DNA of 64,000 nucleotides from Candidatus Raymondbacteria bacterium RIFOXYA2_FULL_49_16 (GTDB lineage Bacteria; Fibrobacterota; OXYB2-FULL-49-7; XYB2-FULL-49-35): NCBI GenBank assembly GCA_001789205.1, contig MFYT01000054.1, positions 8,139 through 72,138 on the forward strand, written 5' to 3'. The notes under the pieces were generated by a model. It worked only from the letters and a program-made list of their open reading frames with translations. It did not search any database and had not been told where the DNA came from. This document shows positions 1 through 64,000 of this stretch, piece by piece. Position numbers and translations under genes: made by a program. Every line of letters starts with the position of its first letter. Within the stretch, counting starts at the first letter, position 1.

Positions 1-1
1 C

Positions 2-1246
2 ATGGGCATTGACAAATCCAATGTTCGCTGGATAATCCATTACAACCTTCCAAAAAACATTGAAAGCTATTACCAGGAAATCGGTCGCGCGGGCAGGGAC
101 GGCGCGCCAGCGGACACACTGCTCTTTTACAGCTATGCCGATGTCATAATGCACGGCAGAATGATCCAGGAATCTACCGATGAACGCCGGGAATTGCTCC
201 AGGCAAAACTGGACCGCATGAAGCAATACGCGGAGTCTGAAATCTGCAGGCGCAGGATATTACTGAGCTATTTCAACGAGGTCCCGGAGCATGATTGCAA
301 CAACTGCGATGTATGCACAAATCCGCCGCAAAAATTCGACGCGACAATCATGGCCCAAAAGGCGCTTTCCGCCATTGCACGCACCAATGAAAAGGTGAAC
401 CTTACGCTGCTCGTTGATATTTTAAGGGGGTCGCACAACAGGCAGGTGCTGGCGAACGGCTACGAGACGATCAAGACATTCGGCGCGGGCAAGGACCTGA
501 AATATGACGAATGGTCGGATTATATCTTCCAGATGCTCAATTCCGGATATGTGGACATTGCCTATGACGAAGGCTATGCATTAAAACTGAATGATACGAG
601 CCGCAGAATTCTTTCCGGAGACAAGAAGGTAATGCTGGTAGCGTTCACACCGTATGAAAAACGTATTGAACAGGCGGCTGCGCCTGAAAAGCGTTTCTCT
701 GATGACCCTGAGTTGTTTGACCGGTTGAAACGGGTCCGAAAGGCCCTTGCCGATGAACAGGGGGTTCCGGCATTTGTTGTTTTCAGCGATAAAACATTGA
801 TCGATATGGCGCAGATAAGGCCGCGGAACAGGGAAGAGATGCTGCTGGTAACCGGCATTGGCGAATTCAAGGCTGACAAGTACGGGAAACTATTTCTTGA
901 TGAGATACAGAATTTTTTTGGTGAAGATCCTGTGCGCATAAAAAAAGAAAAAGGCGACACCCAGCGAATGACCTTTGAGTTGTACCGGCAGGGCAAGACC
1001 GTTGATCAGATCGCTGCCGAACGGAACCTTACGAGCGAAACCATTTTTTCCCATTTGATTACACTGTACGAAAGTGGACAATCGGTGGATTTGGCACAAT
1101 ACGTTACAGAATCGGAAAGAAAGGAAATCGCGGCCACAGCAAAATCCTTGGCTGTTCGCAATGGCTCCATGAAACCGATATTTGACCGTTGTGGAGGGAA
1201 ATACGATTATTCGAAAATCAGGATTGCTTTGGCATTGGAAGAATAA
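2..1246 (+). CDS. recQ: ATP-dependent DNA helicase RecQ (5'-truncated by window)
   Basis: C-terminal 414 residues of a 3'-5' DNA helicase of the RecQ family, acting in recombination and repair. The reading frame is open to the window edge, and the first ATG is internal: it lies in the MGIDK stretch just before helicase motif VI (QEIGRAGRDG, about residues 26-35). After it come the zinc-binding cysteines of the RecQ-Ct domain (C at about 82, then CNNCDVC near 99-105), the winged-helix region and an HRDC-like domain (about 235-310, containing LLVTGIGEFKADKYG). A C-terminal helix-turn-helix-like segment follows (about 333-370, QGKTVDQIAAERNLTSETI), an extension found in many bacterial RecQ proteins. 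The helicase lobe with Walker A and B lies upstream of the window. No terminator is evident after the stop. Confidence 0.95.
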   Translation: MGIDKSNVRWIIHYNLPKNIESYYQEIGRAGRDGAPADTLLFYSYADVIMHGRMIQESTDERRELLQAKLDRMKQYAESEICRRRILLSYFNEVPEHDCNNCDVCTNPPQKFDATIMAQKALSAIARTNEKVNLTLLVDILRGSHNRQVLANGYETIKTFGAGKDLKYDEWSDYIFQMLNSGYVDIAYDEGYALKLNDTSRRILSGDKKVMLVAFTPYEKRIEQAAAPEKRFSDDPELFDRLKRVRKALADEQGVPAFVVFSDKTLIDMAQIRPRNREEMLLVTGIGEFKADKYGKLFLDEIQNFFGEDPVRIKKEKGDTQRMTFELYRQGKTVDQIAAERNLTSETIFSHLITLYESGQSVDLAQYVTESERKEIAATAKSLAVRNGSMKPIFDRCGGKYDYSKIRIALALEE

Positions 1247-1410
1247 AGTACGGATACACATACATTTTTATATTGATTTGAAAGATGCTTACCAGGTATT
1301 CTATCTGCAACTCTATTTTCATTTAGCATAACTATATGAAACGTAATTTGAACTTAGTTGTGTGTCTGGAGTGGACACTAAAATAGACATCTGCCTGGGA
1401 GGAACGGCTT

Positions 1411-1731
1411 TTGACAAGGTATGCATGCCCTTCCTCGCTCATCAAAGCGCTTGTGAGCGAACCTGTTCTTACGGCTATACGGCGGGAATTGAATCGGGTA
1501 TGCGAGTTCAGGCTGGATATTGAAGATGTTTTCAGCTCAATTAAAAATGGCACGTTCAAAGACATGGCGCAGTGTAAGGATGAAATGAAAAAAATACTGC
1601 TCGATAAAGAAAAAATAGCGCTGGAAAAAGAAATTGAGATGGGCGAATGGGTTCCAGTGCGCAATATGGCCGAAGAAATCAAAAAATATCAGTCACACGC
1701 ACAGCACGCGTTGAATAAAAACAGCTCGTGA
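1411..1731 (+). CDS. Hypothetical protein, 106 aa, charged and helical
   Basis: Small unrecognised protein with a TTG start preceded by a good ribosome binding site (GGGAGGAA at 1397-1404, about 6 nt spacing). The sequence is rich in Lys and Glu, has no signal peptide or membrane segment, and looks helical from about residue 35 to 95 (DEMKKILLDKEKIALEKEIEMGEW). It stands alone on the plus strand, convergent with the leftward operon that ends 1 bp beyond its stop. I do not recognise a family. A role as a small regulator or a fragment of a larger protein cannot be separated from sequence alone. The good ribosome binding site and clean frame argue that it is real. Confidence 0.55.
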   Translation: MTRYACPSSLIKALVSEPVLTAIRRELNRVCEFRLDIEDVFSSIKNGTFKDMAQCKDEMKKILLDKEKIALEKEIEMGEWVPVRNMAEEIKKYQSHAQHALNKNSS

Positions 1732-1732
1732 T

Positions 1733-2077
1733 TCAGTCTACCTCTTCACCCGACGCAGTAACCTGGTTTGCAGGAGTTACCGTGACCTTGTATTCCATGC
1801 ATGTTTCAGCATGCAGGGTATAGGCAAATGTGCTGTCCTCACCATGGATTGCGATGGTGAATTTTATGTCTCCTGGGTCAAACGTACGCCACAATGACGA
1901 TTGCCCCACTTCAATACCATTGACGTTTTCCGTATTGCCGCCACTTGTTTTAATCTGAATGTCCGCACGGTCAGTCCCATTGTTTATCAGCATGACGCGC
2001 GGCGGCTCATCTTTGCACGATGCGCATCGTAAAAACAGCGCAAAAACACCGGCTGCCAGAATCAATATCTTTTTCAT
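1733..2077 (-). CDS. Small exported protein, possibly lipoprotein, 114 aa
   Basis: Begins MKKILILAAGVFALFLRCASCKDEPP: a charged N-terminus, a hydrophobic core and cysteines at positions 18 and 21 that could serve for lipid attachment, although the lipobox is imperfect. The mature part (about 90 residues) has a beta-rich pattern (IQIKTSGG, DIKFTIAIHGED, CMEYKVTVTPANQ) and no recognised domain. The ATG overlaps the TGA of the upstream glycosidase by 4 bp (ATGA at 2074-2077), so the two are probably translationally coupled. A longer in-frame extension upstream exists but lies inside the glycosidase gene, so the internal ATG with the signal sequence was chosen. Last gene of the leftward run. Function unknown. 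Confidence 0.7.
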   Translation of the reverse strand: MKKILILAAGVFALFLRCASCKDEPPRVMLINNGTDRADIQIKTSGGNTENVNGIEVGQSSLWRTFDPGDIKFTIAIHGEDSTFAYTLHAETCMEYKVTVTPANQVTASGEEVD

Positions 2078-3792
2078 GGTTTCACCCTTCCTGTATATTC
2101 GTTCGCCAGTACAAGAAAAACACTCGCTGTCCAGGTATATGACAAATCGCGCAAGCCCTTGCCGGACACCGCGTCGAAACACTCGGCCATGCCGTTTTTC
2201 GCTGCCATGGCGCAGAATCGTCCGGCTATTTCTTCTGAAAAGCCCCTCTCCCCTGCCCGGTACAGCCCATCCACAAGCAGCATGGTCGAGGGCGCCCAGA
2301 TAGGGCCGCGCCAATAGCCATCGGTCTCATAATGTTTGCTCTTCACGCTCTCGGTTGCAAAGCCATTGTCAGTTAAAAACCTGCCTTTTTGCCTTAGGCC
2401 CTTGAGTAGTGCCTTCTTGATGTAGATGGGAAGGCGTTTTCCCAGAACAATGGGCATATAATTAATGAGGCTATCTGATTTCACACACGTATGATCACCC
2501 GACTTGAACGACATAAACGAATTATTTTTCCATGAATGGACGATAAATTTCTTTAACAACAGGTTTGCACGGTTTGTCCATTTGCGCGCCTCTCCTTTTT
2601 TCCCCAGCTTGCCAGCGATTTCAGACAGTGTGTCCATCTGGAGGACCAGATACGCGGGATGGTCGGGCGCTTCTACTGGCACGCCATTGTCGAACACCGT
2701 GGCATTGTCCCAGCCCGAATCGTTCCCATGGTTGTACTGTGGAATACCATCGCCATCATAATCGCGATACAAAAACCACCGGTTTGTCCAGGCGACCAGC
2801 GAGGGATAGATACGGGCAAGGCGCTCGGGAGTACAATAGGCCGATCGTTGCATCATCCACGAAAGCGCCCAGCCATGCACGGGCGGTTTGCAGAAATTCC
2901 ACCCAATCTGTTTATCGTTGATGCTGTCGGGATAGGCGCCGTTTTTGTTTTGATGGTCAGCAAAAATCATGAGCTGGTCCCAAGCAAGGTGCGGATGGCT
3001 GCGCACATGCGCGAGCGCGTTAAAGCAGTTGTCCCAGCTCCAGATGCTGTTCATCCAGTTTTTTGACATGTACAGAACCGGCCGCGTTAAATGTCCCGAT
3101 GGTCCCACGTGTGCTGACCAGTTTATGTATGCGCCAAGGGTACGCGCATCGTCAAGCTCCGTTGTTGTTTGAAGCGTGCGGAAGAGCCACGAATTCCAGG
3201 AACGCTGCGTTGCAGCGCACGCCTTTATAAATGATGTGGCCTGCGCAGGCAGTTCACCTATGCCAGCGCATTGCTCTTCAATCACGCATTCACACGCCTC
3301 TCCCTCTTCGGCTGGATGCAAGGACACGGTAAAATCAGAGGTATGGCCAATGGCTGGGACAATTCGGGCTGCTGCTGTTCCGGAAACGACCCGGAGGAAA
3401 TAGCTGCTTTTGTTGGCATAATTGTTTATGGCCCAGACCTGATTGTTAACGGGAATGGCTGTGCCATAGGCTCCTGGAACCAGCGTCAATCGCAGGCCAA
3501 CGCCTTTGGCTGCAACTCGTACGCCGGCTATTCCGTCAAAGCAGATACTGGCCAGGCCAACGCTTGCGGACAAAGTGAGAAGGTGGGGCGCCGCGCATTC
3601 CCGAATGTTTTTCACCGGCTTTTTGTTGCGCACAAGATCGATTCTAAAGATTTCGCCGTCGGGTGTGGTTATATCGCCGCGTACAGAGCGCAGATACAAT
3701 CCAGCTGGGCGCTTGTCCTTTGCGGGAAGGCGCGAAACCGCGAAAAACGATCCTTGTCTGCTAAAGGGAATTGCGCGCAAATCGAAACGCAT
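2074..3792 (-). CDS. (alpha/alpha)6-barrel glycoside hydrolase, GH63/GH37-like (MGH1 type)
   Basis: 572-residue glycosidase with no signal peptide. The first roughly 190 residues are a beta-sandwich-like N-terminal domain. The rest matches the (alpha/alpha)6 barrel of trehalase/glucosidase/mannosylglycerate hydrolase-type enzymes. Recognisable blocks are NWMNSIWSWDNCFNALAHV, GAYPDSINDKQIGWNFCKPP, YDGDGIPQYNHGNDSGWDNATV (the Asp of the NDSGWDN block is the likely acid) and YWRGPIWAP (with the preceding Glu near ETDGYWRGP as likely base). The substrate is probably a short alpha-linked glycoside, but sequence alone does not separate glucosidase from mannosylglycerate hydrolase. The start lies 3 bp after the protease stop, and the 3' end overlaps the next small gene by 4 bp. 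A glycosidase is an unusual member of a par/cell-shape operon. Confidence 0.8.
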   Translation of the reverse strand: MRFDLRAIPFSRQGSFFAVSRLPAKDKRPAGLYLRSVRGDITTPDGEIFRIDLVRNKKPVKNIRECAAPHLLTLSASVGLASICFDGIAGVRVAAKGVGLRLTLVPGAYGTAIPVNNQVWAINNYANKSSYFLRVVSGTAAARIVPAIGHTSDFTVSLHPAEEGEACECVIEEQCAGIGELPAQATSFIKACAATQRSWNSWLFRTLQTTTELDDARTLGAYINWSAHVGPSGHLTRPVLYMSKNWMNSIWSWDNCFNALAHVRSHPHLAWDQLMIFADHQNKNGAYPDSINDKQIGWNFCKPPVHGWALSWMMQRSAYCTPERLARIYPSLVAWTNRWFLYRDYDGDGIPQYNHGNDSGWDNATVFDNGVPVEAPDHPAYLVLQMDTLSEIAGKLGKKGEARKWTNRANLLLKKFIVHSWKNNSFMSFKSGDHTCVKSDSLINYMPIVLGKRLPIYIKKALLKGLRQKGRFLTDNGFATESVKSKHYETDGYWRGPIWAPSTMLLVDGLYRAGERGFSEEIAGRFCAMAAKNGMAECFDAVSGKGLRDLSYTWTASVFLVLANEYTGRVKP

Positions 3793-3795
3793 TCA

Positions 3796-4986
3796 CTACT
3801 CTGTTGCTTCTATTGCAAGACGCGCTTGCTTTTCTTTCCTATTGCGGACAAAAAACACCGTTGCAGTGTCGCCGGGTAAATACTGGTTGAAAATTTCCTG
3901 GATAGAGGCCGTATCAAACACTTTGTACCTATCGACCTGGGTGATAATGTCGCCAGTGGCAAGGCCTGCGCGCGCGCCCAGGCTCTTCTTCTCGACCCCG
4001 TTGATAATGACACCCCGCACATCCTTGAGACCCATGCTCTGTGCAATGACCTCGTTAATATTCTGGACCGAAATGCCGGTGTTGAACGACCGTATTTTCC
4101 CATATTTGATGATCTCTTTGAGGGTTTTTTGCACCCTGCCCACGGGAATGGCAAAGCCAATGCCTACATTACCGCCGTCCTGGGTAAAAATGAAGGTATT
4201 TATTCCTATGAGTTCTCCAAGGCAATTAATGAGCGCTCCGCCGCTGTTGCCGGGATTAATGGCAGCGTCAGTCTGGATCATGTCCTTATATTTTGTACCA
4301 ATGCCGCTTTCGCGCGTAAACTGGCGTCCCATGGCGCTGACAACGCCCACGGTGACGGTTGGCTTGTTGTCGTCAATAAGACCGCCAAAGGGATTGCCAA
4401 TGGCAGCGGTCCACTCTCCGATATAGATGCTGTCGTTTGGACACATGGTGATTGCGGGAAGTCCCTTGCCTTCAATTTTTATGACCGCAAGATCAGTAAA
4501 TGGATCGGACCCAACGCCCTTTGCCTCGTACGTGGCGCCGCTTTGGCAGTGTACCTCGATGCGCGAAGCGTTTTCAATGACATGGTAGTTGGTGATTATA
4601 TGGCCGCTGGCGGTAACAATAACTCCCGAGCCCATGGACTGGAACTCCTGGACATAGGGGGGGAAAAACTGGCGGAAAAAAGGATCGTTGAAAAGCGGAT
4701 TTGCGTAGATGCGTACCTGGGTGACGCCGATAAAGACCACTGAGGGCGAGGCCTTGCCTATGGCTTGGACATATTCGTTGAACCTGCGGACTACGGGCCC
4801 TTCAGTTCCTTGGCCGCCGGCAACGCGCATCAGCCCTGGCTCTTCTGCGGCGGACTGCGCATTGGTTTGGGTTGCACCGGGGTTTTTCCCAATAAAATAC
4901 CGGTTTGCAGCAACGCCGGAAAAAAAGGCTGTGCAAAGAAGGATAAGTACAAGGGCTGTTTTCATGATCCCACGCATTCGCGGCAA
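3796..4986 (-). CDS. DegP/HtrA-like serine protease with one PDZ domain
   Basis: 396-residue periplasmic quality-control protease. An N-terminal hydrophobic segment (TALVLILLCTAFFSGVAA, about residues 10-27) acts as signal or anchor. The trypsin-like domain carries His135 (ITNYHVIE), Asp165 (FTDLAVIKIE) and Ser248 (NPGNSGGALIN), and one PDZ domain covers about residues 300-390. The single PDZ resembles DegS or compact HtrA proteins rather than two-PDZ DegP. The chosen start is TTG at 4986, directly after the bactofilin stop, with AGGA about 7 nt upstream. ATG codons at 4977 and 4965 are alternatives and would shorten only the cytoplasmic lead. It is cotranscribed with bactofilin and followed 3 bp later by a glycosidase. 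Confidence 0.93.
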   Translation of the reverse strand: MPRMRGIMKTALVLILLCTAFFSGVAANRYFIGKNPGATQTNAQSAAEEPGLMRVAGGQGTEGPVVRRFNEYVQAIGKASPSVVFIGVTQVRIYANPLFNDPFFRQFFPPYVQEFQSMGSGVIVTASGHIITNYHVIENASRIEVHCQSGATYEAKGVGSDPFTDLAVIKIEGKGLPAITMCPNDSIYIGEWTAAIGNPFGGLIDDNKPTVTVGVVSAMGRQFTRESGIGTKYKDMIQTDAAINPGNSGGALINCLGELIGINTFIFTQDGGNVGIGFAIPVGRVQKTLKEIIKYGKIRSFNTGISVQNINEVIAQSMGLKDVRGVIINGVEKKSLGARAGLATGDIITQVDRYKVFDTASIQEIFNQYLPGDTATVFFVRNRKEKQARLAIEATE

Positions 4987-5343
4987 TTACCCTTCCTTGG
5001 CCGGGCTCATGGAACAGTTACCGTGGAAGAGCGCACCTTCGTTGATAATAAGGTCCTTTGTTTTGATGTCGCCCATGACCGACGCCTTTTCCTCGAGCTC
5101 AATCCGTTCCGCGGCAACCAGATTTCCCACGACACGTCCGCCGATCCGAGTGCTTTTCACGGTAATGTCGGCCTCGACCACGCCCGTCGTGCCAACGATG
5201 AGGTCGCCTTCGATGGCCATTTTGCCCTTGATGGCGCCATCAACACGAATGTCGTGGCCCACGGTGACTGTACCTTCGATAAGCGCGCCTTCGCCTATCA
5301 CCGTGTACAACCCTCTGCCGTTTGTTCCATTTTTCTCTCCCAT
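4987..5343 (-). CDS. Bactofilin family cytoskeletal protein
   Basis: 118 residues with the bactofilin beta-helix repeat (VIGEGALIEGTVTVGHDIRVDGAIKGKMAIEGDLIVGTTGVVEADI...), flanked by short unstructured ends. Bactofilins polymerise without nucleotide and act as scaffolds for cell-wall enzymes and chromosome segregation proteins. The start is the ATG at 5343, preceded by AAAGGAAA; an upstream in-frame extension lies inside the M23 gene and was rejected. It sits 19 bp downstream of an M23 peptidase gene and directly abuts the protease gene. The bactofilin-M23 pairing is a known cell-shape module (CcmA-Csd1 in Helicobacter, BacA-LmdC in Hyphomonas), which supports a shape role here. Confidence 0.93.
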   Translation of the reverse strand: MGEKNGTNGRGLYTVIGEGALIEGTVTVGHDIRVDGAIKGKMAIEGDLIVGTTGVVEADITVKSTRIGGRVVGNLVAAERIELEEKASVMGDIKTKDLIINEGALFHGNCSMSPAKEG

Positions 5344-5362
5344 ATCGTTTCCTTTCGGTTGA

Positions 5363-6226
5363 TTACTTGATAATAAACAGCATCGGATCGATCCGCTGCC
5401 CGTCTTTGATGATCTCGAAATGAAGGTGAGGCGCCGAGGACCTTCCTGAGCTGCCGACAAAGGCGATTGCCTGGCTCCGTTCAACAAGGTCGCCCTTTTT
5501 TACCGTGGTGCGCGAGCAGTGGCCATAGCGCGACACATAGCCATATCCGTGGTCTATTTCGACTATGTTTCCGAAATCAGGCTTCCATCCGGCAAAAGTT
5601 ACAATGCCCGGCCCCGAAGCCCTGATGGGCGAATCGTATACCGCGGCAATGTCGATGCCCGTGTGGTCGTCCCTGCCTCCCTTGTCGCTCTTTCCCTCGA
5701 AGCCGCGCGAGATCCAGCCATCAACAGGCAGAATAGTAGGCGCAGACTCAATAATCCGCTTACGCCGCTCCTCCCCGTCCTTGATGTTGATATACGCGAG
5801 ATTGCGCTGGAGTTTGATGTTCTGCACAAACAGGTCAAGCTCCTTCTCGGGCACTACTTCAGGATAATCGAAAAACGATGCGGATCCGTCTGTCAAGGTT
5901 TCGGCGTTTCCCTCGTCATTCATGGTGAGCAAGCGGATCTTCTTTTCGTAGGCCTTGATTTTACGGATTTCAGCGTACAGATTGTCAATTTTACGGTTCT
6001 TCTCCTTCAGGTCCGTATTTTCCCTGGCAAGTACCGAGACCGTAAGGATGCGATGGGAGATGCGAGCGTAGTAAGCGACAAAAAGCGCCATGGCGCAGAT
6101 GACCAGCATAAAGAGCGTCACCAGCAGCTTCACTACCCAGACACTGAGGGCGAAGCTGATATTGTGGGCGCCCGTGTCGCTCATCATCAGAAACGAAATT
6201 TTTTTGTTTTTTGTTTTTGTCTTCAT
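5363..6226 (-). CDS. Membrane-anchored M23 peptidoglycan endopeptidase
   Basis: 287 residues. After a short cytoplasmic N-terminus comes one transmembrane helix (about residues 27-53), then a coiled-coil stalk (about 64-100, ENTDLKEKNRKIDNLYAEIRKIK) and an M23/LytM domain (about 165-287). The zinc site is complete: H188 and D192 (DDHTGID) and H269 (PHLHFEI), with catalytic H236 (RYGHCS). It should cleave peptidoglycan peptide cross-links in the periplasm. The start at 6226 overlaps the parB stop by 4 bp (ATGA), indicating coupling, and the longer upstream frame lies within parB. Placement directly before bactofilin suggests the cytoplasmic tip binds the bactofilin filament, as shown for LmdC-BacA. 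Confidence 0.92.
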   Translation of the reverse strand: MKTKTKNKKISFLMMSDTGAHNISFALSVWVVKLLVTLFMLVICAMALFVAYYARISHRILTVSVLARENTDLKEKNRKIDNLYAEIRKIKAYEKKIRLLTMNDEGNAETLTDGSASFFDYPEVVPEKELDLFVQNIKLQRNLAYINIKDGEERRKRIIESAPTILPVDGWISRGFEGKSDKGGRDDHTGIDIAAVYDSPIRASGPGIVTFAGWKPDFGNIVEIDHGYGYVSRYGHCSRTTVKKGDLVERSQAIAFVGSSGRSSAPHLHFEIIKDGQRIDPMLFIIK

Positions 6227-7122
6227 TTCCCGGTAATAAGCGATATGATACGGTTGAGGTCGGCGATGGAGGTGAATTTCACGGTAACAGCGCCTCCCCG
6301 CTCGTTGCCGGAAATAACGACCCGTGTGCCCAGTGATTTTGCGAGCCTGTTCTCGCACTCGGTAATATTAGGGTCTTTTTCCAGTGCGGCCTTCTTCGGT
6401 GCCGTGGAAACGCGATTGCCCGACGCCATCTCCTCGGCCTGGCGTACGTTCAGTCCCTTGGCGACAATAGCCTTGAAAAGCCGCTGTTTCCCTGTCTCGG
6501 TCTCCTGTGAGAGAATAGCGCGTGCGTGCCCGGCGGTTATTACGCCGTCGAGCAATGCCTGTTGCATGTGCTCGGGGAGCTTTAGGAGGCGAAGCGTGTT
6601 GGTGACAAAAGAACGGCTTTTGCCGGTTTCGGAGGATATTTTTTCGTGTGTATAGTCGAATTTTGACATGAGATCGTTGTATCCGCGGGCAATTTCAATG
6701 TCGTTTAGGTCTGAACGCTGGAGATTTTCGACCAAGGCAATGACGTGCATCTGGCGATCGGAGACCCTGTCCTTAATAATCGCGGGAATGGTCGCAAGGC
6801 CAAGGGCCGCGGTAGCGGTAAGACGCCGTTCGCCGGAAATGAGTTCGTATCCGCCGCTGGTAGAGGCACGGACAATGACAGGTTCGAGCACACCGTGCAG
6901 GGCTATTGATTTTTTAAGATCTTCCAGTTCTTCGGGGTTAATGCTCTGGCGCGGCTGGAATGGATTGTGTTTAATTTCGCCAAGCGCGATGTTGGCCAGA
7001 AGGTTCTTTGGCCCGTTGCCAGCCGCAGGCTGCTGCTGCGCTTCGGCCGGATCGTCTTCAGCAGAAGAGAGCAGCGCGCGCAGGCCGCGGTGCAATGCTT
7101 TTCGTGGTTCCTTGCTATCCAT
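6223..7122 (-). CDS. parB: Chromosome partitioning protein ParB
   Basis: 299-residue ParB/Spo0J CTPase and parS-binding protein. Motifs: the N-terminal IKHNPFQPRQSI box, then ELISGERRLTAT (the GERRxRA motif of the CTP-binding domain) near residues 88-98. A helix-turn-helix follows (about 140-200, YTHEKISSETGKSRSFVTNTLRLLKLP) with a C-terminal dimerisation region. The start is the ATG at 7122 with a strong GGAGGAG upstream, and it overlaps the parA end by 8 bp. Two matching parS sites are present in this window. An alternative longer frame starting in parA was rejected. Confidence 0.96.
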   Translation of the reverse strand: MDSKEPRKALHRGLRALLSSAEDDPAEAQQQPAAGNGPKNLLANIALGEIKHNPFQPRQSINPEELEDLKKSIALHGVLEPVIVRASTSGGYELISGERRLTATAALGLATIPAIIKDRVSDRQMHVIALVENLQRSDLNDIEIARGYNDLMSKFDYTHEKISSETGKSRSFVTNTLRLLKLPEHMQQALLDGVITAGHARAILSQETETGKQRLFKAIVAKGLNVRQAEEMASGNRVSTAPKKAALEKDPNITECENRLAKSLGTRVVISGNERGGAVTVKFTSIADLNRIISLITGK

Positions 7123-7903
7123 GTTTAATAAGCTCCTCCGCCATCCCCATGTAGCTCTGCGCGCCAATGGAGACAACGTCATACAGAATGATCGGCTTTC
7201 CCGAGCTGGGGGCCTCGCTGAGTTTGACATTCCTCTGGATGACCGTATTGAAGACCTTGTCGCCAAAATAGTCCTTCACGTCGCCAGCCACCTGCTTTGA
7301 AAGATTGAGACGGGCATCGTACATGGTCAATAACGCGCCTTCTATTTTCAGGTCCTTGTTGGTGGTCTTCTGTATGGTGCGGACCGTGTTGAGCAGCTCG
7401 GCAAGCCCCTCGAGTGCGTAGAACTCGCACTGGATGGGGATGATGATGGAATCGGCGGCAGTGAGCGCGTTTATGGTGAGGATGGAGAGCGATGGCGGAC
7501 AGTCGATGATAATGTAGTCATATGCATCGCGCACGCAGGAAAGAAATTTCTTTAGACGGTATTCGCGAGCCATCATTTTAAAGAGCTCGTATTCGGCGCT
7601 CACGAGGTCCGGGGTGGAGGGAATGACATCCAGAAACTGCAGCAGTTCCTGACGTTCCGGCTTCTGGATTATTGTTTGAGGCAGGCTCCCCTCGATAGAG
7701 GCGTCGTCGACAAGCGCATCATAGACAGAATACTTTACTTCACGCTTGCTCAGGCCAAGACCGGTTGTTGCGTTCCCCTGAGGATCAATGTCGACCAAAA
7801 GGGTCTTTTTCTCGAGAACAGACAATGAAGCAGCAAGATTAACAGAGGTTGTTGTTTTTCCAACACCTCCCTTTTGATTGACAATAGCTATTGTTTTTAC
7901 CAT
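7115..7903 (-). CDS. parA: Chromosome partitioning ATPase ParA (Soj)
   Basis: 262-residue ParA ATPase with the deviant Walker A motif (QKGGVGKTT, residues about 10-18), DIDPQGNATTGLG (switch I region) and IIIDCPPSLSILTINAL (Walker B). It lacks an N-terminal DNA-binding domain, as expected for chromosomal ParA. It works with ParB and parS in origin segregation. The ATG at 7903 gives the normal MVKTIAIVNQKGG start; a TTG three codons upstream is possible, and neither has a strong Shine-Dalgarno. It lies 37 bp after rsmG and overlaps parB by 8 bp. Confidence 0.96.
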   Translation of the reverse strand: MVKTIAIVNQKGGVGKTTTSVNLAASLSVLEKKTLLVDIDPQGNATTGLGLSKREVKYSVYDALVDDASIEGSLPQTIIQKPERQELLQFLDVIPSTPDLVSAEYELFKMMAREYRLKKFLSCVRDAYDYIIIDCPPSLSILTINALTAADSIIIPIQCEFYALEGLAELLNTVRTIQKTTNKDLKIEGALLTMYDARLNLSKQVAGDVKDYFGDKVFNTVIQRNVKLSEAPSSGKPIILYDVVSIGAQSYMGMAEELIKHG

Positions 7904-7940
7904 AAGGAACAATAAAAATAAATTAAATCACAATTAAAAT

Positions 7941-8534
7941 CTATATCAATGTTTTTGTCTTGAGAATTACCAATTTTCTTTTCTCACCGGAAGTATTTTT
8001 ATAAACAACATTGTCAACACTGTTGATAAGTTTGCCAACCATTGTTGATAACCCATCTATATCATTATCGATAAATGACTTGAATATAATAATTTTCCCG
8101 TTATTTTTTAAATAATATATGGCTTTTTTAACAATTTCCTCTGTTGAAGAAAATGCTCTTGAAAGGCAATAGTCAAAATGTTTTTTGTATTCATTGGGCT
8201 CTTCTTCGATCTTTCCAATAAAAATAGAAAGGTTGGAAATATGTAGACCCTCCTTCATTCTTTTTAAAAAATATCCTTTTTTGACGTTCTTTTCCATTGC
8301 TACAATCTGAAGGTCGTTCCGGCTTAAGGCAATTGGTATTGCTGGAAAGCCATTGCCGCTTCCAATATCCAGCACTGTTGCGTTTTTAGATATATATTTT
8401 TCAGCAACCAAAGAATCAGTAAAATGTCTCTCGTAGAGACGGGGAATATCATTTTTAGAAACAAGGTTTATTCGCCTGTTCCATTTTTCAAGACCAGAAA
8501 GAAAGCCGGATACGCGGGGATCATTTTTTTCCAT
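7941..8534 (-). CDS. rsmG: 16S rRNA (guanine-N7)-methyltransferase RsmG
   Basis: 197 residues, the usual length for RsmG/GidB, which methylates G527 of 16S rRNA using S-adenosylmethionine. The SAM-binding loop is VLDIGSGNGFPAIPIA; NRRINLVSKNDIPRLYERHFTDSL upstream is the typical RsmG lead, and DYCLSRAFSSTEEI follows. The ATG at 8534 starts 14 bp inside the end of mnmG, a coupled arrangement typical of gidA-gidB. An in-frame ATG further upstream would add a segment lying wholly within mnmG. The coding sequence is strikingly AT-rich compared with parA and parB. It contains two TGTTGATAA words (8021-8029 and 8043-8051), which are DnaA-box-like. Confidence 0.95.
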   Translation of the reverse strand: MEKNDPRVSGFLSGLEKWNRRINLVSKNDIPRLYERHFTDSLVAEKYISKNATVLDIGSGNGFPAIPIALSRNDLQIVAMEKNVKKGYFLKRMKEGLHISNLSIFIGKIEEEPNEYKKHFDYCLSRAFSSTEEIVKKAIYYLKNNGKIIIFKSFIDNDIDGLSTMVGKLINSVDNVVYKNTSGEKRKLVILKTKTLI

Positions 8535-10377
8535 ATTTGTATTTGAGAAAAATGTGCAATACATGAACATCAGAAGGGTTTATACCGGAAATACGGCCTG
8601 CCTGACCAAGGACCGATGGCTTGAAGAAAGTAAGTTTTTCAACCGCCTCATTAGTAAGGCCGGGTACTGTGGAATATTCGATGCCCTCGGGAATCTTTAT
8701 GTTTTCAATTGCATCGAAAGACTCAACCTCTTCCTGCTGTTTTTTTATATACCCATCATATTTAATAAGGATCTCTATCCTTAAAAGCTCTTCGTTTGAA
8801 AATCTTGTGGAAAAGTCCTTAAGCTCTTGTATAAATGACCAATTTATTTCCGGTCTTTTTAAAAACGAGAAGAGATTGGTATTCTCCTTTAATGGGGATT
8901 TGTTCATGGATCGTAGGAAAGGGTTGGCATCCTCTTTTTTCACAGGCTCTTTTTTAAAAGACTCAATTCCCGAATAGATACGCTTCCATTTCTGGACCGC
9001 ACTTTCATAGACATGTTTTTCAACAAGACCAAGATCAAATCCTTTTTTCATTAACCTTTCGTCCGCATTGTCCTGTCTGAGTAAAAGGCGGAACTCAGCC
9101 CTTGATGTGAACATGCGATAGGGCTCATCGGTCCCTTTGGTTATCAGGTCATCTATTAAAACACCAATATATGCTTCTGATCTTTTTAAAATAAACGGCG
9201 CCAGCTTGTTAATTTTTTTCCAAGCATTAATTCCTGCCATGAGACCCTGGGCCGCGGCTTCCTCATACCCAGAGGTTCCGTTGACCTGACCGGCAAAGAA
9301 AAGGTTATCAACGATCTTTGATTCAAGGCTGTTTTTAAGCTGGGTTGGAGGAAAAAAATCATATTCAATCGCATAGGCGGGTATATCAATGACCGCATCT
9401 TCAAGACCAGGTATTGTTCTGACAGCCTTGTCCTGAATTTCTCTTGGAAGGCAGTTTGAAAATCCATTTAAATATATATTCGGATGGATGCGTCCCTCTG
9501 GTTCAATAAATAGCTGGTGTGATTCTTTGTCTTTGAAATTTTTTAGCTTTGTTTCAATGGAAGGGCAATAACGGGGACCTATAGATAGAATCTCTCCAGA
9601 GGCCATGGGGGAGTGGTGAAAGTTTTTTCTTATATAGTCGTGGGTCTGTTTTGTTGTTCTTGTAATATAACAGGGAACCTGATCAATATCAATTTTCCCA
9701 GATGAATAGGAAAATGGTTTTGGTTCTATATCCCCTTCCTGTCTTGTAAGAACAGAATAATTAACAGACTCTTTTTTTATTCGTGCTGGTGTGCCTGTTT
9801 TTAATCTTTTTGAAATAATGCCAGCTTGGGTAAGGCTTTTGGTTAAACCGTGAACCGCAGACTCACCAATCCTTCCTGAGTGAAATTTCTCTCTTCCAAT
9901 GTGGATATATCCATTTAAAAATGTTCCACCTGAAAGAATAACTGTTTTTGCCCTATAATAGTTTCCCTTGATGGTCTTTACCCCAATTATGATTTTGTTT
10001 TTTATAACAATTTCAATTACTGTGTCTTCAATTATTGTTATATCTTTTATTTTTTGAAAATAGAGTGATAAATTTTTTGAATAATCATCCTTATCAATTT
10101 GTGCCCTTGGTCCCCATACTGCAGGTCCCTTACTCATATTCAACATTCTAAATTGTATTCCATACTTGTCTGCGAACTTTCCCATTAAACCACCAAGAGC
10201 GTCTATTTCTCGTACAATATGTCCTTTTGCAAGTCCTCCTATTGCTGGGTTGCAAGACATCTTCCCAAAAGAATTACTATCTGATGAAATAAAAACAACC
10301 TTCAACCCAAGCATAAATGAAGCGTATGCTGCCTCACAGCCAGCATGACCACCACCTATAACGACAACATCAACCAT
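8521..10377 (-). CDS. mnmG: tRNA uridine-5-carboxymethylaminomethyl modification enzyme MnmG (GidA)
   Basis: 618-residue FAD-dependent enzyme that, with MnmE, modifies wobble U34 of certain tRNAs. Motifs: the N-terminal dinucleotide-binding GGGHAGCEAA, GLAKGHIVREIDALGG and RMLNMSKGPAVWGPRAQIDK; then GYIHIGREKFHSGRIGE, LKTGTPARI, the FAD-binding NGTSGYEEAAAQGLMAGINA and TSRAEFRLLLRQDNAD. All are characteristic of MnmG. The ATG at 10377 was chosen; a GTG four codons upstream (10389) is possible. The 5' end lies 15 bp from a perfect parS palindrome, the common mnmG-next-to-origin arrangement. It is AT-rich like dnaA. Confidence 0.97.
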   Translation of the reverse strand: MVDVVVIGGGHAGCEAAYASFMLGLKVVFISSDSNSFGKMSCNPAIGGLAKGHIVREIDALGGLMGKFADKYGIQFRMLNMSKGPAVWGPRAQIDKDDYSKNLSLYFQKIKDITIIEDTVIEIVIKNKIIIGVKTIKGNYYRAKTVILSGGTFLNGYIHIGREKFHSGRIGESAVHGLTKSLTQAGIISKRLKTGTPARIKKESVNYSVLTRQEGDIEPKPFSYSSGKIDIDQVPCYITRTTKQTHDYIRKNFHHSPMASGEILSIGPRYCPSIETKLKNFKDKESHQLFIEPEGRIHPNIYLNGFSNCLPREIQDKAVRTIPGLEDAVIDIPAYAIEYDFFPPTQLKNSLESKIVDNLFFAGQVNGTSGYEEAAAQGLMAGINAWKKINKLAPFILKRSEAYIGVLIDDLITKGTDEPYRMFTSRAEFRLLLRQDNADERLMKKGFDLGLVEKHVYESAVQKWKRIYSGIESFKKEPVKKEDANPFLRSMNKSPLKENTNLFSFLKRPEINWSFIQELKDFSTRFSNEELLRIEILIKYDGYIKKQQEEVESFDAIENIKIPEGIEYSTVPGLTNEAVEKLTFFKPSVLGQAGRISGINPSDVHVLHIFLKYKYGKK

Positions 10378-10389
10378 TATTATATCCAC

Positions 10390-10598
10390 AATTGTTTCAC
10401 GTGAAACATTCTATTATTTTAAATAAGATTAAGAGAGTTATATTAGTAATAGTCTTTATATGTTAATAACCATAAAAAAACAGTGTAATGTATTTATTAT
10501 CAATAACTTAAAAATAAAATAGTATGTTAATATTTTGTTCAAAGAATTTTAAAAAGTTGGTTATTTGTTGAAGATCCATGTTTTTAACAAGTTATTAT
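10390..10598. other. AT-rich mnmG-dnaA intergenic region, candidate oriC
   Basis: About 209 bp between the mnmG start and the dnaA stop, roughly 80% A+T, with the parS palindrome at its left end. It holds one word matching a relaxed DnaA box (TGTTAATAA at 10461-10469, the complement of TTATTAACA) and near matches such as TTATCAATA. No tight cluster of perfect TTATCCACA boxes was found. Being non-coding, AT-rich and next to dnaA and parS makes it the best oriC candidate here. The 95-bp dnaA-rpmH gap is the alternative. Confidence 0.5.
10393..10408. promoter_or_regulatory. parS centromere site, perfect 16-bp palindrome
   Basis: TGTTTCACGTGAAACA, a perfect inverted repeat identical to the widely conserved ParB-binding site. 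It lies just upstream of mnmG and about 2.5 kb from the end of parA. ParB bound here would load and spread over the origin region. It is seen directly in the sequence, and its role follows from ParB-parS knowledge. Confidence 0.95.
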
Positions 10599-11903
10599 TC
10601 AATATGTAATAAGCTCTTTTGTGATAAATGCCATGTCATTTTTTATAAGCTGGTTTTCGGCCATAATTTTCTCAATATTTTTACACCCATGAACAACCGT
10701 ACTATGATCCTTTAAAAATATTTTTCCAATCCCCTTAAGCGATGCGTTTGTAAGCTTTCTTGAAAGATACATTGCCATCTGCCTTGGAACAACATTTTCT
10801 TTTTCTCTTGTTCCATTAATAATTTTTTCCGGGGTTGTTTTATAATATTTAGCCACCGTTTCTATGACCTCTTCAACATATATTTTCTTGTTTTCATCCC
10901 TGTTTTTAAAACTCAGGATCTCAATTGCCTTTGCATAGTCAATATCAACCGCGTACATGGAAGAATAGGCGAGCAACTTCACAATATATCCCTCCATCTC
11001 CCTTATGTTAGAAGACGAATTTTTAGCAATATAATCAATTACGTCGTCTTGAAGGTTGAGTCGGCTCTTTTCTGCCTTCATGTGGAGGATGGCTGTCTTT
11101 GTTTCAACATTTGGCGGTTGTATATCAACAGTGAGGCCGCTTTGGAACCTAGAAACCAGTCTGTCTTCCAGGTCTCCAAGGTCTTTTGGATGTTTATCGC
11201 TAGTAATAACTATCTGTTTGTTGTTTTGATACAATTCATTAAAAACATGGAAAAAGATCTCCTGGGTGCCAGGCTTTCCCTCAAGAAACTGAATGTCATC
11301 TATTAATAAAACACTACATGTTTTATAAAATCTATTAAAATCATCTTGTTTTTTAATTTCGAGGGATTTTATAAAATGATCCGTGAACTGCACAGAACTT
11401 TTCATGCAAATACGGTTGTCGGGAAAGGATTTCTGAATTAGATTTGCAATCGCATGGAGAAGGTGTGTTTTTCCAAGGCCTGTCCCGCCATAAATAAAAA
11501 GCGGGTTGAACCTGTTTTGGCCAGGGGTTTTTGCTATTGCAAGTGCGGCAGAATAGGCGAATTCATTGCTTTTACCTACAACAAAGTTCTCAAAGGTAAA
11601 ATCGTGATTGAGTGGAGACTCATATACTTCTGTGCGGACATCAGCATCTCCTGGCTTTATTTTTGCCGCCACCCGTATTGCATAATCAGTTCCTGTATTT
11701 TTTTTTAAACACTCTTTGATAAGCCGTGAATATTTGTCTTCTATAAAACCAGCGTGGATATCACCACCGCTGGTTATCAACAAGGCTTCGGTTGCGGAAA
11801 GCCGTGAAATCTCAAGATTCGAAAACCAGGTTTTAAAGGAATCTTCCCTTACCTGCTCTTTGATATCAACAAGGCAGCGCCGCCATAATTCGTTTTTATC
11901 CAT
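10599..11903 (-). CDS. dnaA: Chromosomal replication initiator DnaA
   Basis: 434 residues with all DnaA domains: N-terminal domain I (about 1-75, interaction with helicase loader), short linker, AAA+ domain with Walker A GGTGLGKTHLL (about 139-149) and Walker B LLIDDIQFLEGK, and the C-terminal DNA-binding domain IV with the DHSTVVHGCKNIEK signature. It binds DnaA boxes and opens oriC. The ATG at 11903 has AGGA about 5-6 nt upstream. It is divergent from rpmH across a 95-bp AT-rich gap. The linker is short and the protein slightly smaller than E. coli DnaA. Two DnaA-box-like words, TTATCAACA (11774-11782) and a related TATCAACA nearby, lie in its own 5' coding region and could serve autoregulation. 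Confidence 0.98.
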   Translation of the reverse strand: MDKNELWRRCLVDIKEQVREDSFKTWFSNLEISRLSATEALLITSGGDIHAGFIEDKYSRLIKECLKKNTGTDYAIRVAAKIKPGDADVRTEVYESPLNHDFTFENFVVGKSNEFAYSAALAIAKTPGQNRFNPLFIYGGTGLGKTHLLHAIANLIQKSFPDNRICMKSSVQFTDHFIKSLEIKKQDDFNRFYKTCSVLLIDDIQFLEGKPGTQEIFFHVFNELYQNNKQIVITSDKHPKDLGDLEDRLVSRFQSGLTVDIQPPNVETKTAILHMKAEKSRLNLQDDVIDYIAKNSSSNIREMEGYIVKLLAYSSMYAVDIDYAKAIEILSFKNRDENKKIYVEEVIETVAKYYKTTPEKIINGTREKENVVPRQMAMYLSRKLTNASLKGIGKIFLKDHSTVVHGCKNIEKIMAENQLIKNDMAFITKELITY

Positions 11904-11998
11904 TTTTTCCTGGGTAATAAAATACTTAATATATTATTTTATATAACCTTCTTTAAAGGACAATACTTTAATATTTAATTAAATAAAAGGAACCGACC
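11904..11998. promoter_or_regulatory. Divergent dnaA/rpmH promoter region
   Basis: 95-bp gap, very AT-rich (runs such as TTAATATATTATTTTATATAA), that must carry the promoters for leftward dnaA and rightward rpmH-rnpA-yidD-yidC. A rightward AAAGGA ribosome binding site precedes rpmH. I could not assign -35/-10 boxes with confidence because the AT richness gives many equivalents. Confidence 0.5.
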
Positions 11999-12148
11999 AT
12001 GAGACAACAGACACTGAACCGCACCAGCAATAGGAAAAGGAAACGGAAGCATGGGTTCAGGGCTCGGATGAAACACCGCACAGGACGGAACATCCTTGCG
12101 CGCAGGAGAAAGAAAAATCGGAAACGCCTTACTGTTTCTGATGAGTGA
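11999..12148 (+). CDS. rpmH: 50S ribosomal protein L34
   Basis: 49 residues, mostly Arg and Lys, with the L34 core ([39 protein letters not shown]). The family is usually 44-47 residues; here a short acidic tail (TVSDE) is added. The ATG at 11999 has AAAGGA 8 nt upstream. First gene of the rightward rpmH-rnpA-yidD-yidC set. The rnpA frame is the same as this one and begins two codons after this stop, so the pair are separated by only TGA plus one codon. Confidence 0.97.
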
Positions 12149-12151
12149 CCT

Positions 12152-12445
12152 TTGGCCACTGAAAAGAACCCCGGACGGCTATACACGTTTTCAACAGAGT
12201 ATTTTTCTTTCACTGTCCACGAGGCCCAGGTTGCGGCGCCAACATTTATTTTTTGCCTGAAAAAGAGGCAGTACAACGCGGTGAAGCGCAACTACATTAA
12301 ACGCAGGGTGCGGGAGTTTTTCATGATTCGTTGTGCGCGGGCGCCCTGGTCTGTCAGGATCGTTTCCCTCAAACCGGCACCCCGGCGGCTCAAAGAAGTT
12401 TTAACAGGCGACCTTAATGCATTCAAGACACAGTGCGGTATATAG
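12152..12445 (+). CDS. rnpA: Ribonuclease P protein component
   Basis: 97-residue protein subunit of RNase P, which matures tRNA 5' ends. The diagnostic block is KRQYNAVKRNYIKRRVREFF (about residues 38-57), matching the RNR motif with N-A-V-x-R-N-x-I-K-R. The N-terminus is shorter than usual (the family is about 115 residues). The start is limited by the in-frame rpmH stop to TTG at 12152 or later. Upstream GAGTGA may act as a weak ribosome binding site, suggesting translational coupling to rpmH. The 3' end overlaps yidD by 29 bp. Position between rpmH and yidD strongly supports the call. Confidence 0.92.
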   Translation: MATEKNPGRLYTFSTEYFSFTVHEAQVAAPTFIFCLKKRQYNAVKRNYIKRRVREFFMIRCARAPWSVRIVSLKPAPRRLKEVLTGDLNAFKTQCGI

Positions 12446-12677
12446 CATTTCGCGATGTATCGTCTGGATATATAAGGCGATCATATATCCGGTTTTTCCC
12501 AACACCTGCAAATTTACCCCCTCGTGCTCAGAATACATGCTCCAGGCCATAGCCCTTCACGGCGGCTTCAGAGGCGCCATGTTGGGTGTCCGCCGTTTTT
12601 TCAAATGCCACCCTTTTACCAAAGGCGGCATTGACCCCGTACCCCATTCCTTAAAGGAGACCCTGCCCTGTGGATAG
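12417..12677 (+). CDS. yidD: Membrane protein insertion efficiency factor YidD
   Basis: 86 residues. It has the YidD hallmark IYKAIIYPVFPNTCKFTPSCSEYMLQAIALHGGFRGAMLGVRRFFKCHPFTKGGIDPVP, including three conserved Cys and the C-x-F-x-P-S-C-S-E-Y box. The N-terminus carries an amphipathic hydrophobic stretch for membrane association. The ATG at 12417 lies within rnpA (29-bp overlap) and the end overlaps yidC by 8 bp, so the four genes are tightly coupled. It helps YidC-dependent insertion of membrane proteins. Confidence 0.95.
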   Translation: MHSRHSAVYSISRCIVWIYKAIIYPVFPNTCKFTPSCSEYMLQAIALHGGFRGAMLGVRRFFKCHPFTKGGIDPVPHSLKETLPCG

Positions 12678-14424
12678 AAACCTGGTCTTTGCATTTGTGC
12701 TGATGATCGGCGCATTCATTTTTTTTAACAGCGACTTATACAACAAAACCATCATGGGAAAAAAGGATGATCCTCTGCACGTGGAGGAATCGGCTCCCAA
12801 CACAGAAAGCAGGGAAACAGGGCCGTCGTCCGATGCGCAGTTGCTCAAGACCATAGAAGAGAAAAAAGCCGAGATTATTGACCAGACGATCGGTATTGTT
12901 GTCCCCGACAGCGCATCGCGCACCATTACAGTTATTGGCGATAAATTTATCGGCACTATCAATACGCGCGGGGCCGTTGTCTCCTCGTGGCAGCTGAGCG
13001 AGTATGTCGATTCCAGCGGAAATAACGTGGATCTTATTCCCAGGCATTCCGGCAACATGCTCAATCTGACAATAGACCGGACAAATTTTGACGGCGCGGA
13101 ATTTTCAACCGAAGCCGCCGATACTGTGATACTGCGGGGAAACCAGACCCTTGTGTTTACTTATGTTTCGCCCGAGGGGGTTGTTGTTGAGAAAGGCTTT
13201 ATGTTTTCCAGGGACGCGTATGATTTCAGGTTCTATTTTACCCTCAAAGGGACACGGGCCAACGAATATACCCTCGGCTGGAAATCGGGCATTACCGAGA
13301 CGGAAAAAGATTACGACGGCCAGTATGCGGATGATCCTATAGGAATTTTTTACGGAGACGACGTTGATCATCCGGTCGGCAAAAAAGATACGCTGAAGGA
13401 AATAGAAGGCAGCACGAAATGGGTATCGCTCAAATCAAAATATTTCAGCGGCACGTTGCAGCCCGACGAATCGGGTGAACTGCGCATGCGGTTCGTCAAA
13501 TTGGGTACAACGCCCTATTCGAACAATAGCCTGAATTTTTCGGTCGACATAAGTGACAGGATCGACCAGGACACCGTTGCCTATCGCGTATATCTTATTC
13601 CCAATAAATACGGTGTTCTCAAGGGATACGGCATCAAACTCGACAAGACCTTGTTTAAGGGCTATTCCTGGTTTTTCAAGGCCGATATCTGGTTTCCGCC
13701 TCTGTGCGGCCTGGTGCTCTACGTTCTTAATTTTTTCTACGGCCTAATTCCCAACTACGGAGTTGCCATTATTTTTCTCACTATTCTTAGCAAGATCATC
13801 ACCTATCCGCTTTCCTTAAAAAGCATGAAGTCAATGGCACGCATGAAAAAGCTGCAGCCGAAAATGGCGCAGATAAGGGAAAAATACAAGAACGACCCCA
13901 TGAATATGAACAAAGCGGTCATGAACATGTACAAGGAGGAGGGGGTAAGCCCCTTGGGCGGCGCAGGGTGTGTTCCCATTGTGCTGCAGATGCCCATTTT
14001 TATTGCGCTCTTTGTGACCCTGCGCAAGGCCATTGAGCTGCGCGGCGCGCCTTTCATTCTCTGGATCAAGGACCTATCTGGCCCCGAAGCAATTTATATG
14101 CTACCGTCAAAAATTCTTTTTTACGGACCCAACGTGTCGGTCCTCACTGTTCTTATGGCCATTTCAACCTATTTCCAGAGCAAACAGACCATGACAGACC
14201 CCAAACAGAAGTCCATGGTCTACATAATGCCTGTTGTCATGCTTTTTTTCTTCAACAGCATGCCCTCGGGCCTTATTCTGTACTGGACGCTGAGCAATAT
14301 TCTTGGCATTGCGCAGAACGCGTTTTTCAAGCCTAATCTTGACAACGAACCGCCACTAAAAAAGAAAAAGCCCTTCAGGGCAATGTCGTACAACGAACTG
14401 TTGAAAAAACGCGCGGGAAAATAG
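12670..14424 (+). CDS. yidC: Membrane protein insertase YidC
   Basis: 584-residue insertase of Gram-negative type. An N-terminal membrane helix (about residues 4-20) is followed by a large periplasmic beta-sandwich (about 60-340). The conserved five-helix Oxa1 core follows (about 350-555) with GVAIIFLTILSKIITYPLS, KMAQIREKYKNDP, GGAGCVPIVLQMPIFIALFVTLR and NSMPSGLILYWTLSNILGIAQ. A basic cytoplasmic tail ends the protein. GTG start at 12670, overlapping yidD. The large periplasmic domain is a good indicator of a Gram-negative cell envelope. Confidence 0.97.
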   Translation: MDRNLVFAFVLMIGAFIFFNSDLYNKTIMGKKDDPLHVEESAPNTESRETGPSSDAQLLKTIEEKKAEIIDQTIGIVVPDSASRTITVIGDKFIGTINTRGAVVSSWQLSEYVDSSGNNVDLIPRHSGNMLNLTIDRTNFDGAEFSTEAADTVILRGNQTLVFTYVSPEGVVVEKGFMFSRDAYDFRFYFTLKGTRANEYTLGWKSGITETEKDYDGQYADDPIGIFYGDDVDHPVGKKDTLKEIEGSTKWVSLKSKYFSGTLQPDESGELRMRFVKLGTTPYSNNSLNFSVDISDRIDQDTVAYRVYLIPNKYGVLKGYGIKLDKTLFKGYSWFFKADIWFPPLCGLVLYVLNFFYGLIPNYGVAIIFLTILSKIITYPLSLKSMKSMARMKKLQPKMAQIREKYKNDPMNMNKAVMNMYKEEGVSPLGGAGCVPIVLQMPIFIALFVTLRKAIELRGAPFILWIKDLSGPEAIYMLPSKILFYGPNVSVLTVLMAISTYFQSKQTMTDPKQKSMVYIMPVVMLFFFNSMPSGLILYWTLSNILGIAQNAFFKPNLDNEPPLKKKKPFRAMSYNELLKKRAGK

Positions 14425-14431
14425 GGAGTGC

Positions 14432-14453
14432 TGCCTTCGGCTTCGCTCAGGCA
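14432..14453 (+). repeat. Conserved-loop hairpin, copy 1
   Basis: Stem TGCC/GGCA enclosing the 14-nt loop TTCGGCTTCGCTCA, just after the yidC stop and before the end of the convergent sugar kinase gene. The stem is short here (6 bp if one mismatch is allowed). It belongs to a family of five hairpins in this window that share the loop while the stems differ. It may double as a weak bidirectional terminator. Confidence 0.6.
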
Positions 14454-14510
14454 ACAGAGCCAGTACAAGACGAGTCAAACATCATAATACCTTCAGGGAA
14501 GGGGCCCTGT

Positions 14511-14546
14511 CACCCGTACGGTGAGCGCAGCCGAACCGAACGGGTG
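14511..14546 (-). repeat. Conserved-loop hairpin, copy 2
   Basis: Read on the minus strand: 11-bp arms CACCCGTTCGG and CCGTACGGGTG (one T-T mismatch) around the loop TTCGGCTGCGCTCA. It lies in the yidC-pfkB convergent gap, opposite in orientation to copy 1. The arm sequences are unrelated to the other copies, while the loop is nearly identical. Confidence 0.75.
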
Positions 14547-14551
14547 AAGCG

Positions 14552-15475
14552 CTAATGCAGTATATTTCCAGGACGGACATTAAGGGCATTGAGCGCAGCA
14601 CAGCGCATGCCCTCGCGAATGGCGGTGACAAGTGGCGCGGCGCAGGAAAGCTGTGACGCCAACCCAGCGGTAAAAGCGTCCCCCGAGCCAGTGCTGTTCA
14701 CGGCCCGGATCTGTTTCACACCCACGCTCCCAATCCTGCCCCCATCAGCAAAGAGCACGGGAAAACGGCCGCGGGTAAGCACCACGGCGCATCCGTATTT
14801 TTTATTCAGCGACACCATGGTTTTCTCGACCCTGTGAAGCAGGCGGGCATTTTCACTCGACTCCGAAGCAGCAACGCCTGGAACAAATGTAGAAACAAAT
14901 TCTGCAAAATTCGGTTTTATAACCTGCGGTCCATATTCAAGGCAGCGAACCAGGTCTTTGCCTTTGATATCAAGAATAACGCGGACCTTCCACCTGCGGG
15001 CAGTGCGCACCATCCAGGGATATAGACTATCTGAAAAGCCCGTGGCTTTTGTGCCGGAAATAACAAGCGTATGAGCGTGGGTAATGCGGCGGAGAAAAAG
15101 ATTTTTGACACGGGCCTGGGTCAATCGGGTGACTGGGTCAGCCTCTTCGACAATTTCCGTTGTCTGGCCTGTTGCCGTATGTATCAGCGTATAGCAGAAA
15201 CGGATAGCCAAAGGAGCGGGCGCCGTATGCAGGCAAAGGACATGTTGTTTCGCGAGCGCGAGAAAACGGGCCGCGTTCCATCCGCCCGCCTGCGTTATGA
15301 GCTCGGCTTTGCATCCCAGCTGGCCCAAGACCCTGATGACATTGACGCCTTTGCCGCTGGCATCTTCGTATAAAGCCTCGACGCGATTGACCTCGCCGTG
15401 GATTAATTTTTTGAGCACCACGGTTTTTTGCAGGACCGGATTGAGACAGACAGTGAGAAAGAGGCGGGGATTCAT
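14552..15475 (-). CDS. PfkB-family sugar-phosphate kinase (1-phosphofructokinase/tagatose-6-P kinase type)
   Basis: 307-residue ribokinase-superfamily kinase. N-terminal LFLTVCLNPVLQKTVVLKKLIHGEVNRVE is typical of the FruK/LacC branch (CLNPxxD/Q). EDASGKGVNVIRVLGQLG is the sugar-binding block, and NSTGSGDAFTAGLASQL contains the anion hole and catalytic Asp (GSGDAF). The substrate is likely a fructose- or tagatose-phosphate, but specificity cannot be fixed. The usual Asp of the CLNPAxD motif appears replaced by Gln (NPVLQKT), which is notable. ATG at 15475 chosen; a TTG at 15487 directly after the purU stop is possible. No clear Shine-Dalgarno, consistent with coupling to purU. Confidence 0.85.
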   Translation of the reverse strand: MNPRLFLTVCLNPVLQKTVVLKKLIHGEVNRVEALYEDASGKGVNVIRVLGQLGCKAELITQAGGWNAARFLALAKQHVLCLHTAPAPLAIRFCYTLIHTATGQTTEIVEEADPVTRLTQARVKNLFLRRITHAHTLVISGTKATGFSDSLYPWMVRTARRWKVRVILDIKGKDLVRCLEYGPQVIKPNFAEFVSTFVPGVAASESSENARLLHRVEKTMVSLNKKYGCAVVLTRGRFPVLFADGGRIGSVGVKQIRAVNSTGSGDAFTAGLASQLSCAAPLVTAIREGMRCAALNALNVRPGNILH

Positions 15476-15487
15476 GGGCTGAAGCAA

Positions 15488-16345
15488 TCAGTCAAAAACA
15501 ACGGTCTTGTTTTTGTACACCAGCACGGTACGTTGCAGATGGGACCAGATGCCGCGCGAGAGGACGATTTTTTCCAGGTCGCGTCCTTTGCGTATCAGGT
15601 CGTCTATTGAATCGCGGTGCGAGATGCGGACAATGTCCTGCTTAATAATGGGCCCCGCATCAAGATCAGTGGTCACATAGTGGCAGGTTGCGCCGATGAT
15701 TTTGACCCCCCGGGCGTGGGCGGCATGGTAAGGCTTTGCGCCGACAAAGGCCGGCAAAAACGAATGGTGGATGTTTATGATTCGCGAAGGATACTGTACC
15801 ACAAAATCAGCGGAGAGGATCTGCATGTAGCGGGCCAAAACAATGAAATCGATCCGGTGTTCATTGAGCAGTGCGAGCGCCTTTTCTTCCTGGGCAGCCT
15901 TTGTTTCACGTGAAACCGGAAGCAGGTGAAAAGCAATGCCGAACCGCTCAGCGACTGGACGCAGGTCTTCGTGGTTGCTGATGATAAGCGGGATTTTTAC
16001 CTTCCAGTCACCCGATTCATAACTCGAGAGCATGTCGTACAAACAATGGGAGAGTTTTGACACAAAGACGGCCATGCGCTGTACCTGGTCTGAAAAATGA
16101 ATTTCAAACGAAAGATTGAGCGGAGCAGCAACAGCAGAGGAAAAAACCTCTCTAATTTTTTCAGCGGGAACCGCAAATCCTTCAAGATCCCATTCCACAC
16201 GCATGAAAAAGGCCTTTTCCACCACATCAACATGCTGGTCGAGGTCGAGGATGTTCCCTTTGTTGCTATAGATGAATTCAGTGACCGCAGCGACTATGCC
16301 TTTGCGGTCCGGACAGTTGATAAGCAGAATGGCAGATGAACCCAT
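15488..16345 (-). CDS. purU: Formyltetrahydrofolate deformylase
   Basis: 285 residues. An N-terminal ACT domain (LLINCPDRKGIVAAVTEFIYSNKGNILDLDQHVD, about 6-40) and a C-terminal formyltransferase-fold domain. The latter contains LLPVSRETKAAQE, IDFIVLARYMQIL, INIHHSFLPAFVGAKPYHAAHARGVKIIGATCHYVTTDLDAGPII (catalytic Asn-His-Asp region) and QDIVRISH. It hydrolyses 10-formyl-THF to formate and THF. The ATG at 16345 matches the normal N-terminus; no strong Shine-Dalgarno is seen. The gene contains a near-perfect parS site (15902-15917) encoding VSRET. Two conserved-loop hairpins lie just upstream of its start. Confidence 0.95.
   Translation of the reverse strand: MGSSAILLINCPDRKGIVAAVTEFIYSNKGNILDLDQHVDVVEKAFFMRVEWDLEGFAVPAEKIREVFSSAVAAPLNLSFEIHFSDQVQRMAVFVSKLSHCLYDMLSSYESGDWKVKIPLIISNHEDLRPVAERFGIAFHLLPVSRETKAAQEEKALALLNEHRIDFIVLARYMQILSADFVVQYPSRIINIHHSFLPAFVGAKPYHAAHARGVKIIGATCHYVTTDLDAGPIIKQDIVRISHRDSIDDLIRKGRDLEKIVLSRGIWSHLQRTVLVYKNKTVVFD
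15902..15917. promoter_or_regulatory. Second parS site, inside purU
   Basis: TGTTTCACGTGAAACC, 15 of 16 bases identical to the perfect site at 10393-10408, with the 14-bp core GTTTCACGTGAAAC intact. It is placed within the purU coding sequence about 5.5 kb from the first site. Multiple parS sites near oriC, some inside genes, are usual in bacteria. Confidence 0.88.
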
Positions 16346-16394
16346 ACGGTAAAAATGGTAATTCACAGCGGGTGAAGGCAATGGAGGATTTTCG

Positions 16395-16424
16395 CCGCAT
16401 GGTTCGACTACGCTCACCATGCGG
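16395..16424 (+). repeat. Conserved-loop hairpin, copy 3
   Basis: Perfect 8-bp arms CCGCATGG/CCATGCGG around loop TTCGACTACGCTCA, upstream of purU in the 197-bp gap to the cysteine synthase stop. Inside the purU 5' region it could be transcribed as part of a leader. Confidence 0.75.
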
Positions 16425-16462
16425 TTGGAAAAAGAGGTAGATCTCGTGGGCGAGGGGGAGGC

Positions 16463-16488
16463 GCCCGTAGAGCGAAGTCCAAACGGGC
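16463..16488 (-). repeat. Conserved-loop hairpin, copy 4 (diverged)
   Basis: Minus strand arms GCCCGT/ACGGGC around TTGGACTTCGCTCT, two changes from the common loop. It is 39 bp from copy 3 and inverted relative to it, mirroring the inverted pair formed by copies 1 and 2. Confidence 0.55.
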
Positions 16489-16542
16489 ATCGCATATATA
16501 AGTCTGTGCGTCGTTTAACCCTGGCCGTACGTGTCGGGAGGA

Positions 16543-17430
16543 CTACAACAGCGCGGTGCTGAAGTAGCGTTCAGCGCGGTCGGGGAGGACCGTGGCTATG
16601 TTACCGGAGATTTTACCAACAATGGCGCGCGCGGACCATACGTTTGCGCCCGATGATATGCCCACAAGAAGACCGTGGTCGCGGCCCAGCTGTTTGGTGG
16701 TGGCAATGGCGTCTTCATCCGTGACTTCGACAACATCGTCGACAAGGGAGACATCGAGCACAGCGGGAACAAAACCATCACCAATGCCCTGTATTTGGTG
16801 AAGGCCCGGCTCGTGGCCAAGAAGGGCTGATACGTTTTTTGGTTCAACAGCTATGATTTTAACGCCCGGCCTGTGTTCTTTTAAAAACGATCCAACGCCC
16901 TGCAGGGTGCCGCCTGAACCAACGCCTGCGATGAAACAATCGATGTCGCCCGACATTTGGCGCCACAATTCCCTCGCGGTTTCCTCATAATGAATGCGCG
17001 GATTGTCCTTGTTCTCGAACTGCTGGGGGACATACACGCGGCGGTCTTCTTTCCGCATGAGGGCCACGCGAGCCACTGCGCCGCCAATGCTCTCCGCCGC
17101 GGGCGTAAGAATCAGTTCAGCGCCAAGGGCGCGGATAAGCTTTTTCCTCTCTTCACTCATATTTTCTGGCATGACAATGATGACCTTGTATCCTTTGAGC
17201 CTGCCGACCATGGCTATCCCAATACCCGTGTTGCCCGAGGTAGGTTCAACAATAATGGAATCGGGTTTGAGATGGCCATCGCGTTCCGCCCCCTCGAGCA
17301 TGGCAAGGGCCACGCGGTCCTTGATGCTGCCGCCCGGGTTCAGGAATTCAGCCTTGGCAAAGACGCTTTCGCCTTTTAACCTGATGAGGGGGGTGTTGCC
17401 TATAAGGTCAAGTATGTTGTCAGTCAGCAT
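16543..17430 (-). CDS. cysK: Cysteine synthase (O-acetylserine sulfhydrylase), PLP-dependent
   Basis: 295 residues. Makes L-cysteine from O-acetylserine and sulfide. The PLP lysine is K37 in NPGGSIKDR; the substrate loop EPTSGNTGIGIAMVG and phosphate-binding GVGSGGTLQGVG are present, plus VGISSGANVW near the C-terminus. CysK and CysM are not cleanly separable, but the sequence resembles CysK/CBS-like bacterial forms. It ends 20-25 residues earlier than E. coli CysK. The ATG at 17430 follows the upstream nuclease stop by one base, so expression is coupled. No typical Shine-Dalgarno is seen. Confidence 0.93.
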   Translation of the reverse strand: MLTDNILDLIGNTPLIRLKGESVFAKAEFLNPGGSIKDRVALAMLEGAERDGHLKPDSIIVEPTSGNTGIGIAMVGRLKGYKVIIVMPENMSEERKKLIRALGAELILTPAAESIGGAVARVALMRKEDRRVYVPQQFENKDNPRIHYEETARELWRQMSGDIDCFIAGVGSGGTLQGVGSFLKEHRPGVKIIAVEPKNVSALLGHEPGLHQIQGIGDGFVPAVLDVSLVDDVVEVTDEDAIATTKQLGRDHGLLVGISSGANVWSARAIVGKISGNIATVLPDRAERYFSTALL

Positions 17431-17431
17431 A

Positions 17432-18829
17432 TCACAGGGAGATGGTATCGCCCAGCGCGGGATAGTGGACGTTCATATACCCATTGCTGCGCAGTGCGTC
17501 GCGGAACGAGAGCGCCTGCTCGGGTTCACCGTGTACCAGAAAAACGTTCTTCAATTTTTCCGGGGGTGTCATTCTCACATAGTTGAGCAGGTCACGACGG
17601 TCGCCGTGGGCGCTGAAACTGTCCATGGCCTTTATTTTGCAGGCAACACGATGTTCCTCGCCGAAGATGCGCACTACTTGATTGCCGTCCATGATGCGGC
17701 GGGCAAGGGTCTCTTTTGCCGCATAGCCGACAAAAAGAATGAGGTTATTGGGATTGTCTATACTATTGCGCAGGTGGTGGAGCACCCTGCCGCCTTCGCA
17801 CATGCCTGATCCCGCAATGATAATATGGGGAAAGGTGACATGGTTCAGCTTCTTCGACTCCTCTACATCGGTTATATAGGTGAGTCTCCGGAAGTCAAAA
17901 GGATCCTCATGCGAGCTCAGGAAAACACGTTCGGTTTCGCGGTCCATAAGCTCCGGATGGGCCCGGAATATCTCGGTGGCGTGCATGGCAAGGGGGCTGT
18001 CGACATAAATGGGGATTTCAGGAATGCGGTCCTGATTGAAAAGCTTGTGCAGCAGATAGACGAGAAGCTGGGTGCGTCCCACGGCAAACGAGGGGATGAT
18101 TATCTTTCCGCCTGTTTTTGTTGTTTCGCGTACAACCGTGGCAAGTTCCTCCTCCACATCTGCAAACTCGTGATGGTGGCGGTTGCCATACGTGGTTTCA
18201 ATAATGAGTGCGTCCACATCGCGTACGATATTAGGATCGCGGATGACTGGGATATTTGACCTGCCGACATCTCCGGAAAACCCGAGCTTGAGGGTCCGGC
18301 CCTTTTCGCTGATTTCAAGGAAAACACCCGCGGCGCCCAGTATGTGGCCCGCATCGTAAAAAGTGACCGAGATCCCGGGCGCCACTGGAAAAGCGATGTC
18401 ATATTCACGGGAAGTAAAATGTTCCATCGCGGCTTCGGCCTCCTCAGGCGAGTAGAGGGGGAGGGCGGGGGGCTGGCCGTGCTTTTTGCGTATTTTGTTG
18501 ACCCATTCAAGGTCCTTTGACTGGAGAAAGGCGGAATCGCGCAGCATGATCTTGCAGAGCTCGGCTGTTGCTGGCGTGGCGAAGATAAGGCCGCGAAAAC
18601 CGTGTTTTACCAGGTTCGGAAGGTTTCCCGCGTGGTCCATGTGCGCGTGCGACAACACCACGGCGTCGATTGCCGCGGGCGGGAAAAGGAATGACATGTT
18701 TTTTTCATACGATTCCTGCCTGCGTCCCTGGAAAAGGCCGCATTCGAGCAAAATATTTTTTCCATTGACAGAAAGAAGAAACTGGGAACCAGTGACCGTC
18801 TGGGCGCCGCCGCAAAAACGAATATCCAT
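17432..18829 (-). CDS. Metallo-beta-lactamase/beta-CASP RNA-processing nuclease (CPSF-like)
   Basis: 465 residues. The MBL domain has the zinc motif HAHMDH (H61, H63, D65, H66) and DAGHILGAAGVF; a beta-CASP insert lies at about 190-380 (PSFAVGRTQLLVYLLHKL, ADxx-type IIAGSGMCEGGRVLHHL), and a C-terminal RMMBL Zn-dependent block FSAHGDRRDLLNYV. It corresponds to the bacterial YSH1/CPSF73-like ribonucleases. Neither signal peptide nor extra domain is seen. ATG at 18829. It sits 1 bp upstream of cysteine synthase on the same strand, an arrangement without obvious functional link. Downstream of the RRM gene, which may reflect a shared RNA theme. Confidence 0.93.
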   Translation of the reverse strand: MDIRFCGGAQTVTGSQFLLSVNGKNILLECGLFQGRRQESYEKNMSFLFPPAAIDAVVLSHAHMDHAGNLPNLVKHGFRGLIFATPATAELCKIMLRDSAFLQSKDLEWVNKIRKKHGQPPALPLYSPEEAEAAMEHFTSREYDIAFPVAPGISVTFYDAGHILGAAGVFLEISEKGRTLKLGFSGDVGRSNIPVIRDPNIVRDVDALIIETTYGNRHHHEFADVEEELATVVRETTKTGGKIIIPSFAVGRTQLLVYLLHKLFNQDRIPEIPIYVDSPLAMHATEIFRAHPELMDRETERVFLSSHEDPFDFRRLTYITDVEESKKLNHVTFPHIIIAGSGMCEGGRVLHHLRNSIDNPNNLILFVGYAAKETLARRIMDGNQVVRIFGEEHRVACKIKAMDSFSAHGDRRDLLNYVRMTPPEKLKNVFLVHGEPEQALSFRDALRSNGYMNVHYPALGDTISL

Positions 18830-18923
18830 AGGGGGACCACTCCTTTGTTTTTCCTAAAAGAACCAAACCCGTTGCTTCCCTGCCGCCGGAGGAGCGGCAC
18901 AAATGCCTGGGGTACGCTTCGGA

Positions 18924-18934
18924 GGGGGGGGGGG
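18924..18934. repeat. Homopolymer tract of 11 G
   Basis: Eleven consecutive G between the nuclease gene start (18829) and the RRM gene stop (18947), preceded by GGA. It lies in non-coding DNA downstream of the RRM gene and upstream of the nuclease. Such tracts slip, but here no frame depends on it; spacing to the nuclease promoter could. Confidence 0.6.
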
Positions 18935-18946
18935 AAAACCGAACGG

Positions 18947-19210
18947 TCAGCGGGGACGGTCTTGACCGTCGTTGCGTTCGCGCGCTTCATTGACGCGAAG
19001 GTTGCGGCCGCCCAGTTCGGACCCGTTCGACTTTGCGATTGCGTCGGCGCCGTTTTCCATTTCAACAAAGCAGAACCCGCGGGGTTTGCCCGTGATACGG
19101 TCCTTGATTATATTGACGGAAAGGACTTCACCATACTGGCCGAAGAGGCCTTTTACTTCGTCTTCGGTTGCGGTGAACGGCAGGTTGCCGACATACAGTT
19201 TTGTGCTCAC
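18947..19210 (-). CDS. RRM-type RNA-binding protein
   Basis: 87 residues forming a single RNA recognition motif. RNP2 is LYVGNLPF (residues about 4-11) and RNP1 is KPRGFCFVEM (about 42-51), followed by the ELGGRNLRVNEA strand. Such small one-RRM proteins are common in cyanobacteria and several Gram-negative phyla and are often cold-induced. GTG start at 19210 with GGGAGGT 4-5 nt upstream; a TTG four codons earlier was rejected because it overlaps the ribosome binding site. A short basic/acidic tail (EARERNDGQDRPR) follows the domain. Confidence 0.92.
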   Translation of the reverse strand: MSTKLYVGNLPFTATEDEVKGLFGQYGEVLSVNIIKDRITGKPRGFCFVEMENGADAIAKSNGSELGGRNLRVNEARERNDGQDRPR

Positions 19211-19338
19211 AAGACCTCCCAAAAAGATGCTTTTAACTTATCCATCGCCTTTTTCCCGTATAGGGAAAAATACCTGACCAAGGCCTAAAAAGTATAATTA
19301 TTTCTCCGGCGCAATAGCAAAAAAAAGCTCTGTTGTCC

Positions 19339-20574
19339 CTATTTGGCAATAGACAAGCCCGCGCAATACCCCGAGGCAAAGGCGCAGGTAAGGTTGAATC
19401 CGCCGCAGGGACCGTCAATATCGAGCACCTCGCCCGCAATATGGAGGCCCGGCGTCTTTTTGCTTGCAAAGGATTCAGGATCCACACCCGCCAATGCAAC
19501 GCCGCCGCGAGCGACCATGGCGCCGTCAAACCCGGAAGTCCCGCATACCGTGAAAAAGCAGCCGGTTAACTGGGAGCAAAAAGTCCTTCGCGCCTGTGAG
19601 GTCAAATGGGCGGCGGTGGTTTCGGGTGTGCATCCTGCCTGCGAGCAGAGGAATTGCGCAAAGGAGCGGGGCATATGGTCCGCAAGAAGGTTTAGCACGG
19701 TTTTTCTGGGCAGCCGTTCGTACCATCCATCAAAGCGGTTAAGCCACATTTCCCTGGATGTTTCGGGAAAGAAGTCTATGGTAAGCAGCACTTTTCCCAG
19801 GCGTTCTATTGCCTCGGCAACGCTGCCGGAAATATCGAGTACCGCGGGTCCTGACAAGCCTTGGTGGGTGAAAAGAAGGGGGCCGGTTGCGGCAAATGCG
19901 CGGTATTTTGGCAGGTCTATGGCAACCCGTGCGTGTTCGAACGATGCGCCAGCGCATGATGCGACCCATGGTTCCTCTGTTTTCAGGGGCACAAGCGCTG
20001 GCAGCGGCGTCTTTATCGCATGACCAGCCTGGCGGCAGAGGGTGTATCCGCTCTCATTGCCCCCAAGATCGGGACGCGCCATACTGCCGGTTGCCACAAC
20101 CACATTTTTAGCTTTAAAAAAAGTTGATCCAGATGCCACACCGGTTACAATGCCGGCTTCAATGACCAGGGTGTCTATTTTTGTATGCGTCCGTATCTCA
20201 ACCCCGGCCCGGGTACAGGCTGTCACCAGCGCGCCAAGTATGTCCGCGGCTTTTTCTGAAGCAGGATACACATGAAAGGTGTCGGGCGACATGTGTTCAA
20301 CGCCGCATGATTTGAAAAACTCGATGATCGCCTCTGGTCCAAAGACGCCAAGCGCCTGGGCCATGAACCGTCCCTGTCGTCCCAGCCTGGGCCAGAACTC
20401 ATCGACCCCAAGCGTGTTGGTAAAGTTGCAGCGTCCTCCACCCGAGACAAGAATTTTTGCACCGGGCCGCGCGTTTTGCTCAAAGACAATGGTTTTTTTG
20501 CCCGCCCGCGCCGCAATGAGCGCTGCCATGAGGCCAGCAGGCCCTGCACCGGCGACAATGCAGTCGTAGGTCAT
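19339..20574 (-). CDS. FAD-dependent oxidoreductase, HI0933/BaiN family
   Basis: 411 residues. N-terminal FAD-binding motif VAGAGPAGLMAALIAARAGKKTIVFEQ, then PGAKILVSGGGRCNFTNT, VVATGSMARPDLGGNESGYTLC, TGLLFTHQGLSGPAVLDIS-like TGPLLFTHQGLSGPAV, and a C-terminal GLHIAGEVLDIDGPCGGFNLTCAFASGYCAGL. These are diagnostic of the HI0933/YhiN/BaiN flavoprotein family, whose physiological substrate is generally unknown. The ATG at 20574 overlaps the stop of the upstream glycerol kinase by 4 bp (ATGA); the longer frame lies inside that gene. Cotranscription with glycerol kinase is likely. Confidence 0.93.
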   Translation of the reverse strand: MTYDCIVAGAGPAGLMAALIAARAGKKTIVFEQNARPGAKILVSGGGRCNFTNTLGVDEFWPRLGRQGRFMAQALGVFGPEAIIEFFKSCGVEHMSPDTFHVYPASEKAADILGALVTACTRAGVEIRTHTKIDTLVIEAGIVTGVASGSTFFKAKNVVVATGSMARPDLGGNESGYTLCRQAGHAIKTPLPALVPLKTEEPWVASCAGASFEHARVAIDLPKYRAFAATGPLLFTHQGLSGPAVLDISGSVAEAIERLGKVLLTIDFFPETSREMWLNRFDGWYERLPRKTVLNLLADHMPRSFAQFLCSQAGCTPETTAAHLTSQARRTFCSQLTGCFFTVCGTSGFDGAMVARGGVALAGVDPESFASKKTPGLHIAGEVLDIDGPCGGFNLTCAFASGYCAGLSIAK

Positions 20575-22022
20575 ACCGTAACCGCCTGTCGCAGGGCCCT
20601 GCGCCACCCCGATACAAGCGCTGCGCGCGTCCTGTTCTTCATTGCGGGGACAAAAACACGGTCTATTGATTTGTGCGCAAAAAGGGCCTCGTGCGTTTTC
20701 CACACGCCCGCTTTGAGGCCAGCCAGGTATGCCGCGCCAAGTGAAGTTGATTCTATGACAGTGGGACGCACCACGGATTTTCCCAGGATGTCCGCCTGAA
20801 ACTGCATGAGAAAATCGTTTGCGCTTGCCCCGCCATCAACAGCAAGGCTTTTGACCGCAATGGCGGTTTCGCGTTCCATGGCCTCCAGCACATCGAGGGT
20901 CTGGTATGCCATTGATTCGAGCGCCGCCCGTATAATGTGGTTTCTGTTTGCGCCGCGCGTTAACCCGGCAAGAATTCCCCGGGCCTCCATGTTCCAGTGG
21001 GGCGCGCCCAGGCCCACAAAGGCGGGCACCAGATAGACGCCGTTGGTATTTTCCACCGCCCGCGCTGCGGCCTCACTTTCGGATGCCGTGTTCAGCAGCT
21101 TCAGTTCATCGCGCAGCCACTGGATGGCCGCGCCCGCGATAAATATTGATCCTTCGAGCGCGTAGCACGGATTTCCCTTGCCATTAACCGCCAGGGTAGT
21201 GATGAGGCCCTTTGTCGAGTGCACCGGCACGTCTCCGGTGTTCATAACAGCGAAGCAGCCAGTGCCATAGGTGTTTTTTATGCTTCCTTTTTCAAAGCAC
21301 GTCTGGCCAAAGAGCGCCGCCTGCTGGTCGCCCGCGACACCAAAGACGGGCGCCCCGCGGATCTGAGGCAGAGATTCAACGATACCGTAGTCATCGATGG
21401 ATTTTTTAACCTGGGGCAACAGGGCGGGAAATATGTTCATGAGGTCGCACAGTTCCTGGTCCCACTTTTTAGCGTGGATGTTGAAAAGCATGGTACGCGA
21501 CGCATTGGTGAAGTCCGTGGCATGCGTTTTTCCGCCTGTCAATTTCCAGACGAGCCAGGTGTCAATTGTCCCAAAAAGCAGGCCTTCTTGGTATCCGCCG
21601 ATCGCGTCCAGGATCCACTGGATTTTTGTCCCTGAAAAATAGGCGTCAACCGGCAGGCCGGTCCTTTCCCTAATGAACGGTTCGTGCTGTTTCAGGCGCG
21701 CGCACTGGTCCGCGGTGCGCCTGCACTGCCAAACAATGGCGTTATGCACCGGTGTTCCGGTTTTTTTATCCCACATAACAGTGGTTTCACGCTGGTTGGT
21801 GATACCGAGGGCAGCGATGCGTTTGGCGCGTTCGGGCGTGCAGATTTCAGCGACAGTCTCTTGCACGGTTTTCCAGATTTCAAGCGGATCGTGTTCGACC
21901 CAGCCGGGTTTCGGGAAGATTTGCCTGAATTCACGATAGGCCTTTGCCACGGGCGCGCCGGATTCTTCGTACAAGACAGTGGTGGTGCCGGTTGTTCCTT
22001 GGTCAATGGCGAGGACATACAT
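20571..22022 (-). CDS. glpK: Glycerol kinase
   Basis: 483 residues. FGGY-family sugar kinase with the glycerol kinase pattern: YVLAIDQGTTGTTTVLYEESG, PGWVEHDPLEIWKTVQ, GITNQRETTVMWDKKTGTPVHNAIVWQCRRTADQC, AGDQQAALFGQTCFEKGSIKNTYGTGCF, GLGAPHWNMEARGILAGLTRGANRNHIIRAALESMAYQT and DGGASANDFLMQFQADIL. It phosphorylates glycerol to sn-glycerol 3-phosphate. ATG at 22022 chosen; no clear Shine-Dalgarno. No glycerol facilitator or GlpD gene is adjacent; its partner is the BaiN-like flavoprotein, which overlaps it by 4 bp. Confidence 0.96.
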   Translation of the reverse strand: MYVLAIDQGTTGTTTVLYEESGAPVAKAYREFRQIFPKPGWVEHDPLEIWKTVQETVAEICTPERAKRIAALGITNQRETTVMWDKKTGTPVHNAIVWQCRRTADQCARLKQHEPFIRERTGLPVDAYFSGTKIQWILDAIGGYQEGLLFGTIDTWLVWKLTGGKTHATDFTNASRTMLFNIHAKKWDQELCDLMNIFPALLPQVKKSIDDYGIVESLPQIRGAPVFGVAGDQQAALFGQTCFEKGSIKNTYGTGCFAVMNTGDVPVHSTKGLITTLAVNGKGNPCYALEGSIFIAGAAIQWLRDELKLLNTASESEAAARAVENTNGVYLVPAFVGLGAPHWNMEARGILAGLTRGANRNHIIRAALESMAYQTLDVLEAMERETAIAVKSLAVDGGASANDFLMQFQADILGKSVVRPTVIESTSLGAAYLAGLKAGVWKTHEALFAHKSIDRVFVPAMKNRTRAALVSGWRRALRQAVTV

Positions 22023-22088
22023 GGTGAAAATATACTCAATATGGGCGGTGTCTCGATATGCTGCGCTACTCGACAACCGCCCTGGCGG

Positions 22089-24125
22089 CTATTCTTTGAG
22101 ACCCACGGAAAGGCCTTCGACCGAGCGCGGGGGAAGAACGCAGGAGATCTGCAACTGTTTGCCGCAGCGCGCTATTTTGATCCGCGCTGAGTCAAACAAC
22201 AGCGCCACCTTGCCCTGGGCCGGGACGCGCACTACCGCGGTCTGCCGGGTGCGGCCGTAATTAACCAGGCCTATGAGCATTCCCTTGCCAGTACTGATCA
22301 CGCATTCTACATCCGGTCCCTTGGCAACAACCCTGTACGTGGAATCAAGGCGGAGGGAGATGGCCTTGTCAACAATCCCAGAGATTTTTTTATTGGATAT
22401 AGCAAGGCCAAAGGGCGTTGCGCAGTAAAGCGTTGAGCAGGTAGCGGCGACAAGGGTGTCGCCCTGTTTGGTTTTTAAAAGCGGTTTGGCACCGAGCAGC
22501 GCTATGCGGCTGAACCGTTCCGCGTTTACCCCCGGGTCGTCATAAGGGGAGAAAAAGTCGGTCTCCTCATATCCGAAAAGGCCGGAAAGCCCCGCAGGTG
22601 GGCGCTCGCACGCGAAGCCGTTTTCATCGACCACTGCGAATCTGCCGTCGGCTATGACAAAGCCGCCGCGTTCAATAAACCGCCGCAGCGCGGCCGCGTG
22701 GGCCGCGGCAAGCATTGATTGGAATGGGACAATGAGCACACGGAGACGGGAAAAAGGTTCTGTGTGCAGATCGTCGGCCTGGAGCACTGATGGCGTGACG
22801 CCTTTTTGCCACAAGAAACGGTACCATCCGGCAAAGGAGGCGCGATAGAGCCCTTTTTCGTCCGGAAGGACCATGTCCGTGAAACGGTCGCACACGGGAC
22901 TATACAGTATTCCAACGCCGTTGTCGATAATGCGGCGGCCCGTGAAAAGGCCCGGATGTTTTTCGAGCACGCGCGCCAGCGCGGAGGCCTGGGCGGCGCG
23001 TTCGTTGGGAGTTCCGTCGAGCGCGGTCATTCCCCTGCCGCCAACCTGGAAGCCGCGGATAAAGGGGTTCCATTTCCAGTATATGAGGCCTTCAATGCCG
23101 TGAACAAAGGCTTGCCATGTCCAGAGAAGGATTTCATCGAACACGGACGAATTACGCGCAAGAAGGGTCTGGTTGTGTGTCTGGAGCTCTGAGACCATGA
23201 CCGGCTTGCCGCTGCTCAGGCTGCCCGCACACACGCCTGCGCGGTAGATCTGTGAAACCGTGCAAGGGTTTTCGCGCAGCCGCACGTCCCAGCTCTGTGG
23301 ATAGACGCTCAAGCCAAAGACATCGACCGCGCGCGACACCTGCCAGTCATCGTTTCCCAGTTCCGTGGTGTCAAACGTTGTCATGGACCATTCATTATCT
23401 GCAATGACCAGGCGGCCGGGATCAGCTTCGTGCACCACCATTTTCCATCGTTCAACCAGCGAGATGATGGCGCTGGCCCGGAAATCCTCAAAATCGAGCT
23501 GGGGACGGAGCGACGTCCATTTGCTGTATGCGTAGGAAAAGGTCGCAGGGTCGATCTGGCTGAAATCAGTAAAAAACCTGCCCCAGATTGTATTCAACTT
23601 TTTGATTGAGCCGTATTTTTTCTTGAGCCATTCCCTGAAGGCGTTGACAGCAAGGGGATCGGCGGAGTGCAGATTGACCTCGTTAAAGAGGTCATAAGCC
23701 CAGAGGGCCGGATGGTCCTTGAAATGCTGGGCGACCGCGCGGACATAGCTGTCAATGGCGCCCGCCACCTGGGGGTGGAAGTAATTGAGCCAGTGGCGCG
23801 CCTTGGGGCTTGCCACACAGTGTTCAGTTCCAAAAGCATGGTCAGGTCCATATTGGAAGGCCGGGTTTTGGCCCTCGAGTTCGAGGATGACCCGCAGGTT
23901 GAGACGCGCGCATTCGTCCATGACGCGATCAACGGAATCAAAAGCGATGGAAACACCGTCAGCGCTGTCCCACCTGCTTATGGGCGGCCAGAGTACCACG
24001 GTGTTGAGCCCGGCCTTGGCCATGGCTTCAAGGTCCTTTTTTCTGCGCTCAAAGGGGAGGGCTTCTTCTATGAGGTAGACCGCGCCCAACAGGGGCTTGT
24101 CGAGATGGGGTAGGTGTGTGCGCAT
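22089..24125 (-). CDS. GH42-like glycoside hydrolase (beta-galactosidase family)
   Basis: 678 residues, no signal peptide. TIM-barrel N-terminal part (about 1-400) with acid/base E149 in YDLFNEVN and nucleophile E313 in VMVSELQTHN, then a trimerisation/glutamine-amidotransferase-like domain (about 420-570, LRVLIVPFQSMLAAAHAAALRRFIERGGFVIADG). A beta-rich C-terminal domain follows. This three-domain order is that of GH42 enzymes. Probably cytoplasmic, acting on imported oligosaccharides; the exact linkage is not determined. The start at 24125 lies 6 bp after the stop of a small CBM48 protein. No strong Shine-Dalgarno. Confidence 0.87.
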   Translation of the reverse strand: MRTHLPHLDKPLLGAVYLIEEALPFERRKKDLEAMAKAGLNTVVLWPPISRWDSADGVSIAFDSVDRVMDECARLNLRVILELEGQNPAFQYGPDHAFGTEHCVASPKARHWLNYFHPQVAGAIDSYVRAVAQHFKDHPALWAYDLFNEVNLHSADPLAVNAFREWLKKKYGSIKKLNTIWGRFFTDFSQIDPATFSYAYSKWTSLRPQLDFEDFRASAIISLVERWKMVVHEADPGRLVIADNEWSMTTFDTTELGNDDWQVSRAVDVFGLSVYPQSWDVRLRENPCTVSQIYRAGVCAGSLSSGKPVMVSELQTHNQTLLARNSSVFDEILLWTWQAFVHGIEGLIYWKWNPFIRGFQVGGRGMTALDGTPNERAAQASALARVLEKHPGLFTGRRIIDNGVGILYSPVCDRFTDMVLPDEKGLYRASFAGWYRFLWQKGVTPSVLQADDLHTEPFSRLRVLIVPFQSMLAAAHAAALRRFIERGGFVIADGRFAVVDENGFACERPPAGLSGLFGYEETDFFSPYDDPGVNAERFSRIALLGAKPLLKTKQGDTLVAATCSTLYCATPFGLAISNKKISGIVDKAISLRLDSTYRVVAKGPDVECVISTGKGMLIGLVNYGRTRQTAVVRVPAQGKVALLFDSARIKIARCGKQLQISCVLPPRSVEGLSVGLKE

Positions 24126-24131
24126 GCGGGA

Positions 24132-24437
24132 TCAGGCGTCTATGACCGAATTATCGCAATTTGAAAATGACGAATAGGCGTAGGCGTCCGCGTCTTCCTC
24201 ATTGTACCAGTTGCCGTGAGCCACATATTTGAACTGGTATTCCTTGTTGATAGGGAGATCTATGGTAAGCGTAAATGTTCCATCCTTTCCTTTTTTCATG
24301 ATATGAGCAGTCTGGTTCCATCCATTGAAATCGCCCGCCACCGCGACAGAGGGTGCGTTTGCCACAGTGTGGGGCAAGAGGAAAAACGTCACCCTGCATA
24401 CTGGCTTGTCTTTAAGGTATTCCTTCTTCATGCTCAT
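24132..24437 (-). CDS. Small stand-alone CBM48-like (isoamylase early-set) protein
   Basis: 101 residues made of one beta-sandwich domain of the AMPK-beta/CBM48 glycogen-binding type: VAVAGDFNGWNQTAHIMKKGKDGTFTLTIDLP, then YQFKYVAHGNWYNEEDADAYAYSSFSNCDNSVI. ATG at 24437 with a strong AGGAGG 6 nt upstream. No catalytic domain, signal peptide or membrane segment. It is the first gene of a leftward pair with the GH42-like enzyme (6-bp gap). A paralogue of the same length and ending pattern lies at 33236-33544, also leading a leftward gene set. It may bind alpha-glucan or be a regulatory subunit; not known. Confidence 0.88.
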   Translation of the reverse strand: MSMKKEYLKDKPVCRVTFFLLPHTVANAPSVAVAGDFNGWNQTAHIMKKGKDGTFTLTIDLPINKEYQFKYVAHGNWYNEEDADAYAYSSFSNCDNSVIDA

Positions 24438-24603
24438 ATCAGCCTCCTGATGGTTTTATGCCCGCGTATTTCCACTGATCCCTTGCCCCCCTTTATATTA
24501 AATTATATTAATCAATGGGTTATGTCAATAGTTTTACCAACAGCTTTAAGCCTTCGCTGCCTCACGAAACAATATTTTTTGCTGCCACGAAAGCTCTTTC
24601 TTT

Positions 24604-27600
24604 TTATTTCAGGACAAGTGTTTTGATTTCAAAGGGGGTAAACGAGAGCTTGCATGAATGGTTGCGTACTGCCACGTTTGTTTCAGGCTGCTCGAGCATG
24701 TTTGCCTCGGCGGCTGTTGCAAGCGGCAGGTCCCACGAGAGGACGGTTGTTGCGTGGGCGCCCATGGTTTCATAGAGGCGCACCACAATGGCGTCCGTGT
24801 CCTCAGCCTTTTTCACGGTTTCAATTTTCACGGTGCCTTGTGTCAAGGCGAACGAACGGCGCAGAGGCGTTGCCGGCGGCCGCGCAACAGGATGGACAAT
24901 TGCGGGCGTATTGAGTTCGTGCGCCTTGTGCAGCACGTCCGAATGGGTCAGGTCACCCGTGTGCGGATAGTAGGCATAGGTGAATTCATGCACGCCAATA
25001 TCGGCGGTCTCGTCCGGGTTCACGGGGCTGCGCAGCAGGGAAAGCTCAATAGCGTTGCCGGGACAGCAGTGGCCGAACTTGGAATCGTTCAAGAGGGCGA
25101 GCCCAAAATCAGTACTTGATAAATCAGCAAACCTGTGGGCGCACACCTCAAAACGCGCCTGGTCCCACGAGGTGTTCTGGTGGGTGGGCCTGCGCACCAC
25201 GCCGTATTGCACCTCGTAGCTTGCCTCGAGCGGCTGGAGCGCGGCCGCGGCGTGCACTTTGAGCAGCTTGTGACGTTCGTTCCAGGTAACACGGTTTTTG
25301 ATTGTCACAAGCTTTGATTTTTCGCACAGGGAAATCTCCTGCTCTATGACAGACGCGCCCACAGTCAGTTTTTGGCGCACGGTGACACGCAGGGGTGTTT
25401 TTTCGACGATGCTCCGCGATACCAGCGTTGCCTGGACCGGTTTGGTTTCCTTGTAGTAGTGGCTCACGTCCCAGGCGTCCCATTCATAGGGGATGTCTTC
25501 CCAAAGGAGCAGGTGGTTCGCCGCTCCCTGGAGCATTTCCCGTTTAAGCTCCTTGTCGAACAAAGAGACAATTGTCCCGTTGGCACCAAGGCGTACGCGT
25601 ACCAGACTGTTTTCGAGCAGCGATTCTCTGACAGTGAGGGTGCTGATGATTGGTTCGGGCGGCGTGCGTACCAGGTGGACCGCCGCGTATCCCATGGAGG
25701 GGAGCGTGACGCGTACCTGCAGGGAATTGCCTTTTTTTATGCAGGGCAGCAGCATGCCGTCAGGCCCGGAAGCAGACCAGGGGCCGTTATCCGGGAGGGG
25801 CAGGGTGAGGGTGGCTGCGCGCTGCCAGGAGAGGGTGTTCCATACCGCAAAGAAATGCGCGCGCGCGGCAGGCGCACCGTGGAGCGCGCGCAAAGCGCGA
25901 CCAGTAATCTCATTGAGCTCGTTGTGGCATTCCTCGTATAGCGCGTGGGCGTCCTTGTAGACCCAGGCAATGGATGAACCAGGGATAATGTCGTGGAACT
26001 GGTTGAGCAGCACTTTTTTCCACGTTTTTTCAAGCTGTGCTTTTGGGTATTTGGCGGGCGCGATCGCACAAAAAAACTCGGCGTTTCTGAGTTTGTGTTC
26101 GAGCGCGCGGTTCTGCTTTTTTACCAGGGCTTGTGTTGTATACGTGCCGCGATGGAGTTCGAGATAGAGCTCGCCTTTCCAGACGGGAAGTTTTTTTTCC
26201 GGAATGGCGGCCATTGTCTTGAAAAAGTCCTTTGCAAAGGAAAAAGTGAAGCGCGGCACGCCCTCGCTATTTTTCTGGCAAAGGCCGAATTCGATGTGTT
26301 TGCGCGAGGGGCCGCCGCCGCCGTCGCCAACGCCGTAGAGTTGGAGAAAGGCGCTGGTAATGTCGGCCTGGCTGAAGCGGTCCTGGGCCGCCATGAGCTC
26401 TTGCGGCTTGTTGGTGGCGTTGTAGCCGTGGGCAGGAAGGAAATGAGTCAAAATACCCGTGCCATCGATGCCAATCCAGTTAAAGGTATAATGGGGGAAA
26501 GGATTGCTCTCGTTCCACGAGATTTTTTGGGTCATAAAATAGTTGACCCCGCATTTTTTCAGGATCTGCGGCAGGGCCGCTGAATAGCCGAAGACATCGG
26601 GAAGCCAGAGGTTATCCACAACAACGCCGAACTCCTGTTTGAAGAACCGTTTGCCATAGAGGCACTGGCGCACCAGGGATTCGCCGCCTGTGATGTTGGT
26701 ATCGGCCTCAACCCACATGACACCCTGGCATTCAAGCCGCTTTTTCGCCACAGCCTGTTTCACGCGTGCGTAGAGCGTTGGGTACTGCTCTTTCATCCAC
26801 TGGAAAAGTTGCGGCTGCGATGCGCCGAATTTGTACTGCGGGTATTCGTCCATGAGTTTGAGCGCAGTGGAAAAGGTGCGGCCGCCCTTGCGGATGGTTT
26901 CGCGTATTGGCCAGAGCCAGCCAAGGTCGAGGTGCGCATGACCAATGCCATATGCCGTGAGCGCGCTTGAGGCGGCGGGTATGGCGAGCAACTTTTTCGT
27001 TATCGCAAGACACGCATCAACGCCCTTGCCTTCGGCATAGGCATTGGCCGCCTCGTTGAGGCCAAAGAGGAGGCGTTTTCTGCGTACCGACTGTTCAGGC
27101 AACCCGAGCATGAGATCTTCGAGCACGGTAAGATCGATATCAAGAGCCCATGCCTTGCGGTCCACCACGGCAAGGGAACACAGATTGAGCCGGTACACCA
27201 CCTCCCGCTGATTGCCAAAAAGCCCTGTTCCAGCGGCCTCGACCAAAAGGGACACACGCTCGCTGCCGCGCGCTTTTTTAAACAGGGGATACAAGCGTTT
27301 TTGCGCGTTTTTTAGCGGCCATCCATATTCAAACTTGCCTGTAAGGCCCATGTCGGGTGCCCCATTTTTCCATACGCACGCTTCGCCGCCCGTATCGATA
27401 AGCGCCGCGATCTCTTTACCCGTCCACGCCTTGGGCACCTGTCCCTTGAACGTGAACCAGGCAGAGGCCCATTTGGGTCCCCATTTCGAGCCTATTGCTA
27501 TGGGATGGAACCGGGTCTTGAGCGCCTGCGCGTAGGGAATGGGATTTTTTTTGTCGACCACGATTGCCGCACTCATGATCTGAGTGGCCGGATAGCGGCT

Positions 27601-27660
27601 GTTGTACACTGTTTCCCTGAACTGATGAATGCGGCGTTCATAAATGGCGCGGCTCTGCAT
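24604..27660 (-). CDS. Alpha-mannosidase, GH38
   Basis: 1018 residues, cytoplasmic. The catalytic domain contains YGIGHAHLDLGWLWPIRET (metal ligands H241/H243 and D245) and LWLPDVFGYSAALPQI (nucleophile D355); also GASQPQLFQWMKEQYP, WVEADTNITGGESLVRQ and NQFHDIIPGSSIAWVY (metal-binding His). A middle three-helix domain and C-terminal beta-sandwich domains (about 640-1018) complete the GH38 layout. It releases mannose from alpha-mannosides in a Zn-dependent, retaining reaction. ATG at 27660 with AAAGGA about 8 nt upstream. Followed by the ribokinase-like gene 17 bp upstream in the same direction, which suggests joint sugar use. Confidence 0.95.
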   Translation of the reverse strand: MQSRAIYERRIHQFRETVYNSRYPATQIMSAAIVVDKKNPIPYAQALKTRFHPIAIGSKWGPKWASAWFTFKGQVPKAWTGKEIAALIDTGGEACVWKNGAPDMGLTGKFEYGWPLKNAQKRLYPLFKKARGSERVSLLVEAAGTGLFGNQREVVYRLNLCSLAVVDRKAWALDIDLTVLEDLMLGLPEQSVRRKRLLFGLNEAANAYAEGKGVDACLAITKKLLAIPAASSALTAYGIGHAHLDLGWLWPIRETIRKGGRTFSTALKLMDEYPQYKFGASQPQLFQWMKEQYPTLYARVKQAVAKKRLECQGVMWVEADTNITGGESLVRQCLYGKRFFKQEFGVVVDNLWLPDVFGYSAALPQILKKCGVNYFMTQKISWNESNPFPHYTFNWIGIDGTGILTHFLPAHGYNATNKPQELMAAQDRFSQADITSAFLQLYGVGDGGGGPSRKHIEFGLCQKNSEGVPRFTFSFAKDFFKTMAAIPEKKLPVWKGELYLELHRGTYTTQALVKKQNRALEHKLRNAEFFCAIAPAKYPKAQLEKTWKKVLLNQFHDIIPGSSIAWVYKDAHALYEECHNELNEITGRALRALHGAPAARAHFFAVWNTLSWQRAATLTLPLPDNGPWSASGPDGMLLPCIKKGNSLQVRVTLPSMGYAAVHLVRTPPEPIISTLTVRESLLENSLVRVRLGANGTIVSLFDKELKREMLQGAANHLLLWEDIPYEWDAWDVSHYYKETKPVQATLVSRSIVEKTPLRVTVRQKLTVGASVIEQEISLCEKSKLVTIKNRVTWNERHKLLKVHAAAALQPLEASYEVQYGVVRRPTHQNTSWDQARFEVCAHRFADLSSTDFGLALLNDSKFGHCCPGNAIELSLLRSPVNPDETADIGVHEFTYAYYPHTGDLTHSDVLHKAHELNTPAIVHPVARPPATPLRRSFALTQGTVKIETVKKAEDTDAIVVRLYETMGAHATTVLSWDLPLATAAEANMLEQPETNVAVRNHSCKLSFTPFEIKTLVLK

Positions 27661-27677
27661 GGGAGGTCCTTTGTTAG

Positions 27678-28553
27678 CTATGGTCTGATTTCACGATTCC
27701 AGGGTATGGAGGCAGCGGCGCCTTTACGCGTTACGCACACGGCAGCTGCTGCGCAGGCAATCTCAAGGCAGGTACGCGTGTCTTTGCCCGCCATTTTTTG
27801 CGCCAGGAAATATCCGATGAAGGTATCGCCCGCCGCAGTGGTGTCAATGGCTTTCACGTTTGGGGCGGCAACAGCAATACGCGTTTTTTCATGGCCATAC
27901 ATGGCACCCTTGGCGCCGAGGGTAAGCACTGTCTCGGCCTTTGGAAATTTTTTTCCCAATGCGTCGAGGATATGATCCGGTTTTTTTTCTCCTGTCAATT
28001 CAGCGCCTTCAATCTCGTTTACAATAAAGCAGGAGACGTGACGCAGGGGCAAAGAGAGCACGTTTTTATTCATGGGAGCTGGATTAAAGACAACGTAGAG
28101 GCCGCGGCGGGCGCCAAGCGCAATGGCGTCGGCCACGGCGCTGGTTTCGTTCTGCACCAGCAGATAGTCGCGGGCCGAGAATCCGGGAAGAACGCGGCGT
28201 ATATCGGCGCGCGTGATGTGCTGGTTGGCACCGCCAAAAAGGACAATGGCGTTTTCCCCTGTTTTGGCCACCTGGATTATCGCGTGGCCGCTTGGTCCGT
28301 CAACTACCTCGACATGCCGTGCGTTTACCCCTGATGTGCGCAGGAGCTTTATGAACCAAGCGCCGTCTTCCCCGATTTTTCCCGCGTGGTACACGGCCGC
28401 GCCCGCGCGCCCCAGGGCAATGGACTGGTTTGCGCCCTTGCCGCCGGGAAAGAGCGCGTATCCTGTGCTGGCCATAGTTTCGCCAGGCCTGACAAAATGG
28501 TCAACAGCGTAGACATGGTCTATGTTCAAGGAGCCGAAATTGAGGATTTTCAT
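27678..28553 (-). CDS. rbsK: Ribokinase-family sugar kinase
   Basis: 291 residues. Ribokinase-like start MKILNFGSLNIDHVYAVDHFVRPGETMAS, then FPGGKGANQSIALGRAGA (PfkB signature 1), HAIIQVAKTGENAIVLFGGANQ and DTTAAGDTFIGYFLAQKMAG (signature 2, catalytic Asp in AAGDTF). Closest pattern is ribokinase (N-x-D-x-V and GGKGANQ), but the cluster context (alpha-mannosidase, lyxose isomerase) allows another pentose or hexose as substrate. The start codon lies just downstream of three tandem hairpin repeats. The 17-bp gap to GH38 makes cotranscription likely. Symbol is tentative. Confidence 0.85.
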   Translation of the reverse strand: MKILNFGSLNIDHVYAVDHFVRPGETMASTGYALFPGGKGANQSIALGRAGAAVYHAGKIGEDGAWFIKLLRTSGVNARHVEVVDGPSGHAIIQVAKTGENAIVLFGGANQHITRADIRRVLPGFSARDYLLVQNETSAVADAIALGARRGLYVVFNPAPMNKNVLSLPLRHVSCFIVNEIEGAELTGEKKPDHILDALGKKFPKAETVLTLGAKGAMYGHEKTRIAVAAPNVKAIDTTAAGDTFIGYFLAQKMAGKDTRTCLEIACAAAAVCVTRKGAAASIPWNREIRP

Positions 28554-28596
28554 TGGGTAGAGAAAATAATTAATGGAAGGGATAAAATAATAGCAG

Positions 28597-28771
28597 GGGC
28601 GTCATTCCGCGCACGAGGTCATATATTGCCGAATGACGCCCGTACAATGCGGGGGATTGAGGGGCGTCATTCTACGCACGAGGTCATATATTGCTGAATG
28701 ACGCCCGTACAATGCGGGGGATTGAGGGGCGTCATTCTACGCACGAGGTCATATATTGCTGAATGACGCCC
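28597..28771. repeat. Three tandem 63-65 bp hairpin units
   Basis: Each unit starts GGGCGTCATTC and ends GAATGACGCCC, an exact 11-bp inverted repeat around a 21-25 nt loop. Loops read CGCGCACGAGG... in copy 1 and TACGCACGAGG... in copies 2 and 3; copy 1 lacks one AT pair. Copies: 28597-28639, 28660-28704, 28725-28771, separated by about 20 bp of GTACAATGCGGGGGATTGAG. They fill most of the 235-bp gap between the kinase pair. No spacer diversity, so not CRISPR. A partial relative lies at 35554-35573. Confidence 0.9.
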
Positions 28772-28788
28772 ATACAATCCCGGGCCTG

Positions 28789-29985
28789 TCATTGTGCGCA
28801 ATACAAATCGTAGTATTTTTTCACACGCGCGTATTTTTCTCCCGGCGTCTTTTCCAGATAGGTGCCGCCCATATAATAGCAGGCGAATCCGCCAGAGGCA
28901 ATACCCCAGGCAATGGCGTCCGCGAGATCGAGGTGTCCCGCATCGCGTTCGCGCATCTGCATGGCTATTGACGCGAGAACGCCTCCGGCGAAATTATCGC
29001 CGCAGCCAGTGGTGTCTCCCTTGAGGCCGGGATTGGCCGCAAGTTCGTCAACAACCGCTTGTGAAACAGGGAGCGAAAACAACCCAGTTTTTTTAAAGGC
29101 CCGGCCCTCTGAATAAGCCTGGACAGGGCGCGATCCATTGGTTACTACCAGGCTGGCAAGGCCCGCATTTCTGAAAAAGGCCATTGCATCGTCAATGGTG
29201 CGCTTGTTACTTAAACGCAGCGCCTCCTCGTGGTCTGTTATAAGCAGGTCAGTGTTTTGGTAGGTCTCGTCGCTTTTTCCCAACGGCCATTTTGCGCAGG
29301 GGTCTTTTTTTTCGTTCCTGAAATCGTACACGGTTGAGACAATAGTGAAACACCCCTTGTCATGCGCGCGCCCGGTAAGTTCCGTGAGCCCGTCGTGCAG
29401 GTTGGGCACCAGGCCTGTTGCGCCAAAAAGAACAATGGGGGAATTAAAAAACGCTTCGGGCAGGTCGGACGGATGCAGGTCCCAGGCCGCGCCGATGTTG
29501 TTCACAAAAGTGCGCTCGCCATGACCGTGGTCGTACGCAGGGTCGGAAAAGACACAAGTGTAGGGAGTGGTGGAAAAGGTAATTGCGTAGCGGGAACAAT
29601 CCAACGGTGTTGCGGCCACGATTTCACCTAGACGTTTTCCCACCCAGTCGTTTCCCCGTACTCCGTAGAAAGAAACCCCTGCCTGCTGCTGAGATAAAAG
29701 CTGGGCTGCGCTAATAAGCGCCACAATGGCAGGGCCGCCCAGGTTCAGGGTATCGGGATCGCGTGTTCCCACGATCTCAGCTCGCACCTGGTCAAACGAT
29801 TTTCCAGAGAAACTTTCAAATTCCTCGACAAAGACTAGTTTTCCTGGTGAAAGGCCGCCGTCGCCCTGGGTTTTTGAGAGGTATTTTTGAAATACAGGGC
29901 TGGTGAAATCAACCCTGTTGTACACAAAATCTGCCACTGCGCAGCCAACCCCGGCAATGGCAATTTGACCGCCTGTTCCGCCCAT
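28789..29985 (-). CDS. PfkB-family carbohydrate kinase
   Basis: 398 residues, longer than usual (about 300) because of inserts after the N-terminus (residues about 25-60) and mid-domain. N-terminal GVGCAVADFVYN, LGGPAIVALISAAQLLSQ, FYGVRGNDWVGKRLGEIV, and the diagnostic DTTGCGDNFAGGVLASIA near the end (catalytic Asp in GCGDNF). The substrate is unknown; fructose or a related hexose would fit the lyxose/mannose isomerase next door. The ATG at 29985 abuts the TAA of the upstream sulfatase with no gap, so translation is coupled. Confidence 0.9.
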   Translation of the reverse strand: MGGTGGQIAIAGVGCAVADFVYNRVDFTSPVFQKYLSKTQGDGGLSPGKLVFVEEFESFSGKSFDQVRAEIVGTRDPDTLNLGGPAIVALISAAQLLSQQQAGVSFYGVRGNDWVGKRLGEIVAATPLDCSRYAITFSTTPYTCVFSDPAYDHGHGERTFVNNIGAAWDLHPSDLPEAFFNSPIVLFGATGLVPNLHDGLTELTGRAHDKGCFTIVSTVYDFRNEKKDPCAKWPLGKSDETYQNTDLLITDHEEALRLSNKRTIDDAMAFFRNAGLASLVVTNGSRPVQAYSEGRAFKKTGLFSLPVSQAVVDELAANPGLKGDTTGCGDNFAGGVLASIAMQMRERDAGHLDLADAIAWGIASGGFACYYMGGTYLEKTPGEKYARVKKYYDLYCAQ

Positions 29986-31437
29986 TTACCGTGGTTCCAG
30001 GCCTGCTTCCCGCAGCACGGCCTGGGGTTTTCTGCCAACCACCAGCTTCCCCGCCTTTACATATCCTTCTTCGCGGCCCTTGAGTTCAGCCACAAGGCAG
30101 GTCCTGAGATATTTTACGCGGTTGGGCCATTTATGAGAAAGGTCGTTCATGTTTACCGGGTCTTTTTCAAGGTCAAAATACTGTTCCCTGCCGGTCTGGG
30201 AATACCAGATGAACATTTCTTTGCCATTGGTTATCCAGTGGTTCGATAACTTGCCCCTTGCGTGCTCGCCGTGGACGTATTCTCGCCAAGGGCCATCCTT
30301 TTTACCGGTGCAGAGAGGGATCAGGTTCCGTCCTTCAACCGCCGCTGGCACGGGCACGCCAGCGGCCGCAAGCAGCGTTGGCATAATGTCCCTGAGTTCC
30401 ACGGGCGCGTCAACCGTGTGCGTTGTGGGCCCTGCCCAGTGTTCGGGAAACTTCATGAGGCACGGCACGCGCGCCGATGCCGCATAGCCCAGCCCTTTGG
30501 CTGTAAAGCCGTGATCGAACAGCATGTCGCCGTGATCGCTCATAAAAAGGATGAGCGAGTTGTCGAGTTGGCCGTGTTCGTCAAGGGATTGCACCAGCCG
30601 AATTATCTGATTATCAATAAATGAGAGGTTGGCATAGTATGCCCTGCGCGCGCGGTCGATCTGGTCACCGCTGCGGTTGAAGAAATATCGCGGGCTGTCG
30701 TACCCCGAGCTGGTGCGGGTTTCGCCTGTTGCCCAGTCGCCCACGGGCGTTTCGGGAAGCGCGCGGTCGCAATAGAGATCGTACCAGCGCTTTGGCGGAT
30801 CGAGCGGCGGATGGGGCCGGTGATACGAAACTTTGAGGAAGAAGGGTCTTTCGGTGTCGCGCCGTCTTAAAAAATCAATGGCCTGCGTGGTGACCCAGGC
30901 GGTGGGATGGTCAAGGTCGTTATAGGGCCAGGGGTTTACGGTATAGCCGTTGCAGCCCAGGCCCGAATCGACGTAGTCGGCCCGGGGACCATATTTTTCC
31001 CTGAGCCAGATCCGGTAGTCGTCGCTCAAATCATAGTCTTTTTCGCCGCACCGTTCAGTGTGCAAATAGCCGTCGTGCAATACCACGTTATGAAAGCCCA
31101 TGAGCGAGCGCGCGGGAAAGACGTGCATTTTTCCCACGCACTGGGTGTGGTAGCCTGCCTTTGCCAGTTCACCCGCAAGCGTGGTCTGGTAGGTCCATGG
31201 CACGCGGTCCTGATACCCGACTCTGCCGTGGCTGCGCTGAGAAAGTCCTGTCATAAGCGCGGCGCGCGCTGCAATGCACGAGGGCACAGCGGAATACGCC
31301 TGTGTAAAGGCGACACCATGCTGGAAAAGATAGTCAATATTAGGCGTTTCGACCACCGGATGGCCATGGGATCCAATGCAGTCGCCGCGCCACTGGTCCG
31401 CGACAATAAGCACAATGTTCGGCCTTGTTTTTTCCAT
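29986..31437 (-). CDS. Arylsulfatase-type sulfatase (Cys-type)
   Basis: 483 residues of the alkaline phosphatase/sulfatase superfamily: RPNIVLIVADQWRGDCIGSHGHPVVETPNID (metal Asp13/14 region), the formylglycine motif C54-I-A-A-R58 (fits C-x-[PA]-x-R), KVSYHRPHPPLDPP, LILFMSDHGDMLFDHGFTAKG (metal ligands) and a C-terminal subdomain ending in WREYVHGEH. Active only if Cys54 is converted by a maturase, which is not present in the window. No signal peptide is seen, so cytoplasmic action on an imported sulfated sugar is implied. Starts 14 bp after the isomerase stop. Confidence 0.92.
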   Translation of the reverse strand: MEKTRPNIVLIVADQWRGDCIGSHGHPVVETPNIDYLFQHGVAFTQAYSAVPSCIAARAALMTGLSQRSHGRVGYQDRVPWTYQTTLAGELAKAGYHTQCVGKMHVFPARSLMGFHNVVLHDGYLHTERCGEKDYDLSDDYRIWLREKYGPRADYVDSGLGCNGYTVNPWPYNDLDHPTAWVTTQAIDFLRRRDTERPFFLKVSYHRPHPPLDPPKRWYDLYCDRALPETPVGDWATGETRTSSGYDSPRYFFNRSGDQIDRARRAYYANLSFIDNQIIRLVQSLDEHGQLDNSLILFMSDHGDMLFDHGFTAKGLGYAASARVPCLMKFPEHWAGPTTHTVDAPVELRDIMPTLLAAAGVPVPAAVEGRNLIPLCTGKKDGPWREYVHGEHARGKLSNHWITNGKEMFIWYSQTGREQYFDLEKDPVNMNDLSHKWPNRVKYLRTCLVAELKGREEGYVKAGKLVVGRKPQAVLREAGLEPR

Positions 31438-31451
31438 ACTGAACCTCCACG

Positions 31452-32129
31452 TTACTTCAGGAATTGTGCGTAATCAGCGGCCAGCAGGTGCAGGGGCGCG
31501 CAATCCTCTTCAATATCCGGAAAACGGCTAACGGGTTTGTAGAACCGGTTGTCCTTTGCATCGTCGTTAACCGTGCTTACTTCGCCCACCAGCACCCGAC
31601 CCCTGTCTTTTTGCCCATAGAAACGGTGATACAGGCCCTGAGTAAGACAGATGCTTTCACCCGGCGTAAGAACCACTTTTCCACCCGCTGGAATGGTGCG
31701 TGTAATGCCGTCTATTGAAACTGTGACCGGTTTTTTTGAGAACCGTTCGTCGCTCGTGGCGTTATACAGCTCTATGACCAGGTTGCCGCCACCGCGGTTT
31801 ATGATGTCTTCCATTTTATGCCGGTGAAAATGCATGGGCGTTTCCTGCATTTCATCCACAACCATAATTTTCTCAGCATAGGGCTTCTTGCCCTTTTTCG
31901 TGTTCCCATTGCGCATGGTAAACAGAAGAAGGCCTTTTCGCCCAAAGTCTTTGCCGCCAAAATCGGTCATATCCCAGCCGAGCATGGCGTCGATGATTTC
32001 ATGGCAATGGTCCTTTGCTTTTTTCCAGTCGCTCAGAGACCAGAAGGCCCAGGGAGGAAGGGAGACGCGCATGCGCCTGAAAAAGGCCTTGGCGGCTTGA
32101 AGGCGGTTGTTGATTTCAGAGCGTTTCAT
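31452..32129 (-). CDS. D-lyxose ketol-isomerase
   Basis: 225 residues of the D-lyxose isomerase family (cupin fold). MKRSEINNRLQAAKAFFRRMRVSLPPWAFWSLSDWKKA is the typical N-terminus; the metal site is HFHRHKMEDI (two His, Glu) with a later His in GLYHRFYGQKDRGRVLVGEVS. Family members convert D-lyxose to D-xylulose and also D-mannose to D-fructose. Next to an alpha-mannosidase and PfkB kinases, the mannose-to-fructose step is the likely role (inference). ATG at 32129. Followed by sulfatase 14 bp downstream. Confidence 0.92.
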   Translation of the reverse strand: MKRSEINNRLQAAKAFFRRMRVSLPPWAFWSLSDWKKAKDHCHEIIDAMLGWDMTDFGGKDFGRKGLLLFTMRNGNTKKGKKPYAEKIMVVDEMQETPMHFHRHKMEDIINRGGGNLVIELYNATSDERFSKKPVTVSIDGITRTIPAGGKVVLTPGESICLTQGLYHRFYGQKDRGRVLVGEVSTVNDDAKDNRFYKPVSRFPDIEEDCAPLHLLAADYAQFLK

Positions 32130-32147
32130 GCGCTGTTTTTGCGGCGT

Positions 32148-32681
32148 TTATTTAGCCATGCACCCGATTGCACCAGTTTCGGTATTGTATACAAAGGAGC
32201 TGCCGTCGGGATTGAATATCTCAAGGACATTGTCTTCGCGAACCTCGGCGACCTTGATAGAACCGGTTTTGTCTTGCGCATACCACGACTCCTCAGCGGC
32301 ATTATAGACCAGGCTGACGGTCTGGCCAGTCCGCGGGCCCGAGAGAAGCGATATGTCCATCCGGTTTTGAGAAGCGGCGATTTTATAAGTCTCGGTGTCT
32401 TTTACCACGATCGTTTCCTGGTGTTCGAATTCGCCCATGGTAATAGGGTTTGACCCGGTCCAGAATTCAATAGTATTGAAGATAAAAAAGTCGACCGCCC
32501 CGACGGCCGCGTACACGGGGACAATCATCATGATCCACATGACCGCACTATTAGCGGCCCGACCTCCCAGCGATCCGTTCCATTGGTACAGTTCTTTTGT
32601 AAGCTGGAATTTACCATAGCACCCGGAAAACAGGAACAATGCGAGAGATACCAGGACCAGGGCTGATTTAACGCGTTTCAT
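32148..32681 (-). CDS. DUF3332-family lipoprotein
   Basis: 177 residues. Signal peptide with a clear lipobox: MKRVKSALVLVSLALFLFSGC. The mature part holds FQLTKELYQWNGSLGGRAANSAVMWIMMIVPVYAAVGAVDFFIFNTIEFWTGSNPI, which is a hallmark of DUF3332, including a hydrophobic segment, then a beta-rich tail. Function of the family is unknown; it is known from Bacteroidetes and related lineages. ATG at 32681 with GAGGAAGT about 6 nt upstream; an upstream in-frame ATG was rejected. It lies in the sugar cluster between the isomerase and the YhcH-like gene. Confidence 0.85.
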   Translation of the reverse strand: MKRVKSALVLVSLALFLFSGCYGKFQLTKELYQWNGSLGGRAANSAVMWIMMIVPVYAAVGAVDFFIFNTIEFWTGSNPITMGEFEHQETIVVKDTETYKIAASQNRMDISLLSGPRTGQTVSLVYNAAEESWYAQDKTGSIKVAEVREDNVLEIFNPDGSSFVYNTETGAIGCMAK

Positions 32682-32728
32682 GGAGACTTCCTCTTTTAAA
32701 GGATTAATGCCCGGAGAGCGGGAACGAA

Positions 32729-33196
32729 TCACCCGGCCGCGGCCCAGGCTATCTTTAGCACGACTTTTTTTATTTTTTCTGATTGTGTTTCCGCGAAAAG
32801 CTGGGGTGTGTGCGCGTCATCAGGATAAAACGCGGCAAAGAGGCCGGGCTTCATGACCATTTCAGAGAGCGGGACCACGGCTGTGTCGTAGAATTCCGCG
32901 TCTTTTGATTCGTCATAGGGGGTTTTTATGACACACACTTTTTTTGGCACCCAGGCGAGCTTTTCCTTCCCGGAAATGGTTATATGCACATCAATATATT
33001 TACGGTGGGTCTCGAGAATGGCCTTGTCACGGCCGTGCGTGCCGTAGCTTACCACAATGGCATAAAGGTCGTTTTCCCGAAGGAAGTATTTTTTTTCTTC
33101 GGAGGAAACAGAGAGGCCGCGGACAAAGGCGAGGGCTTCGTCCCAAACAGAGCCTTTAAAATAAAGACCCCAGGCGTCCAATGAGTCGAGGATCAT
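32729..33196 (-). CDS. YhcH/YjgK/YiaL-family protein
   Basis: 155 residues of the DUF386 (YhcH/YjgK/YiaL) cupin-like family. LETHRKYIDVHITISGKEKLAWVP is the family signature with putative metal ligands, and FYDTAVVPLSEMVMKPGLFAAFYPDDAHTPQLFAE supplies the rest. Members sit in sialic acid or sugar operons and are suggested to help anomer or sugar-acid handling; biochemical function is weakly known. ATG at 33196; no strong Shine-Dalgarno. Coupled by 39 bp to the upstream CBM48 protein. Confidence 0.88.
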   Translation of the reverse strand: MILDSLDAWGLYFKGSVWDEALAFVRGLSVSSEEKKYFLRENDLYAIVVSYGTHGRDKAILETHRKYIDVHITISGKEKLAWVPKKVCVIKTPYDESKDAEFYDTAVVPLSEMVMKPGLFAAFYPDDAHTPQLFAETQSEKIKKVVLKIAWAAAG

Positions 33197-33235
33197 GGAT
33201 GCGGTGCTATCCGAATTATGGTATGGACCGGTGTA

Positions 33236-33544
33236 TTAGACCGTGACGACGCAGTTGTCCGTGTGCGCGAACGACGAGAAGGCGTACGCGTCAGCGGCGG
33301 GATCGTTGAGCCAGCGGCCTCCATCGAGCAGGTATCTGAACTGGTAGTTGCGGCCCTTTTGCAGGTTAAGGGACACATAGTACCCGCCGCGAGGCAGCTT
33401 TTTCATGGCCGTGGTCTTGGGATTCCATTCATTGAAATCGCCGACAAGCGCCACTGATTTCACGCTTTCGGTCAGCTCCTTGGGAAGCGTAAAGGTCACC
33501 TTTACCTGAGGTTTGCCTTTGATGGGTTCTTTCTTGAGACTCAT
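33236..33544 (-). CDS. Small stand-alone CBM48-like protein, paralogue
   Basis: 102 residues, one glycogen-binding-like beta-sandwich: SVALVGDFNEWNPKTTAMKKLPRGGYYVSLNLQKGRNYQFRYLLDGGRWLNDPAADAYAFSSFAHTDNCVV. It matches the 24132-24437 protein along its length, including the DADAYAYSSF...DN ending. Strong AAGGAGG 4 nt before the ATG. It leads a leftward set with the YhcH-like, DUF3332 and isomerase genes. As in the paralogue, no catalytic part or export signal is present. Confidence 0.9.
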   Translation of the reverse strand: MSLKKEPIKGKPQVKVTFTLPKELTESVKSVALVGDFNEWNPKTTAMKKLPRGGYYVSLNLQKGRNYQFRYLLDGGRWLNDPAADAYAFSSFAHTDNCVVTV

Positions 33545-33856
33545 GGATCCTCCTTAAAAATTTTCTTTCCCGGACAGACAATAATATAATGTTTGGCAAT
33601 ATGAGAATTCAATAGCCTATTTTAATTAGATTAAGTAAAACTTGGGGTGGGCTTAAACAAAGCATCGTCAGCATAACGCTTTGATTATTAAGTTGTTATA
33701 TTCATTTAACATAAAAGAAAATGTTGCTCCAGAGGATTTAATATTTTTAATCTTTCTAGTTGGAAGGGCGCGCGAGGGCTAAAGAGTAGTGTGACTGGTG
33801 TGAAGGTATTTTGTATTTTTACAGAGTACAGACACATGAATATGGAGGACTATAGA
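33545..33856. other. AT-rich intergenic stretch, nothing recognised
   Basis: Between the divergent CBM48 and GIY-YIG genes. AT-rich with scattered TTTAATT/TTAACAT words, so probably promoters for both directions, but no clear -35/-10 pair, hairpin or repeat was found. The GIY-YIG ribosome binding site GGAGGA is at 33844-33849. Confidence 0.4.
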
Positions 33857-34183
33857 ATGCTCGATAAAAAAGAAGCCATTAAACGATACAAACAGACCAT
33901 TCAGCCCATGGGCATTTTTCGGGTCAAGAACCTGGCAAACGGAAAGGTATTCATTGACAGCAGTAAAAACCTCAACAGCTCATTGAACAGCAACCAGTTT
34001 CAGCTTAAACTAGGTGCGCACAGGAACAGGCCCCCTCAGGAGGATTATAACAGTTTTGGCGAGGACCAGTTTGTTTTTGAGATATTGGACCAGCTAAAAC
34101 CAAAGGACGATGACCCAGCGTACGATTACACCGAGGATCTTGAAGTGCTGAAATCAATATGGCTGGAAAAAATTGGGCTATGA
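33857..34183 (+). CDS. GIY-YIG-like nuclease-family protein (degenerate active site)
   Basis: 108 residues. The GIY-YIG fold pattern is visible: MGIFRVKNLANGKVFIDSSKNLNSSLNSNQFQLKLGAHRNRPPQEDYNSFGEDQFVFEILDQLKPKDDDPAYDYTEDLEVLKSIWLEKIG. GIY is GIF and YIG is FID, and the usual NLxxRLNxH Arg/His are Ser/Asn here, so catalysis may be lost. The FGEDxFxFEILD helix and the LKPKDDP-YDYTEDL tail match a bacterial single-domain GIY-YIG subfamily. ATG at 33857 chosen for the GGAGGA 7 nt upstream; two upstream in-frame ATGs lack this. After the stop, another frame continues for about 25 codons (YDYSDAFEHC...), perhaps chance. Confidence 0.75.
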   Translation: MLDKKEAIKRYKQTIQPMGIFRVKNLANGKVFIDSSKNLNSSLNSNQFQLKLGAHRNRPPQEDYNSFGEDQFVFEILDQLKPKDDDPAYDYTEDLEVLKSIWLEKIGL

Positions 34184-34405
34184 TTACTCCGATGCGTTCG
34201 AACATTGCCGGTGCATGAAACATTATTATAAACCAACCGACAATGACGCTTAATATTAACGATCATGTCGCGACGTGGTGGCGTTACGCGAAGGCACGAT
34301 GATTTCCACGTCAGACAGGGACGCCTAAGAAGCTTGTGCCTTCGTATTGATACGCAGGATGACCAGATGATCCACTACGACGGTATAAAGGTAAAATAAT
34401 AGAAG

Positions 34406-34423
34406 AGCCGGTTTTTTCGGGCT
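34406..34423 (-). terminator. Possible weak terminator after the CorA-like gene
   Basis: On the minus strand AGCCCG-AAAAAA-CCGGCT forms a short GC stem (one imperfect pair) followed by CTTCTATTATTTT, just beyond the stop of the leftward CorA-like gene. The stem is short and the T-run broken, so this is tentative. The rest of the 34184-34440 gap shows nothing else. Confidence 0.3.
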
Positions 34424-34440
34424 GCACACGGGTAACAGAG

Positions 34441-35385
34441 TTATTTTTTTAACTTGGTTTTTTCCCTGCCAATGCGGCTTATGATAACATACACAAGCAG
34501 GCCAAGCAGGACCATGGAAAAAGAAAAACAACCATAGGCCACTTTCCAGCTGATGTGGCGGGTCATCATGCTGTATTCGGACATGCCGCCAATGCCCGCG
34601 ATAAGATTGAGGGGCATAAAAACGATATTGATGATGGTAAGCCGCTTGATAAGCACATTCAGGTTGTTGTTCACCACGCCCGCGCGCGCGTCCATAAGGG
34701 ACGAAAGGACGTTTGAATAGATTTCGGCCTGTTTGTAGCACTGCGTGTTATCGATGACCAAATCGTCGAGCGCTTCGAGCTCTTCCTTTGTGATGCCCAG
34801 TTTTCCCGCGTTGTATTTGAGCTTTTCAATCACCATGCTATTGGCGTTTATGGAATTAAGATAATAGACCAGGCTCTTTCCCAGGGTGAACATATGAATG
34901 AGGTACTTGTTCTCCATGGATTGGTTCACCTTCTGCTCAATCTCCCCTGAAATCATGTTAATAATCCGTAGATGCTCAAAATAGTGATAGATGGTGCGTC
35001 CAAGGAGCTTGATGAGAACCTCATTCAACGAGGCCACGCGTAAAAACTGGCGGCCTTCGAAAAAGGGGAAGTCGTCGGAACTGACAACGATGAGCGAGTC
35101 TTTGAACTTGAAGATACCGATGGAACAGACCTTGAACAGAAGCTCGTCTTCGGCCGACCGGTTGGTGGGGCGCTTGAAAATGATGGCAACGTGGTCGAGT
35201 TCGAATTCGAGACGGGAGATTTCATCCGGGTCCAGGGCTGAACTGAGGGTGTGCTCGTCAACGTTGTAATTTTTTATAAGGAGTTCTTTTTCAGCGCTGT
35301 CGGGGCTTATGCAGACAAGGATGGTGCTGTTTTCTCGGTTGCTTGCGGCTATTGCGCCATTGGTGAGGTCGAATTTCTTGATCAT
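34441..35385 (-). CDS. CorA-like divalent cation transporter (GMS variant)
   Basis: 314 residues. N-terminal alpha/beta cytoplasmic domain (about 1-210), a long helix, and two C-terminal membrane helices (about 240-265 and 280-305). The pore loop signature reads IAGIGGMSEYSMM: GMS in place of the canonical GMN of Mg2+ CorA. Lack of Asn suggests altered selectivity or a subfamily such as those in Bacteroidetes-like genomes. The C-terminus is very basic (GREKTKLKK). ATG at 35385. A single gene between two unrelated regions. Confidence 0.88.
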   Translation of the reverse strand: MIKKFDLTNGAIAASNRENSTILVCISPDSAEKELLIKNYNVDEHTLSSALDPDEISRLEFELDHVAIIFKRPTNRSAEDELLFKVCSIGIFKFKDSLIVVSSDDFPFFEGRQFLRVASLNEVLIKLLGRTIYHYFEHLRIINMISGEIEQKVNQSMENKYLIHMFTLGKSLVYYLNSINANSMVIEKLKYNAGKLGITKEELEALDDLVIDNTQCYKQAEIYSNVLSSLMDARAGVVNNNLNVLIKRLTIINIVFMPLNLIAGIGGMSEYSMMTRHISWKVAYGCFSFSMVLLGLLVYVIISRIGREKTKLKK

Positions 35386-35553
35386 GGGTCCGCGCTCCCC
35401 AAATCCGGAAAAATTGTTCCCTCACAAAATAGCTATTCAAGCCGGGAAATTCAAAGGCTAAAGTGAAGGCGCACGCGGCACTAAGCGGCACTAAAAGGAG
35501 ATATATTCAAGGACCACAGGCTTTGCCAAGATTGGATAGTCACATCGGCATTA

Positions 35554-35573
35554 GGGCGTCATTCATTCAACGA
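35554..35573. repeat. Partial relative of the 28.6-kb hairpin unit
   Basis: GGGCGTCATTC (35554-35564) is identical to the left arm of the three tandem units, followed after a 4-nt shift by ATTCAACGAATGCCCC, a decayed right arm. It sits in the 231-bp CorA-grpB gap and shows the unit occurs at more than one locus. Confidence 0.5.
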
Positions 35574-35616
35574 ATGCCCCCTTTTTCTTCTTTGCTCATG
35601 AGTGAAGCGATCTTTT

Positions 35617-35823
35617 TCACGAAAGATCCTTTCCCCATAGTGTAATGGTTTCTGTCGTTCTGGTACTTGGATGCCAGGACACCTCAACTAAAATGTCGAT
35701 AATGGGTTTGGCCGGGATTCCAGGTATTGAGGTGCTGCCATAATGCTCAATTCTCAATGCGAGTTCCGAGCCGAGTGTCTTCAAGATCCAGGCCTTGAGC
35801 TCTTCATATTTGCTTGGCCACAC
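35617..35823 (-). pseudogene. GrpB/UPF0157 gene remnant
   Basis: 68 codons. Residues 1-46 (WPSKYEELKAWILKTLGSELALRIEHYGSTSIPGIPAKPIIDILVEV) match the GrpB nucleotidyltransferase-like family signature IEH-GSTSIPG-PAKPIIDILV. The match ends abruptly and the frame then reads unrelated residues to a stop. The normal N-terminal residues before WP are missing too, with a TAA four codons upstream of the GTG. So both ends are broken. The full family is about 170 residues. Confidence 0.75.
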
Positions 35824-36202
35824 GGGGAAAGCTTATAGCAATTATTCATATTGTATTCGTATGTCAGATGCCTTGTGGGGCAAGGCATCTCGGTAATCTT
35901 AGTTTCCCGTCCATAAACCCCTGAATAGAAATTGAGCATATCATTGTCATAGGGTTGGTCGATTTTCAGCGTTCCGAAAATTCCAACCGCCAGCAAGGTG
36001 CCGGTAGATTTGGCTGGTCCGATTCTAAAATCTTTCATGGTTTTCTGGTTTCTTTCTCTTCGCCTTGCCTTTATGTATTGAGGCGTGTATTTTATTCTGG
36101 AGTATTGGCAGCCGGGTTTCACGCAATTTGTGCTAAGCGAACCGGGATTCGTTGAATACTCAGAAAAAACATTCAACCATATCCAAAACCGTACTCAAAA
36201 AC
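35824..36202. other. 379-bp stretch without a supported gene
   Basis: An open frame on the minus strand (ATG at 36038 to 35781, 85 codons, MKDFRIGPAKSTGTLLAVG...) overlaps the grpB remnant and has only a poor ribosome binding site, so it is not called. It has a plausible hydrophobic start but no recognised family. No repeats or hairpins were noticed. Confidence 0.35.
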
Positions 36203-37186
36203 CTAAAGCCGTTTTATCCCGCGTCCGCGTGTGAGCGCATAATCGCGCGCTTTGAGCACAGTCGCGGGAATGGCTTCGTAGGGCAGTACCCCGGTGCCAA
36301 TGCATGTATGTTGGCGCACCGCGGAGAGCTCCACAATCCGGTCGATTTCCTCGAAGGCCTTCCAGATATCGGCCAAGGTCAGGACTTTGGGATCCATGTT
36401 TACCCGTACCACTACGTCCGGATAGCGTTCCATGGTTTTCATGAACAGCGCCTGGTCGGTTTCCGATGGACAGATAACATACATGGTCCCGGTTTCAAGC
36501 AGGGATTCAACAATGGGCGCTGTATTACCGCCGATAATGCAGGGCACCGGCTTTCCGGCCGTGGCAGAGGCTGCGGCAATAAGACCAGCGAGAGCCGGCA
36601 GTTCCATGCCTCTGAAATCATCGGGTGAAAGCAGGGGAGGGGTGGCTGCGGATTCGAACAGGGAAACGCCAAGGCCAGCGTTGACAATGGCCCTGCAGAA
36701 CTCTTCCTGCGCAGCCGCCAGATGCACCAGCGCTTTTCTCACGTCATCTGGGTCAGTGACCGCTTCGCAGAGAAGCGTATTGAGCCCAACAAGGGCCGCG
36801 GCAATGGAAAAGGGACCGCTCACCGGAACGCGCACGTCAGCGTCAGGATGGGCTGCTGCAAAGCGCTTCGCGGTTTCCAGGACCATGGGCATGCGGCCGT
36901 CCACAGACGGATTATACTGTTTCAGCGAAGGAATATCGTTTGTCGAGGTGCAGACAGGCCGCGAAACAGCCGGGACGCCAGCGCCTTCTGGTTCTCCAAT
37001 TATGGCGCCATACGCTTCAGCTTCTATATTATAGATATCGATGCCTATGACAACAGGTGAATGGCGGTAGCAGCGAAAGGCCTCTGAGTGCGCATCGTAC
37101 AACAGAGAGCCGCTGCGTGAGACCTCCCAGGGGGTCTTGTTGATCAGCCGTGCCGCGTGCTCATAAACTGCGGGTGCGAAATCCAT
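36203..37186 (-). CDS. Uroporphyrinogen decarboxylase-domain protein (MtaA/CmuA-like)
   Basis: 327-residue TIM-barrel protein of the UroD superfamily. Features: AVYEHAARLINKTPWEVSRSGSLLYDAHSEAFRCYRHSPVVIGIDIYNIEAEAYGA, then VRVPVSGPFSIAAALVG, a DPDDVRKALVHLAAAQEEFCRAIVNAG helix, a conserved PC-IIGGNTAPIVESLLETGTMYVICPSETD stretch and a C-terminal IGTGVLPYEAIPATVLKARDYA. These fit methyltransferase-type UroD proteins rather than the heme enzyme HemE. Acceptor and corrinoid partner unknown; no corrinoid protein gene is adjacent. A second member is at 57107-58093. Confidence 0.8.
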   Translation of the reverse strand: MDFAPAVYEHAARLINKTPWEVSRSGSLLYDAHSEAFRCYRHSPVVIGIDIYNIEAEAYGAIIGEPEGAGVPAVSRPVCTSTNDIPSLKQYNPSVDGRMPMVLETAKRFAAAHPDADVRVPVSGPFSIAAALVGLNTLLCEAVTDPDDVRKALVHLAAAQEEFCRAIVNAGLGVSLFESAATPPLLSPDDFRGMELPALAGLIAAASATAGKPVPCIIGGNTAPIVESLLETGTMYVICPSETDQALFMKTMERYPDVVVRVNMDPKVLTLADIWKAFEEIDRIVELSAVRQHTCIGTGVLPYEAIPATVLKARDYALTRGRGIKRL

Positions 37187-37313
37187 GGGATTAAAAATGC
37201 ATATTAAACGTCTTAAAAGGCAAAAGCTCTGCGAAAATCATTGATTGCGGGCCTGTGATTTTGCGATTTTATTGCATCACATTGAACGGAAAACCTGTTT
37301 CGCGGAGGAACAC

Positions 37314-38615
37314 ATGGATGGATTGACCCAGATGTCTGAAAAAGCGGTTCTTACATTGCCGGGCAAGCGCATTGAGCTGCCCCTGTTTGAGGGTTCAGAG
37401 GGAGAGCGGGCCATTGACATTGGCGCTTTGCGAAAAGAGGCTGGATGCATCACGTTTGACAATGGTTTTTCGAACACGGCTTCGTGCCTCTCTGATATTT
37501 GCTTTATTGACGGGGAAAAGGGCATACTCAGGTACCGTGGATACGATATCGAGGACATTGCGGCGCACTGTACCTTTGTTGAGGTGGCCTATCTTTTGGT
37601 GCATGGCAAGTTGCCTACTGAACCAGAGCTCAAGACCTTCAGCGAGTACCTGAACGAGCACTCCATGATCCACGAGGACATGCAGAATTTTTTCAACGGC
37701 ATGCCCCCGCAGTCGCATCCTATGGCCATTCTTTCCTCCATGGTCACTTCGCTCTCCAGCTTTTACCCGCACATCATGGACGCTGATCCCAACTTTGACA
37801 TCACGGCAGCACGGCTCATCTCAAAGGTGCGCACCATTGCCGCTTTTTCGTACAAGAAGTCGCGGGGTGAACCCGTGGTGTATCCGCGCCACGACCTTCC
37901 CTACTGCGCCAATTTCCTCAACATGATGTTCCAGTCGCCCGTAAAGCAGTACGAGATACGGCCTGAGGTCGTTGAGGCGCTGAACAAGCTCCTGATTTTG
38001 CACGCTGACCACGAGCAGAACTGCTCAACCTCCACAGTGCGCATGGTGGCAAGCTCTGGCGCAAACCTCTACGCGGCAATGTCCGCTGGCGTTTCAGCGC
38101 TCTGGGGGCCATACCACGGCGGCGCAAATCAGGCGGTCATTGAGATGCTCAACGAGATCATCAATGATAACATGAACATTAAAAAGTATATTGCCAAGGC
38201 CAAGGACAAAAACGACAAGTTCCGGCTCATGGGATTCGGCCATGCAGTATACAAAAACTTCGACCCGCGCTCCAAGTTCATCAAGGGCGTCTGCGACAAT
38301 CTTCTGGCGAAGATGAAGATTATCGACCCGCTGCTTGACGTTGCCAAGCAACTGGAGGAAGCGGCACTGAGCGATTCCTATTTTATTGAACGCAAGCTTT
38401 ATCCCAATGTGGATTTTTATTCAGGAATCATCTACCGCGCAATAGGCATTCCCACAAACATGCTCACGGTCATGTTCGCCATTGGCCGGTTGCCCGGATG
38501 GATCGCCCACTGGAAAGAGACTGTGGATAACAAGCACTGGAAGATCTGGCGGCCCAGGCAGGTATATGTGGGGCCAGCGCGGCGCGACTTTATTCCCATG
38601 AATAAGAGGGCGTAG
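37314..38615 (+). CDS. gltA: Citrate synthase (type II, hexameric-like)
   Basis: 433 residues. Condenses oxaloacetate and acetyl-CoA. Motifs: GILRYRGYDIEDIAAHCTFVEVAYLLVHGKLPT, HADHEQNCSTSTVRMVASSGANLYAAMSAGVSALWGPYHGGANQAV (catalytic His), MGFGHAVYKNFDPRSKFIK (catalytic His) and YPNVDFYSGIIYRAIGIP (catalytic Asp). The N-terminal extension with beta-strands is typical of Gram-negative type II enzymes. ATG at 37314 with GGAGGAA about 6 nt upstream; the longer in-frame extension lacks support. A conserved-loop hairpin starts 20 bp after the stop. Confidence 0.97.
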   Translation: MDGLTQMSEKAVLTLPGKRIELPLFEGSEGERAIDIGALRKEAGCITFDNGFSNTASCLSDICFIDGEKGILRYRGYDIEDIAAHCTFVEVAYLLVHGKLPTEPELKTFSEYLNEHSMIHEDMQNFFNGMPPQSHPMAILSSMVTSLSSFYPHIMDADPNFDITAARLISKVRTIAAFSYKKSRGEPVVYPRHDLPYCANFLNMMFQSPVKQYEIRPEVVEALNKLLILHADHEQNCSTSTVRMVASSGANLYAAMSAGVSALWGPYHGGANQAVIEMLNEIINDNMNIKKYIAKAKDKNDKFRLMGFGHAVYKNFDPRSKFIKGVCDNLLAKMKIIDPLLDVAKQLEEAALSDSYFIERKLYPNVDFYSGIIYRAIGIPTNMLTVMFAIGRLPGWIAHWKETVDNKHWKIWRPRQVYVGPARRDFIPMNKRA

Positions 38616-38635
38616 GCGGTTTAGCCCAGAAAAGT

Positions 38636-38670
38636 GCCACGGCCCTTCGACTTCGCTCAGGGGCCGTGGC
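38636..38670 (+). repeat. Conserved-loop hairpin, copy 5
   Basis: Arms GCCACGGCCC and GGGGCCGTGGC (9 perfect pairs, one bulged G, one closing pair) around loop TTCGACTTCGCTCA, 20 bp after the citrate synthase stop. A T-run is absent, so it is not a classic terminator, though the position suggests transcript 3'-end protection or termination. Confidence 0.75.
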
Positions 38671-38691
38671 TTGTAATCCCCGGAATTATGC

Positions 38692-38891
38692 CCTAGTGCC
38701 ATGACCATTTATTTTTTTCACTTCGAGTTAAAGAAAGACCCCTGTTTTGTCATTTCGAATCAGCCGCAGGCTGATGAGAAATCCCCTTGGTTTTAAATGT
38801 ATTAGAACAACGGAGATGTCTCGCCCGAAGCGTGCTCGACTTGACATTGCCAAGGCTTTCCGTGTAATAACTTTGTGGTCACGGCACTAGG
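38692..38891. mobile_element. 200-bp MITE-like element with 16-bp terminal inverted repeats
   Basis: Left end CCTAGTGCCATGACCA (38692-38707) and right end TGGTCACGGCACTAGG (38876-38891) are inverted with 15 of 16 matches. The inside has no ORF worth calling, but a near-perfect hairpin ATCAGCC-GCA-GGCTGAT (38759-38775) flanked by CATTTCGA and GAGAAATC. Non-coding size and terminal repeats suit a MITE; no clear target-site duplication was seen and no transposase is encoded. It fills the gap between citrate synthase and the GH36-like gene. Confidence 0.6.
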
Positions 38892-38914
38892 CTTATTTAT
38901 TTCAAGTATTCTTT

Positions 38915-40582
38915 CTAGGTTATGGGCGTTGTCCCGTACACGGCACCCTTAAGCTCAAGCTGAGCAACCTCTGCCGACGAACAGGTAATGCTCAGGGGAA
39001 TTCCAGCCTTTAGTTTTTTCCCGGCAATGGTTCCCACTGCATGCGAAAGGCCGCTCCAGATGGCCTTATTATATTGAATAATAACAGGCATGGTCTTTTT
39101 TTCCTGCATGGCCCTGATCTTCAGGATTTCACCCATTGGCCTGCCATTTGGCAATGCGCCGCCGGTTGATCTGAAAGCTTTTCCGTCCTTACACTGGGTC
39201 ATGATAATACGAAGATCTTTGTTTGCCGGAGGTTTTACTACCACCGTAATTGTATTATGACCTGTGGGGGTAAAACGTGCGCGCAGGTCTTTAATTTCTA
39301 AAGGTACTTTTACGCCTTCCTCAACGCCAAGCGCATGTTTCTCATTCCCGTACGCACCAAAGCCAAGAAGGCACATTTGTTCCGGGCCCAACAGCACAGT
39401 ATTGTTTTTCAGCTGTGGGACAAAACCTGAATCGTGAAATAAAAGCGAACAAGGACCGTTTTTTGGCACAGGCATTTTCTGGAACAATTGCGAGGGGTTC
39501 ACAACAGTGACAAGCGCGTCTTTTCCGAGCGTGGAATAGTAGCCATATGGTTCGGCCAAACCAGGCGTTCCGCCCCAGGTGCGTGTAGAGCCTTGTTCGA
39601 GAAAGGGCGCAAAAAGCGCCTGGGCCTTTGCGAAAAACCTGGCGGCCGTGTTGCCTAAAAGCCCCAGATCGCCATAGTAAGTATTCACCAAGCCCCCGCG
39701 CGCAAGCGAGAGTAGGAGCATTGCCTTCCAGGCAGCGGTCTTTCGGTTGTAGCAGGTGCCGGTGTTTCCCACCATAAAGCCCGCATTGTCGATTCTTTTC
39801 AGAGGAATGCCATTCATCGCAAAATGACGCACCATGTGGTCTGAATAGATATCTTTTGAACGCCAGAAATTGGCGCAGGCAACATCAGCGGGCCGCGGAT
39901 CGCCACAATAGAGCGAGGCGAAGACAGTAAGCCATTTTTTATCAATGGTCTTTGTAAAGGGAATAGAAGTATTGTTAATAATGCCGCCAAAGCCGTTATA
40001 TGCCAGAAAGATCGCGTCTTGGTTTTTTTTCCTGAATGCTGTCAGGCCAGCGTACAGTGCGGCGCTGTTTTTTTCCCGGATTTTTTCGGGCAGCATTGTT
40101 TTCTGGGCTTGTTCTGTTGCAGCGTCAAAGTCTGCAAAATCGAGCTTGAAAACGCGCACACCCTGGGTGTACCAATGCTGGAGCGCTGCTAAAAAGTCTT
40201 TCAGGAACGGTCCCGCGAAGAGGGACGCGCACGAAGCGTCGCGATTCAGCGATCCTTTCCATGCAGGCGAAACGCCTACTTTTGAAAAGTCGAGACAATT
40301 GACCGAAAACCAGAGGCCGGGGAGAACGTGGTTGTCTTTGCATGCCTTGAGCCAGCGATATGGGCCTTTTGGCCACGAGCGGTTGCGCCATGTCCGGTAG
40401 CCGCTGTTGGGTGTGTACCAGAAAGCGTCCATGAGGTAGCAATCGAGCCGCGCACCGGCTTTTCGCAGACGCAGGAAATGGTCAAACTGGACCATTGCCA
40501 GCGATTCATTGAGCTCCTTGCTGTCCGAGAGCTCGTCGTAGGCAGACCAGTTGATGTAGACGTAGAGGGGAGAGGGCACCAT
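38915..40582 (-). CDS. GH36-like glycoside hydrolase (alpha-galactosidase clan)
   Basis: 555 residues, no signal peptide. A TIM-barrel with clan GH-D features: the strand motif FKLDFADFD around D149 (KxD, likely nucleophile), LPGLWFSVNCLDFSK, MDAFWYTPNSGYRTWRN and later GGLVNTYYGDLGLLGN. The C-terminal half is a beta-rich domain (about 400-555). The family fit is by fold and motif; alpha-galactosidase activity is plausible but not assured. ATG at 40582 with AAAGGA 8 nt upstream; a longer frame adds no support. Leftward, divergent from the macroglobulin gene. Confidence 0.75.
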   Translation of the reverse strand: MVPSPLYVYINWSAYDELSDSKELNESLAMVQFDHFLRLRKAGARLDCYLMDAFWYTPNSGYRTWRNRSWPKGPYRWLKACKDNHVLPGLWFSVNCLDFSKVGVSPAWKGSLNRDASCASLFAGPFLKDFLAALQHWYTQGVRVFKLDFADFDAATEQAQKTMLPEKIREKNSAALYAGLTAFRKKNQDAIFLAYNGFGGIINNTSIPFTKTIDKKWLTVFASLYCGDPRPADVACANFWRSKDIYSDHMVRHFAMNGIPLKRIDNAGFMVGNTGTCYNRKTAAWKAMLLLSLARGGLVNTYYGDLGLLGNTAARFFAKAQALFAPFLEQGSTRTWGGTPGLAEPYGYYSTLGKDALVTVVNPSQLFQKMPVPKNGPCSLLFHDSGFVPQLKNNTVLLGPEQMCLLGFGAYGNEKHALGVEEGVKVPLEIKDLRARFTPTGHNTITVVVKPPANKDLRIIMTQCKDGKAFRSTGGALPNGRPMGEILKIRAMQEKKTMPVIIQYNKAIWSGLSHAVGTIAGKKLKAGIPLSITCSSAEVAQLELKGAVYGTTPIT

Positions 40583-40798
40583 GCTCAATTCCTTTGTACA
40601 ACGGCTTAAAAAAGGGGCGCATTTTGTTTGTAAAAAATAACCCTTCAAGACAGCTAAAACAAGGGGTAACAATTTATAGCCGTTTTTTTGAAGGGAATGA
40701 AAAAAACCAATGAACTAAAATCTGTCGCCAGTGAAAAATTTAAAAGGTTATATTCCTGGAAATGAGAGATTATATGGGGTATTATGAAAGGAGTTGCT

Positions 40799-43700
40799 AT
40801 GGCGCACATCAGCCGTGCCTGTGCGGCAACCATGGTTATCTGCTTTGCGCTTATCTGTTGTCAAGCAGCCGGGAGGACAGCAGTCATGTCCGCTGACACC
40901 TATACCGCTGATTGGCGCACCATTGACTCACTCAAGGACCAAGGGCTCACGGAGTCGGCCCTAAAGATAGTGGACGCCATTTACACAAAGGCCAAAGCCA
41001 GCCAAAATGCTGACCAGATGATCAAGGCGATCATCTTCAAGATGCGGTTTGAGTCATACAAAGAGGAGTACGCGTTTATCAAGGCCTTGGACAGGCTGAA
41101 CAAGGAATTTACGGACGCGGCATTCCCCATAGCGCCCCTGCTCCATTCCATGCTCGCCGAATGTTACTGGCACTATTATCAGAACAACCGCTATCGTTTT
41201 TATAATCGCACGCAAACAGTGAACTTTGACCTCAAAGATATTCATACTTGGGACCTGCGGACCATCATGGACCGGATGAGGAACGAATACAAGCTGTCGC
41301 TGCTGAACGCGGACAGCCTTAAGAAAATAAAGACCGATATGTATCATGAGGTCATCACGGACCATGACGAGAGCCATATACTCAGGCCCACGGTATATGA
41401 TGTTCTGGCGCACCGGGCAGTTGATTTTTTTTCTGCTGACGATGAAGGGCTCACCAAACCAGCCTTTGAGTTCACGCTGAACAATGCCGGCTACTTCAAG
41501 CCCTTTGAAGAGTTCGCGGAACTGTCCATTACGACCCAGGACACAGGCTCGCTCAAGTTCCATGCCATCAAAATTCTGCAAGACCTGATAGCATTCCATG
41601 CAAAAGACCGCAATCCAGAGGCGCTCATTGACGTTGACTTGAAACGGCTGGCTTTTGTCAGGCAGCACGCGGTCCTTGCGGACAAAGACGCGCTTTACCT
41701 GAATGCGTTGCAGGCCCTGGAAAAGCGGTTCCCAAAGAGCCCTGCGTCCGCGGAAGTAACTTATCGGATAGCGATGCTGTATCACGAATGGGCGGAAGCG
41801 TATCAGCCCCGCGGCAATCAACAGACCCGTTGGATGAATAAAAAGGCCCTGGAGGTGTGCGAGCAAGCCCAAAAGCAATTTCCCGGATCGTTCGGGGCCC
41901 GGCATTGCGCGCGCCTGACAGCGGAGATCAGGGCAAAAACCATGGGTTTTACCAACGAAGAGATGAATGTTCCGGACAAGCCGTTCAAGGCATTATTGTC
42001 GTATAAGAATATTGAGAAAATCTACTGGAGACTGGTCCCCATCAGCATTGAGAAATACCGGAAAATGACCGAACACCACCATGACACTGATAGTCTTTTG
42101 GACACTTTTACCAAGCTCAAACCAATAAAAGAGTGGTCCACGCAGGCGCCCGACCCGGGTGATTATCAGACCCATTCTGCCGAGGCGGAGATCCCCGCGA
42201 CAGGCATTGGCCATTATCTGATCCTTGCGGCCACAGACCCGCAATTTTCCCACGATCATCAGGCCATAGCGTACAGCACAACGCAAGTATCGCATATCAG
42301 TTATATTGACCGCGTACGGCAGGAAAAGAACGGCGGCCACGAGTTCTACGTTCTGGACCGTGAAAAGGGCACGCCCATGAAAGGGGTGATTGTCAAGGTC
42401 TGGATGCAGGTATATGACGAAAAAGCGTGCAAGTACAAGAGAATCCTCCACGCCACACATGTGTCGGACCAGGAGGGGCATGTGCAGGTCCTGCCGGTAA
42501 AAAAAGATTACAATTCATGCTGGGTTGAGTTCATTAATGGCGAGGACCAGTTGTATCCCGAGGACGGCGAATTCAGCCTCAATTACTATGACAGGGACCG
42601 CAGGTCCAAGGAACTGCACACCTTCTTTTTTACGGACCGCGCCATATACAGGCCGGGACAAACCATATATTTCAAAGGCATTGTTTTGCGCACAGACGGT
42701 GAAAAGAGCGAAATTGCCGCCAATACCAGCACAACGGTCCGGTTTTACAATGTCAACGAAGAGGAGGTCGCGAGCCTTAACCTTAAGACAAATAAATACG
42801 GTTCCGTTCACGGGAGCTTTGTCGCTCCGGTAAACACGCTGAATGGACAGATGTACATCAGCGGATACAACGGCGAGGCGTACTTTTCCGTTGAGGATTA
42901 TAAACGGCCCAAGTTCGAGGTCACGGTAAACCCGTTTCAGGGAACACGACGGCTTGGCGAGAACGTGCGCCTGGACGGATACGCAAAGGCCTATGCGGGC
43001 TCGGCCATCGATGGTGCGACAATAAAGTACCGCGTGGTGCGGCAGGCCCGCTTTCCAAACTGGTGGTGGTGCTGGTGGCGGCCGCCGTCATGGTCAGCGG
43101 CAACAGAGGTCTGTAACGGTGTTGGCGCGACCAATGACACCGGAGGGTTTGCTATTGATTTCACGGCCATTCCCGACCAGGCCGTTCCCAAGACCGAGAA
43201 CCCTATATTCACGTATACGGTCTATGTCGACGTGACGGATATGACCGGTGAAACGCGGTCAGGAGCCGGATACGTGAATATCGGCTATACATCACTGACG
43301 CTCGCCATTGGAATTCCGCAACAGGTAAGTAAAGAAACCGGACTCACCTTTCCCATTGCCACGGCAAATCTGAACAGGACCTTTGAACCGGCCAAAGGGA
43401 CGATCCTTGTGTATAGGCTTAAAACACCGTCACAGGTGTTTCGCAGCAGGTTGTGGGAGCGTCCGGATACAGCAATCATGACACAAGAACAACACGAATC
43501 GCGGTTTCCGTTTGACCAATACGGCGACGAGATGAATATCGCATCATGGGAGAAAGGCGATAAAATCCTTGAGGCGGCATTTGACACGCAGAAGGAAAAA
43601 GAAGCGGACCTCGCCGCGCTCAAGAAGCGTCAGCCCGGGGTCTATGTACTGGAGGCGCGCACCAAGGACCAATTTGGCCAGGACGTTATTGACATCAGGT

Positions 43701-46700
43701 ATTTTACGCTGTTTTCTGAAAAAGAACGCGGCCTGCCCTATGCCATGGCCGACTGGTATATGCCAATCAAAGATCTGTGTGAGCCCGGGGAAAAGGCGGT
43801 GTTTCTGATTGGATCGGGCCACGATACAGTGCGCGTGCTTTACGAGATAGAATATAAGGAAGAAATCGTGGCAAAACAGTGGATAACGCTCTCAAACGAA
43901 CAGAAACGGATCGAAATCCCCGTGGAGGAAAAGCACCGCGGCAATTTGTCGTATCATCTGACGTTTGTGCGCTGCAACCGGAGCTATCGCCACGACGGCA
44001 CCATTACCATTCCCTGGACAAATAAAGAATTGGACATTGCCTTTGAAACATTCCGTAATAAATTGGCGCCTGGTGAAAAAGAGGAGTGGCGGCTGAAGAT
44101 AACGGGAAAAAACAAGGACAAGGTCGTATCTGAGATGGTCGCTACCCTGTACGACGCCTCGCTCGACGCTTTTGCCATGCATTGGTGGAACTTTAATATT
44201 TACCCGTACCGGTATGCAAGCCGCGCATGGGCTGCGGACAGGTGCTTTACGACGCAACAGGCGAACGTGTATCAAAACAACTGGAACGAGTATCCGGGAA
44301 CACCACATAGGTATTATCCGGAGCTCAATTGGTTTGGGTATAATTTTGAAGGGAGTTATTATTACGGATCTGGCGGAGGAAAAGTGATGTCCAAGAAGGC
44401 CATGTCCGAAGACGATGCGATGGCGGCGCCCATGGCCGGCCGTTCCGCTCCTGCGGAAAAAGAGGCGACTACCGCCAGGGCAATGCAAGCCGCTCCTGCT
44501 CCGCCGCCAGCCAAGGAACCGCAAAAAGATAACGACGCAGCACAGGCACAGGACCTTTCCACGGTGGCAACGCGCACCAATCTCAACGAGACGGCCTTTT
44601 TCTATCCGCTGCTCGAGACAAACAAAGATGGCGACATCCTTGTGAAGTTCCAGGTACCTGAGGCGCTTACTAAATGGCGCATGATGGGTTTTGCCCACAC
44701 AAAAGACCTGAAGTACGGACAGACAGGGAATATGCTTGTTACGCAGAAAGACCTCATGGTCATGCCCAATGCGCCGCGGTTTTTCAGGGAAAACGACCGT
44801 ATTACCTTTACGGCAAAGGTTTCCAACCTGGCAGACAAAGACCTGACGGGCGCTGCGCAGCTCATGCTTTTCAACGCGGCGACCATGGAACCGGTTGACG
44901 CGGCGTTCCAAAACAAGAAAGGACAGATTCCGTTTACGGCAAAAAAAGGCCAGAGCGCGAAACTTGCCTGGGACCTGGCCATACCCGAAGGCATTGGCGC
45001 AGTGACATTCAGGACCGTTGCCAAGGCGGGCGCCTTTTCCGACGGTGAAGAGCAGACCATCCCTGTCCTTAGCAACAGTATGATGCTGACCGAAGGCATG
45101 CCCCTGCCCATACGCAAGAAGGAGACAAAAAAATTCACCTTTGAAAAGCTTGTTTCACAAAACAATGGGTCAACAACCCTGCGCAATTTCAAGCTGACCC
45201 TGGAATTCACCTCCAACCCCGCGTGGTACGCGATCCAGGCGTTGCCGTATTTGATGGAGTATCCCTATGAATGCGCGGAACAGGTCTTTTCCCGGTTCTA
45301 CGCCAACACTATTGCCGCTTCCATTGCCAATTCAAGTCCGCGCATCAAAGCGGTTTTTGACTCCTGGAAAACCCAACAGTCCGGCGCATTGCTCTCTAAC
45401 CTTGAAAAGAACCAGGAACTCAAATCGCTGATGCTCGAAGAAACGCCGTGGCTGCTGGACGGAAAAGACGAATCAGAACGCAAAAAACGGATTGGCCTGC
45501 TCTTTGACCTCAATAAAATGGGGAACGAAAAGGAACGCGCCTTGTCAAAACTCAAGAAACTCCAGCTCTCAAACGGCGGCTGGCCGTGGTTCGAAGGCAT
45601 GCCCGACGACCGCTACATTACCCAGTATATCGCGACAGGCCTGGGAAGGCTTGGGCACCTGGGCATGGCTGATCTCCGTACTGACAACGCCCTATGGGAC
45701 ATGACGCAGCGATGCCTGGCGTATCTTGACGATCGTATCCGCGAGGACCACGAGAGCATTCTTCGGTCGGGCAGCAGTCCGGACTTGAACCATTTGGGCG
45801 AGATACACATCCAGTACCTGTATGCGCGCAGCTATTTCAAGGACGTACCCATTGCCAGCCGGAATAAAAAGGCCTTTGACTACTTCCTTGGCCAGGCAAA
45901 GCAATACTGGCTGAAAAACCGGCGCTACATGCAGGGCATGATGGCCCTGGCCCTCAACCGGTATAGCGACGCCGTTACCCCGGGAAAAATAATGAGGTCG
46001 CTCAAGGAGAACTCGATAACCAGCGAAGAAATGGGCATGTACTGGAAAGAGATGTACGAACAACCCTGTTACTGGTGCTGGTACGACGCGCCCATTGAAT
46101 CGCAGGCGCTTATGGTCGAAGCGTTTGACGAAGTGGCGCATGACACCGCTTCGGTCGAGGACCTGAAGGCCTGGCTGCTCAAGAGTAAACAGACGCAGAA
46201 TTGGCGGACAACAAAGGCGACCGCCGAAGCGTGCTATGCGCTGCTCCTTCGGGGCGCGAAGTGGCTTGAACGGAAATCCACGGTGACCATCACTCTGGGC
46301 GACACGGTCATTGATGCGGCAAAGCCAAAGGGCGCTGAGTTGGAAGCGGGCACGGGATATTTCAAAACATCGTGGTCAGGGGCTGCTATTACGCCGGCCA
46401 TGGGAAACATCACGGTAGCCAAGAGCGAGGCAGGGGTTGCCTGGGGCGCGGTATACTGGCAATATTCCGAACAACTTGACAAAATAACGCCACACGAGAC
46501 CCCGCTCAAGCTCGCCAAGAAGCTGTTTCTGGAGCAAAACACGCCCACCGGGCCTGTGATTACGCCGGTCAATGAAAAAACCGCTCTCAAACCTGGAGAT
46601 AAACTCAAGGTGCGGATTGAGCTGCGCGTTGACCGCGACATGGAATATGTGCACATGAAGGACATGCGTGCATCGGGCTTTGAGCCGCTCAATGTCTTTT

Positions 46701-46924
46701 CAGGATATCGCTGGCAGGACGGTCTGGGATACTATGAAAGCACGCGTGACGCGGCCACCAATTTCTTTTTCGGGGCCCTTCGCAAAGGGACGTATGTGTT
46801 CGAGTATCCGCTCTCGGTCACGCATGCGGGCGACTTTTCCAACGGCATTTCGACCATCCAGTGCATGTACGCGCCTGAATTCACGAGCCATGGCGAGGGG
46901 ATCCGCATGAAAGTGGGAAAATAA
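40799..46924 (+). CDS. Alpha-2-macroglobulin family lipoprotein with thioester motif
   Basis: 2041 residues. Probable lipoprotein signal (TMVICFALICC, Cys near residue 20-21). The N-terminal third (about 30-430) is a helical repeat-like region. MG/BRD domains follow (VFYFTDRAIYRPGQTIYFKGIVLRTDGEK, about 600-625). A low-complexity Met/Ala/Pro/Glu stretch (about 1195-1255) precedes TRTNLNETAFFYPLL, then comes the TED with the thioester motif CAEQ (Cys near residue 1492) and a C-terminal receptor-like domain. It should trap attacking proteases in the periplasm. Start chosen at 40799 because AAAGGAG ends about 6 nt upstream. No adjacent PBP1C gene, unlike the usual A2M-PbpC pair. Confidence 0.93.
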   Translation: MAHISRACAATMVICFALICCQAAGRTAVMSADTYTADWRTIDSLKDQGLTESALKIVDAIYTKAKASQNADQMIKAIIFKMRFESYKEEYAFIKALDRLNKEFTDAAFPIAPLLHSMLAECYWHYYQNNRYRFYNRTQTVNFDLKDIHTWDLRTIMDRMRNEYKLSLLNADSLKKIKTDMYHEVITDHDESHILRPTVYDVLAHRAVDFFSADDEGLTKPAFEFTLNNAGYFKPFEEFAELSITTQDTGSLKFHAIKILQDLIAFHAKDRNPEALIDVDLKRLAFVRQHAVLADKDALYLNALQALEKRFPKSPASAEVTYRIAMLYHEWAEAYQPRGNQQTRWMNKKALEVCEQAQKQFPGSFGARHCARLTAEIRAKTMGFTNEEMNVPDKPFKALLSYKNIEKIYWRLVPISIEKYRKMTEHHHDTDSLLDTFTKLKPIKEWSTQAPDPGDYQTHSAEAEIPATGIGHYLILAATDPQFSHDHQAIAYSTTQVSHISYIDRVRQEKNGGHEFYVLDREKGTPMKGVIVKVWMQVYDEKACKYKRILHATHVSDQEGHVQVLPVKKDYNSCWVEFINGEDQLYPEDGEFSLNYYDRDRRSKELHTFFFTDRAIYRPGQTIYFKGIVLRTDGEKSEIAANTSTTVRFYNVNEEEVASLNLKTNKYGSVHGSFVAPVNTLNGQMYISGYNGEAYFSVEDYKRPKFEVTVNPFQGTRRLGENVRLDGYAKAYAGSAIDGATIKYRVVRQARFPNWWWCWWRPPSWSAATEVCNGVGATNDTGGFAIDFTAIPDQAVPKTENPIFTYTVYVDVTDMTGETRSGAGYVNIGYTSLTLAIGIPQQVSKETGLTFPIATANLNRTFEPAKGTILVYRLKTPSQVFRSRLWERPDTAIMTQEQHESRFPFDQYGDEMNIASWEKGDKILEAAFDTQKEKEADLAALKKRQPGVYVLEARTKDQFGQDVIDIRYFTLFSEKERGLPYAMADWYMPIKDLCEPGEKAVFLIGSGHDTVRVLYEIEYKEEIVAKQWITLSNEQKRIEIPVEEKHRGNLSYHLTFVRCNRSYRHDGTITIPWTNKELDIAFETFRNKLAPGEKEEWRLKITGKNKDKVVSEMVATLYDASLDAFAMHWWNFNIYPYRYASRAWAADRCFTTQQANVYQNNWNEYPGTPHRYYPELNWFGYNFEGSYYYGSGGGKVMSKKAMSEDDAMAAPMAGRSAPAEKEATTARAMQAAPAPPPAKEPQKDNDAAQAQDLSTVATRTNLNETAFFYPLLETNKDGDILVKFQVPEALTKWRMMGFAHTKDLKYGQTGNMLVTQKDLMVMPNAPRFFRENDRITFTAKVSNLADKDLTGAAQLMLFNAATMEPVDAAFQNKKGQIPFTAKKGQSAKLAWDLAIPEGIGAVTFRTVAKAGAFSDGEEQTIPVLSNSMMLTEGMPLPIRKKETKKFTFEKLVSQNNGSTTLRNFKLTLEFTSNPAWYAIQALPYLMEYPYECAEQVFSRFYANTIAASIANSSPRIKAVFDSWKTQQSGALLSNLEKNQELKSLMLEETPWLLDGKDESERKKRIGLLFDLNKMGNEKERALSKLKKLQLSNGGWPWFEGMPDDRYITQYIATGLGRLGHLGMADLRTDNALWDMTQRCLAYLDDRIREDHESILRSGSSPDLNHLGEIHIQYLYARSYFKDVPIASRNKKAFDYFLGQAKQYWLKNRRYMQGMMALALNRYSDAVTPGKIMRSLKENSITSEEMGMYWKEMYEQPCYWCWYDAPIESQALMVEAFDEVAHDTASVEDLKAWLLKSKQTQNWRTTKATAEACYALLLRGAKWLERKSTVTITLGDTVIDAAKPKGAELEAGTGYFKTSWSGAAITPAMGNITVAKSEAGVAWGAVYWQYSEQLDKITPHETPLKLAKKLFLEQNTPTGPVITPVNEKTALKPGDKLKVRIELRVDRDMEYVHMKDMRASGFEPLNVFSGYRWQDGLGYYESTRDAATNFFFGALRKGTYVFEYPLSVTHAGDFSNGISTIQCMYAPEFTSHGEGIRMKVGK

Positions 46925-46966
46925 AGAAGCGAATCAAAAACACAGCAGGCGAAAGGCATGGTATTC

Positions 46967-49663
46967 ATGAAAAAATATATAGTAGGAGTCATATGCGCTT
47001 ATTTATCAAGTTGTTCCATTCAGAACAATGGACTCTCCGGACTGTATGACCAGCTCAAATCCGAGGCTGAAGATTCCCGCCACACAGACATTCAGGACAG
47101 CCTGTTGGCCATGGGTCCTGAAGCGGTCCGTTTTCTGGTGAAAAAATACCCCGCCGAAGCCGATTACCAGGTCCGTTTTAAAATCATGGACATTTTGGGC
47201 AGATCAAAAGACAGCGCCGCTGTTCCGCTTATAAAAAAGACCGCCGTGGCTGGACAATGGGACGAAAGGGTCTGTGCTATAGACGCCTTGTCCGAGTATG
47301 CGCGTCCCGATTTTCTGGATATCTATAAAACGTGCGCACAAGACAGCAATGAGTATGTCGCTGCCGCGGGCGTGGTCGCCTCCAATGCCCTCAAAACCGC
47401 TGAGGGCGCCCGGTTTGCGCTCGGATATATCAATGACCGTCGTGCATGGGTGCGGCTTTCGCTCGCATCAGACCTGTATATTAATTTCGCACCCGCGGCA
47501 GCGGCCGATTATTTTGACGCCTATCAAAGCGCGCGCGACGGATACGTACAATGTTTTCTGCTGGAAGCCCTGCACAAGAACCAATACCCCTTGGGCACGG
47601 ATATTCTGGTACAGGCGCTCGGACACCCGAACCAGCACCTGGCGGACGCTGCGGCAATAATCCTTAAAGAAAGGAAAAATCCCGGAACAGCGGCTATCTT
47701 TAAAGAAAGGCTGCTAAATAAAAATGTACACGGCTGGGTCAAGGGACACGCGTGTGAATATTTCGAAAAGACGAAGAATTCCGGTTTCATACCCAAGGAC
47801 ACCCTGGGTCTCCCTGCCGACTATGCGTTTCAACTATATCGTTTTCTCGCAAAGCAGGGGTATCCCGAAGCGATCAGAAGGGTCATTCAGATCGTTAGAA
47901 ATGAAAAGGGGCTGTCCATCCATTACCGGATGGCATGCATGAACACTGTTCAGGAACTAGGGGAAAAGAGCGCAATACCTGCCTTACAATCCGCTGCCCG
48001 CAATGCAAAATCAATCCGCGTAAAGAAAAAGGTCTGGGAAGCGCTGGCAAGCCTTGGGGACACATCAGGCGTGTACCGGTATCAGGGAAACGTCAGTTTT
48101 GAGGAGCAGCCGGGAAACAGGGTAAGGATCAGTTGGACCGCGCATCCCAAGGCTGTTTCATACAATATATATAAAAGTTCCTTTGACGATTACCGTCTTG
48201 GCCTGTACAGGAGGGGTGTTGCATCCAGCGAGTTTATTGATACTCTTTATGGGGAAAAAGTGCAATACGGCGTCTCGTTCAATCTTGAAGACGGGACAGA
48301 ATCCGTAATATCAGAACCTGTCAAGGTAGAATGCAAAAATATCAGCCATCAGGAACCTGACAAAAATCCAGCGGCAAAACCCTTGAAAAGCATTGGAACC
48401 AAAGAACATCCGGCCCTGCTGCGCATGGTTTCCCCGCAAAGGAGGGCGGAAATAATCGGGAGCGATTGGTCTTTCACCACCAACCAAACCGATGTGGTCA
48501 TTGGCGACCTTGACAATGACGGTATTATTGATTTTATCGTGACCCAGCGCGGCGCCTCGCGGGCCGCTGCATATACAGGTACTGGGAAATATTTGTGGGA
48601 GCGCCGTTTTAACATGACCACAACGCCCATCCACGATTACAGGTATGCAGTTGGCGATTTTGATGAGGATGGGAAAAGCGATGTGGCAGTGCTGGATAGA
48701 GCGGCCGACTCCATGTATCTGCGCATCCTGGACGCTGTCAGCGGTGCTGTGAAAAAATCACGCGAACTCAATGGATTGGTGAACGATCAGTGGGAGCTCC
48801 GGGACGATGTGCATGTGGCTGACCTCAAGGGAACGGGAAAGAACCAAACCATTATCTATCACCATAATTGCTACTCCCGGGTGGACGTAACGGCCTTTGA
48901 TTCTGATCTCAATATACTATGGCAATACAAGACCGGTAATGCAACCGGCCACAGGGCGCTCATTGAAGACCTGGACGGTGATGGCAGGGATGATATTGTT
49001 GTTGGCGCTAAAGATATCATCAATCATAAGGGCCAAAAACTTTTCAGTGTCCCGGATTACGTAGGGGACGGCCATTATGACATGGCTGGTACAGGCGATA
49101 TTGATCCGCAAAACCCCGGTCTTGAGATTGTTTTTGCCACATGTCACAACGAATGCGTGTTTATGACCGATCTCAATGGCCGGATACTGTGGCACGACTT
49201 CCCTGGCCATCAGCAGTGGCTGGTACTTGGTGATTTTTATCCAAAAACAGCTGGTCTCGAAGCGCTGGTGACCTTTCGAAGCTTGGCCAGTGTTGTCTGG
49301 AACTATGATTCCAGGGGTGTCTATGCAAGCCAGAAAGCGAATGGAGCCGTTGCCAGAATCGACTGGGACGGCGATCTCGAAAATGGCGATGAGCTGGTGA
49401 CCCGGGAAGGGACCATTATCCGGCCCGCAACCGGGGAGATTCTCGGCCGTTTTAACAACATGTTTTTAAGGGTCTGTGATGTGGCCGGAGATTACCGGGA
49501 AGAAGTGGTTACTGCAAACTTTAAAGACGGAACGCTCGATATATACGGCGCACCCGGACAGGTGCCGGAGAAACACCCGTCCCGTTGGGACCAGAAATAC
49601 TGGCGGTTTGAATCCAAATATAAAAGGTCGTATGCCAAGGAATATGTGAATCGACTTAAATGA
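46967..49663 (+). CDS. HEAT-repeat plus FG-GAP/VCBS-like surface lipoprotein
   Basis: 898 residues. Lipobox at start: MKKYIVGVICAYLSSCS. Residues about 40-380 form HEAT-like helical repeats (DSLLAMGPEAVRFLVKKYPAE..., VKKKVWEALASLG). A fibronectin-like segment follows (about 395-450, VRISWTAHPKAVSYNIYKSSF). From about 500 there is a beta-propeller of FG-GAP/VCBS repeats with Ca2+-like DLDNDGIIDF, DFDEDGKSD and DLDGDGRDD loops. Likely outer membrane or surface scaffold; partner unknown. The ATG at 46967 has AAAGG about 10 nt upstream; an ATG three codons earlier overlaps it. Follows the macroglobulin gene by 42 bp. Confidence 0.85.
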   Translation: MKKYIVGVICAYLSSCSIQNNGLSGLYDQLKSEAEDSRHTDIQDSLLAMGPEAVRFLVKKYPAEADYQVRFKIMDILGRSKDSAAVPLIKKTAVAGQWDERVCAIDALSEYARPDFLDIYKTCAQDSNEYVAAAGVVASNALKTAEGARFALGYINDRRAWVRLSLASDLYINFAPAAAADYFDAYQSARDGYVQCFLLEALHKNQYPLGTDILVQALGHPNQHLADAAAIILKERKNPGTAAIFKERLLNKNVHGWVKGHACEYFEKTKNSGFIPKDTLGLPADYAFQLYRFLAKQGYPEAIRRVIQIVRNEKGLSIHYRMACMNTVQELGEKSAIPALQSAARNAKSIRVKKKVWEALASLGDTSGVYRYQGNVSFEEQPGNRVRISWTAHPKAVSYNIYKSSFDDYRLGLYRRGVASSEFIDTLYGEKVQYGVSFNLEDGTESVISEPVKVECKNISHQEPDKNPAAKPLKSIGTKEHPALLRMVSPQRRAEIIGSDWSFTTNQTDVVIGDLDNDGIIDFIVTQRGASRAAAYTGTGKYLWERRFNMTTTPIHDYRYAVGDFDEDGKSDVAVLDRAADSMYLRILDAVSGAVKKSRELNGLVNDQWELRDDVHVADLKGTGKNQTIIYHHNCYSRVDVTAFDSDLNILWQYKTGNATGHRALIEDLDGDGRDDIVVGAKDIINHKGQKLFSVPDYVGDGHYDMAGTGDIDPQNPGLEIVFATCHNECVFMTDLNGRILWHDFPGHQQWLVLGDFYPKTAGLEALVTFRSLASVVWNYDSRGVYASQKANGAVARIDWDGDLENGDELVTREGTIIRPATGEILGRFNNMFLRVCDVAGDYREEVVTANFKDGTLDIYGAPGQVPEKHPSRWDQKYWRFESKYKRSYAKEYVNRLK

Positions 49664-49748
49664 CAAGTATCAATTGACAACCCGTTGCTAATTTCCTCAT
49701 GAGGTACGTATCTTACGCGTTGTGAACCGTGATAAAAAAGGCGGCGTT

Positions 49749-50867
49749 ATGCGGATGTTTCATGCGATCATCGTATTGACAACGGTCCTTTTTGCGGATG
49801 GCCCCATTCCGCGTTCAAAAGCAATTCCCGATTCAACAGGAAACACCCTGTGGTTCAATATCAATGTGCTGCGTATTGAGGGAAAGGGTTGGAAAGAGAC
49901 CGCAAAACCGTTTGACCGCCTTCCCGCATCCGCGGAAAGCCTTGTCCGTCCTGAAGTATGGAAGCTTTCCCGGAATTCAGCGGGCCTGTGCGCCCGGTTT
50001 ATTACCGATGCTGGATATATTAACGCCCGGTGGAATGTCAGCGGAGCGGATTTGGCAATGAACCATTTTGCGGCAACCGGGGTCAGTGGTATTGACCTGT
50101 ATGTGAAAATGCCAGAGGGACAGTGGCGTTGGCTGGGGATTGGCCGCCCGAAATCTTTTCCGGTAAATGAATGTTATCTTGCGCAGGATATCATTGGCGC
50201 GCAAAAAAGGGAGTATCTGGTATATTTCCCTTTGTATAACGGACTTGACTCCCTTTGGCTTGGGCTTCCCAAAGACGCTTTTTTCAGCCAGGCGCCTGCC
50301 CGGCCGGCCAATGTCCTTCCCATTGTTTTTTACGGCACATCCATTACCCAGGGCGGGTGCGCCTCGCGTCCAGGCATGGCATATGTATCGCAGCTTGGCC
50401 GCATGCTGGACCGGGAGGTCATTAATCTTGGTTTTTCCGGAAACGGCAGGATGGAACCGGCCCTGGCCAGTTTTCTTGCTGAACTGGCGCCAGCGCTCTA
50501 TGTCATAGACTGCCTTCCCAATTTACAGCCAGACCAGGTGACCGAAAGGGTGGCGCCGTTTGTCATGACACTCAGGAAGGCCCGGCCAGCCACACCGATC
50601 CTTCTTGTTGATACGCCGGATTATCAGGATGGTTTTTTGATTAAGCCGCGCATGGACCGGGTACTAGCCAGCCGTAAAAACCTTATTGAAGAGTTCACCA
50701 AGCTCACAGCTGATAACGTCTCCGGATTATTTTATCTGAATGGGGAGAAATTTTTCGGACAGGATGGTGAGGGAACAGTGGACGGCACACACCCCACGGA
50801 CCTTGGATTCAAACGGCAAACGGACATCATGCTTCCTGTCATACAGGGGATACTTTCGCGGGAATAA
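49749..50867 (+). CDS. Exported SGNH/GDSL hydrolase with N-terminal beta-domain
   Basis: 372 residues. A hydrophobic start (MRMFHAIIVLTTVLFADG) acts as signal peptide. Residues about 25-180 form an SGNH_hydro_N-like beta domain. The catalytic domain has block I FYGTSITQGG (Ser198), block II INLGFSGNG, block III DCLPN (Asn in place of the classical GxND) and block V DGTHPTDLGF (Asp/His near 350). Acts as an esterase, most likely a carbohydrate or acyl-ester hydrolase. The ATG at 49749 has AAGG about 8 nt upstream, and a GTG nine codons earlier was rejected. Confidence 0.88.
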   Translation: MRMFHAIIVLTTVLFADGPIPRSKAIPDSTGNTLWFNINVLRIEGKGWKETAKPFDRLPASAESLVRPEVWKLSRNSAGLCARFITDAGYINARWNVSGADLAMNHFAATGVSGIDLYVKMPEGQWRWLGIGRPKSFPVNECYLAQDIIGAQKREYLVYFPLYNGLDSLWLGLPKDAFFSQAPARPANVLPIVFYGTSITQGGCASRPGMAYVSQLGRMLDREVINLGFSGNGRMEPALASFLAELAPALYVIDCLPNLQPDQVTERVAPFVMTLRKARPATPILLVDTPDYQDGFLIKPRMDRVLASRKNLIEEFTKLTADNVSGLFYLNGEKFFGQDGEGTVDGTHPTDLGFKRQTDIMLPVIQGILSRE

Positions 50868-50926
50868 TCATATGACAAAATTGGCCAAAGGTATGCGATG
50901 GAGGGACCTCATTGAAAGGATCATGT

Positions 50927-52843
50927 ATGTATGTTATGCTATTTAGCCTGCTTATGTTCTTCAGTATGCACGCCACTACCTTGTCCCCGCTTTTCCAGGA
51001 CAACGCGGTACTGCAGCAAGGCATGCCGGTCCCGGTGTGGGGAACAGGAGTTCCCGGAGAAAAAATCACTGTTTCCATTGCCGGCAAATCAGCATCTGGC
51101 ATTGCAGGCGCCGACAGTACCTGGATGGTTGAGCTGCCAAAACTGAAGCCAGGCGGCCCTCACACTCTTGTGGTAAAGGGAAAAACCACCCTGACGTATA
51201 CTAATATCCTTGTTGGCGAGGTCTGGATCTGTTCGGGCCAGTCGAACATGGCCTTTGAGACAAAACAGGCAAAAAACTATGCTGAAGAAAAGAGAAATGC
51301 CGCCTTTGACAATATTCATTTTTTCACTGTACAGAGATGCATGAAAACAGAGCCCTTTTCAGATCTGCTTGATTCGCGTTGGAAAAAATGCACCCCCCAG
51401 ACCGCGGCGACTTTTTCTGCAGTGGGCTTTTTCTTTGGCCGCGACCTCCATACGGAACGAAAGGTCCCCGTAGGGCTTATTCACACCTCCTGGGGCGGTA
51501 CCACAATTGAGACCTGGATGAGCCCTCAGGCACTGCAGGCATTTGAAAAGTATAAAAACAATGTCACGAATGAGATCAAGGCCTTAACGAAGGACTCCGT
51601 TAACGCCATTTTGGCGCAAAACATTGAAACCATGCGAACAAAAGACAAGGGATTACAGGACGGTAAACCCCTGTGGGCCGATCCAAGCCTTGACGTCTTG
51701 GAATGGGACACCGTAACCGTGCCCGAAGACTGGGAAAAAGCCATCATGTCTACCCGTGACGGCGTAATCTGGTTCAGGAAAGACATTGAGATTGACGCTT
51801 CCTGCGCTGGTGAGCGTTTTACCCTCAGTCTTGGTCCAATAGATGATACTGAAGAGGTTTATTTTAATGGAGTACTCATCGGATACATGTACAAGGGATA
51901 CACCCTTCCGAGGTTCTATCCTGTTGATCCGGAACTGATCAGGCCTGGAAAAAACACCCTAGTACTCCGTATTCAGGACTATAACCGGAGCGCCGGTCTG
52001 TGGGGCAAGCCGGAAGAGATAGCAATGTACAATCCCTACTGCTCGCTTGCCCTGGCAGGAGAGTGGCGGTATAAGATTGGTGTAGAGTTTCCCACGCTGC
52101 CAAAACCATCCGGACCAAACGGGTATCCCGCCTCGCTGTTTCAGGGAATGATCAACCCACTGCTTCCAATGGCGGCCGCGGGGGTGATCTGGTATCAGGG
52201 CGAATCCAATGCCAGCCGCGCCCTTGAATATGCGTCTCTGTTTCCCGCGATGATTCAGGACTGGAGAAACCACTTCAAGAACAAGAACCTGCCTTTTCTT
52301 TTTGTGCAGCTTGCCAATTATATGAAAGCTGATGAGCAGCCCGCCAGCAGTACGTGGGCGGAGCTGCGCGAATCGCAGACCAAAGCGCTCTCACTTCCCA
52401 AAACCGGCATGGCTGTAGCCATTGATATTGGCGAGGCGGATGATATTCATCCGAAAAACAAACAGGATGTTGGCAAACGGCTCTTTTTGGCAGCCCAGAA
52501 GGCGGCGTACAACGAGAAGCTGGTATACAGCGGGCCTCTCTATGCATCACATACAATTAATGGAAAGACGGTAAAAGTCACCTTTGACCATTTCGGTTCA
52601 GGACTGAAAACAAAAGATGATGGTAACGCTGTTGGCGGCTTTGCCCTTGCAGGAAAGGACCGGATTTTTTATTGGGCAAACGCAGAGATCTCTGGGAAAG
52701 AAACAGTGAAGGTTTCATCGGAAAAGGTACCCGAACCCGTGGCGCTCAGATATGGGTGGGCCAACAACCCGGACAAGGTAAATCTCTATAATAAAGAAGG
52801 TCTGCCCGCGTCACCATTCAGGACCGATACCTGGGAGCAGTGA
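50927..52843 (+). CDS. Sialate O-acetylesterase-like exported protein
   Basis: 638 residues. Signal peptide (MYVMLFSLLMFFSMHATTL). N-terminal beta-sandwich (about 20-95), then the SGNH-type esterase: ICSGQSNMAFET (Ser106), HTSWGGTTIETWMSP, an inserted galactose-binding-like domain (about 225-365), VIWYQGESNAS and the catalytic DDIHPKNKQDVGKRL (Asp-His). It removes O-acetyl groups, probably from a sugar. ATG at 50927 with AAAGGA 6 nt upstream. Position downstream of another SGNH enzyme suggests a shared role in deacetylating a glycan outside the cell. Confidence 0.93.
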   Translation: MYVMLFSLLMFFSMHATTLSPLFQDNAVLQQGMPVPVWGTGVPGEKITVSIAGKSASGIAGADSTWMVELPKLKPGGPHTLVVKGKTTLTYTNILVGEVWICSGQSNMAFETKQAKNYAEEKRNAAFDNIHFFTVQRCMKTEPFSDLLDSRWKKCTPQTAATFSAVGFFFGRDLHTERKVPVGLIHTSWGGTTIETWMSPQALQAFEKYKNNVTNEIKALTKDSVNAILAQNIETMRTKDKGLQDGKPLWADPSLDVLEWDTVTVPEDWEKAIMSTRDGVIWFRKDIEIDASCAGERFTLSLGPIDDTEEVYFNGVLIGYMYKGYTLPRFYPVDPELIRPGKNTLVLRIQDYNRSAGLWGKPEEIAMYNPYCSLALAGEWRYKIGVEFPTLPKPSGPNGYPASLFQGMINPLLPMAAAGVIWYQGESNASRALEYASLFPAMIQDWRNHFKNKNLPFLFVQLANYMKADEQPASSTWAELRESQTKALSLPKTGMAVAIDIGEADDIHPKNKQDVGKRLFLAAQKAAYNEKLVYSGPLYASHTINGKTVKVTFDHFGSGLKTKDDGNAVGGFALAGKDRIFYWANAEISGKETVKVSSEKVPEPVALRYGWANNPDKVNLYNKEGLPASPFRTDTWEQ

Positions 52844-52935
52844 CAAGCAGTCTCTTTCCCGCATTCACCAATTCATTACTCATAGCAGTTTTTACGGGAT
52901 ATATTGTATTTTGAATTTTTGCCTTTGGAGGTTAC

Positions 52936-53697
52936 ATGCATTTTCTTTCTATGCTCTCGGGACTTCTTTTAACCGGATTCAACAACATGGCGGTCCTCAT
53001 TCTTACCGCCTATGTGTTCAGCCGCACACGCGTATACGAAGATATAATGGCCCGCAAATTCACCGTATGGAATATGTCATGGCTCGTGGGCGTCATGGGC
53101 GTTCTCTCCATCTGGGGCACGGTAAGTGGCGTGGATGTTTTGGGCAATATTGCCAATATCCGCAACCTGGGACCCATAATCGCGGGTTTTGTGGCAGGCC
53201 CGCTTGCCGGTGTCCTGGCCGGCCTCATCGGCGGCGTGCACCGTTATTTCATGGGCGGCGACAGCAGGCTGCCGTGCAGTATTGTCACTGTGCTCGCGGG
53301 CTTTTTCGCCGGGATTGTGTATTTGGCCAATGGGAAAAAGTTCGTGGGCATAAAAAAAGCCGTCATATTCGCGGCTGGTATCGAGGTCTTTCACTCGGCA
53401 ATGGTATTACTTTTATACGGCGTGCACGAGCCGGCCTTTTTCGCGAACTTTATGGCTGATTTTGACATGGCTTGGGAGATCGAAAAGGCAACGACCCTGC
53501 CGCGGGTCCTTGTTGTCGCGCTGGGTGTGGGGGTCTTCGCCTTTATCATCGACAACCTGGTCAGGGAACGGAAAGTAAAAGAGGAGAACAAACGGACAGA
53601 GTACGAGCTCAAGGGCGCGCGCGAAATACAGATGAACATTGTACCCAAAAACCTTCATTTGATCTCCCAATTTTTCCTTATTTTCCTTTATACATAG
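52936..53697 (+). pseudogene. LytS-type 5TM sensor (5TMR) protein, C-terminally truncated
   Basis: 253 codons. The N-terminal 180 residues form the 5TM receptor domain (SGLLLTGFNNMAVLILTAYVFSRT, NIRNLGPIIAGFVAGPLAGVLAGLIGGVHRYFMGG, SIVTVLAGFFAGIVYL). A linker with EENKRTEYELKGAREIQMNIVPKN follows, which is the usual lead into a SpoIIE-type PP2C phosphatase domain. That domain is absent: the frame ends with unrelated residues (HLISQFFLIFLYT) at a stop, and other frames do not continue it. SD GGAGG 4 nt before the ATG. Likely a decayed or deleted signalling gene, though a shortened product might still be made. Confidence 0.7.
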
Positions 53698-53874
53698 AGA
53701 GACAGTCTGACGTATTCTCATTAATTACAATGAGATACATCCTATCCTATTCTATATAAAGTGCAATAATGGTGCCAAAAGGTCAACTTTAAGGGGATTT
53801 TTTCGGTTAATCCGTTAAGCTTACCGTATATTTTTACACGAATCTGGTCGGTACCCTTGTAGGTCTATGCGGTT

Positions 53875-54195
53875 TTATGCTGCTTTTTTATGATAGTTTT
53901 CAAGGGAAATCACTACACGGTATCCCAGGGCTCTTGCAAGTTTAGAAAATAATTTGATCCTTGGTATCACTGTAGAATTTGGGCTTTCTATACGGCAAAT
54001 AACAGACTGCGGAATATGAGATTTCCGTGCAAGATCAGCCTGTGACATTGATTTTGCCTCTCTCGCGTTTTTCAAAAGCATCCCCATTACTTTCTTTTCC
54101 TTGTGTTCCTCAACGGCTTCCCTGAATCCGGGGTATTTCTTCTCCCACTCTTTTACCGTATCAAAAAAAGAGGATCCAATGTGTTTTTTATTCAT
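53875..54195 (-). CDS. HigA-like XRE-family antitoxin
   Basis: 106 residues. The Xre helix-turn-helix reads LLKNAREAKSMSQADLARKSHIPQSVICRIESPNSTVIPRIKLFSKLARALGYRVVISLE, typical of HigA antitoxins. A preceding acidic/basic segment (about 10-35) may bind the toxin. ATG at 54195 overlaps the last base triplet of the toxin frame (ATGA at 54192-54195), the standard coupled toxin-antitoxin layout. AAGGAGG-like spacing (GAAGGAGGTTTTGCC) precedes the ATG. It lies inside the decayed patch at 53-55.7 kb. Confidence 0.88.
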   Translation of the reverse strand: MNKKHIGSSFFDTVKEWEKKYPGFREAVEEHKEKKVMGMLLKNAREAKSMSQADLARKSHIPQSVICRIESPNSTVIPRIKLFSKLARALGYRVVISLENYHKKAA

Positions 54196-54511
54196 GGCAA
54201 AACCTCCTTCATTCTTTTATAGGCAAGCTCAACATCTTGGCGCTGGCTTCCCTGTTTTTGGTTTTTACACGCATGGAGCAACAGGATTGTCTCACCTGTT
54301 ATAAGACAATAGAATATTCTTTGCTGCCTCCCTGACCCTGTCTTAGTTTATCTTTTAATTTCCGTGTCTCAACTGGTGCGTTCCATATCCCAAATGAAGC
54401 AACAAGTTCCAGGTCCTCGGCTATTATCTCGCTGTCTTTCCTTTGCAGGTTTCTTAAATAATCCCTGACCGGCTCCCTTCTTGACCCGGTTTTATAATAC
54501 TGAATAAACAT
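54192..54511 (-). pseudogene. HigB/Gp49-like toxin gene with internal frameshift
   Basis: The first frame (54511 to about 54340) reads MFIQYYKTGSRREPVRDYLRNLQRKDSEIIAEDLELVASFGIWNAPVETRKLKDKL, typical of the toxin. It then runs off into GQGGSKEYSIVL and a stop. In a different frame, downstream bases read KTGSGRQQRIFYCLITGETILLLHACKNQKQGSQRQDVELAYKRMKEVLP, a normal toxin C-terminus ending in the TGA that overlaps the antitoxin ATG. The two halves join over about 10-12 bases with a frame change, most simply a small deletion. The toxin is therefore probably inactive, with the antitoxin left behind. Confidence 0.8.
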
Positions 54512-54643
54512 GTTGCCTACACCTATAATATAGCAGAAATGCTAATGGTCGAAATCTCTTTAAAACTGCCTTTTAAACTGCCATTTGAGGAGTGCAATAG
54601 TACCGCCGTTCACGGTTTCCATAAGTACTTATTAAAAGAAAAA

Positions 54644-54653
54644 TTGCCGTTTT
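54644..54653. repeat. Left copy of a 10-bp direct repeat flanking the integrase remnant
   Basis: TTGCCGTTTT here and at 55723-55732, on either side of the broken integrase. Both are preceded by AGTGCA within about 50 bp (left) or directly (right). It may be a vestige of attachment or target-site duplication, but 10 bp can match by chance. Confidence 0.3.
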
Positions 54654-54734
54654 TACGTCATAACCTTCCCCTTGCTTGATGATAATAAGTATCCTTCGCA
54701 AAGTCACTTCACCAACCTCAACGAAAGGATTCTT

Positions 54735-55608
54735 ATGTCATCCCTCCGTCAGCGCTTCATCGAGGAACTCATGCTTCGCGGACGCTCCGCAAGCACGATC
54801 GACTGTTATGTGCGGGCCATACGTCGGCTTTCCGAGTTCTACGGAAAGTCCTTGCGCGTCCTGACCGACGTGGAAATCCGTTCCTACCTGCTTCATATGC
54901 GGACAAAACCGGTTGCGATCGCAACATAAAATATCATCATAACAGCAATCATTTCTTTTTTCAGGTGCTGCATGCCTGAGAGGTTTTTTCCGCCAATACG
55001 GCGGATACCAGCCCCATTTATGCTACCGGAAGTCATGTCTATCGAGGAGGTGAGACAACTTCTGGAGAACATAACCGACTTGAAATACAAGACCATACTA
55101 TCACTGATATATTCATCAGGCATGCGGGTCAGTGAATGCGCAGGTCTGCGTCCCGAGGACATCGATGCCAAACGAATGCTCATGCGCATACGGCAGGGAA
55201 AGGGACATGCGGCCCGGTTCGCCATTTTCGGGAAGACTGCGCTCTCTTTGCTTTGCCGGTATAAACGGATTTACCGACCCGCGCAATGGCTGTTCAGGGG
55301 CATTCGCAAAGACCTGCCGATCCACAGGCGGAGCATCCAGAAGGCATTCAGAAAAGCGGTTATGAAAACAGGGATCAGACGGTATGTCCGCGTACACACG
55401 CTCAGGCACAGCTTTGCAACCCACTTGCTGGAAGCCAAATGCCCGCTCCCCGCCATCCCAGCGGTTCTTGGGGCACAAACAGATCGCGAGCACGCTGCGC
55501 TACACTCACCTTACGCCACGGACTTTCGCGGAAATTATCAATCCGCTTGACGCCATTGTGCAACCATCCACCTGCAGGCGGCGCAGGATGCCCTGTCGAG
55601 CGGATTGA
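54735..55608 (+). pseudogene. Tyrosine recombinase (integrase), broken in two places
   Basis: Fragment 1 (54735-54929) reads the SAM-like N-terminal domain (MSSLRQRFIEELMLRGRSASTIDCYVRAIRRLSEFYGKSLRVLTDVEIRSYLLHM), then stops. Fragment 2 (from about 54972) has the catalytic domain with GMRVSECAGLRPEDID (Arg), RIRQGKGHAAR (Lys) and VHTLRHSFATHLLEAKC (His-x-x-Arg). A frameshift near 55455 moves the end into another frame, where QRFLGHKQIASTLRYTHLTPRTFAEIINPL supplies the His and the Tyr nucleophile. About 40 residues between fragments 1 and 2 are missing or replaced. SD AAAGGA precedes the ATG. No transposase neighbour is present. Confidence 0.85.
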
Positions 55609-55741
55609 ACGCGATGCCCGAGTCGGCGCTTGCGGTTTTTCATCGATCCAGCTTGGCGCGAAACATCTGAAGACACGGCGGAGCGGCGCAACCGGCATCT
55701 TTTTTCAGGCCAAATAGTGCACTTGCCGTTTTCTGGTTGGG

Positions 55742-57013
55742 TCAGGGCATTTTAAACAATAAAGAGGCTCTGGCTGCGGGCTTTTTTATAACCGGGCCGG
55801 GAGCAGCCAATGGTCGCCTGAACAACACTTCTTGCGTATTGTCATTGAGAAATTCAGCGTAAAACCAATCGGTTAATGGGTTTGGACAGGTAGTCGGCTC
55901 TTGATACTCCATAGTCCGTTCATGTAAATAATCGCTGCTGATATAGGTGATGTTTTGATCAGCATCTGCGGTGAGTAACACAACTTCGCCTGTTGTATTG
56001 CCAACGAGTTTAATTGTATTATCGTTTATTTTGACAATAGTGACATTATAGAGGGAAGAGTCGTACGCATTCCAGTTTGTAATGTACGAATCAGCCCAGG
56101 AATAATCGTCAGGGTCAGTGTTCATGGTAGCTATTACTTGGGTATCGGTAATCTGAAGGCGCACCCCAGAATTTTTTCTTTCTTCGGCATCGGCGTCTAG
56201 AGACGCTGTTTGGTCCGGGGTCAGTTCACCGGAAACAAGGGTATAGAAACAGTCGTTGATTATCCAATTGCCCACAAGCCCGCTTCCAGAGGTTTCACGT
56301 ACAAATGAATAGGTGAATGTGACAACAGGATTCTGGGAGCTGATATAGAACGATAAAACCAGAGACGTGGCTGACAAAACATAGGTGAATTGGGTAGAAT
56401 CTGAATAGGTGTTGGTGTTTTGAATCAGGGAATCGTTCCAATCACAGTACGCATATGAAAACATTTCAGAATATATAAGGGTTAGCGTGGTTCCGTCAGC
56501 TATATAGGAGGACACGTCGACCTGGTTTGTCTGCGGAATACTTCCGCGCGCAGAGATTGAAGCCGCGCTTGCGGTAAGACCACTGCCCGACTCGCGTGTT
56601 GCGCTGAAAGTACCGCTTGTGTTGCCTGCGCCAGATATAAATGTCAGCGTAAACGAACCTGATCCCACTCCTTCCAGGGCGCTACCAGATACCACAAGCG
56701 TGCAGGCCACATTTCCCTGGACCACAATTGCCTGTGCAGCGGTAAAATCCATGTTTTCAGCCGCGAGCGTCAGGGATACGCTGGTGAATAGTATGGTATC
56801 GCCCACGTTTGTGACCGCTGTGCCGGAAACAGTCAGGTTGCATGCTGAATCGCGGGTAATGGTCATGGTTCCACTCAGGCCGCCCGAGAGGGTCCATGTT
56901 TCAGTTTCGGGCTGGCATCCTGTTGTGGAATCAGGGGACACAGGGTTGTTTTTTGTGCAGCTTAAAACTACCAGCAGAGCGATAACAGTTAATAGAAGAG
57001 CCAGTGATTTCAT
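55742..57013 (-). CDS. Lipoprotein with beta-rich repeats, 423 aa
   Basis: Lipobox at start: MKSLALLLTVIALLVVLSC (Cys at residue 19). The mature protein is Thr/Ser/Gly/Val rich with repeated beta-strand patterns (SGTMTITRDSACNLTVSGTAVTNVGDTILF, TSVSLTLAAENMDF), and cysteines at C35 and C57. It resembles secreted Ig-like proteins, but no named family is recognised. ATG at 57013 with AGAGG upstream. A single-gene unit, opposite to the integrase remnant. Function unknown. Confidence 0.75.
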   Translation of the reverse strand: MKSLALLLTVIALLVVLSCTKNNPVSPDSTTGCQPETETWTLSGGLSGTMTITRDSACNLTVSGTAVTNVGDTILFTSVSLTLAAENMDFTAAQAIVVQGNVACTLVVSGSALEGVGSGSFTLTFISGAGNTSGTFSATRESGSGLTASAASISARGSIPQTNQVDVSSYIADGTTLTLIYSEMFSYAYCDWNDSLIQNTNTYSDSTQFTYVLSATSLVLSFYISSQNPVVTFTYSFVRETSGSGLVGNWIINDCFYTLVSGELTPDQTASLDADAEERKNSGVRLQITDTQVIATMNTDPDDYSWADSYITNWNAYDSSLYNVTIVKINDNTIKLVGNTTGEVVLLTADADQNITYISSDYLHERTMEYQEPTTCPNPLTDWFYAEFLNDNTQEVLFRRPLAAPGPVIKKPAARASLLFKMP

Positions 57014-57106
57014 GGGATACCTCTGGTATGTGTCGGTAAAATGAGTTTTTACAATATCACCAATCAAGCAAGATAAGGCCCTAAAAACTTAGTGTTTTCA
57101 TCATGG

Positions 57107-58093
57107 TCAGGCGTATCGCTGCCTGGTACCCCATTTCAGAAATTCATCACTCGCGATTTCCTGCCATTTTTGCTCAAGACCAATCGATTCATTATCGCCA
57201 TAAAAACCCGCGATAAATCCACCGCGCCCTTTCCAGATGGTGTCGAGCATGTCTCGCGCGGCCTGCCTGATAGCGGCCTCATTTTTTGTCTGAAGCGTCT
57301 TTTGGATGTCAACAGGCGACCAGAAGGTGATTTGGTGGTTTTTCTGGTAGGCTGCCAGGTTTTTAAAGCCGTGCAATTCCGGCTGGTCGAACTGAAGCGC
57401 ATCAATGCCAGCCTCGCACAAGCCTGGGATTATTTCGCCAATGGCGCCGCACGAATGCATGAAGACCTTGAGGCCCAGGGAATGGGCAAGCGCGCATAAT
57501 TTTTTTGTTCGTGGAAAAAATTCCTCGCGCCACAGGTCGGGTCCGGTAAAGGTGGCGGTCTGCGTGCCCCAGTCCTCGGGAAACATGATGCTGTCCGCGC
57601 CCGCTGCTGCGTAGTTCCGTATCAGGGGTTCGAGCACTGCGTCGACCCTGTTGTGCAGAGTTTTTATTTTTTCAGGCTCAATCAGAATGTCCATGAGATA
57701 CTGGTCGATACGCCGTAATTTTCGGGCAACATTAAATGTAAAGCCCGGCACGCTGCCGATAAGCCAGGCATGCGGATGGGCCGCGCGATCAGCGCGTACT
57801 TGTTCAAAATCGGCGGTGCGGGAATAGTCGGGGAAAACCATTGCATCCATGCTGTCCAGACTGTCGAGCACCCCTTGTACGACCTCGCCTTTTGACGTAG
57901 GGTCTATGCGCGCCCATGTGTTTCCCCATTCGTCAGTGCGTTCCCAGCGCGTTGCGTCGACTTTGCGCCAATCAGTGGATATTGTTTTCGCGGTTTCTCT
58001 GGTCCAGATGAGATCAGATTCTGGAAACGAATGGGCAACGCGTTCGGGATGCGCAAAATCGAGGGTTGCCTGGACAATTTCTTTTGGGGTCAT
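57107..58093 (-). CDS. Uroporphyrinogen decarboxylase-domain protein, second copy
   Basis: 328 residues of the UroD superfamily. MTPKEIVQATLDFAHPERVAHSFPESDLIW is the typical MtaA-like start. WLIGSVPGFTFNVARKLRRIDQYLMDILIEPEKIKTLHNRV, GADSIMFPEDWGTQTATFTGPDLWREEFFPRTKKLCALAHSLGLKVFMHSCGAIGEIIPGL (His-x-Cys zinc site) and GIDALQFDQPE follow. Zinc ligands suggest a corrinoid/thiol methyltransferase-type activity. It differs from the 36.2-kb protein in having a recognisable HSCG motif. AGGAGAG precedes the ATG. Overlaps the upstream arfB stop by 4 bp. Confidence 0.85.
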   Translation of the reverse strand: MTPKEIVQATLDFAHPERVAHSFPESDLIWTRETAKTISTDWRKVDATRWERTDEWGNTWARIDPTSKGEVVQGVLDSLDSMDAMVFPDYSRTADFEQVRADRAAHPHAWLIGSVPGFTFNVARKLRRIDQYLMDILIEPEKIKTLHNRVDAVLEPLIRNYAAAGADSIMFPEDWGTQTATFTGPDLWREEFFPRTKKLCALAHSLGLKVFMHSCGAIGEIIPGLCEAGIDALQFDQPELHGFKNLAAYQKNHQITFWSPVDIQKTLQTKNEAAIRQAARDMLDTIWKGRGGFIAGFYGDNESIGLEQKWQEIASDEFLKWGTRQRYA

Positions 58094-58524
58094 AGGGACT
58101 CTCCTGTTCTTGGTTTTATTCGCAGTTTTTTTATTTCACTTCTGTGGCGTTTATTTTCTACCCGTTTCCGCTTGGCGGTCCGTGAGGGTTTGGTGCGCAC
58201 GCGTTTTTTAGGCAGACGCGCCGCTTCGGAAATGAATGTTGTGAGTCGTTCAATCGCATCGGCCCGGTTGCGCTCCTGAGTGCGGTACTGGCGCGCGTCA
58301 ATGGTGAGTACGCCCTTGGTCGAAATCCTGTTTTTGTACAGGGTGAGCATGCGGTCGCGCACATGGGCGGGCAGGGACACCGAACCTTGCACGTTGAAAC
58401 TGAGTTGTACCGCGGTTGCGACCTTGTTCACATTTTGGCCGCCTGGCCCCGAGGAGCGTATAAACCGGTACGATAGTTCGGATTCGTCTATCGCGATACC
58501 CTGTGTAATAGTAATGGAAGCCAT
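58090..58524 (-). CDS. arfB: Ribosome-rescue peptidyl-tRNA hydrolase ArfB
   Basis: 144 residues. GGQ motif at about 28-30 (SSGPGGQNVNKVATAVQLSF) and the basic C-terminal tail (KRKRVENKRHRSEIKKLRIKPR) that enters the empty mRNA channel. The length fits ArfB/YaeJ (about 140), not RF1/RF2. It releases stalled nascent chains. ATG at 58524; upstream ribosome binding site is weak. Overlaps the UroD-like gene by 4 bp; the coupling to a methyltransferase is not meaningful functionally as far as known. Confidence 0.95.
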   Translation of the reverse strand: MASITITQGIAIDESELSYRFIRSSGPGGQNVNKVATAVQLSFNVQGSVSLPAHVRDRMLTLYKNRISTKGVLTIDARQYRTQERNRADAIERLTTFISEAARLPKKRVRTKPSRTAKRKRVENKRHRSEIKKLRIKPRTGESL

Positions 58525-58541
58525 GAGAAATATGCGGACCT

Positions 58542-59447
58542 TTATTTTTTTGACGCCAGCACTTTGGTCATGATGGTACGGTACACTTCGGACGACTGTT
58601 TGTCCGAGAGGGTCGACTGTTCCGGAGAGATCACCTTTGCCACCTGGTAGACCGGTTTTCCCGAGGCGGCAAGCTTTCCTTTTCCATCAAGAAAGCAGAA
58701 GTCGCGGGGAAAGATGACCGGCGACACGTCGGGCACAAACTGGTCAGCCGCATAGTCCATCACATATTCGACATTGTCCACGTTAATGACCACAAAGGAG
58801 TGGAATTCGCGGATAAAGAGGCCTTCAATTTTATAGGCATAGAGGTCCCATTCATTGAGCAGCGTGATGAGCATGGTGGAAATGGGTTCGCACCCTCCCT
58901 CCTGCAGGGGGTCAATGGCCTGCTTGATGAGGGTGGCGGTTATTCTACCCGGGCCCTCGATAAAGGCCGTGAATCGTTCGCCGTTATTCACATGTTTTGG
59001 CACAGGGAGCGTGTCGCACGCCTGGGATTTTCTCAAAACAGGCGCAATGGCGCCCCACGAGGTCACCTTCTTGAATCCGTCGAAATAACCGTTGTTCAAT
59101 TCCGTAGAATAGGCGCTTTCGACTGCGGCGTTGTTTGTGGAACAAACCGCGGTAACCGAAAGCATATGCGAGTATCCTTTTATTTTCCGCACGCGCTTGC
59201 CGTTTTCCATGTTCCAAATATAGGTGAAATGAGGGCCCGAGGTGATGAGAATGGGGTTTATCCTGGTGCGGATTTTTGTTTTTATATCGGGCCGGGTATA
59301 GACGTTGTATCCCGCAACGCCCGGGACCGAATCCCAGAACATGTTGAAGCTCTTTTCCCCAAAATCAATGGTCAAGTTCGAGGGCGCGGGCGGTTTCTGC
59401 GCAGGGAAAAGAAGGGCCACACACAGGAGCACAGCAAAGCGGGTCAT
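58542..59447 (-). CDS. Exported protein with Fn3-like region and transglutaminase-like core
   Basis: 301 residues. Signal peptide MTRFAVLLCVALLFPAQ. Residues about 22-110 resemble a fibronectin type III segment (PPAPSNLTIDFGEKSFNMFWDSVPGVAGYNVYTRP). The second half has GGCEPISTMLITLLNEWDLYAYKIEGLFIREFHSFVVINVDNVEYVMDYAADQF: Cys186, His216 and Asp231 with transglutaminase/BTLCP-like spacing and the helix-strand order of that fold. It is not a clear hit to a family; the triad is inference. Start at 59447 shares one base with the stop of the upstream small gene (TAATG), so the two are coupled. Confidence 0.7.
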   Translation of the reverse strand: MTRFAVLLCVALLFPAQKPPAPSNLTIDFGEKSFNMFWDSVPGVAGYNVYTRPDIKTKIRTRINPILITSGPHFTYIWNMENGKRVRKIKGYSHMLSVTAVCSTNNAAVESAYSTELNNGYFDGFKKVTSWGAIAPVLRKSQACDTLPVPKHVNNGERFTAFIEGPGRITATLIKQAIDPLQEGGCEPISTMLITLLNEWDLYAYKIEGLFIREFHSFVVINVDNVEYVMDYAADQFVPDVSPVIFPRDFCFLDGKGKLAASGKPVYQVAKVISPEQSTLSDKQSSEVYRTIMTKVLASKK

Positions 59448-59734
59448 TATTTTTCTTCGATGAGTGTGTAGATCTGGAGTTTCAATTCATTGCCTTCGAT
59501 ATAATATTTCCGCACCTGGGTCTTTCCCTCATAGTCCCATACATACGTGATAGAGCCGTTCTCATTCGACGTAACAAGGCGCTTGGGATTTTTCCATTCC
59601 AGAATGCCGCCTTCGGCGTGGGCAGAGGGTACAAGGCTTGGCAGAGACGCGGATGCGGGTCCAAACGCGAGTTTTACCAGGCAGAGCGCGATAATGGCAA
59701 GCAATGCAACGAGGAACGTGTTCTTCAGATTCAT
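59447..59734 (-). CDS. Small exported protein, 95 aa
   Basis: Signal peptide or anchor MNLKNTFLVALLAIIALCLVKLAFG; mature region carries a conserved-looking GGILEWKNPKRLVTSNENGSITYVWDYEGKTQVRKYYIEGNELKLQIYTLIEE with a beta-sheet pattern. SD AAGGAGG 6 nt before the ATG. It is translationally coupled to the transglutaminase-like gene (TAATG overlap). No known family. Divergent from the VIT/vWA gene across a 305-bp gap that holds the palindromes and promoter described below. Confidence 0.75.
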   Translation of the reverse strand: MNLKNTFLVALLAIIALCLVKLAFGPASASLPSLVPSAHAEGGILEWKNPKRLVTSNENGSITYVWDYEGKTQVRKYYIEGNELKLQIYTLIEEK

Positions 59735-59795
59735 GCAAACCTCCTTAAAATATGACTTTGGTAAAATATTAATTGCAGGAGGCCAAAGAACAGTC

Positions 59796-59851
59796 TGACA
59801 TTTCTGTCACCAGGCATTGTATTACCAAGGCGTACCCTGACAAAAATGTCA
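59796..59851. promoter_or_regulatory. Two TGACA-N4-TGTCA palindromes, 42 bp apart
   Basis: TGACATTTCTGTCA (59796-59809) and TGACAAAAATGTCA (59838-59851) share the same 5-4-5 architecture. Their centres are 42 bp apart, close to four helical turns, so a regulator could bind both on one face. They lie about 160-205 bp upstream of the expected start of the sigma-54-like promoter, the usual distance for enhancer-binding proteins. The rest of the gap 59735-60039 shows no gene. Confidence 0.6.
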
Positions 59852-59979
59852 GGCTTTTACCGCTCCAAGGTGGGGTATCAGGTTTTTGCGGGGGATTTTC
59901 CATCATTCCCTTGGTTTTGGACGGAAAAAAGAAACAGAAAAACCGGATAATACATTGAGTTTCATAGCAGTAGTGCTGA

Positions 59980-59995
59980 CTGGTACGGATTTAGC
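59980..59995 (+). promoter_or_regulatory. Candidate sigma-54 (-24/-12) promoter
   Basis: CTGGTACGGATTTAGC with GG at 59982-59983 and GC at 59994-59995, ten bases between, as in the consensus TTGGCACG-N4-TTGC. Two consensus positions differ (C to T, T to A). It is followed 45 bp later by the VIT/vWA ATG. Inference from sequence only. Confidence 0.55.
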
Positions 59996-60039
59996 TTTTA
60001 TTAAATCTGATCGTAAACCCATGTTTTTTTGGAGGAACT

Positions 60040-62142
60040 ATGAAGAAGTCAATTATTTCCGCGCTACTAGTGCTTATCTGTGCGCATCTTGGTTTTTCGC
60101 TTGGCGCGCTCTATGGCAGGCGGGCGCTTACCAATAATACGTCCAAGGCGCTGTGGCTCAAACAGTACGACGCGGACTTGACCATCACTGACCAGATTGC
60201 CATAACGCATGTTGACCAGATTTTCAAGAATGAGGACAACTACCGCAAAGAAGGCGTTTTTATTTTTCCGCTTCCGGAAAACGCCGTGGTCACAGAACTC
60301 GCGCTCTGGATAAACGGGCAGCGGGTTATTGGTGAGATTAAGGAGAGCCAGACTGCGCGCAACCAGTATGACAGCATTGTGCGGAGACGGGTCGATCCCG
60401 CGCTGCTCGAATATATGGGTGGCAATGTGTTCAAGCTCTCGGTCTTTCCTATTGAGCCAGTAGGCAATTCCATGAGCGAACGCCGCATTGAGATCACGTA
60501 CGCCGAGCTCCTTCCCTGCGAGGCCAACGTGGTTCCATACAGGTTTTTTATGAAAACAGTCAATCTTTCGGCAAAACCGCTTGAGCGTGCTTCGTTTATT
60601 TTCTCGCTCTCATCGCAGCGCAGGGTACTCTCCCTCACTTCACCTTCACACAACGCGGTACAGGGCCTTGTCATCAACCGGATCGACGCGTTTCATTGCG
60701 CGGGCGCCTATGGAGAGGAAAACGCGCATTCTGAAAAAGACCTGTTGCTCAATTTTGAACTGGAAAACGACGCGTATCTCATGAACTATCTTACCTATAC
60801 GCCCAATCCGGATACGGGCATGTTTTTCGATTCCCTGGGCGACAATTCCTATTTTCTCCTTTGGGTCAACCCCCCCGACAGCATTGCCGAGTCCCAGGTG
60901 CTGCCCAAAAACGTGGTTTTTGTGGCCGACGTGTCGAGTTCCATGGCAGGCACGCGCATTGAACAGCTGCGTGCGTCGCTCAATGCCATGGTCGACATGC
61001 TTAATCCAGAGGACCGGTTCAATATCATCCCCTTTGCCACCAGCCCCATGCCTTTTAAAACAAATCTGGCCGCGGTAAGCGCCAGCGCCAAGGCAGAGGC
61101 GCACGCATTCATCAATCAGCTGGGCGAAGGCGGACTCACCAATATGGAGGATGCGCTTGTCTCAGCGCTTGCGCAGTCGTTCGATTCGACCGCTGTCAAT
61201 GCAGTTATTTTTCTCACCGACGGCGTGCCCACGTGGCCTGCGGGATCGACCGCTGACCGCATTGCCGCAAAGGTCGACAGCGCGAACATCAAGGACATCA
61301 CGGTCCATACCTTTGGCATTGGCACGGACGTTGAAGAGGGCTTTTTGAAAAAGCTGGCCCGGGACAACAAAGGGCTGTGCGCGCACATTCTGGCCAAAGA
61401 CAGCATTGACCAGATCATGCGCGCTTTCATGCAGAAGATATCGTATCCGCTTATTTCCAACCTCTCACTCTCGTACAATGGCCTAAATGTATATGATATT
61501 TTCCCCCGTACCCTGCCCAACCTCTATTGGGGATCGCAGCTCACGGTACTGGGGCGTTACAGAAACAGCGGCACATTCCCCCTCCAGCTTAATGGCATGC
61601 TCAAAAACAGGGGATTTTCCCTTTCCCAGAGCCTGGCTTTTCCCGCATCCGCAAATAAACATCCTTTTGTACCGCGCATGTGGGCCTCGGCCAAGATCGA
61701 CTTTTTACTCGACGATATCGCCATATACGGCGAGCTCTCAGAACTTGTCAATGAAGTGCTGCACCTTGGCCTGAAATATTCCATCATAACCCCGTATACG
61801 TCAATGCTCGTGATTGAGCCAACGAATGTAGCGGAGGACAAGACCGCGCCATTAGCGTCACGGATGACGTTGTGTAGTTCGCCCAATCCTTTTAATCCCG
61901 CGACCACGGTCAAATGGTCTGTGCCCCGCCGGGAGCGTCCTGTGCGCATGGTACTCCGGATCTACGACGTACGCGGCCAGCTGATCAAGACCATGGCGGA
62001 TGAATTCACCATGGGCGGCTCGTTTATCGCCCAGTGGGACGGAAAGGACGCGATGGGCAGGCAAATGAGTTCGGGTTTTTATTTCGCCGTGCTCGAGGCA
62101 GGCGCACAGCGGCTCATGATAAAGATGCATCTGGTGAAGTGA
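60040..62142 (+). CDS. Secreted VIT/vWA-domain protein with FlgD/T9SS-like tail
   Basis: 700 residues. Signal peptide (MKKSIISALLVLICAHLGFSLG). A VIT domain (about 30-170: ADLTITDQIAITHVDQIFKNEDNYRKEGVFIFPLPENAVV) is followed by a von Willebrand A domain (about 285-470) with intact MIDAS (DVSSSMAG; LTDGVP). A linker (about 470-600) leads to a C-terminal FlgD-like beta-sandwich (CSSPNPFNPATTVKWSVP..., ending FYFAVLEAGAQRLMIKMHLVK), typical of T9SS-type or surface-sorted proteins. SD GGAGG before the ATG. Presumably a surface adhesin or protein-binding protein. Confidence 0.9.
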   Translation: MKKSIISALLVLICAHLGFSLGALYGRRALTNNTSKALWLKQYDADLTITDQIAITHVDQIFKNEDNYRKEGVFIFPLPENAVVTELALWINGQRVIGEIKESQTARNQYDSIVRRRVDPALLEYMGGNVFKLSVFPIEPVGNSMSERRIEITYAELLPCEANVVPYRFFMKTVNLSAKPLERASFIFSLSSQRRVLSLTSPSHNAVQGLVINRIDAFHCAGAYGEENAHSEKDLLLNFELENDAYLMNYLTYTPNPDTGMFFDSLGDNSYFLLWVNPPDSIAESQVLPKNVVFVADVSSSMAGTRIEQLRASLNAMVDMLNPEDRFNIIPFATSPMPFKTNLAAVSASAKAEAHAFINQLGEGGLTNMEDALVSALAQSFDSTAVNAVIFLTDGVPTWPAGSTADRIAAKVDSANIKDITVHTFGIGTDVEEGFLKKLARDNKGLCAHILAKDSIDQIMRAFMQKISYPLISNLSLSYNGLNVYDIFPRTLPNLYWGSQLTVLGRYRNSGTFPLQLNGMLKNRGFSLSQSLAFPASANKHPFVPRMWASAKIDFLLDDIAIYGELSELVNEVLHLGLKYSIITPYTSMLVIEPTNVAEDKTAPLASRMTLCSSPNPFNPATTVKWSVPRRERPVRMVLRIYDVRGQLIKTMADEFTMGGSFIAQWDGKDAMGRQMSSGFYFAVLEAGAQRLMIKMHLVK

Positions 62143-62322
62143 CCCGTAACAGGACCTATGAATTATACCGGGATAATTTTCCGCAAGGTAGTATTCAGGA
62201 TCGTGCTCCTTGAAGAATCCCTCAGTCCAGTGTCCGGAAGGGTGTTCGTGTGCGTGAAGACGTTTTGCATTGGGATGAATTAATATAATCGACAGCTTTT
62301 AAATTATGTATTTTATTAGCGC

Positions 62323-63168
62323 ATGCCCCATTCTGAATTTCAGACAACAGCGTCTGACGGCCTATCGCTCTTTGGCCGTGTATGGAAGCCCGAAGGAGAG
62401 AGTTCCTCTGTCCTGTGCCTGGTCCACGGGCTCGGTATTCATAGCGGTCTGTACCACCGTTTCGCGGCCACGCTCAACGAAGCGGGTATTGCCGTGGTGG
62501 CGCTCGATATCCGGGGCTTTGGCAAGTCGGGCGGCAAGCGCGGCCACACACCCTCATACGATATTCTCATGAACGACATTTCCCTGCTCATTACCACTGC
62601 GCAGGAGCGGTTTTCACAACTGCCGCTTTTTCTCTTTGGCCTGAGCCTGGGCGGCAATCTTGTCATAAACTACGCCTTGCGGCGTAAACCGCAGATAGCC
62701 GGGGTCATTTCTTTTTGCCCTGCGCTCAAGCTGGCTTTTGATCCACCTGCATGGAAGATGGTGCTTGCCAGGATATTCAACCACATTGCTCCTTCCATTA
62801 CCATGGACAATGAAATTGACGTCAACGATGTTACGCGCAACAAGGAGATGGTTGAAGAGATAAAAAAAGATCCTCTGGTACATACGCGCATAAGTCCGGC
62901 ACTCTTTTCCGGTTTTTACAATGCTGGTTTTTGGGCGCTGGACCATGCGGCCGAACTTTCACTTCCCATGCTGCTTATGCATGGCGATGCTGATAAACTC
63001 ACCTCATATAAAGCAAGCCAGGAGTTTTCAGACAAAGCGGGTGCGCTCTGCACCTGCCGGATCTGGCCCGGGTTTTACCACGAAATACACAACGATCCGG
63101 GCAGAGATGCTGTTATGGCAGAGCTGATCGAATGGCTGCAATCCCGCATGGGGTCACGAGCGCATTAA
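62323..63168 (+). CDS. Alpha/beta hydrolase, monoacylglycerol lipase-like
   Basis: 281 residues. Oxyanion loop LVHGLGIHSG, nucleophile elbow GLSLGG, VVALDIRGFGKSGGKRG (the GRG-containing lid block of MGL-like enzymes), acid residue in MHGDADKLT and His in FYHEIHND. Cytoplasmic; probably hydrolyses acylglycerols or lysophospholipids. No strong Shine-Dalgarno seen before the ATG. It runs convergent with the EamA gene and their 3' ends overlap by 15 bp. Confidence 0.92.
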   Translation: MPHSEFQTTASDGLSLFGRVWKPEGESSSVLCLVHGLGIHSGLYHRFAATLNEAGIAVVALDIRGFGKSGGKRGHTPSYDILMNDISLLITTAQERFSQLPLFLFGLSLGGNLVINYALRRKPQIAGVISFCPALKLAFDPPAWKMVLARIFNHIAPSITMDNEIDVNDVTRNKEMVEEIKKDPLVHTRISPALFSGFYNAGFWALDHAAELSLPMLLMHGDADKLTSYKASQEFSDKAGALCTCRIWPGFYHEIHNDPGRDAVMAELIEWLQSRMGSRAH

Positions 63169-63897
63169 TCCTGTGAGCCGGTGGCCATAGAAGGTGAGCG
63201 CAAGGGCGCCGCAAATCAGCGCCAGCGCAGGAACAAGAAAAGGCGCCGGCGTCTCCCCACCAAATACCAATCCTAAAAACAGAGCAATGGGCGGATTTAC
63301 AAACGCATAGGTTACCACGCGGTTGTTGGGCTCTGTTTTGAGCAGATAGCCATAAGCCACCAAGGCGAGTGTGCCGAAGACAATCAGATACACCAGCGCA
63401 ATCAGGGATCCTGAAGTCCAGTTCGATGGATGGATGTCGTTTACAGGCGTTACCAGGGGTATCATGAGCAACGCTACAATGCCCGAGGAGATAAGCTGTA
63501 TTGCGGAGTTCATAAAAGGATCGGTCGGCTGTGGTGCATGTTTTGATAGAGAGGTCCCCAGGGCCCACAGCGCCGATCCGAGAAGCACAAAAAGAGCATG
63601 TCCAGAAATATTGGGAACAATGCCTTTCCCTGTGTTCAACAGCATGCCAATGCCAACAAATCCCAAGATAATAGCTGCAAGCGCATGTACCCGTACGGGT
63701 TTTTTGAACAGCACGCGGTCGTAAATGAGCACCAGGAGCGGGATTGAGGTTACAATGAGCGCGGCCATATAGCTGTCAACCTTGCGCACGGCAATGGTCA
63801 CACAGCCATTCCCGCCAATGAGCAGTAGAAAACCAATGGCCATGGATGCCAGAACGGCCCTTGGCGTCAGGTCTTGTCCGGATTTTTTAAACAGCAT
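63154..63897 (-). CDS. EamA/DMT-family transporter, N-terminally short
   Basis: 247 residues and about eight membrane helices; the family normally has ten (about 290 residues). VTSIPLLVLIYDRVLFKKP, ALWALGTSLSKHAPQP, LIALVYLIVFGTLALVAYGYLLK and YAFVNPPIALFLGLVFGGE match EamA repeats. The in-frame sequence upstream of the ATG adds TLGGAVLLAFV, which looks like the end of the missing helix, then CHVCRIYS... and a TAA near 63985. So the usual first one or two helices are absent, and a true intact start is not visible. It may be a 5'-truncated remnant or use an alternative start. Confidence 0.75.
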   Translation of the reverse strand: MLFKKSGQDLTPRAVLASMAIGFLLLIGGNGCVTIAVRKVDSYMAALIVTSIPLLVLIYDRVLFKKPVRVHALAAIILGFVGIGMLLNTGKGIVPNISGHALFVLLGSALWALGTSLSKHAPQPTDPFMNSAIQLISSGIVALLMIPLVTPVNDIHPSNWTSGSLIALVYLIVFGTLALVAYGYLLKTEPNNRVVTYAFVNPPIALFLGLVFGGETPAPFLVPALALICGALALTFYGHRLTGLMRS

Positions 63898-64000
63898 GAC
63901 AAACGCCAGCAGGACTGCGCCGCCTAGCGTGAGTTTACTATAAATTCTACAGACATGGCACTCAATTGGTTGTACTACAAGGGGTTACGGATTCACTCAG

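Follow-up and report, generated by a model that had tools for sequence, protein, structure and literature searches.

Five hairpins in the window (the whole 64,000-nucleotide stretch of DNA that was analyzed) are probably members of a dispersed, REP-like family of mobile palindromes that is recognized through a folded tip by a putative enzyme. We base this reading on a tip that obeyed a narrow code, arms that were complementary within each copy, and covariation that was bounded by constant flanks. The hairpins also formed inverted pairs, some lay inside MITEs, their abundance was patchy, and orthologous sites differed. From these observations we infer that the element may fold in the cell, be recognized by a protein, and move as single-stranded DNA.

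In the proposed mechanism, a strand of the form 5'-tag-stem-TGAG-C-(GNA or YT)-G-Y-CGAA-stem'-3' would fold while single-stranded. The stem would pair, TGAG and CGAA would form two G.A pairs, and a minimal DNA turn would close the tip. A putative single-strand-DNA enzyme would read the folded tip together with a lineage-specific tag located 5' of the stem. The stem itself would be a mere scaffold, so any complementary sequence would suffice. The element would spread alone, in inverted pairs, or as a passenger of MITEs, and it would settle mainly between genes.

Hairpins of the window and of the surrounding genome

The five hairpins and a related, permuted element are listed below; for the hairpins, the strand is the one that reads TGAG.

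14432..14453, (-): hairpin copy 1, perfect 4-bp stem, tip TGAGCGAAGCCGAA, immediately 3' of a yidC-like gene
14511..14546, (+): hairpin copy 2, TGTC tag, stem ACCCGTACGG/CCGAACGGGT with 1 mismatch, tip TGAGCGCAGCCGAA
16395..16424, (-): hairpin copy 3, 8-bp stem CCGCATGG/CCATGCGG, tip TGAGCGTAGTCGAA
16463..16488, (+): hairpin copy 4, stem GCCCGT/ACGGGC, degenerate tip AGAGCGAAGTCCAA, forming an inverted pair with copy 3
38636..38670, (-): hairpin copy 5, 10-bp stem GCCACGGCCC/GGGCCGTGGC with 1 extra unpaired base, tip TGAGCGAAGTCGAA
38748..38785, (+): permuted related element, TGTC tag, ATTTCGAA-stem-TGAGAAAT, 7-bp inner stem flanked by CGAA/TGAG tetranucleotides

All five hairpins were found where the preliminary description had placed them. 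Exact loops were located at 14436-14449 (+), 14522-14535 (-), 16403-16416 (+), and 38646-38659 (+), and the loop of copy 4 (16469-16482, (-)) had the two changes that were originally reported. The inverted pairing claimed for copies 1 and 2 and for copies 3 and 4 was also observed, with TGAG on opposite strands in each pair. Similarly, the CATTTCGA...GAGAAATC element at 38748-38785, which had been likened to the hairpins, also had a stem flanked by CGAA and TGAG, with the order of the two tetranucleotides exchanged relative to the hairpins. Copy 2 adjoined a pfkB-like gene, downstream; copies 3 and 4 occupied the spacer between a PALP (cysK-like) gene and purU; and copy 5 was located 20 bp past the citrate synthase stop codon. 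The purU open reading frame was called too far upstream, with the ACT domain beginning only at residue 56.

Sequences with two or fewer mismatches to the loop occurred 14 times in the window, compared to 5.7 expected and a maximum of 11 in 100 shuffles, which was modest evidence for a loop family. The window had no match above the gathering score of any Rfam family. A Rho-independent terminator was considered and rejected because the 3' flanks of the listed copies had no T-run.

As the window counts alone were modest, it was the genome-wide count that established the family. The genome from which the window was taken contained 41 exact copies of TTCGNCTNCGCTCA, and a reversed-pattern control was found once. 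Loop position 5 was A or G in all 41 copies, and position 8 could be any base. The arms of these copies formed a mean of 6.88 Watson-Crick pairs over the first 8 positions, compared to 4.04 +/- 0.21 of 8 when the 3' arms were re-dealt among copies (maximum of 4.73 in 2000 shuffles). Thus, complementarity was a property of the individual copy, beyond any common stem, and the original claim that arms are complementary within each copy and different among copies was borne out. The search for genome-wide copies with noncomplementary arms, or with arms identical between copies, revealed a family with neither character.

The stems had also been called unrelated, and this was correct only in that they differed among copies. 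Subfamilies with the stems ccgctgcc, acgctcgt, and cacggcccc were present, other stems were unique, and a CG step was frequent at pairs 6 and 7. Stems reached 13 bp in this genome (G000). The ACGCTCGT palindrome contained the tip in 4 of its 4 occurrences in the genome, and the CGCTGCC stem contained it in 6 of 12. The idea that the stems were pre-existing, tip-free palindromes was therefore unsupported for ACGCTCGT in this genome.

A coded tip between constant flanks

The 14-nucleotide "loop" was better read on the opposite strand, as stem-TGAG-C-[GNA]-G-Y-CGAA-stem'. In this orientation, it reads as a folded tip that would consist of a mini-hairpin, a GNA turn, and two candidate G.A pairs. 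Specifically, the model suggests that TGAG and CGAA can form two neighboring G.A pairs and that pairs G4-C11 and C5-G9 can form around the GNA turn, with Y10 bulged.

We tested the tip code in an unbiased way by scanning viral contigs with the positions between CCTGAGC and GTCGAAGG left free. Triplets in these positions were GNA in 70 of 127 cases (GAA, 21; GTA, 19; GGA, 19; GCA, 11), and the next most frequent triplet, TTT, was found 6 times. Doublets were CT or TT in 99 of 136 cases, and a pyrimidine came directly after GNAG 114 times out of 118. Hence, the tip obeyed a narrow code: GNA or YT, and then a pyrimidine. Arm pairing was a weaker signal in the viral contigs that carried the 14-mer (82 copies; mean arm run of 1.4 versus 0.41). 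In the window's own genome, a few copies were of the 13-nucleotide YT type, including one inverted pair (C23:118147 and 118183).

Compact hairpins with GNA or two-base turns are characteristic of DNA rather than of RNA. GNA turns in DNA are described as exceptionally stable in studies cited by PMC6479982. The same source cites d(GCGAAGC)-type DNA mini-hairpins (Hirao 1994, Yoshizawa 1997), which, like the preferred tip, have a GNA turn with a free N that is closed by a C-G pair. Unlike these oligonucleotides, which were studied in vitro, the tip would add a bulged pyrimidine and G.A pairs in a fold that is a model. Nearest-neighbor folding energies did not discriminate between the two strands, and an RNA version folded well on either. 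Because these generic energies were not informative, the TGAG strand was chosen based on the code, the tags, and the orientation of the copies.

The tags were constant sequences on the 5' side of the stem. In Dyadobacter arcticus, copies had the layout TTGTCA-NNC-tip-GNN. Across 34 copies, pair 2 was Watson-Crick in 94% and pair 3 in 88%, compared to 37% and 44% expected from base use. In another genome (G040), CCGTTCG-NN-C was combined with the stems gtgc/gcac, gcac/gtgc, and gtcc/ggac. In both genomes, the tag and the tip remained constant while the intervening pairs changed on both arms. The 5' tags were lineage specific (TTGTCA, CCGTTC, GCCTG, GTTTA, or CCG). A CGTC/TGTC tag was present in G037 and G039, in Dyadobacter, in Flavobacterium, and in window copy 2, and it was absent from sphingomonad copies and from most copies in the window's own genome. 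GTAG (GT[AG]G) was not found at the 5' foot, where the consensus was TTGTCA, CCGTTC, GCCTG, or CCG, depending on the lineage.

Orientation was examined in G017, G037, and G039, which belong to one genus. In 51 of 68 copies, TGAG was read on the skew-leading strand (p=4e-5 versus 0.5; p=9e-4 versus a gene background of 0.55), although some of these copies were inherited from a common ancestor and hence are not independent, and the direction of the genes partly confounds the comparison. TGAG on the skew-leading strand places the TGAG strand on the lagging-strand template, which is the orientation of known single-strand transposons (PMC6006769). In Flavobacterium, the skew was negative in every sampled stretch; hence, orientation was uninformative there.

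We also considered an element that acts in RNA: a transcript hairpin, with pairing preserved by selection on the RNA, that would protect 3' ends, cause attenuation, or bind a protein. Copies in the window's own genome were mostly intergenic, and many adjoined a stop codon. Where flanking genes in G017, G037, and G039 were co-directional, the TGAG strand was the sense strand in 25 cases versus 8, and the good folding of the RNA noted above is in line with the same idea. However, copies in the window's own genome followed genes in both orientations and were commonly paired in inverted fashion, T-runs were lacking, sister species were nearly free of copies, and GNA and two-base turns favor compact DNA hairpins (established knowledge and the GNA studies cited by PMC6479982). 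An RNA-level element is thus unlikely.

Abundance, genomic setting, and gain and loss

Among 40 genomes from the window's phylum, 34 contained the motif, and copy numbers ranged from 0 to 64. Numbers swung widely within genera: 0, 1, 2, 33, and 61 copies in genomes of one genus (g7) and 1, 12, and 64 in those of another (g11). The species-genome matches listed included Bacteroidota, Cyanobacteria, Pseudomonadota, Chloroflexota, Acidobacteriota, Planctomycetota, Spirochaetota, Patescibacteria, and others. Among these matches, the tip was found with matching stems in about a dozen phyla, some of them perhaps on the basis of one copy. At least 3 arm pairs were present in 93 of 140 multi-phylum copies among the matches listed, compared to 11.9 (maximum of 21) after re-dealing, and the mode outside the window's own phylum was exactly 3 stem pairs. 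Four genomes reached via the species-genome scan matches had high copy numbers: Sphingomonas yabuuchiae (191), G040 (185), Flavobacterium poyangense (123), and Dyadobacter arcticus (44). The control count was 0 in each.

A broad taxonomic range and a constant tip might be expected of a DNA site that benefits the host and is maintained by selection, such as a target of gyrase, a nucleoid protein, or a replication factor; indeed, Escherichia coli REPs are gyrase targets (PMC3733652). Yet sister species of copy-rich species were nearly copy-free and the tags were lineage specific, which makes such a site highly improbable.

Neighboring copies in the window's own genome formed 8 pairs with the tags inside, 5 with the tags outside, and 1 tandem pair. 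This genome also contained three complete MITEs of ~122 bp, with the terminal inverted repeat TAGTNTCTGTTYAAAATY and the flanks TAATTA or TAAATA, each of which held two hairpins. A multi-copy, MITE-like unit with other terminal repeats and two hairpins per unit was found in G012. These MITEs raise the idea that the hairpins are solely passengers of DDE-type MITEs, with decayed remnants elsewhere and a tip that has no recognizer of its own. We consider this quite unlikely because the two MITE backbones had no ends in common, most copies had no MITE ends (and no MITE-type terminal inverted repeats were found at the window copies), and the same tip occurred in many phyla with different flanks.

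Gain and loss were followed in G017 and G037, which are about 90% identical over long syntenic blocks. The exact tip was missing from one genome at 3 of the 22 orthologous sites tested, a sample that favored shared sites and in which one of the three differences is possibly coding sequence. At one site, the stem ATTCCCGC/GCGGGAAT was found with TCGGTG or with the complete tip module, so that this stem existed both with and without the module. No clean insertion of a bare hairpin with a target duplication was observed.

Comparison with known repeats and a putative mobilizing enzyme

The preliminary description contrasted the hairpins with REP-type repeats. This contrast was overstated, since published REP families also include units with differing stems that are recognized via loops, bulges, and a 5' tag (PMC8266576, PMC3733652). 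The accompanying proposal of a selected, loop-recognized structure or mover fared better, as it fits the constant coded tip, the free but paired stems, the dispersal, and the gain and loss.

Among the closest published systems are the CGTC/TGTC-tagged REPs (Di Nocera et al. 2013, PMC3733652), which include neisserial dRS3 and rickettsial RPE-4 and RPE-6. Like the hairpins described here, these are short palindromes of several phyla that have a tag at one end and no dedicated transposase (for our hairpins, among Y1 enzymes); head-to-head pairs predominate, and some copies lie within genes. The (T/C)GTCA tag of the G037, G039, and Dyadobacter copies also recalls them. CGTC REPs have stems of 8 to 9 bp whose first two bases are AT and loops of 4 to 5 nucleotides, whereas our hairpins had stems of 3 to 13 bp, a coded tip of 13 to 14 nucleotides, and other tags in many lineages. 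The hairpins are thus CGTC REPs only in part, and they are set apart by description rather than by a comparison of consensus sequences. Literature searches by sequence string returned nothing relevant, and searches by words returned REP papers only. In this partial literature, we found no earlier description of the tip or of the freedom of the stem, and overlap with listed CGTC families, such as those of sphingomonads or Bacteroidetes, is possible.

The hairpins shared a 5' tag, a strand-specific anatomy, inverted pairs, and intergenic spread with GTAG REPs and REPINs, which are mobilized by RAYT (TnpA-REP) (PMC8266576, PMC3116915). In those systems, a loop or bulge is recognized rather than the whole stem, and we propose a similar reading here. 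The hairpins also resembled the end hairpins of IS200/IS605 elements in being short and imperfect, with unpaired bases and a lagging-strand template orientation. Unlike IS200/IS605 ends, they had no transposase gene between copies and are not IS ends.

No transposase associated with the hairpins was found when the Y1 family was searched. Y1 was absent from S. yabuuchiae, despite its 191 copies, and from the rich or moderately rich relatives G012, G017, G023, G027, G037, and G039. None of 42 Y1 loci had an exact hairpin copy within ~1.5 kb on either side; two of them (L105 and L107) had a one-mismatch copy each, and Y1 was near hairpins in other phyla in one match over all loci scanned. Y1 genes existed in some host genomes, but their presence did not track that of the element. 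A RAYT-type REP was rejected based on the lack of Y1 in several rich genomes, the lack of adjacent exact copies, and the missing GTAG. Even a Y1-mobilized REP whose transposase has disappeared from part of the hosts or works from a different replicon, which would account for the REP-like anatomy, the 5' tags, the inverted pairs, the lagging-strand orientation, and the Y1 genes of some hosts, seemed improbable in light of the same findings.

We favor recognition of the folded tip by a single-strand-DNA enzyme that is putative. A broader and tentative extension is that the hairpins are part of a pan-bacterial superfamily of mobile palindromes that may unite unnamed repeats by the folded tip TGAG-C-GNA/YT-G-Y-CGAA, a sequence-free stem, and a single-strand-DNA enzyme other than Y1/RAYT. 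With a constant tip, exchangeable stem pairs, and tens to ~190 copies per genome in environmental bacteria that are common, the hairpins provide a natural mutational scan of the recognizer's target. The folded oligonucleotide is a concrete probe for the enzyme of a transposase-less class of repeats that was described in 2013. Searches restricted to short loops would miss hairpins with a tip of 13 to 14 nucleotides; the default loop in the REP finder RepRanger is 11 nucleotides or fewer (PMC12306157).

Additional and rearranged hairpins

At three loci of the related genome G037 (L461, L462, and L473), a second hairpin, TGAG-TTTAAT-CGAA, immediately adjoined the tip, the TGAG...CGAA module that caps the dispersed REP-like hairpins. 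The additional 24 bp were absent from the site orthologous to L461 (L427) in the second related genome, G017.

The window itself contained a palindrome of the CGTC/TGTC type.

38748-38785: CGTC/TGTC-type palindrome, TGTCATTTCGAATCAGCC-GCA-GGCTGATGAGAAATCCC

Its inner stem was flanked by CGAA and TGAG, an order reversed relative to that in the REP-like hairpins. In another genome (G030), several copies at loci L083, L090, L093, and L098 had a constant CTTGTTTATCTCGGCG (or CCTGTTTATC...) 3' of CGAA in place of a complementary arm.

Clustered copies

The tip also occurred in a tandem array at L077 (G038, contig C13), where five copies, all in the same orientation, were repeated with a period of 25 bp. 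In the source genome (G000), a 0.8-kb cluster of six copies (L021, C63:39819-40608) had identical flanks in some copies and an adjoining run of N, and it probably represented a local duplication with an assembly gap.

Copies within a MITE and a possible palindrome in a transposase-like gene

Two hairpins with stems unlike each other were carried by a MITE of about 122 bp in the source genome.

C71:57858-57980 (L833): MITE copy
C97:4027-4149 (L835): MITE copy
C99:4196-4318 (L837): MITE copy

The terminal inverted repeat was TAGTNTCTGTTYAAAATY, and the flanks were TAATTA or TAAATA.

L033 (G000, C107:14797-17964), 973-1719: Y1 transposase-like gene

Genes with internal REP insertions are known in one RAYT subclass. 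The gene in L033 contained an additional in-frame segment that included VGAGLKPAPT, which looked like a translated GTAGGGGCGGGTTTGAAACC-type palindrome.
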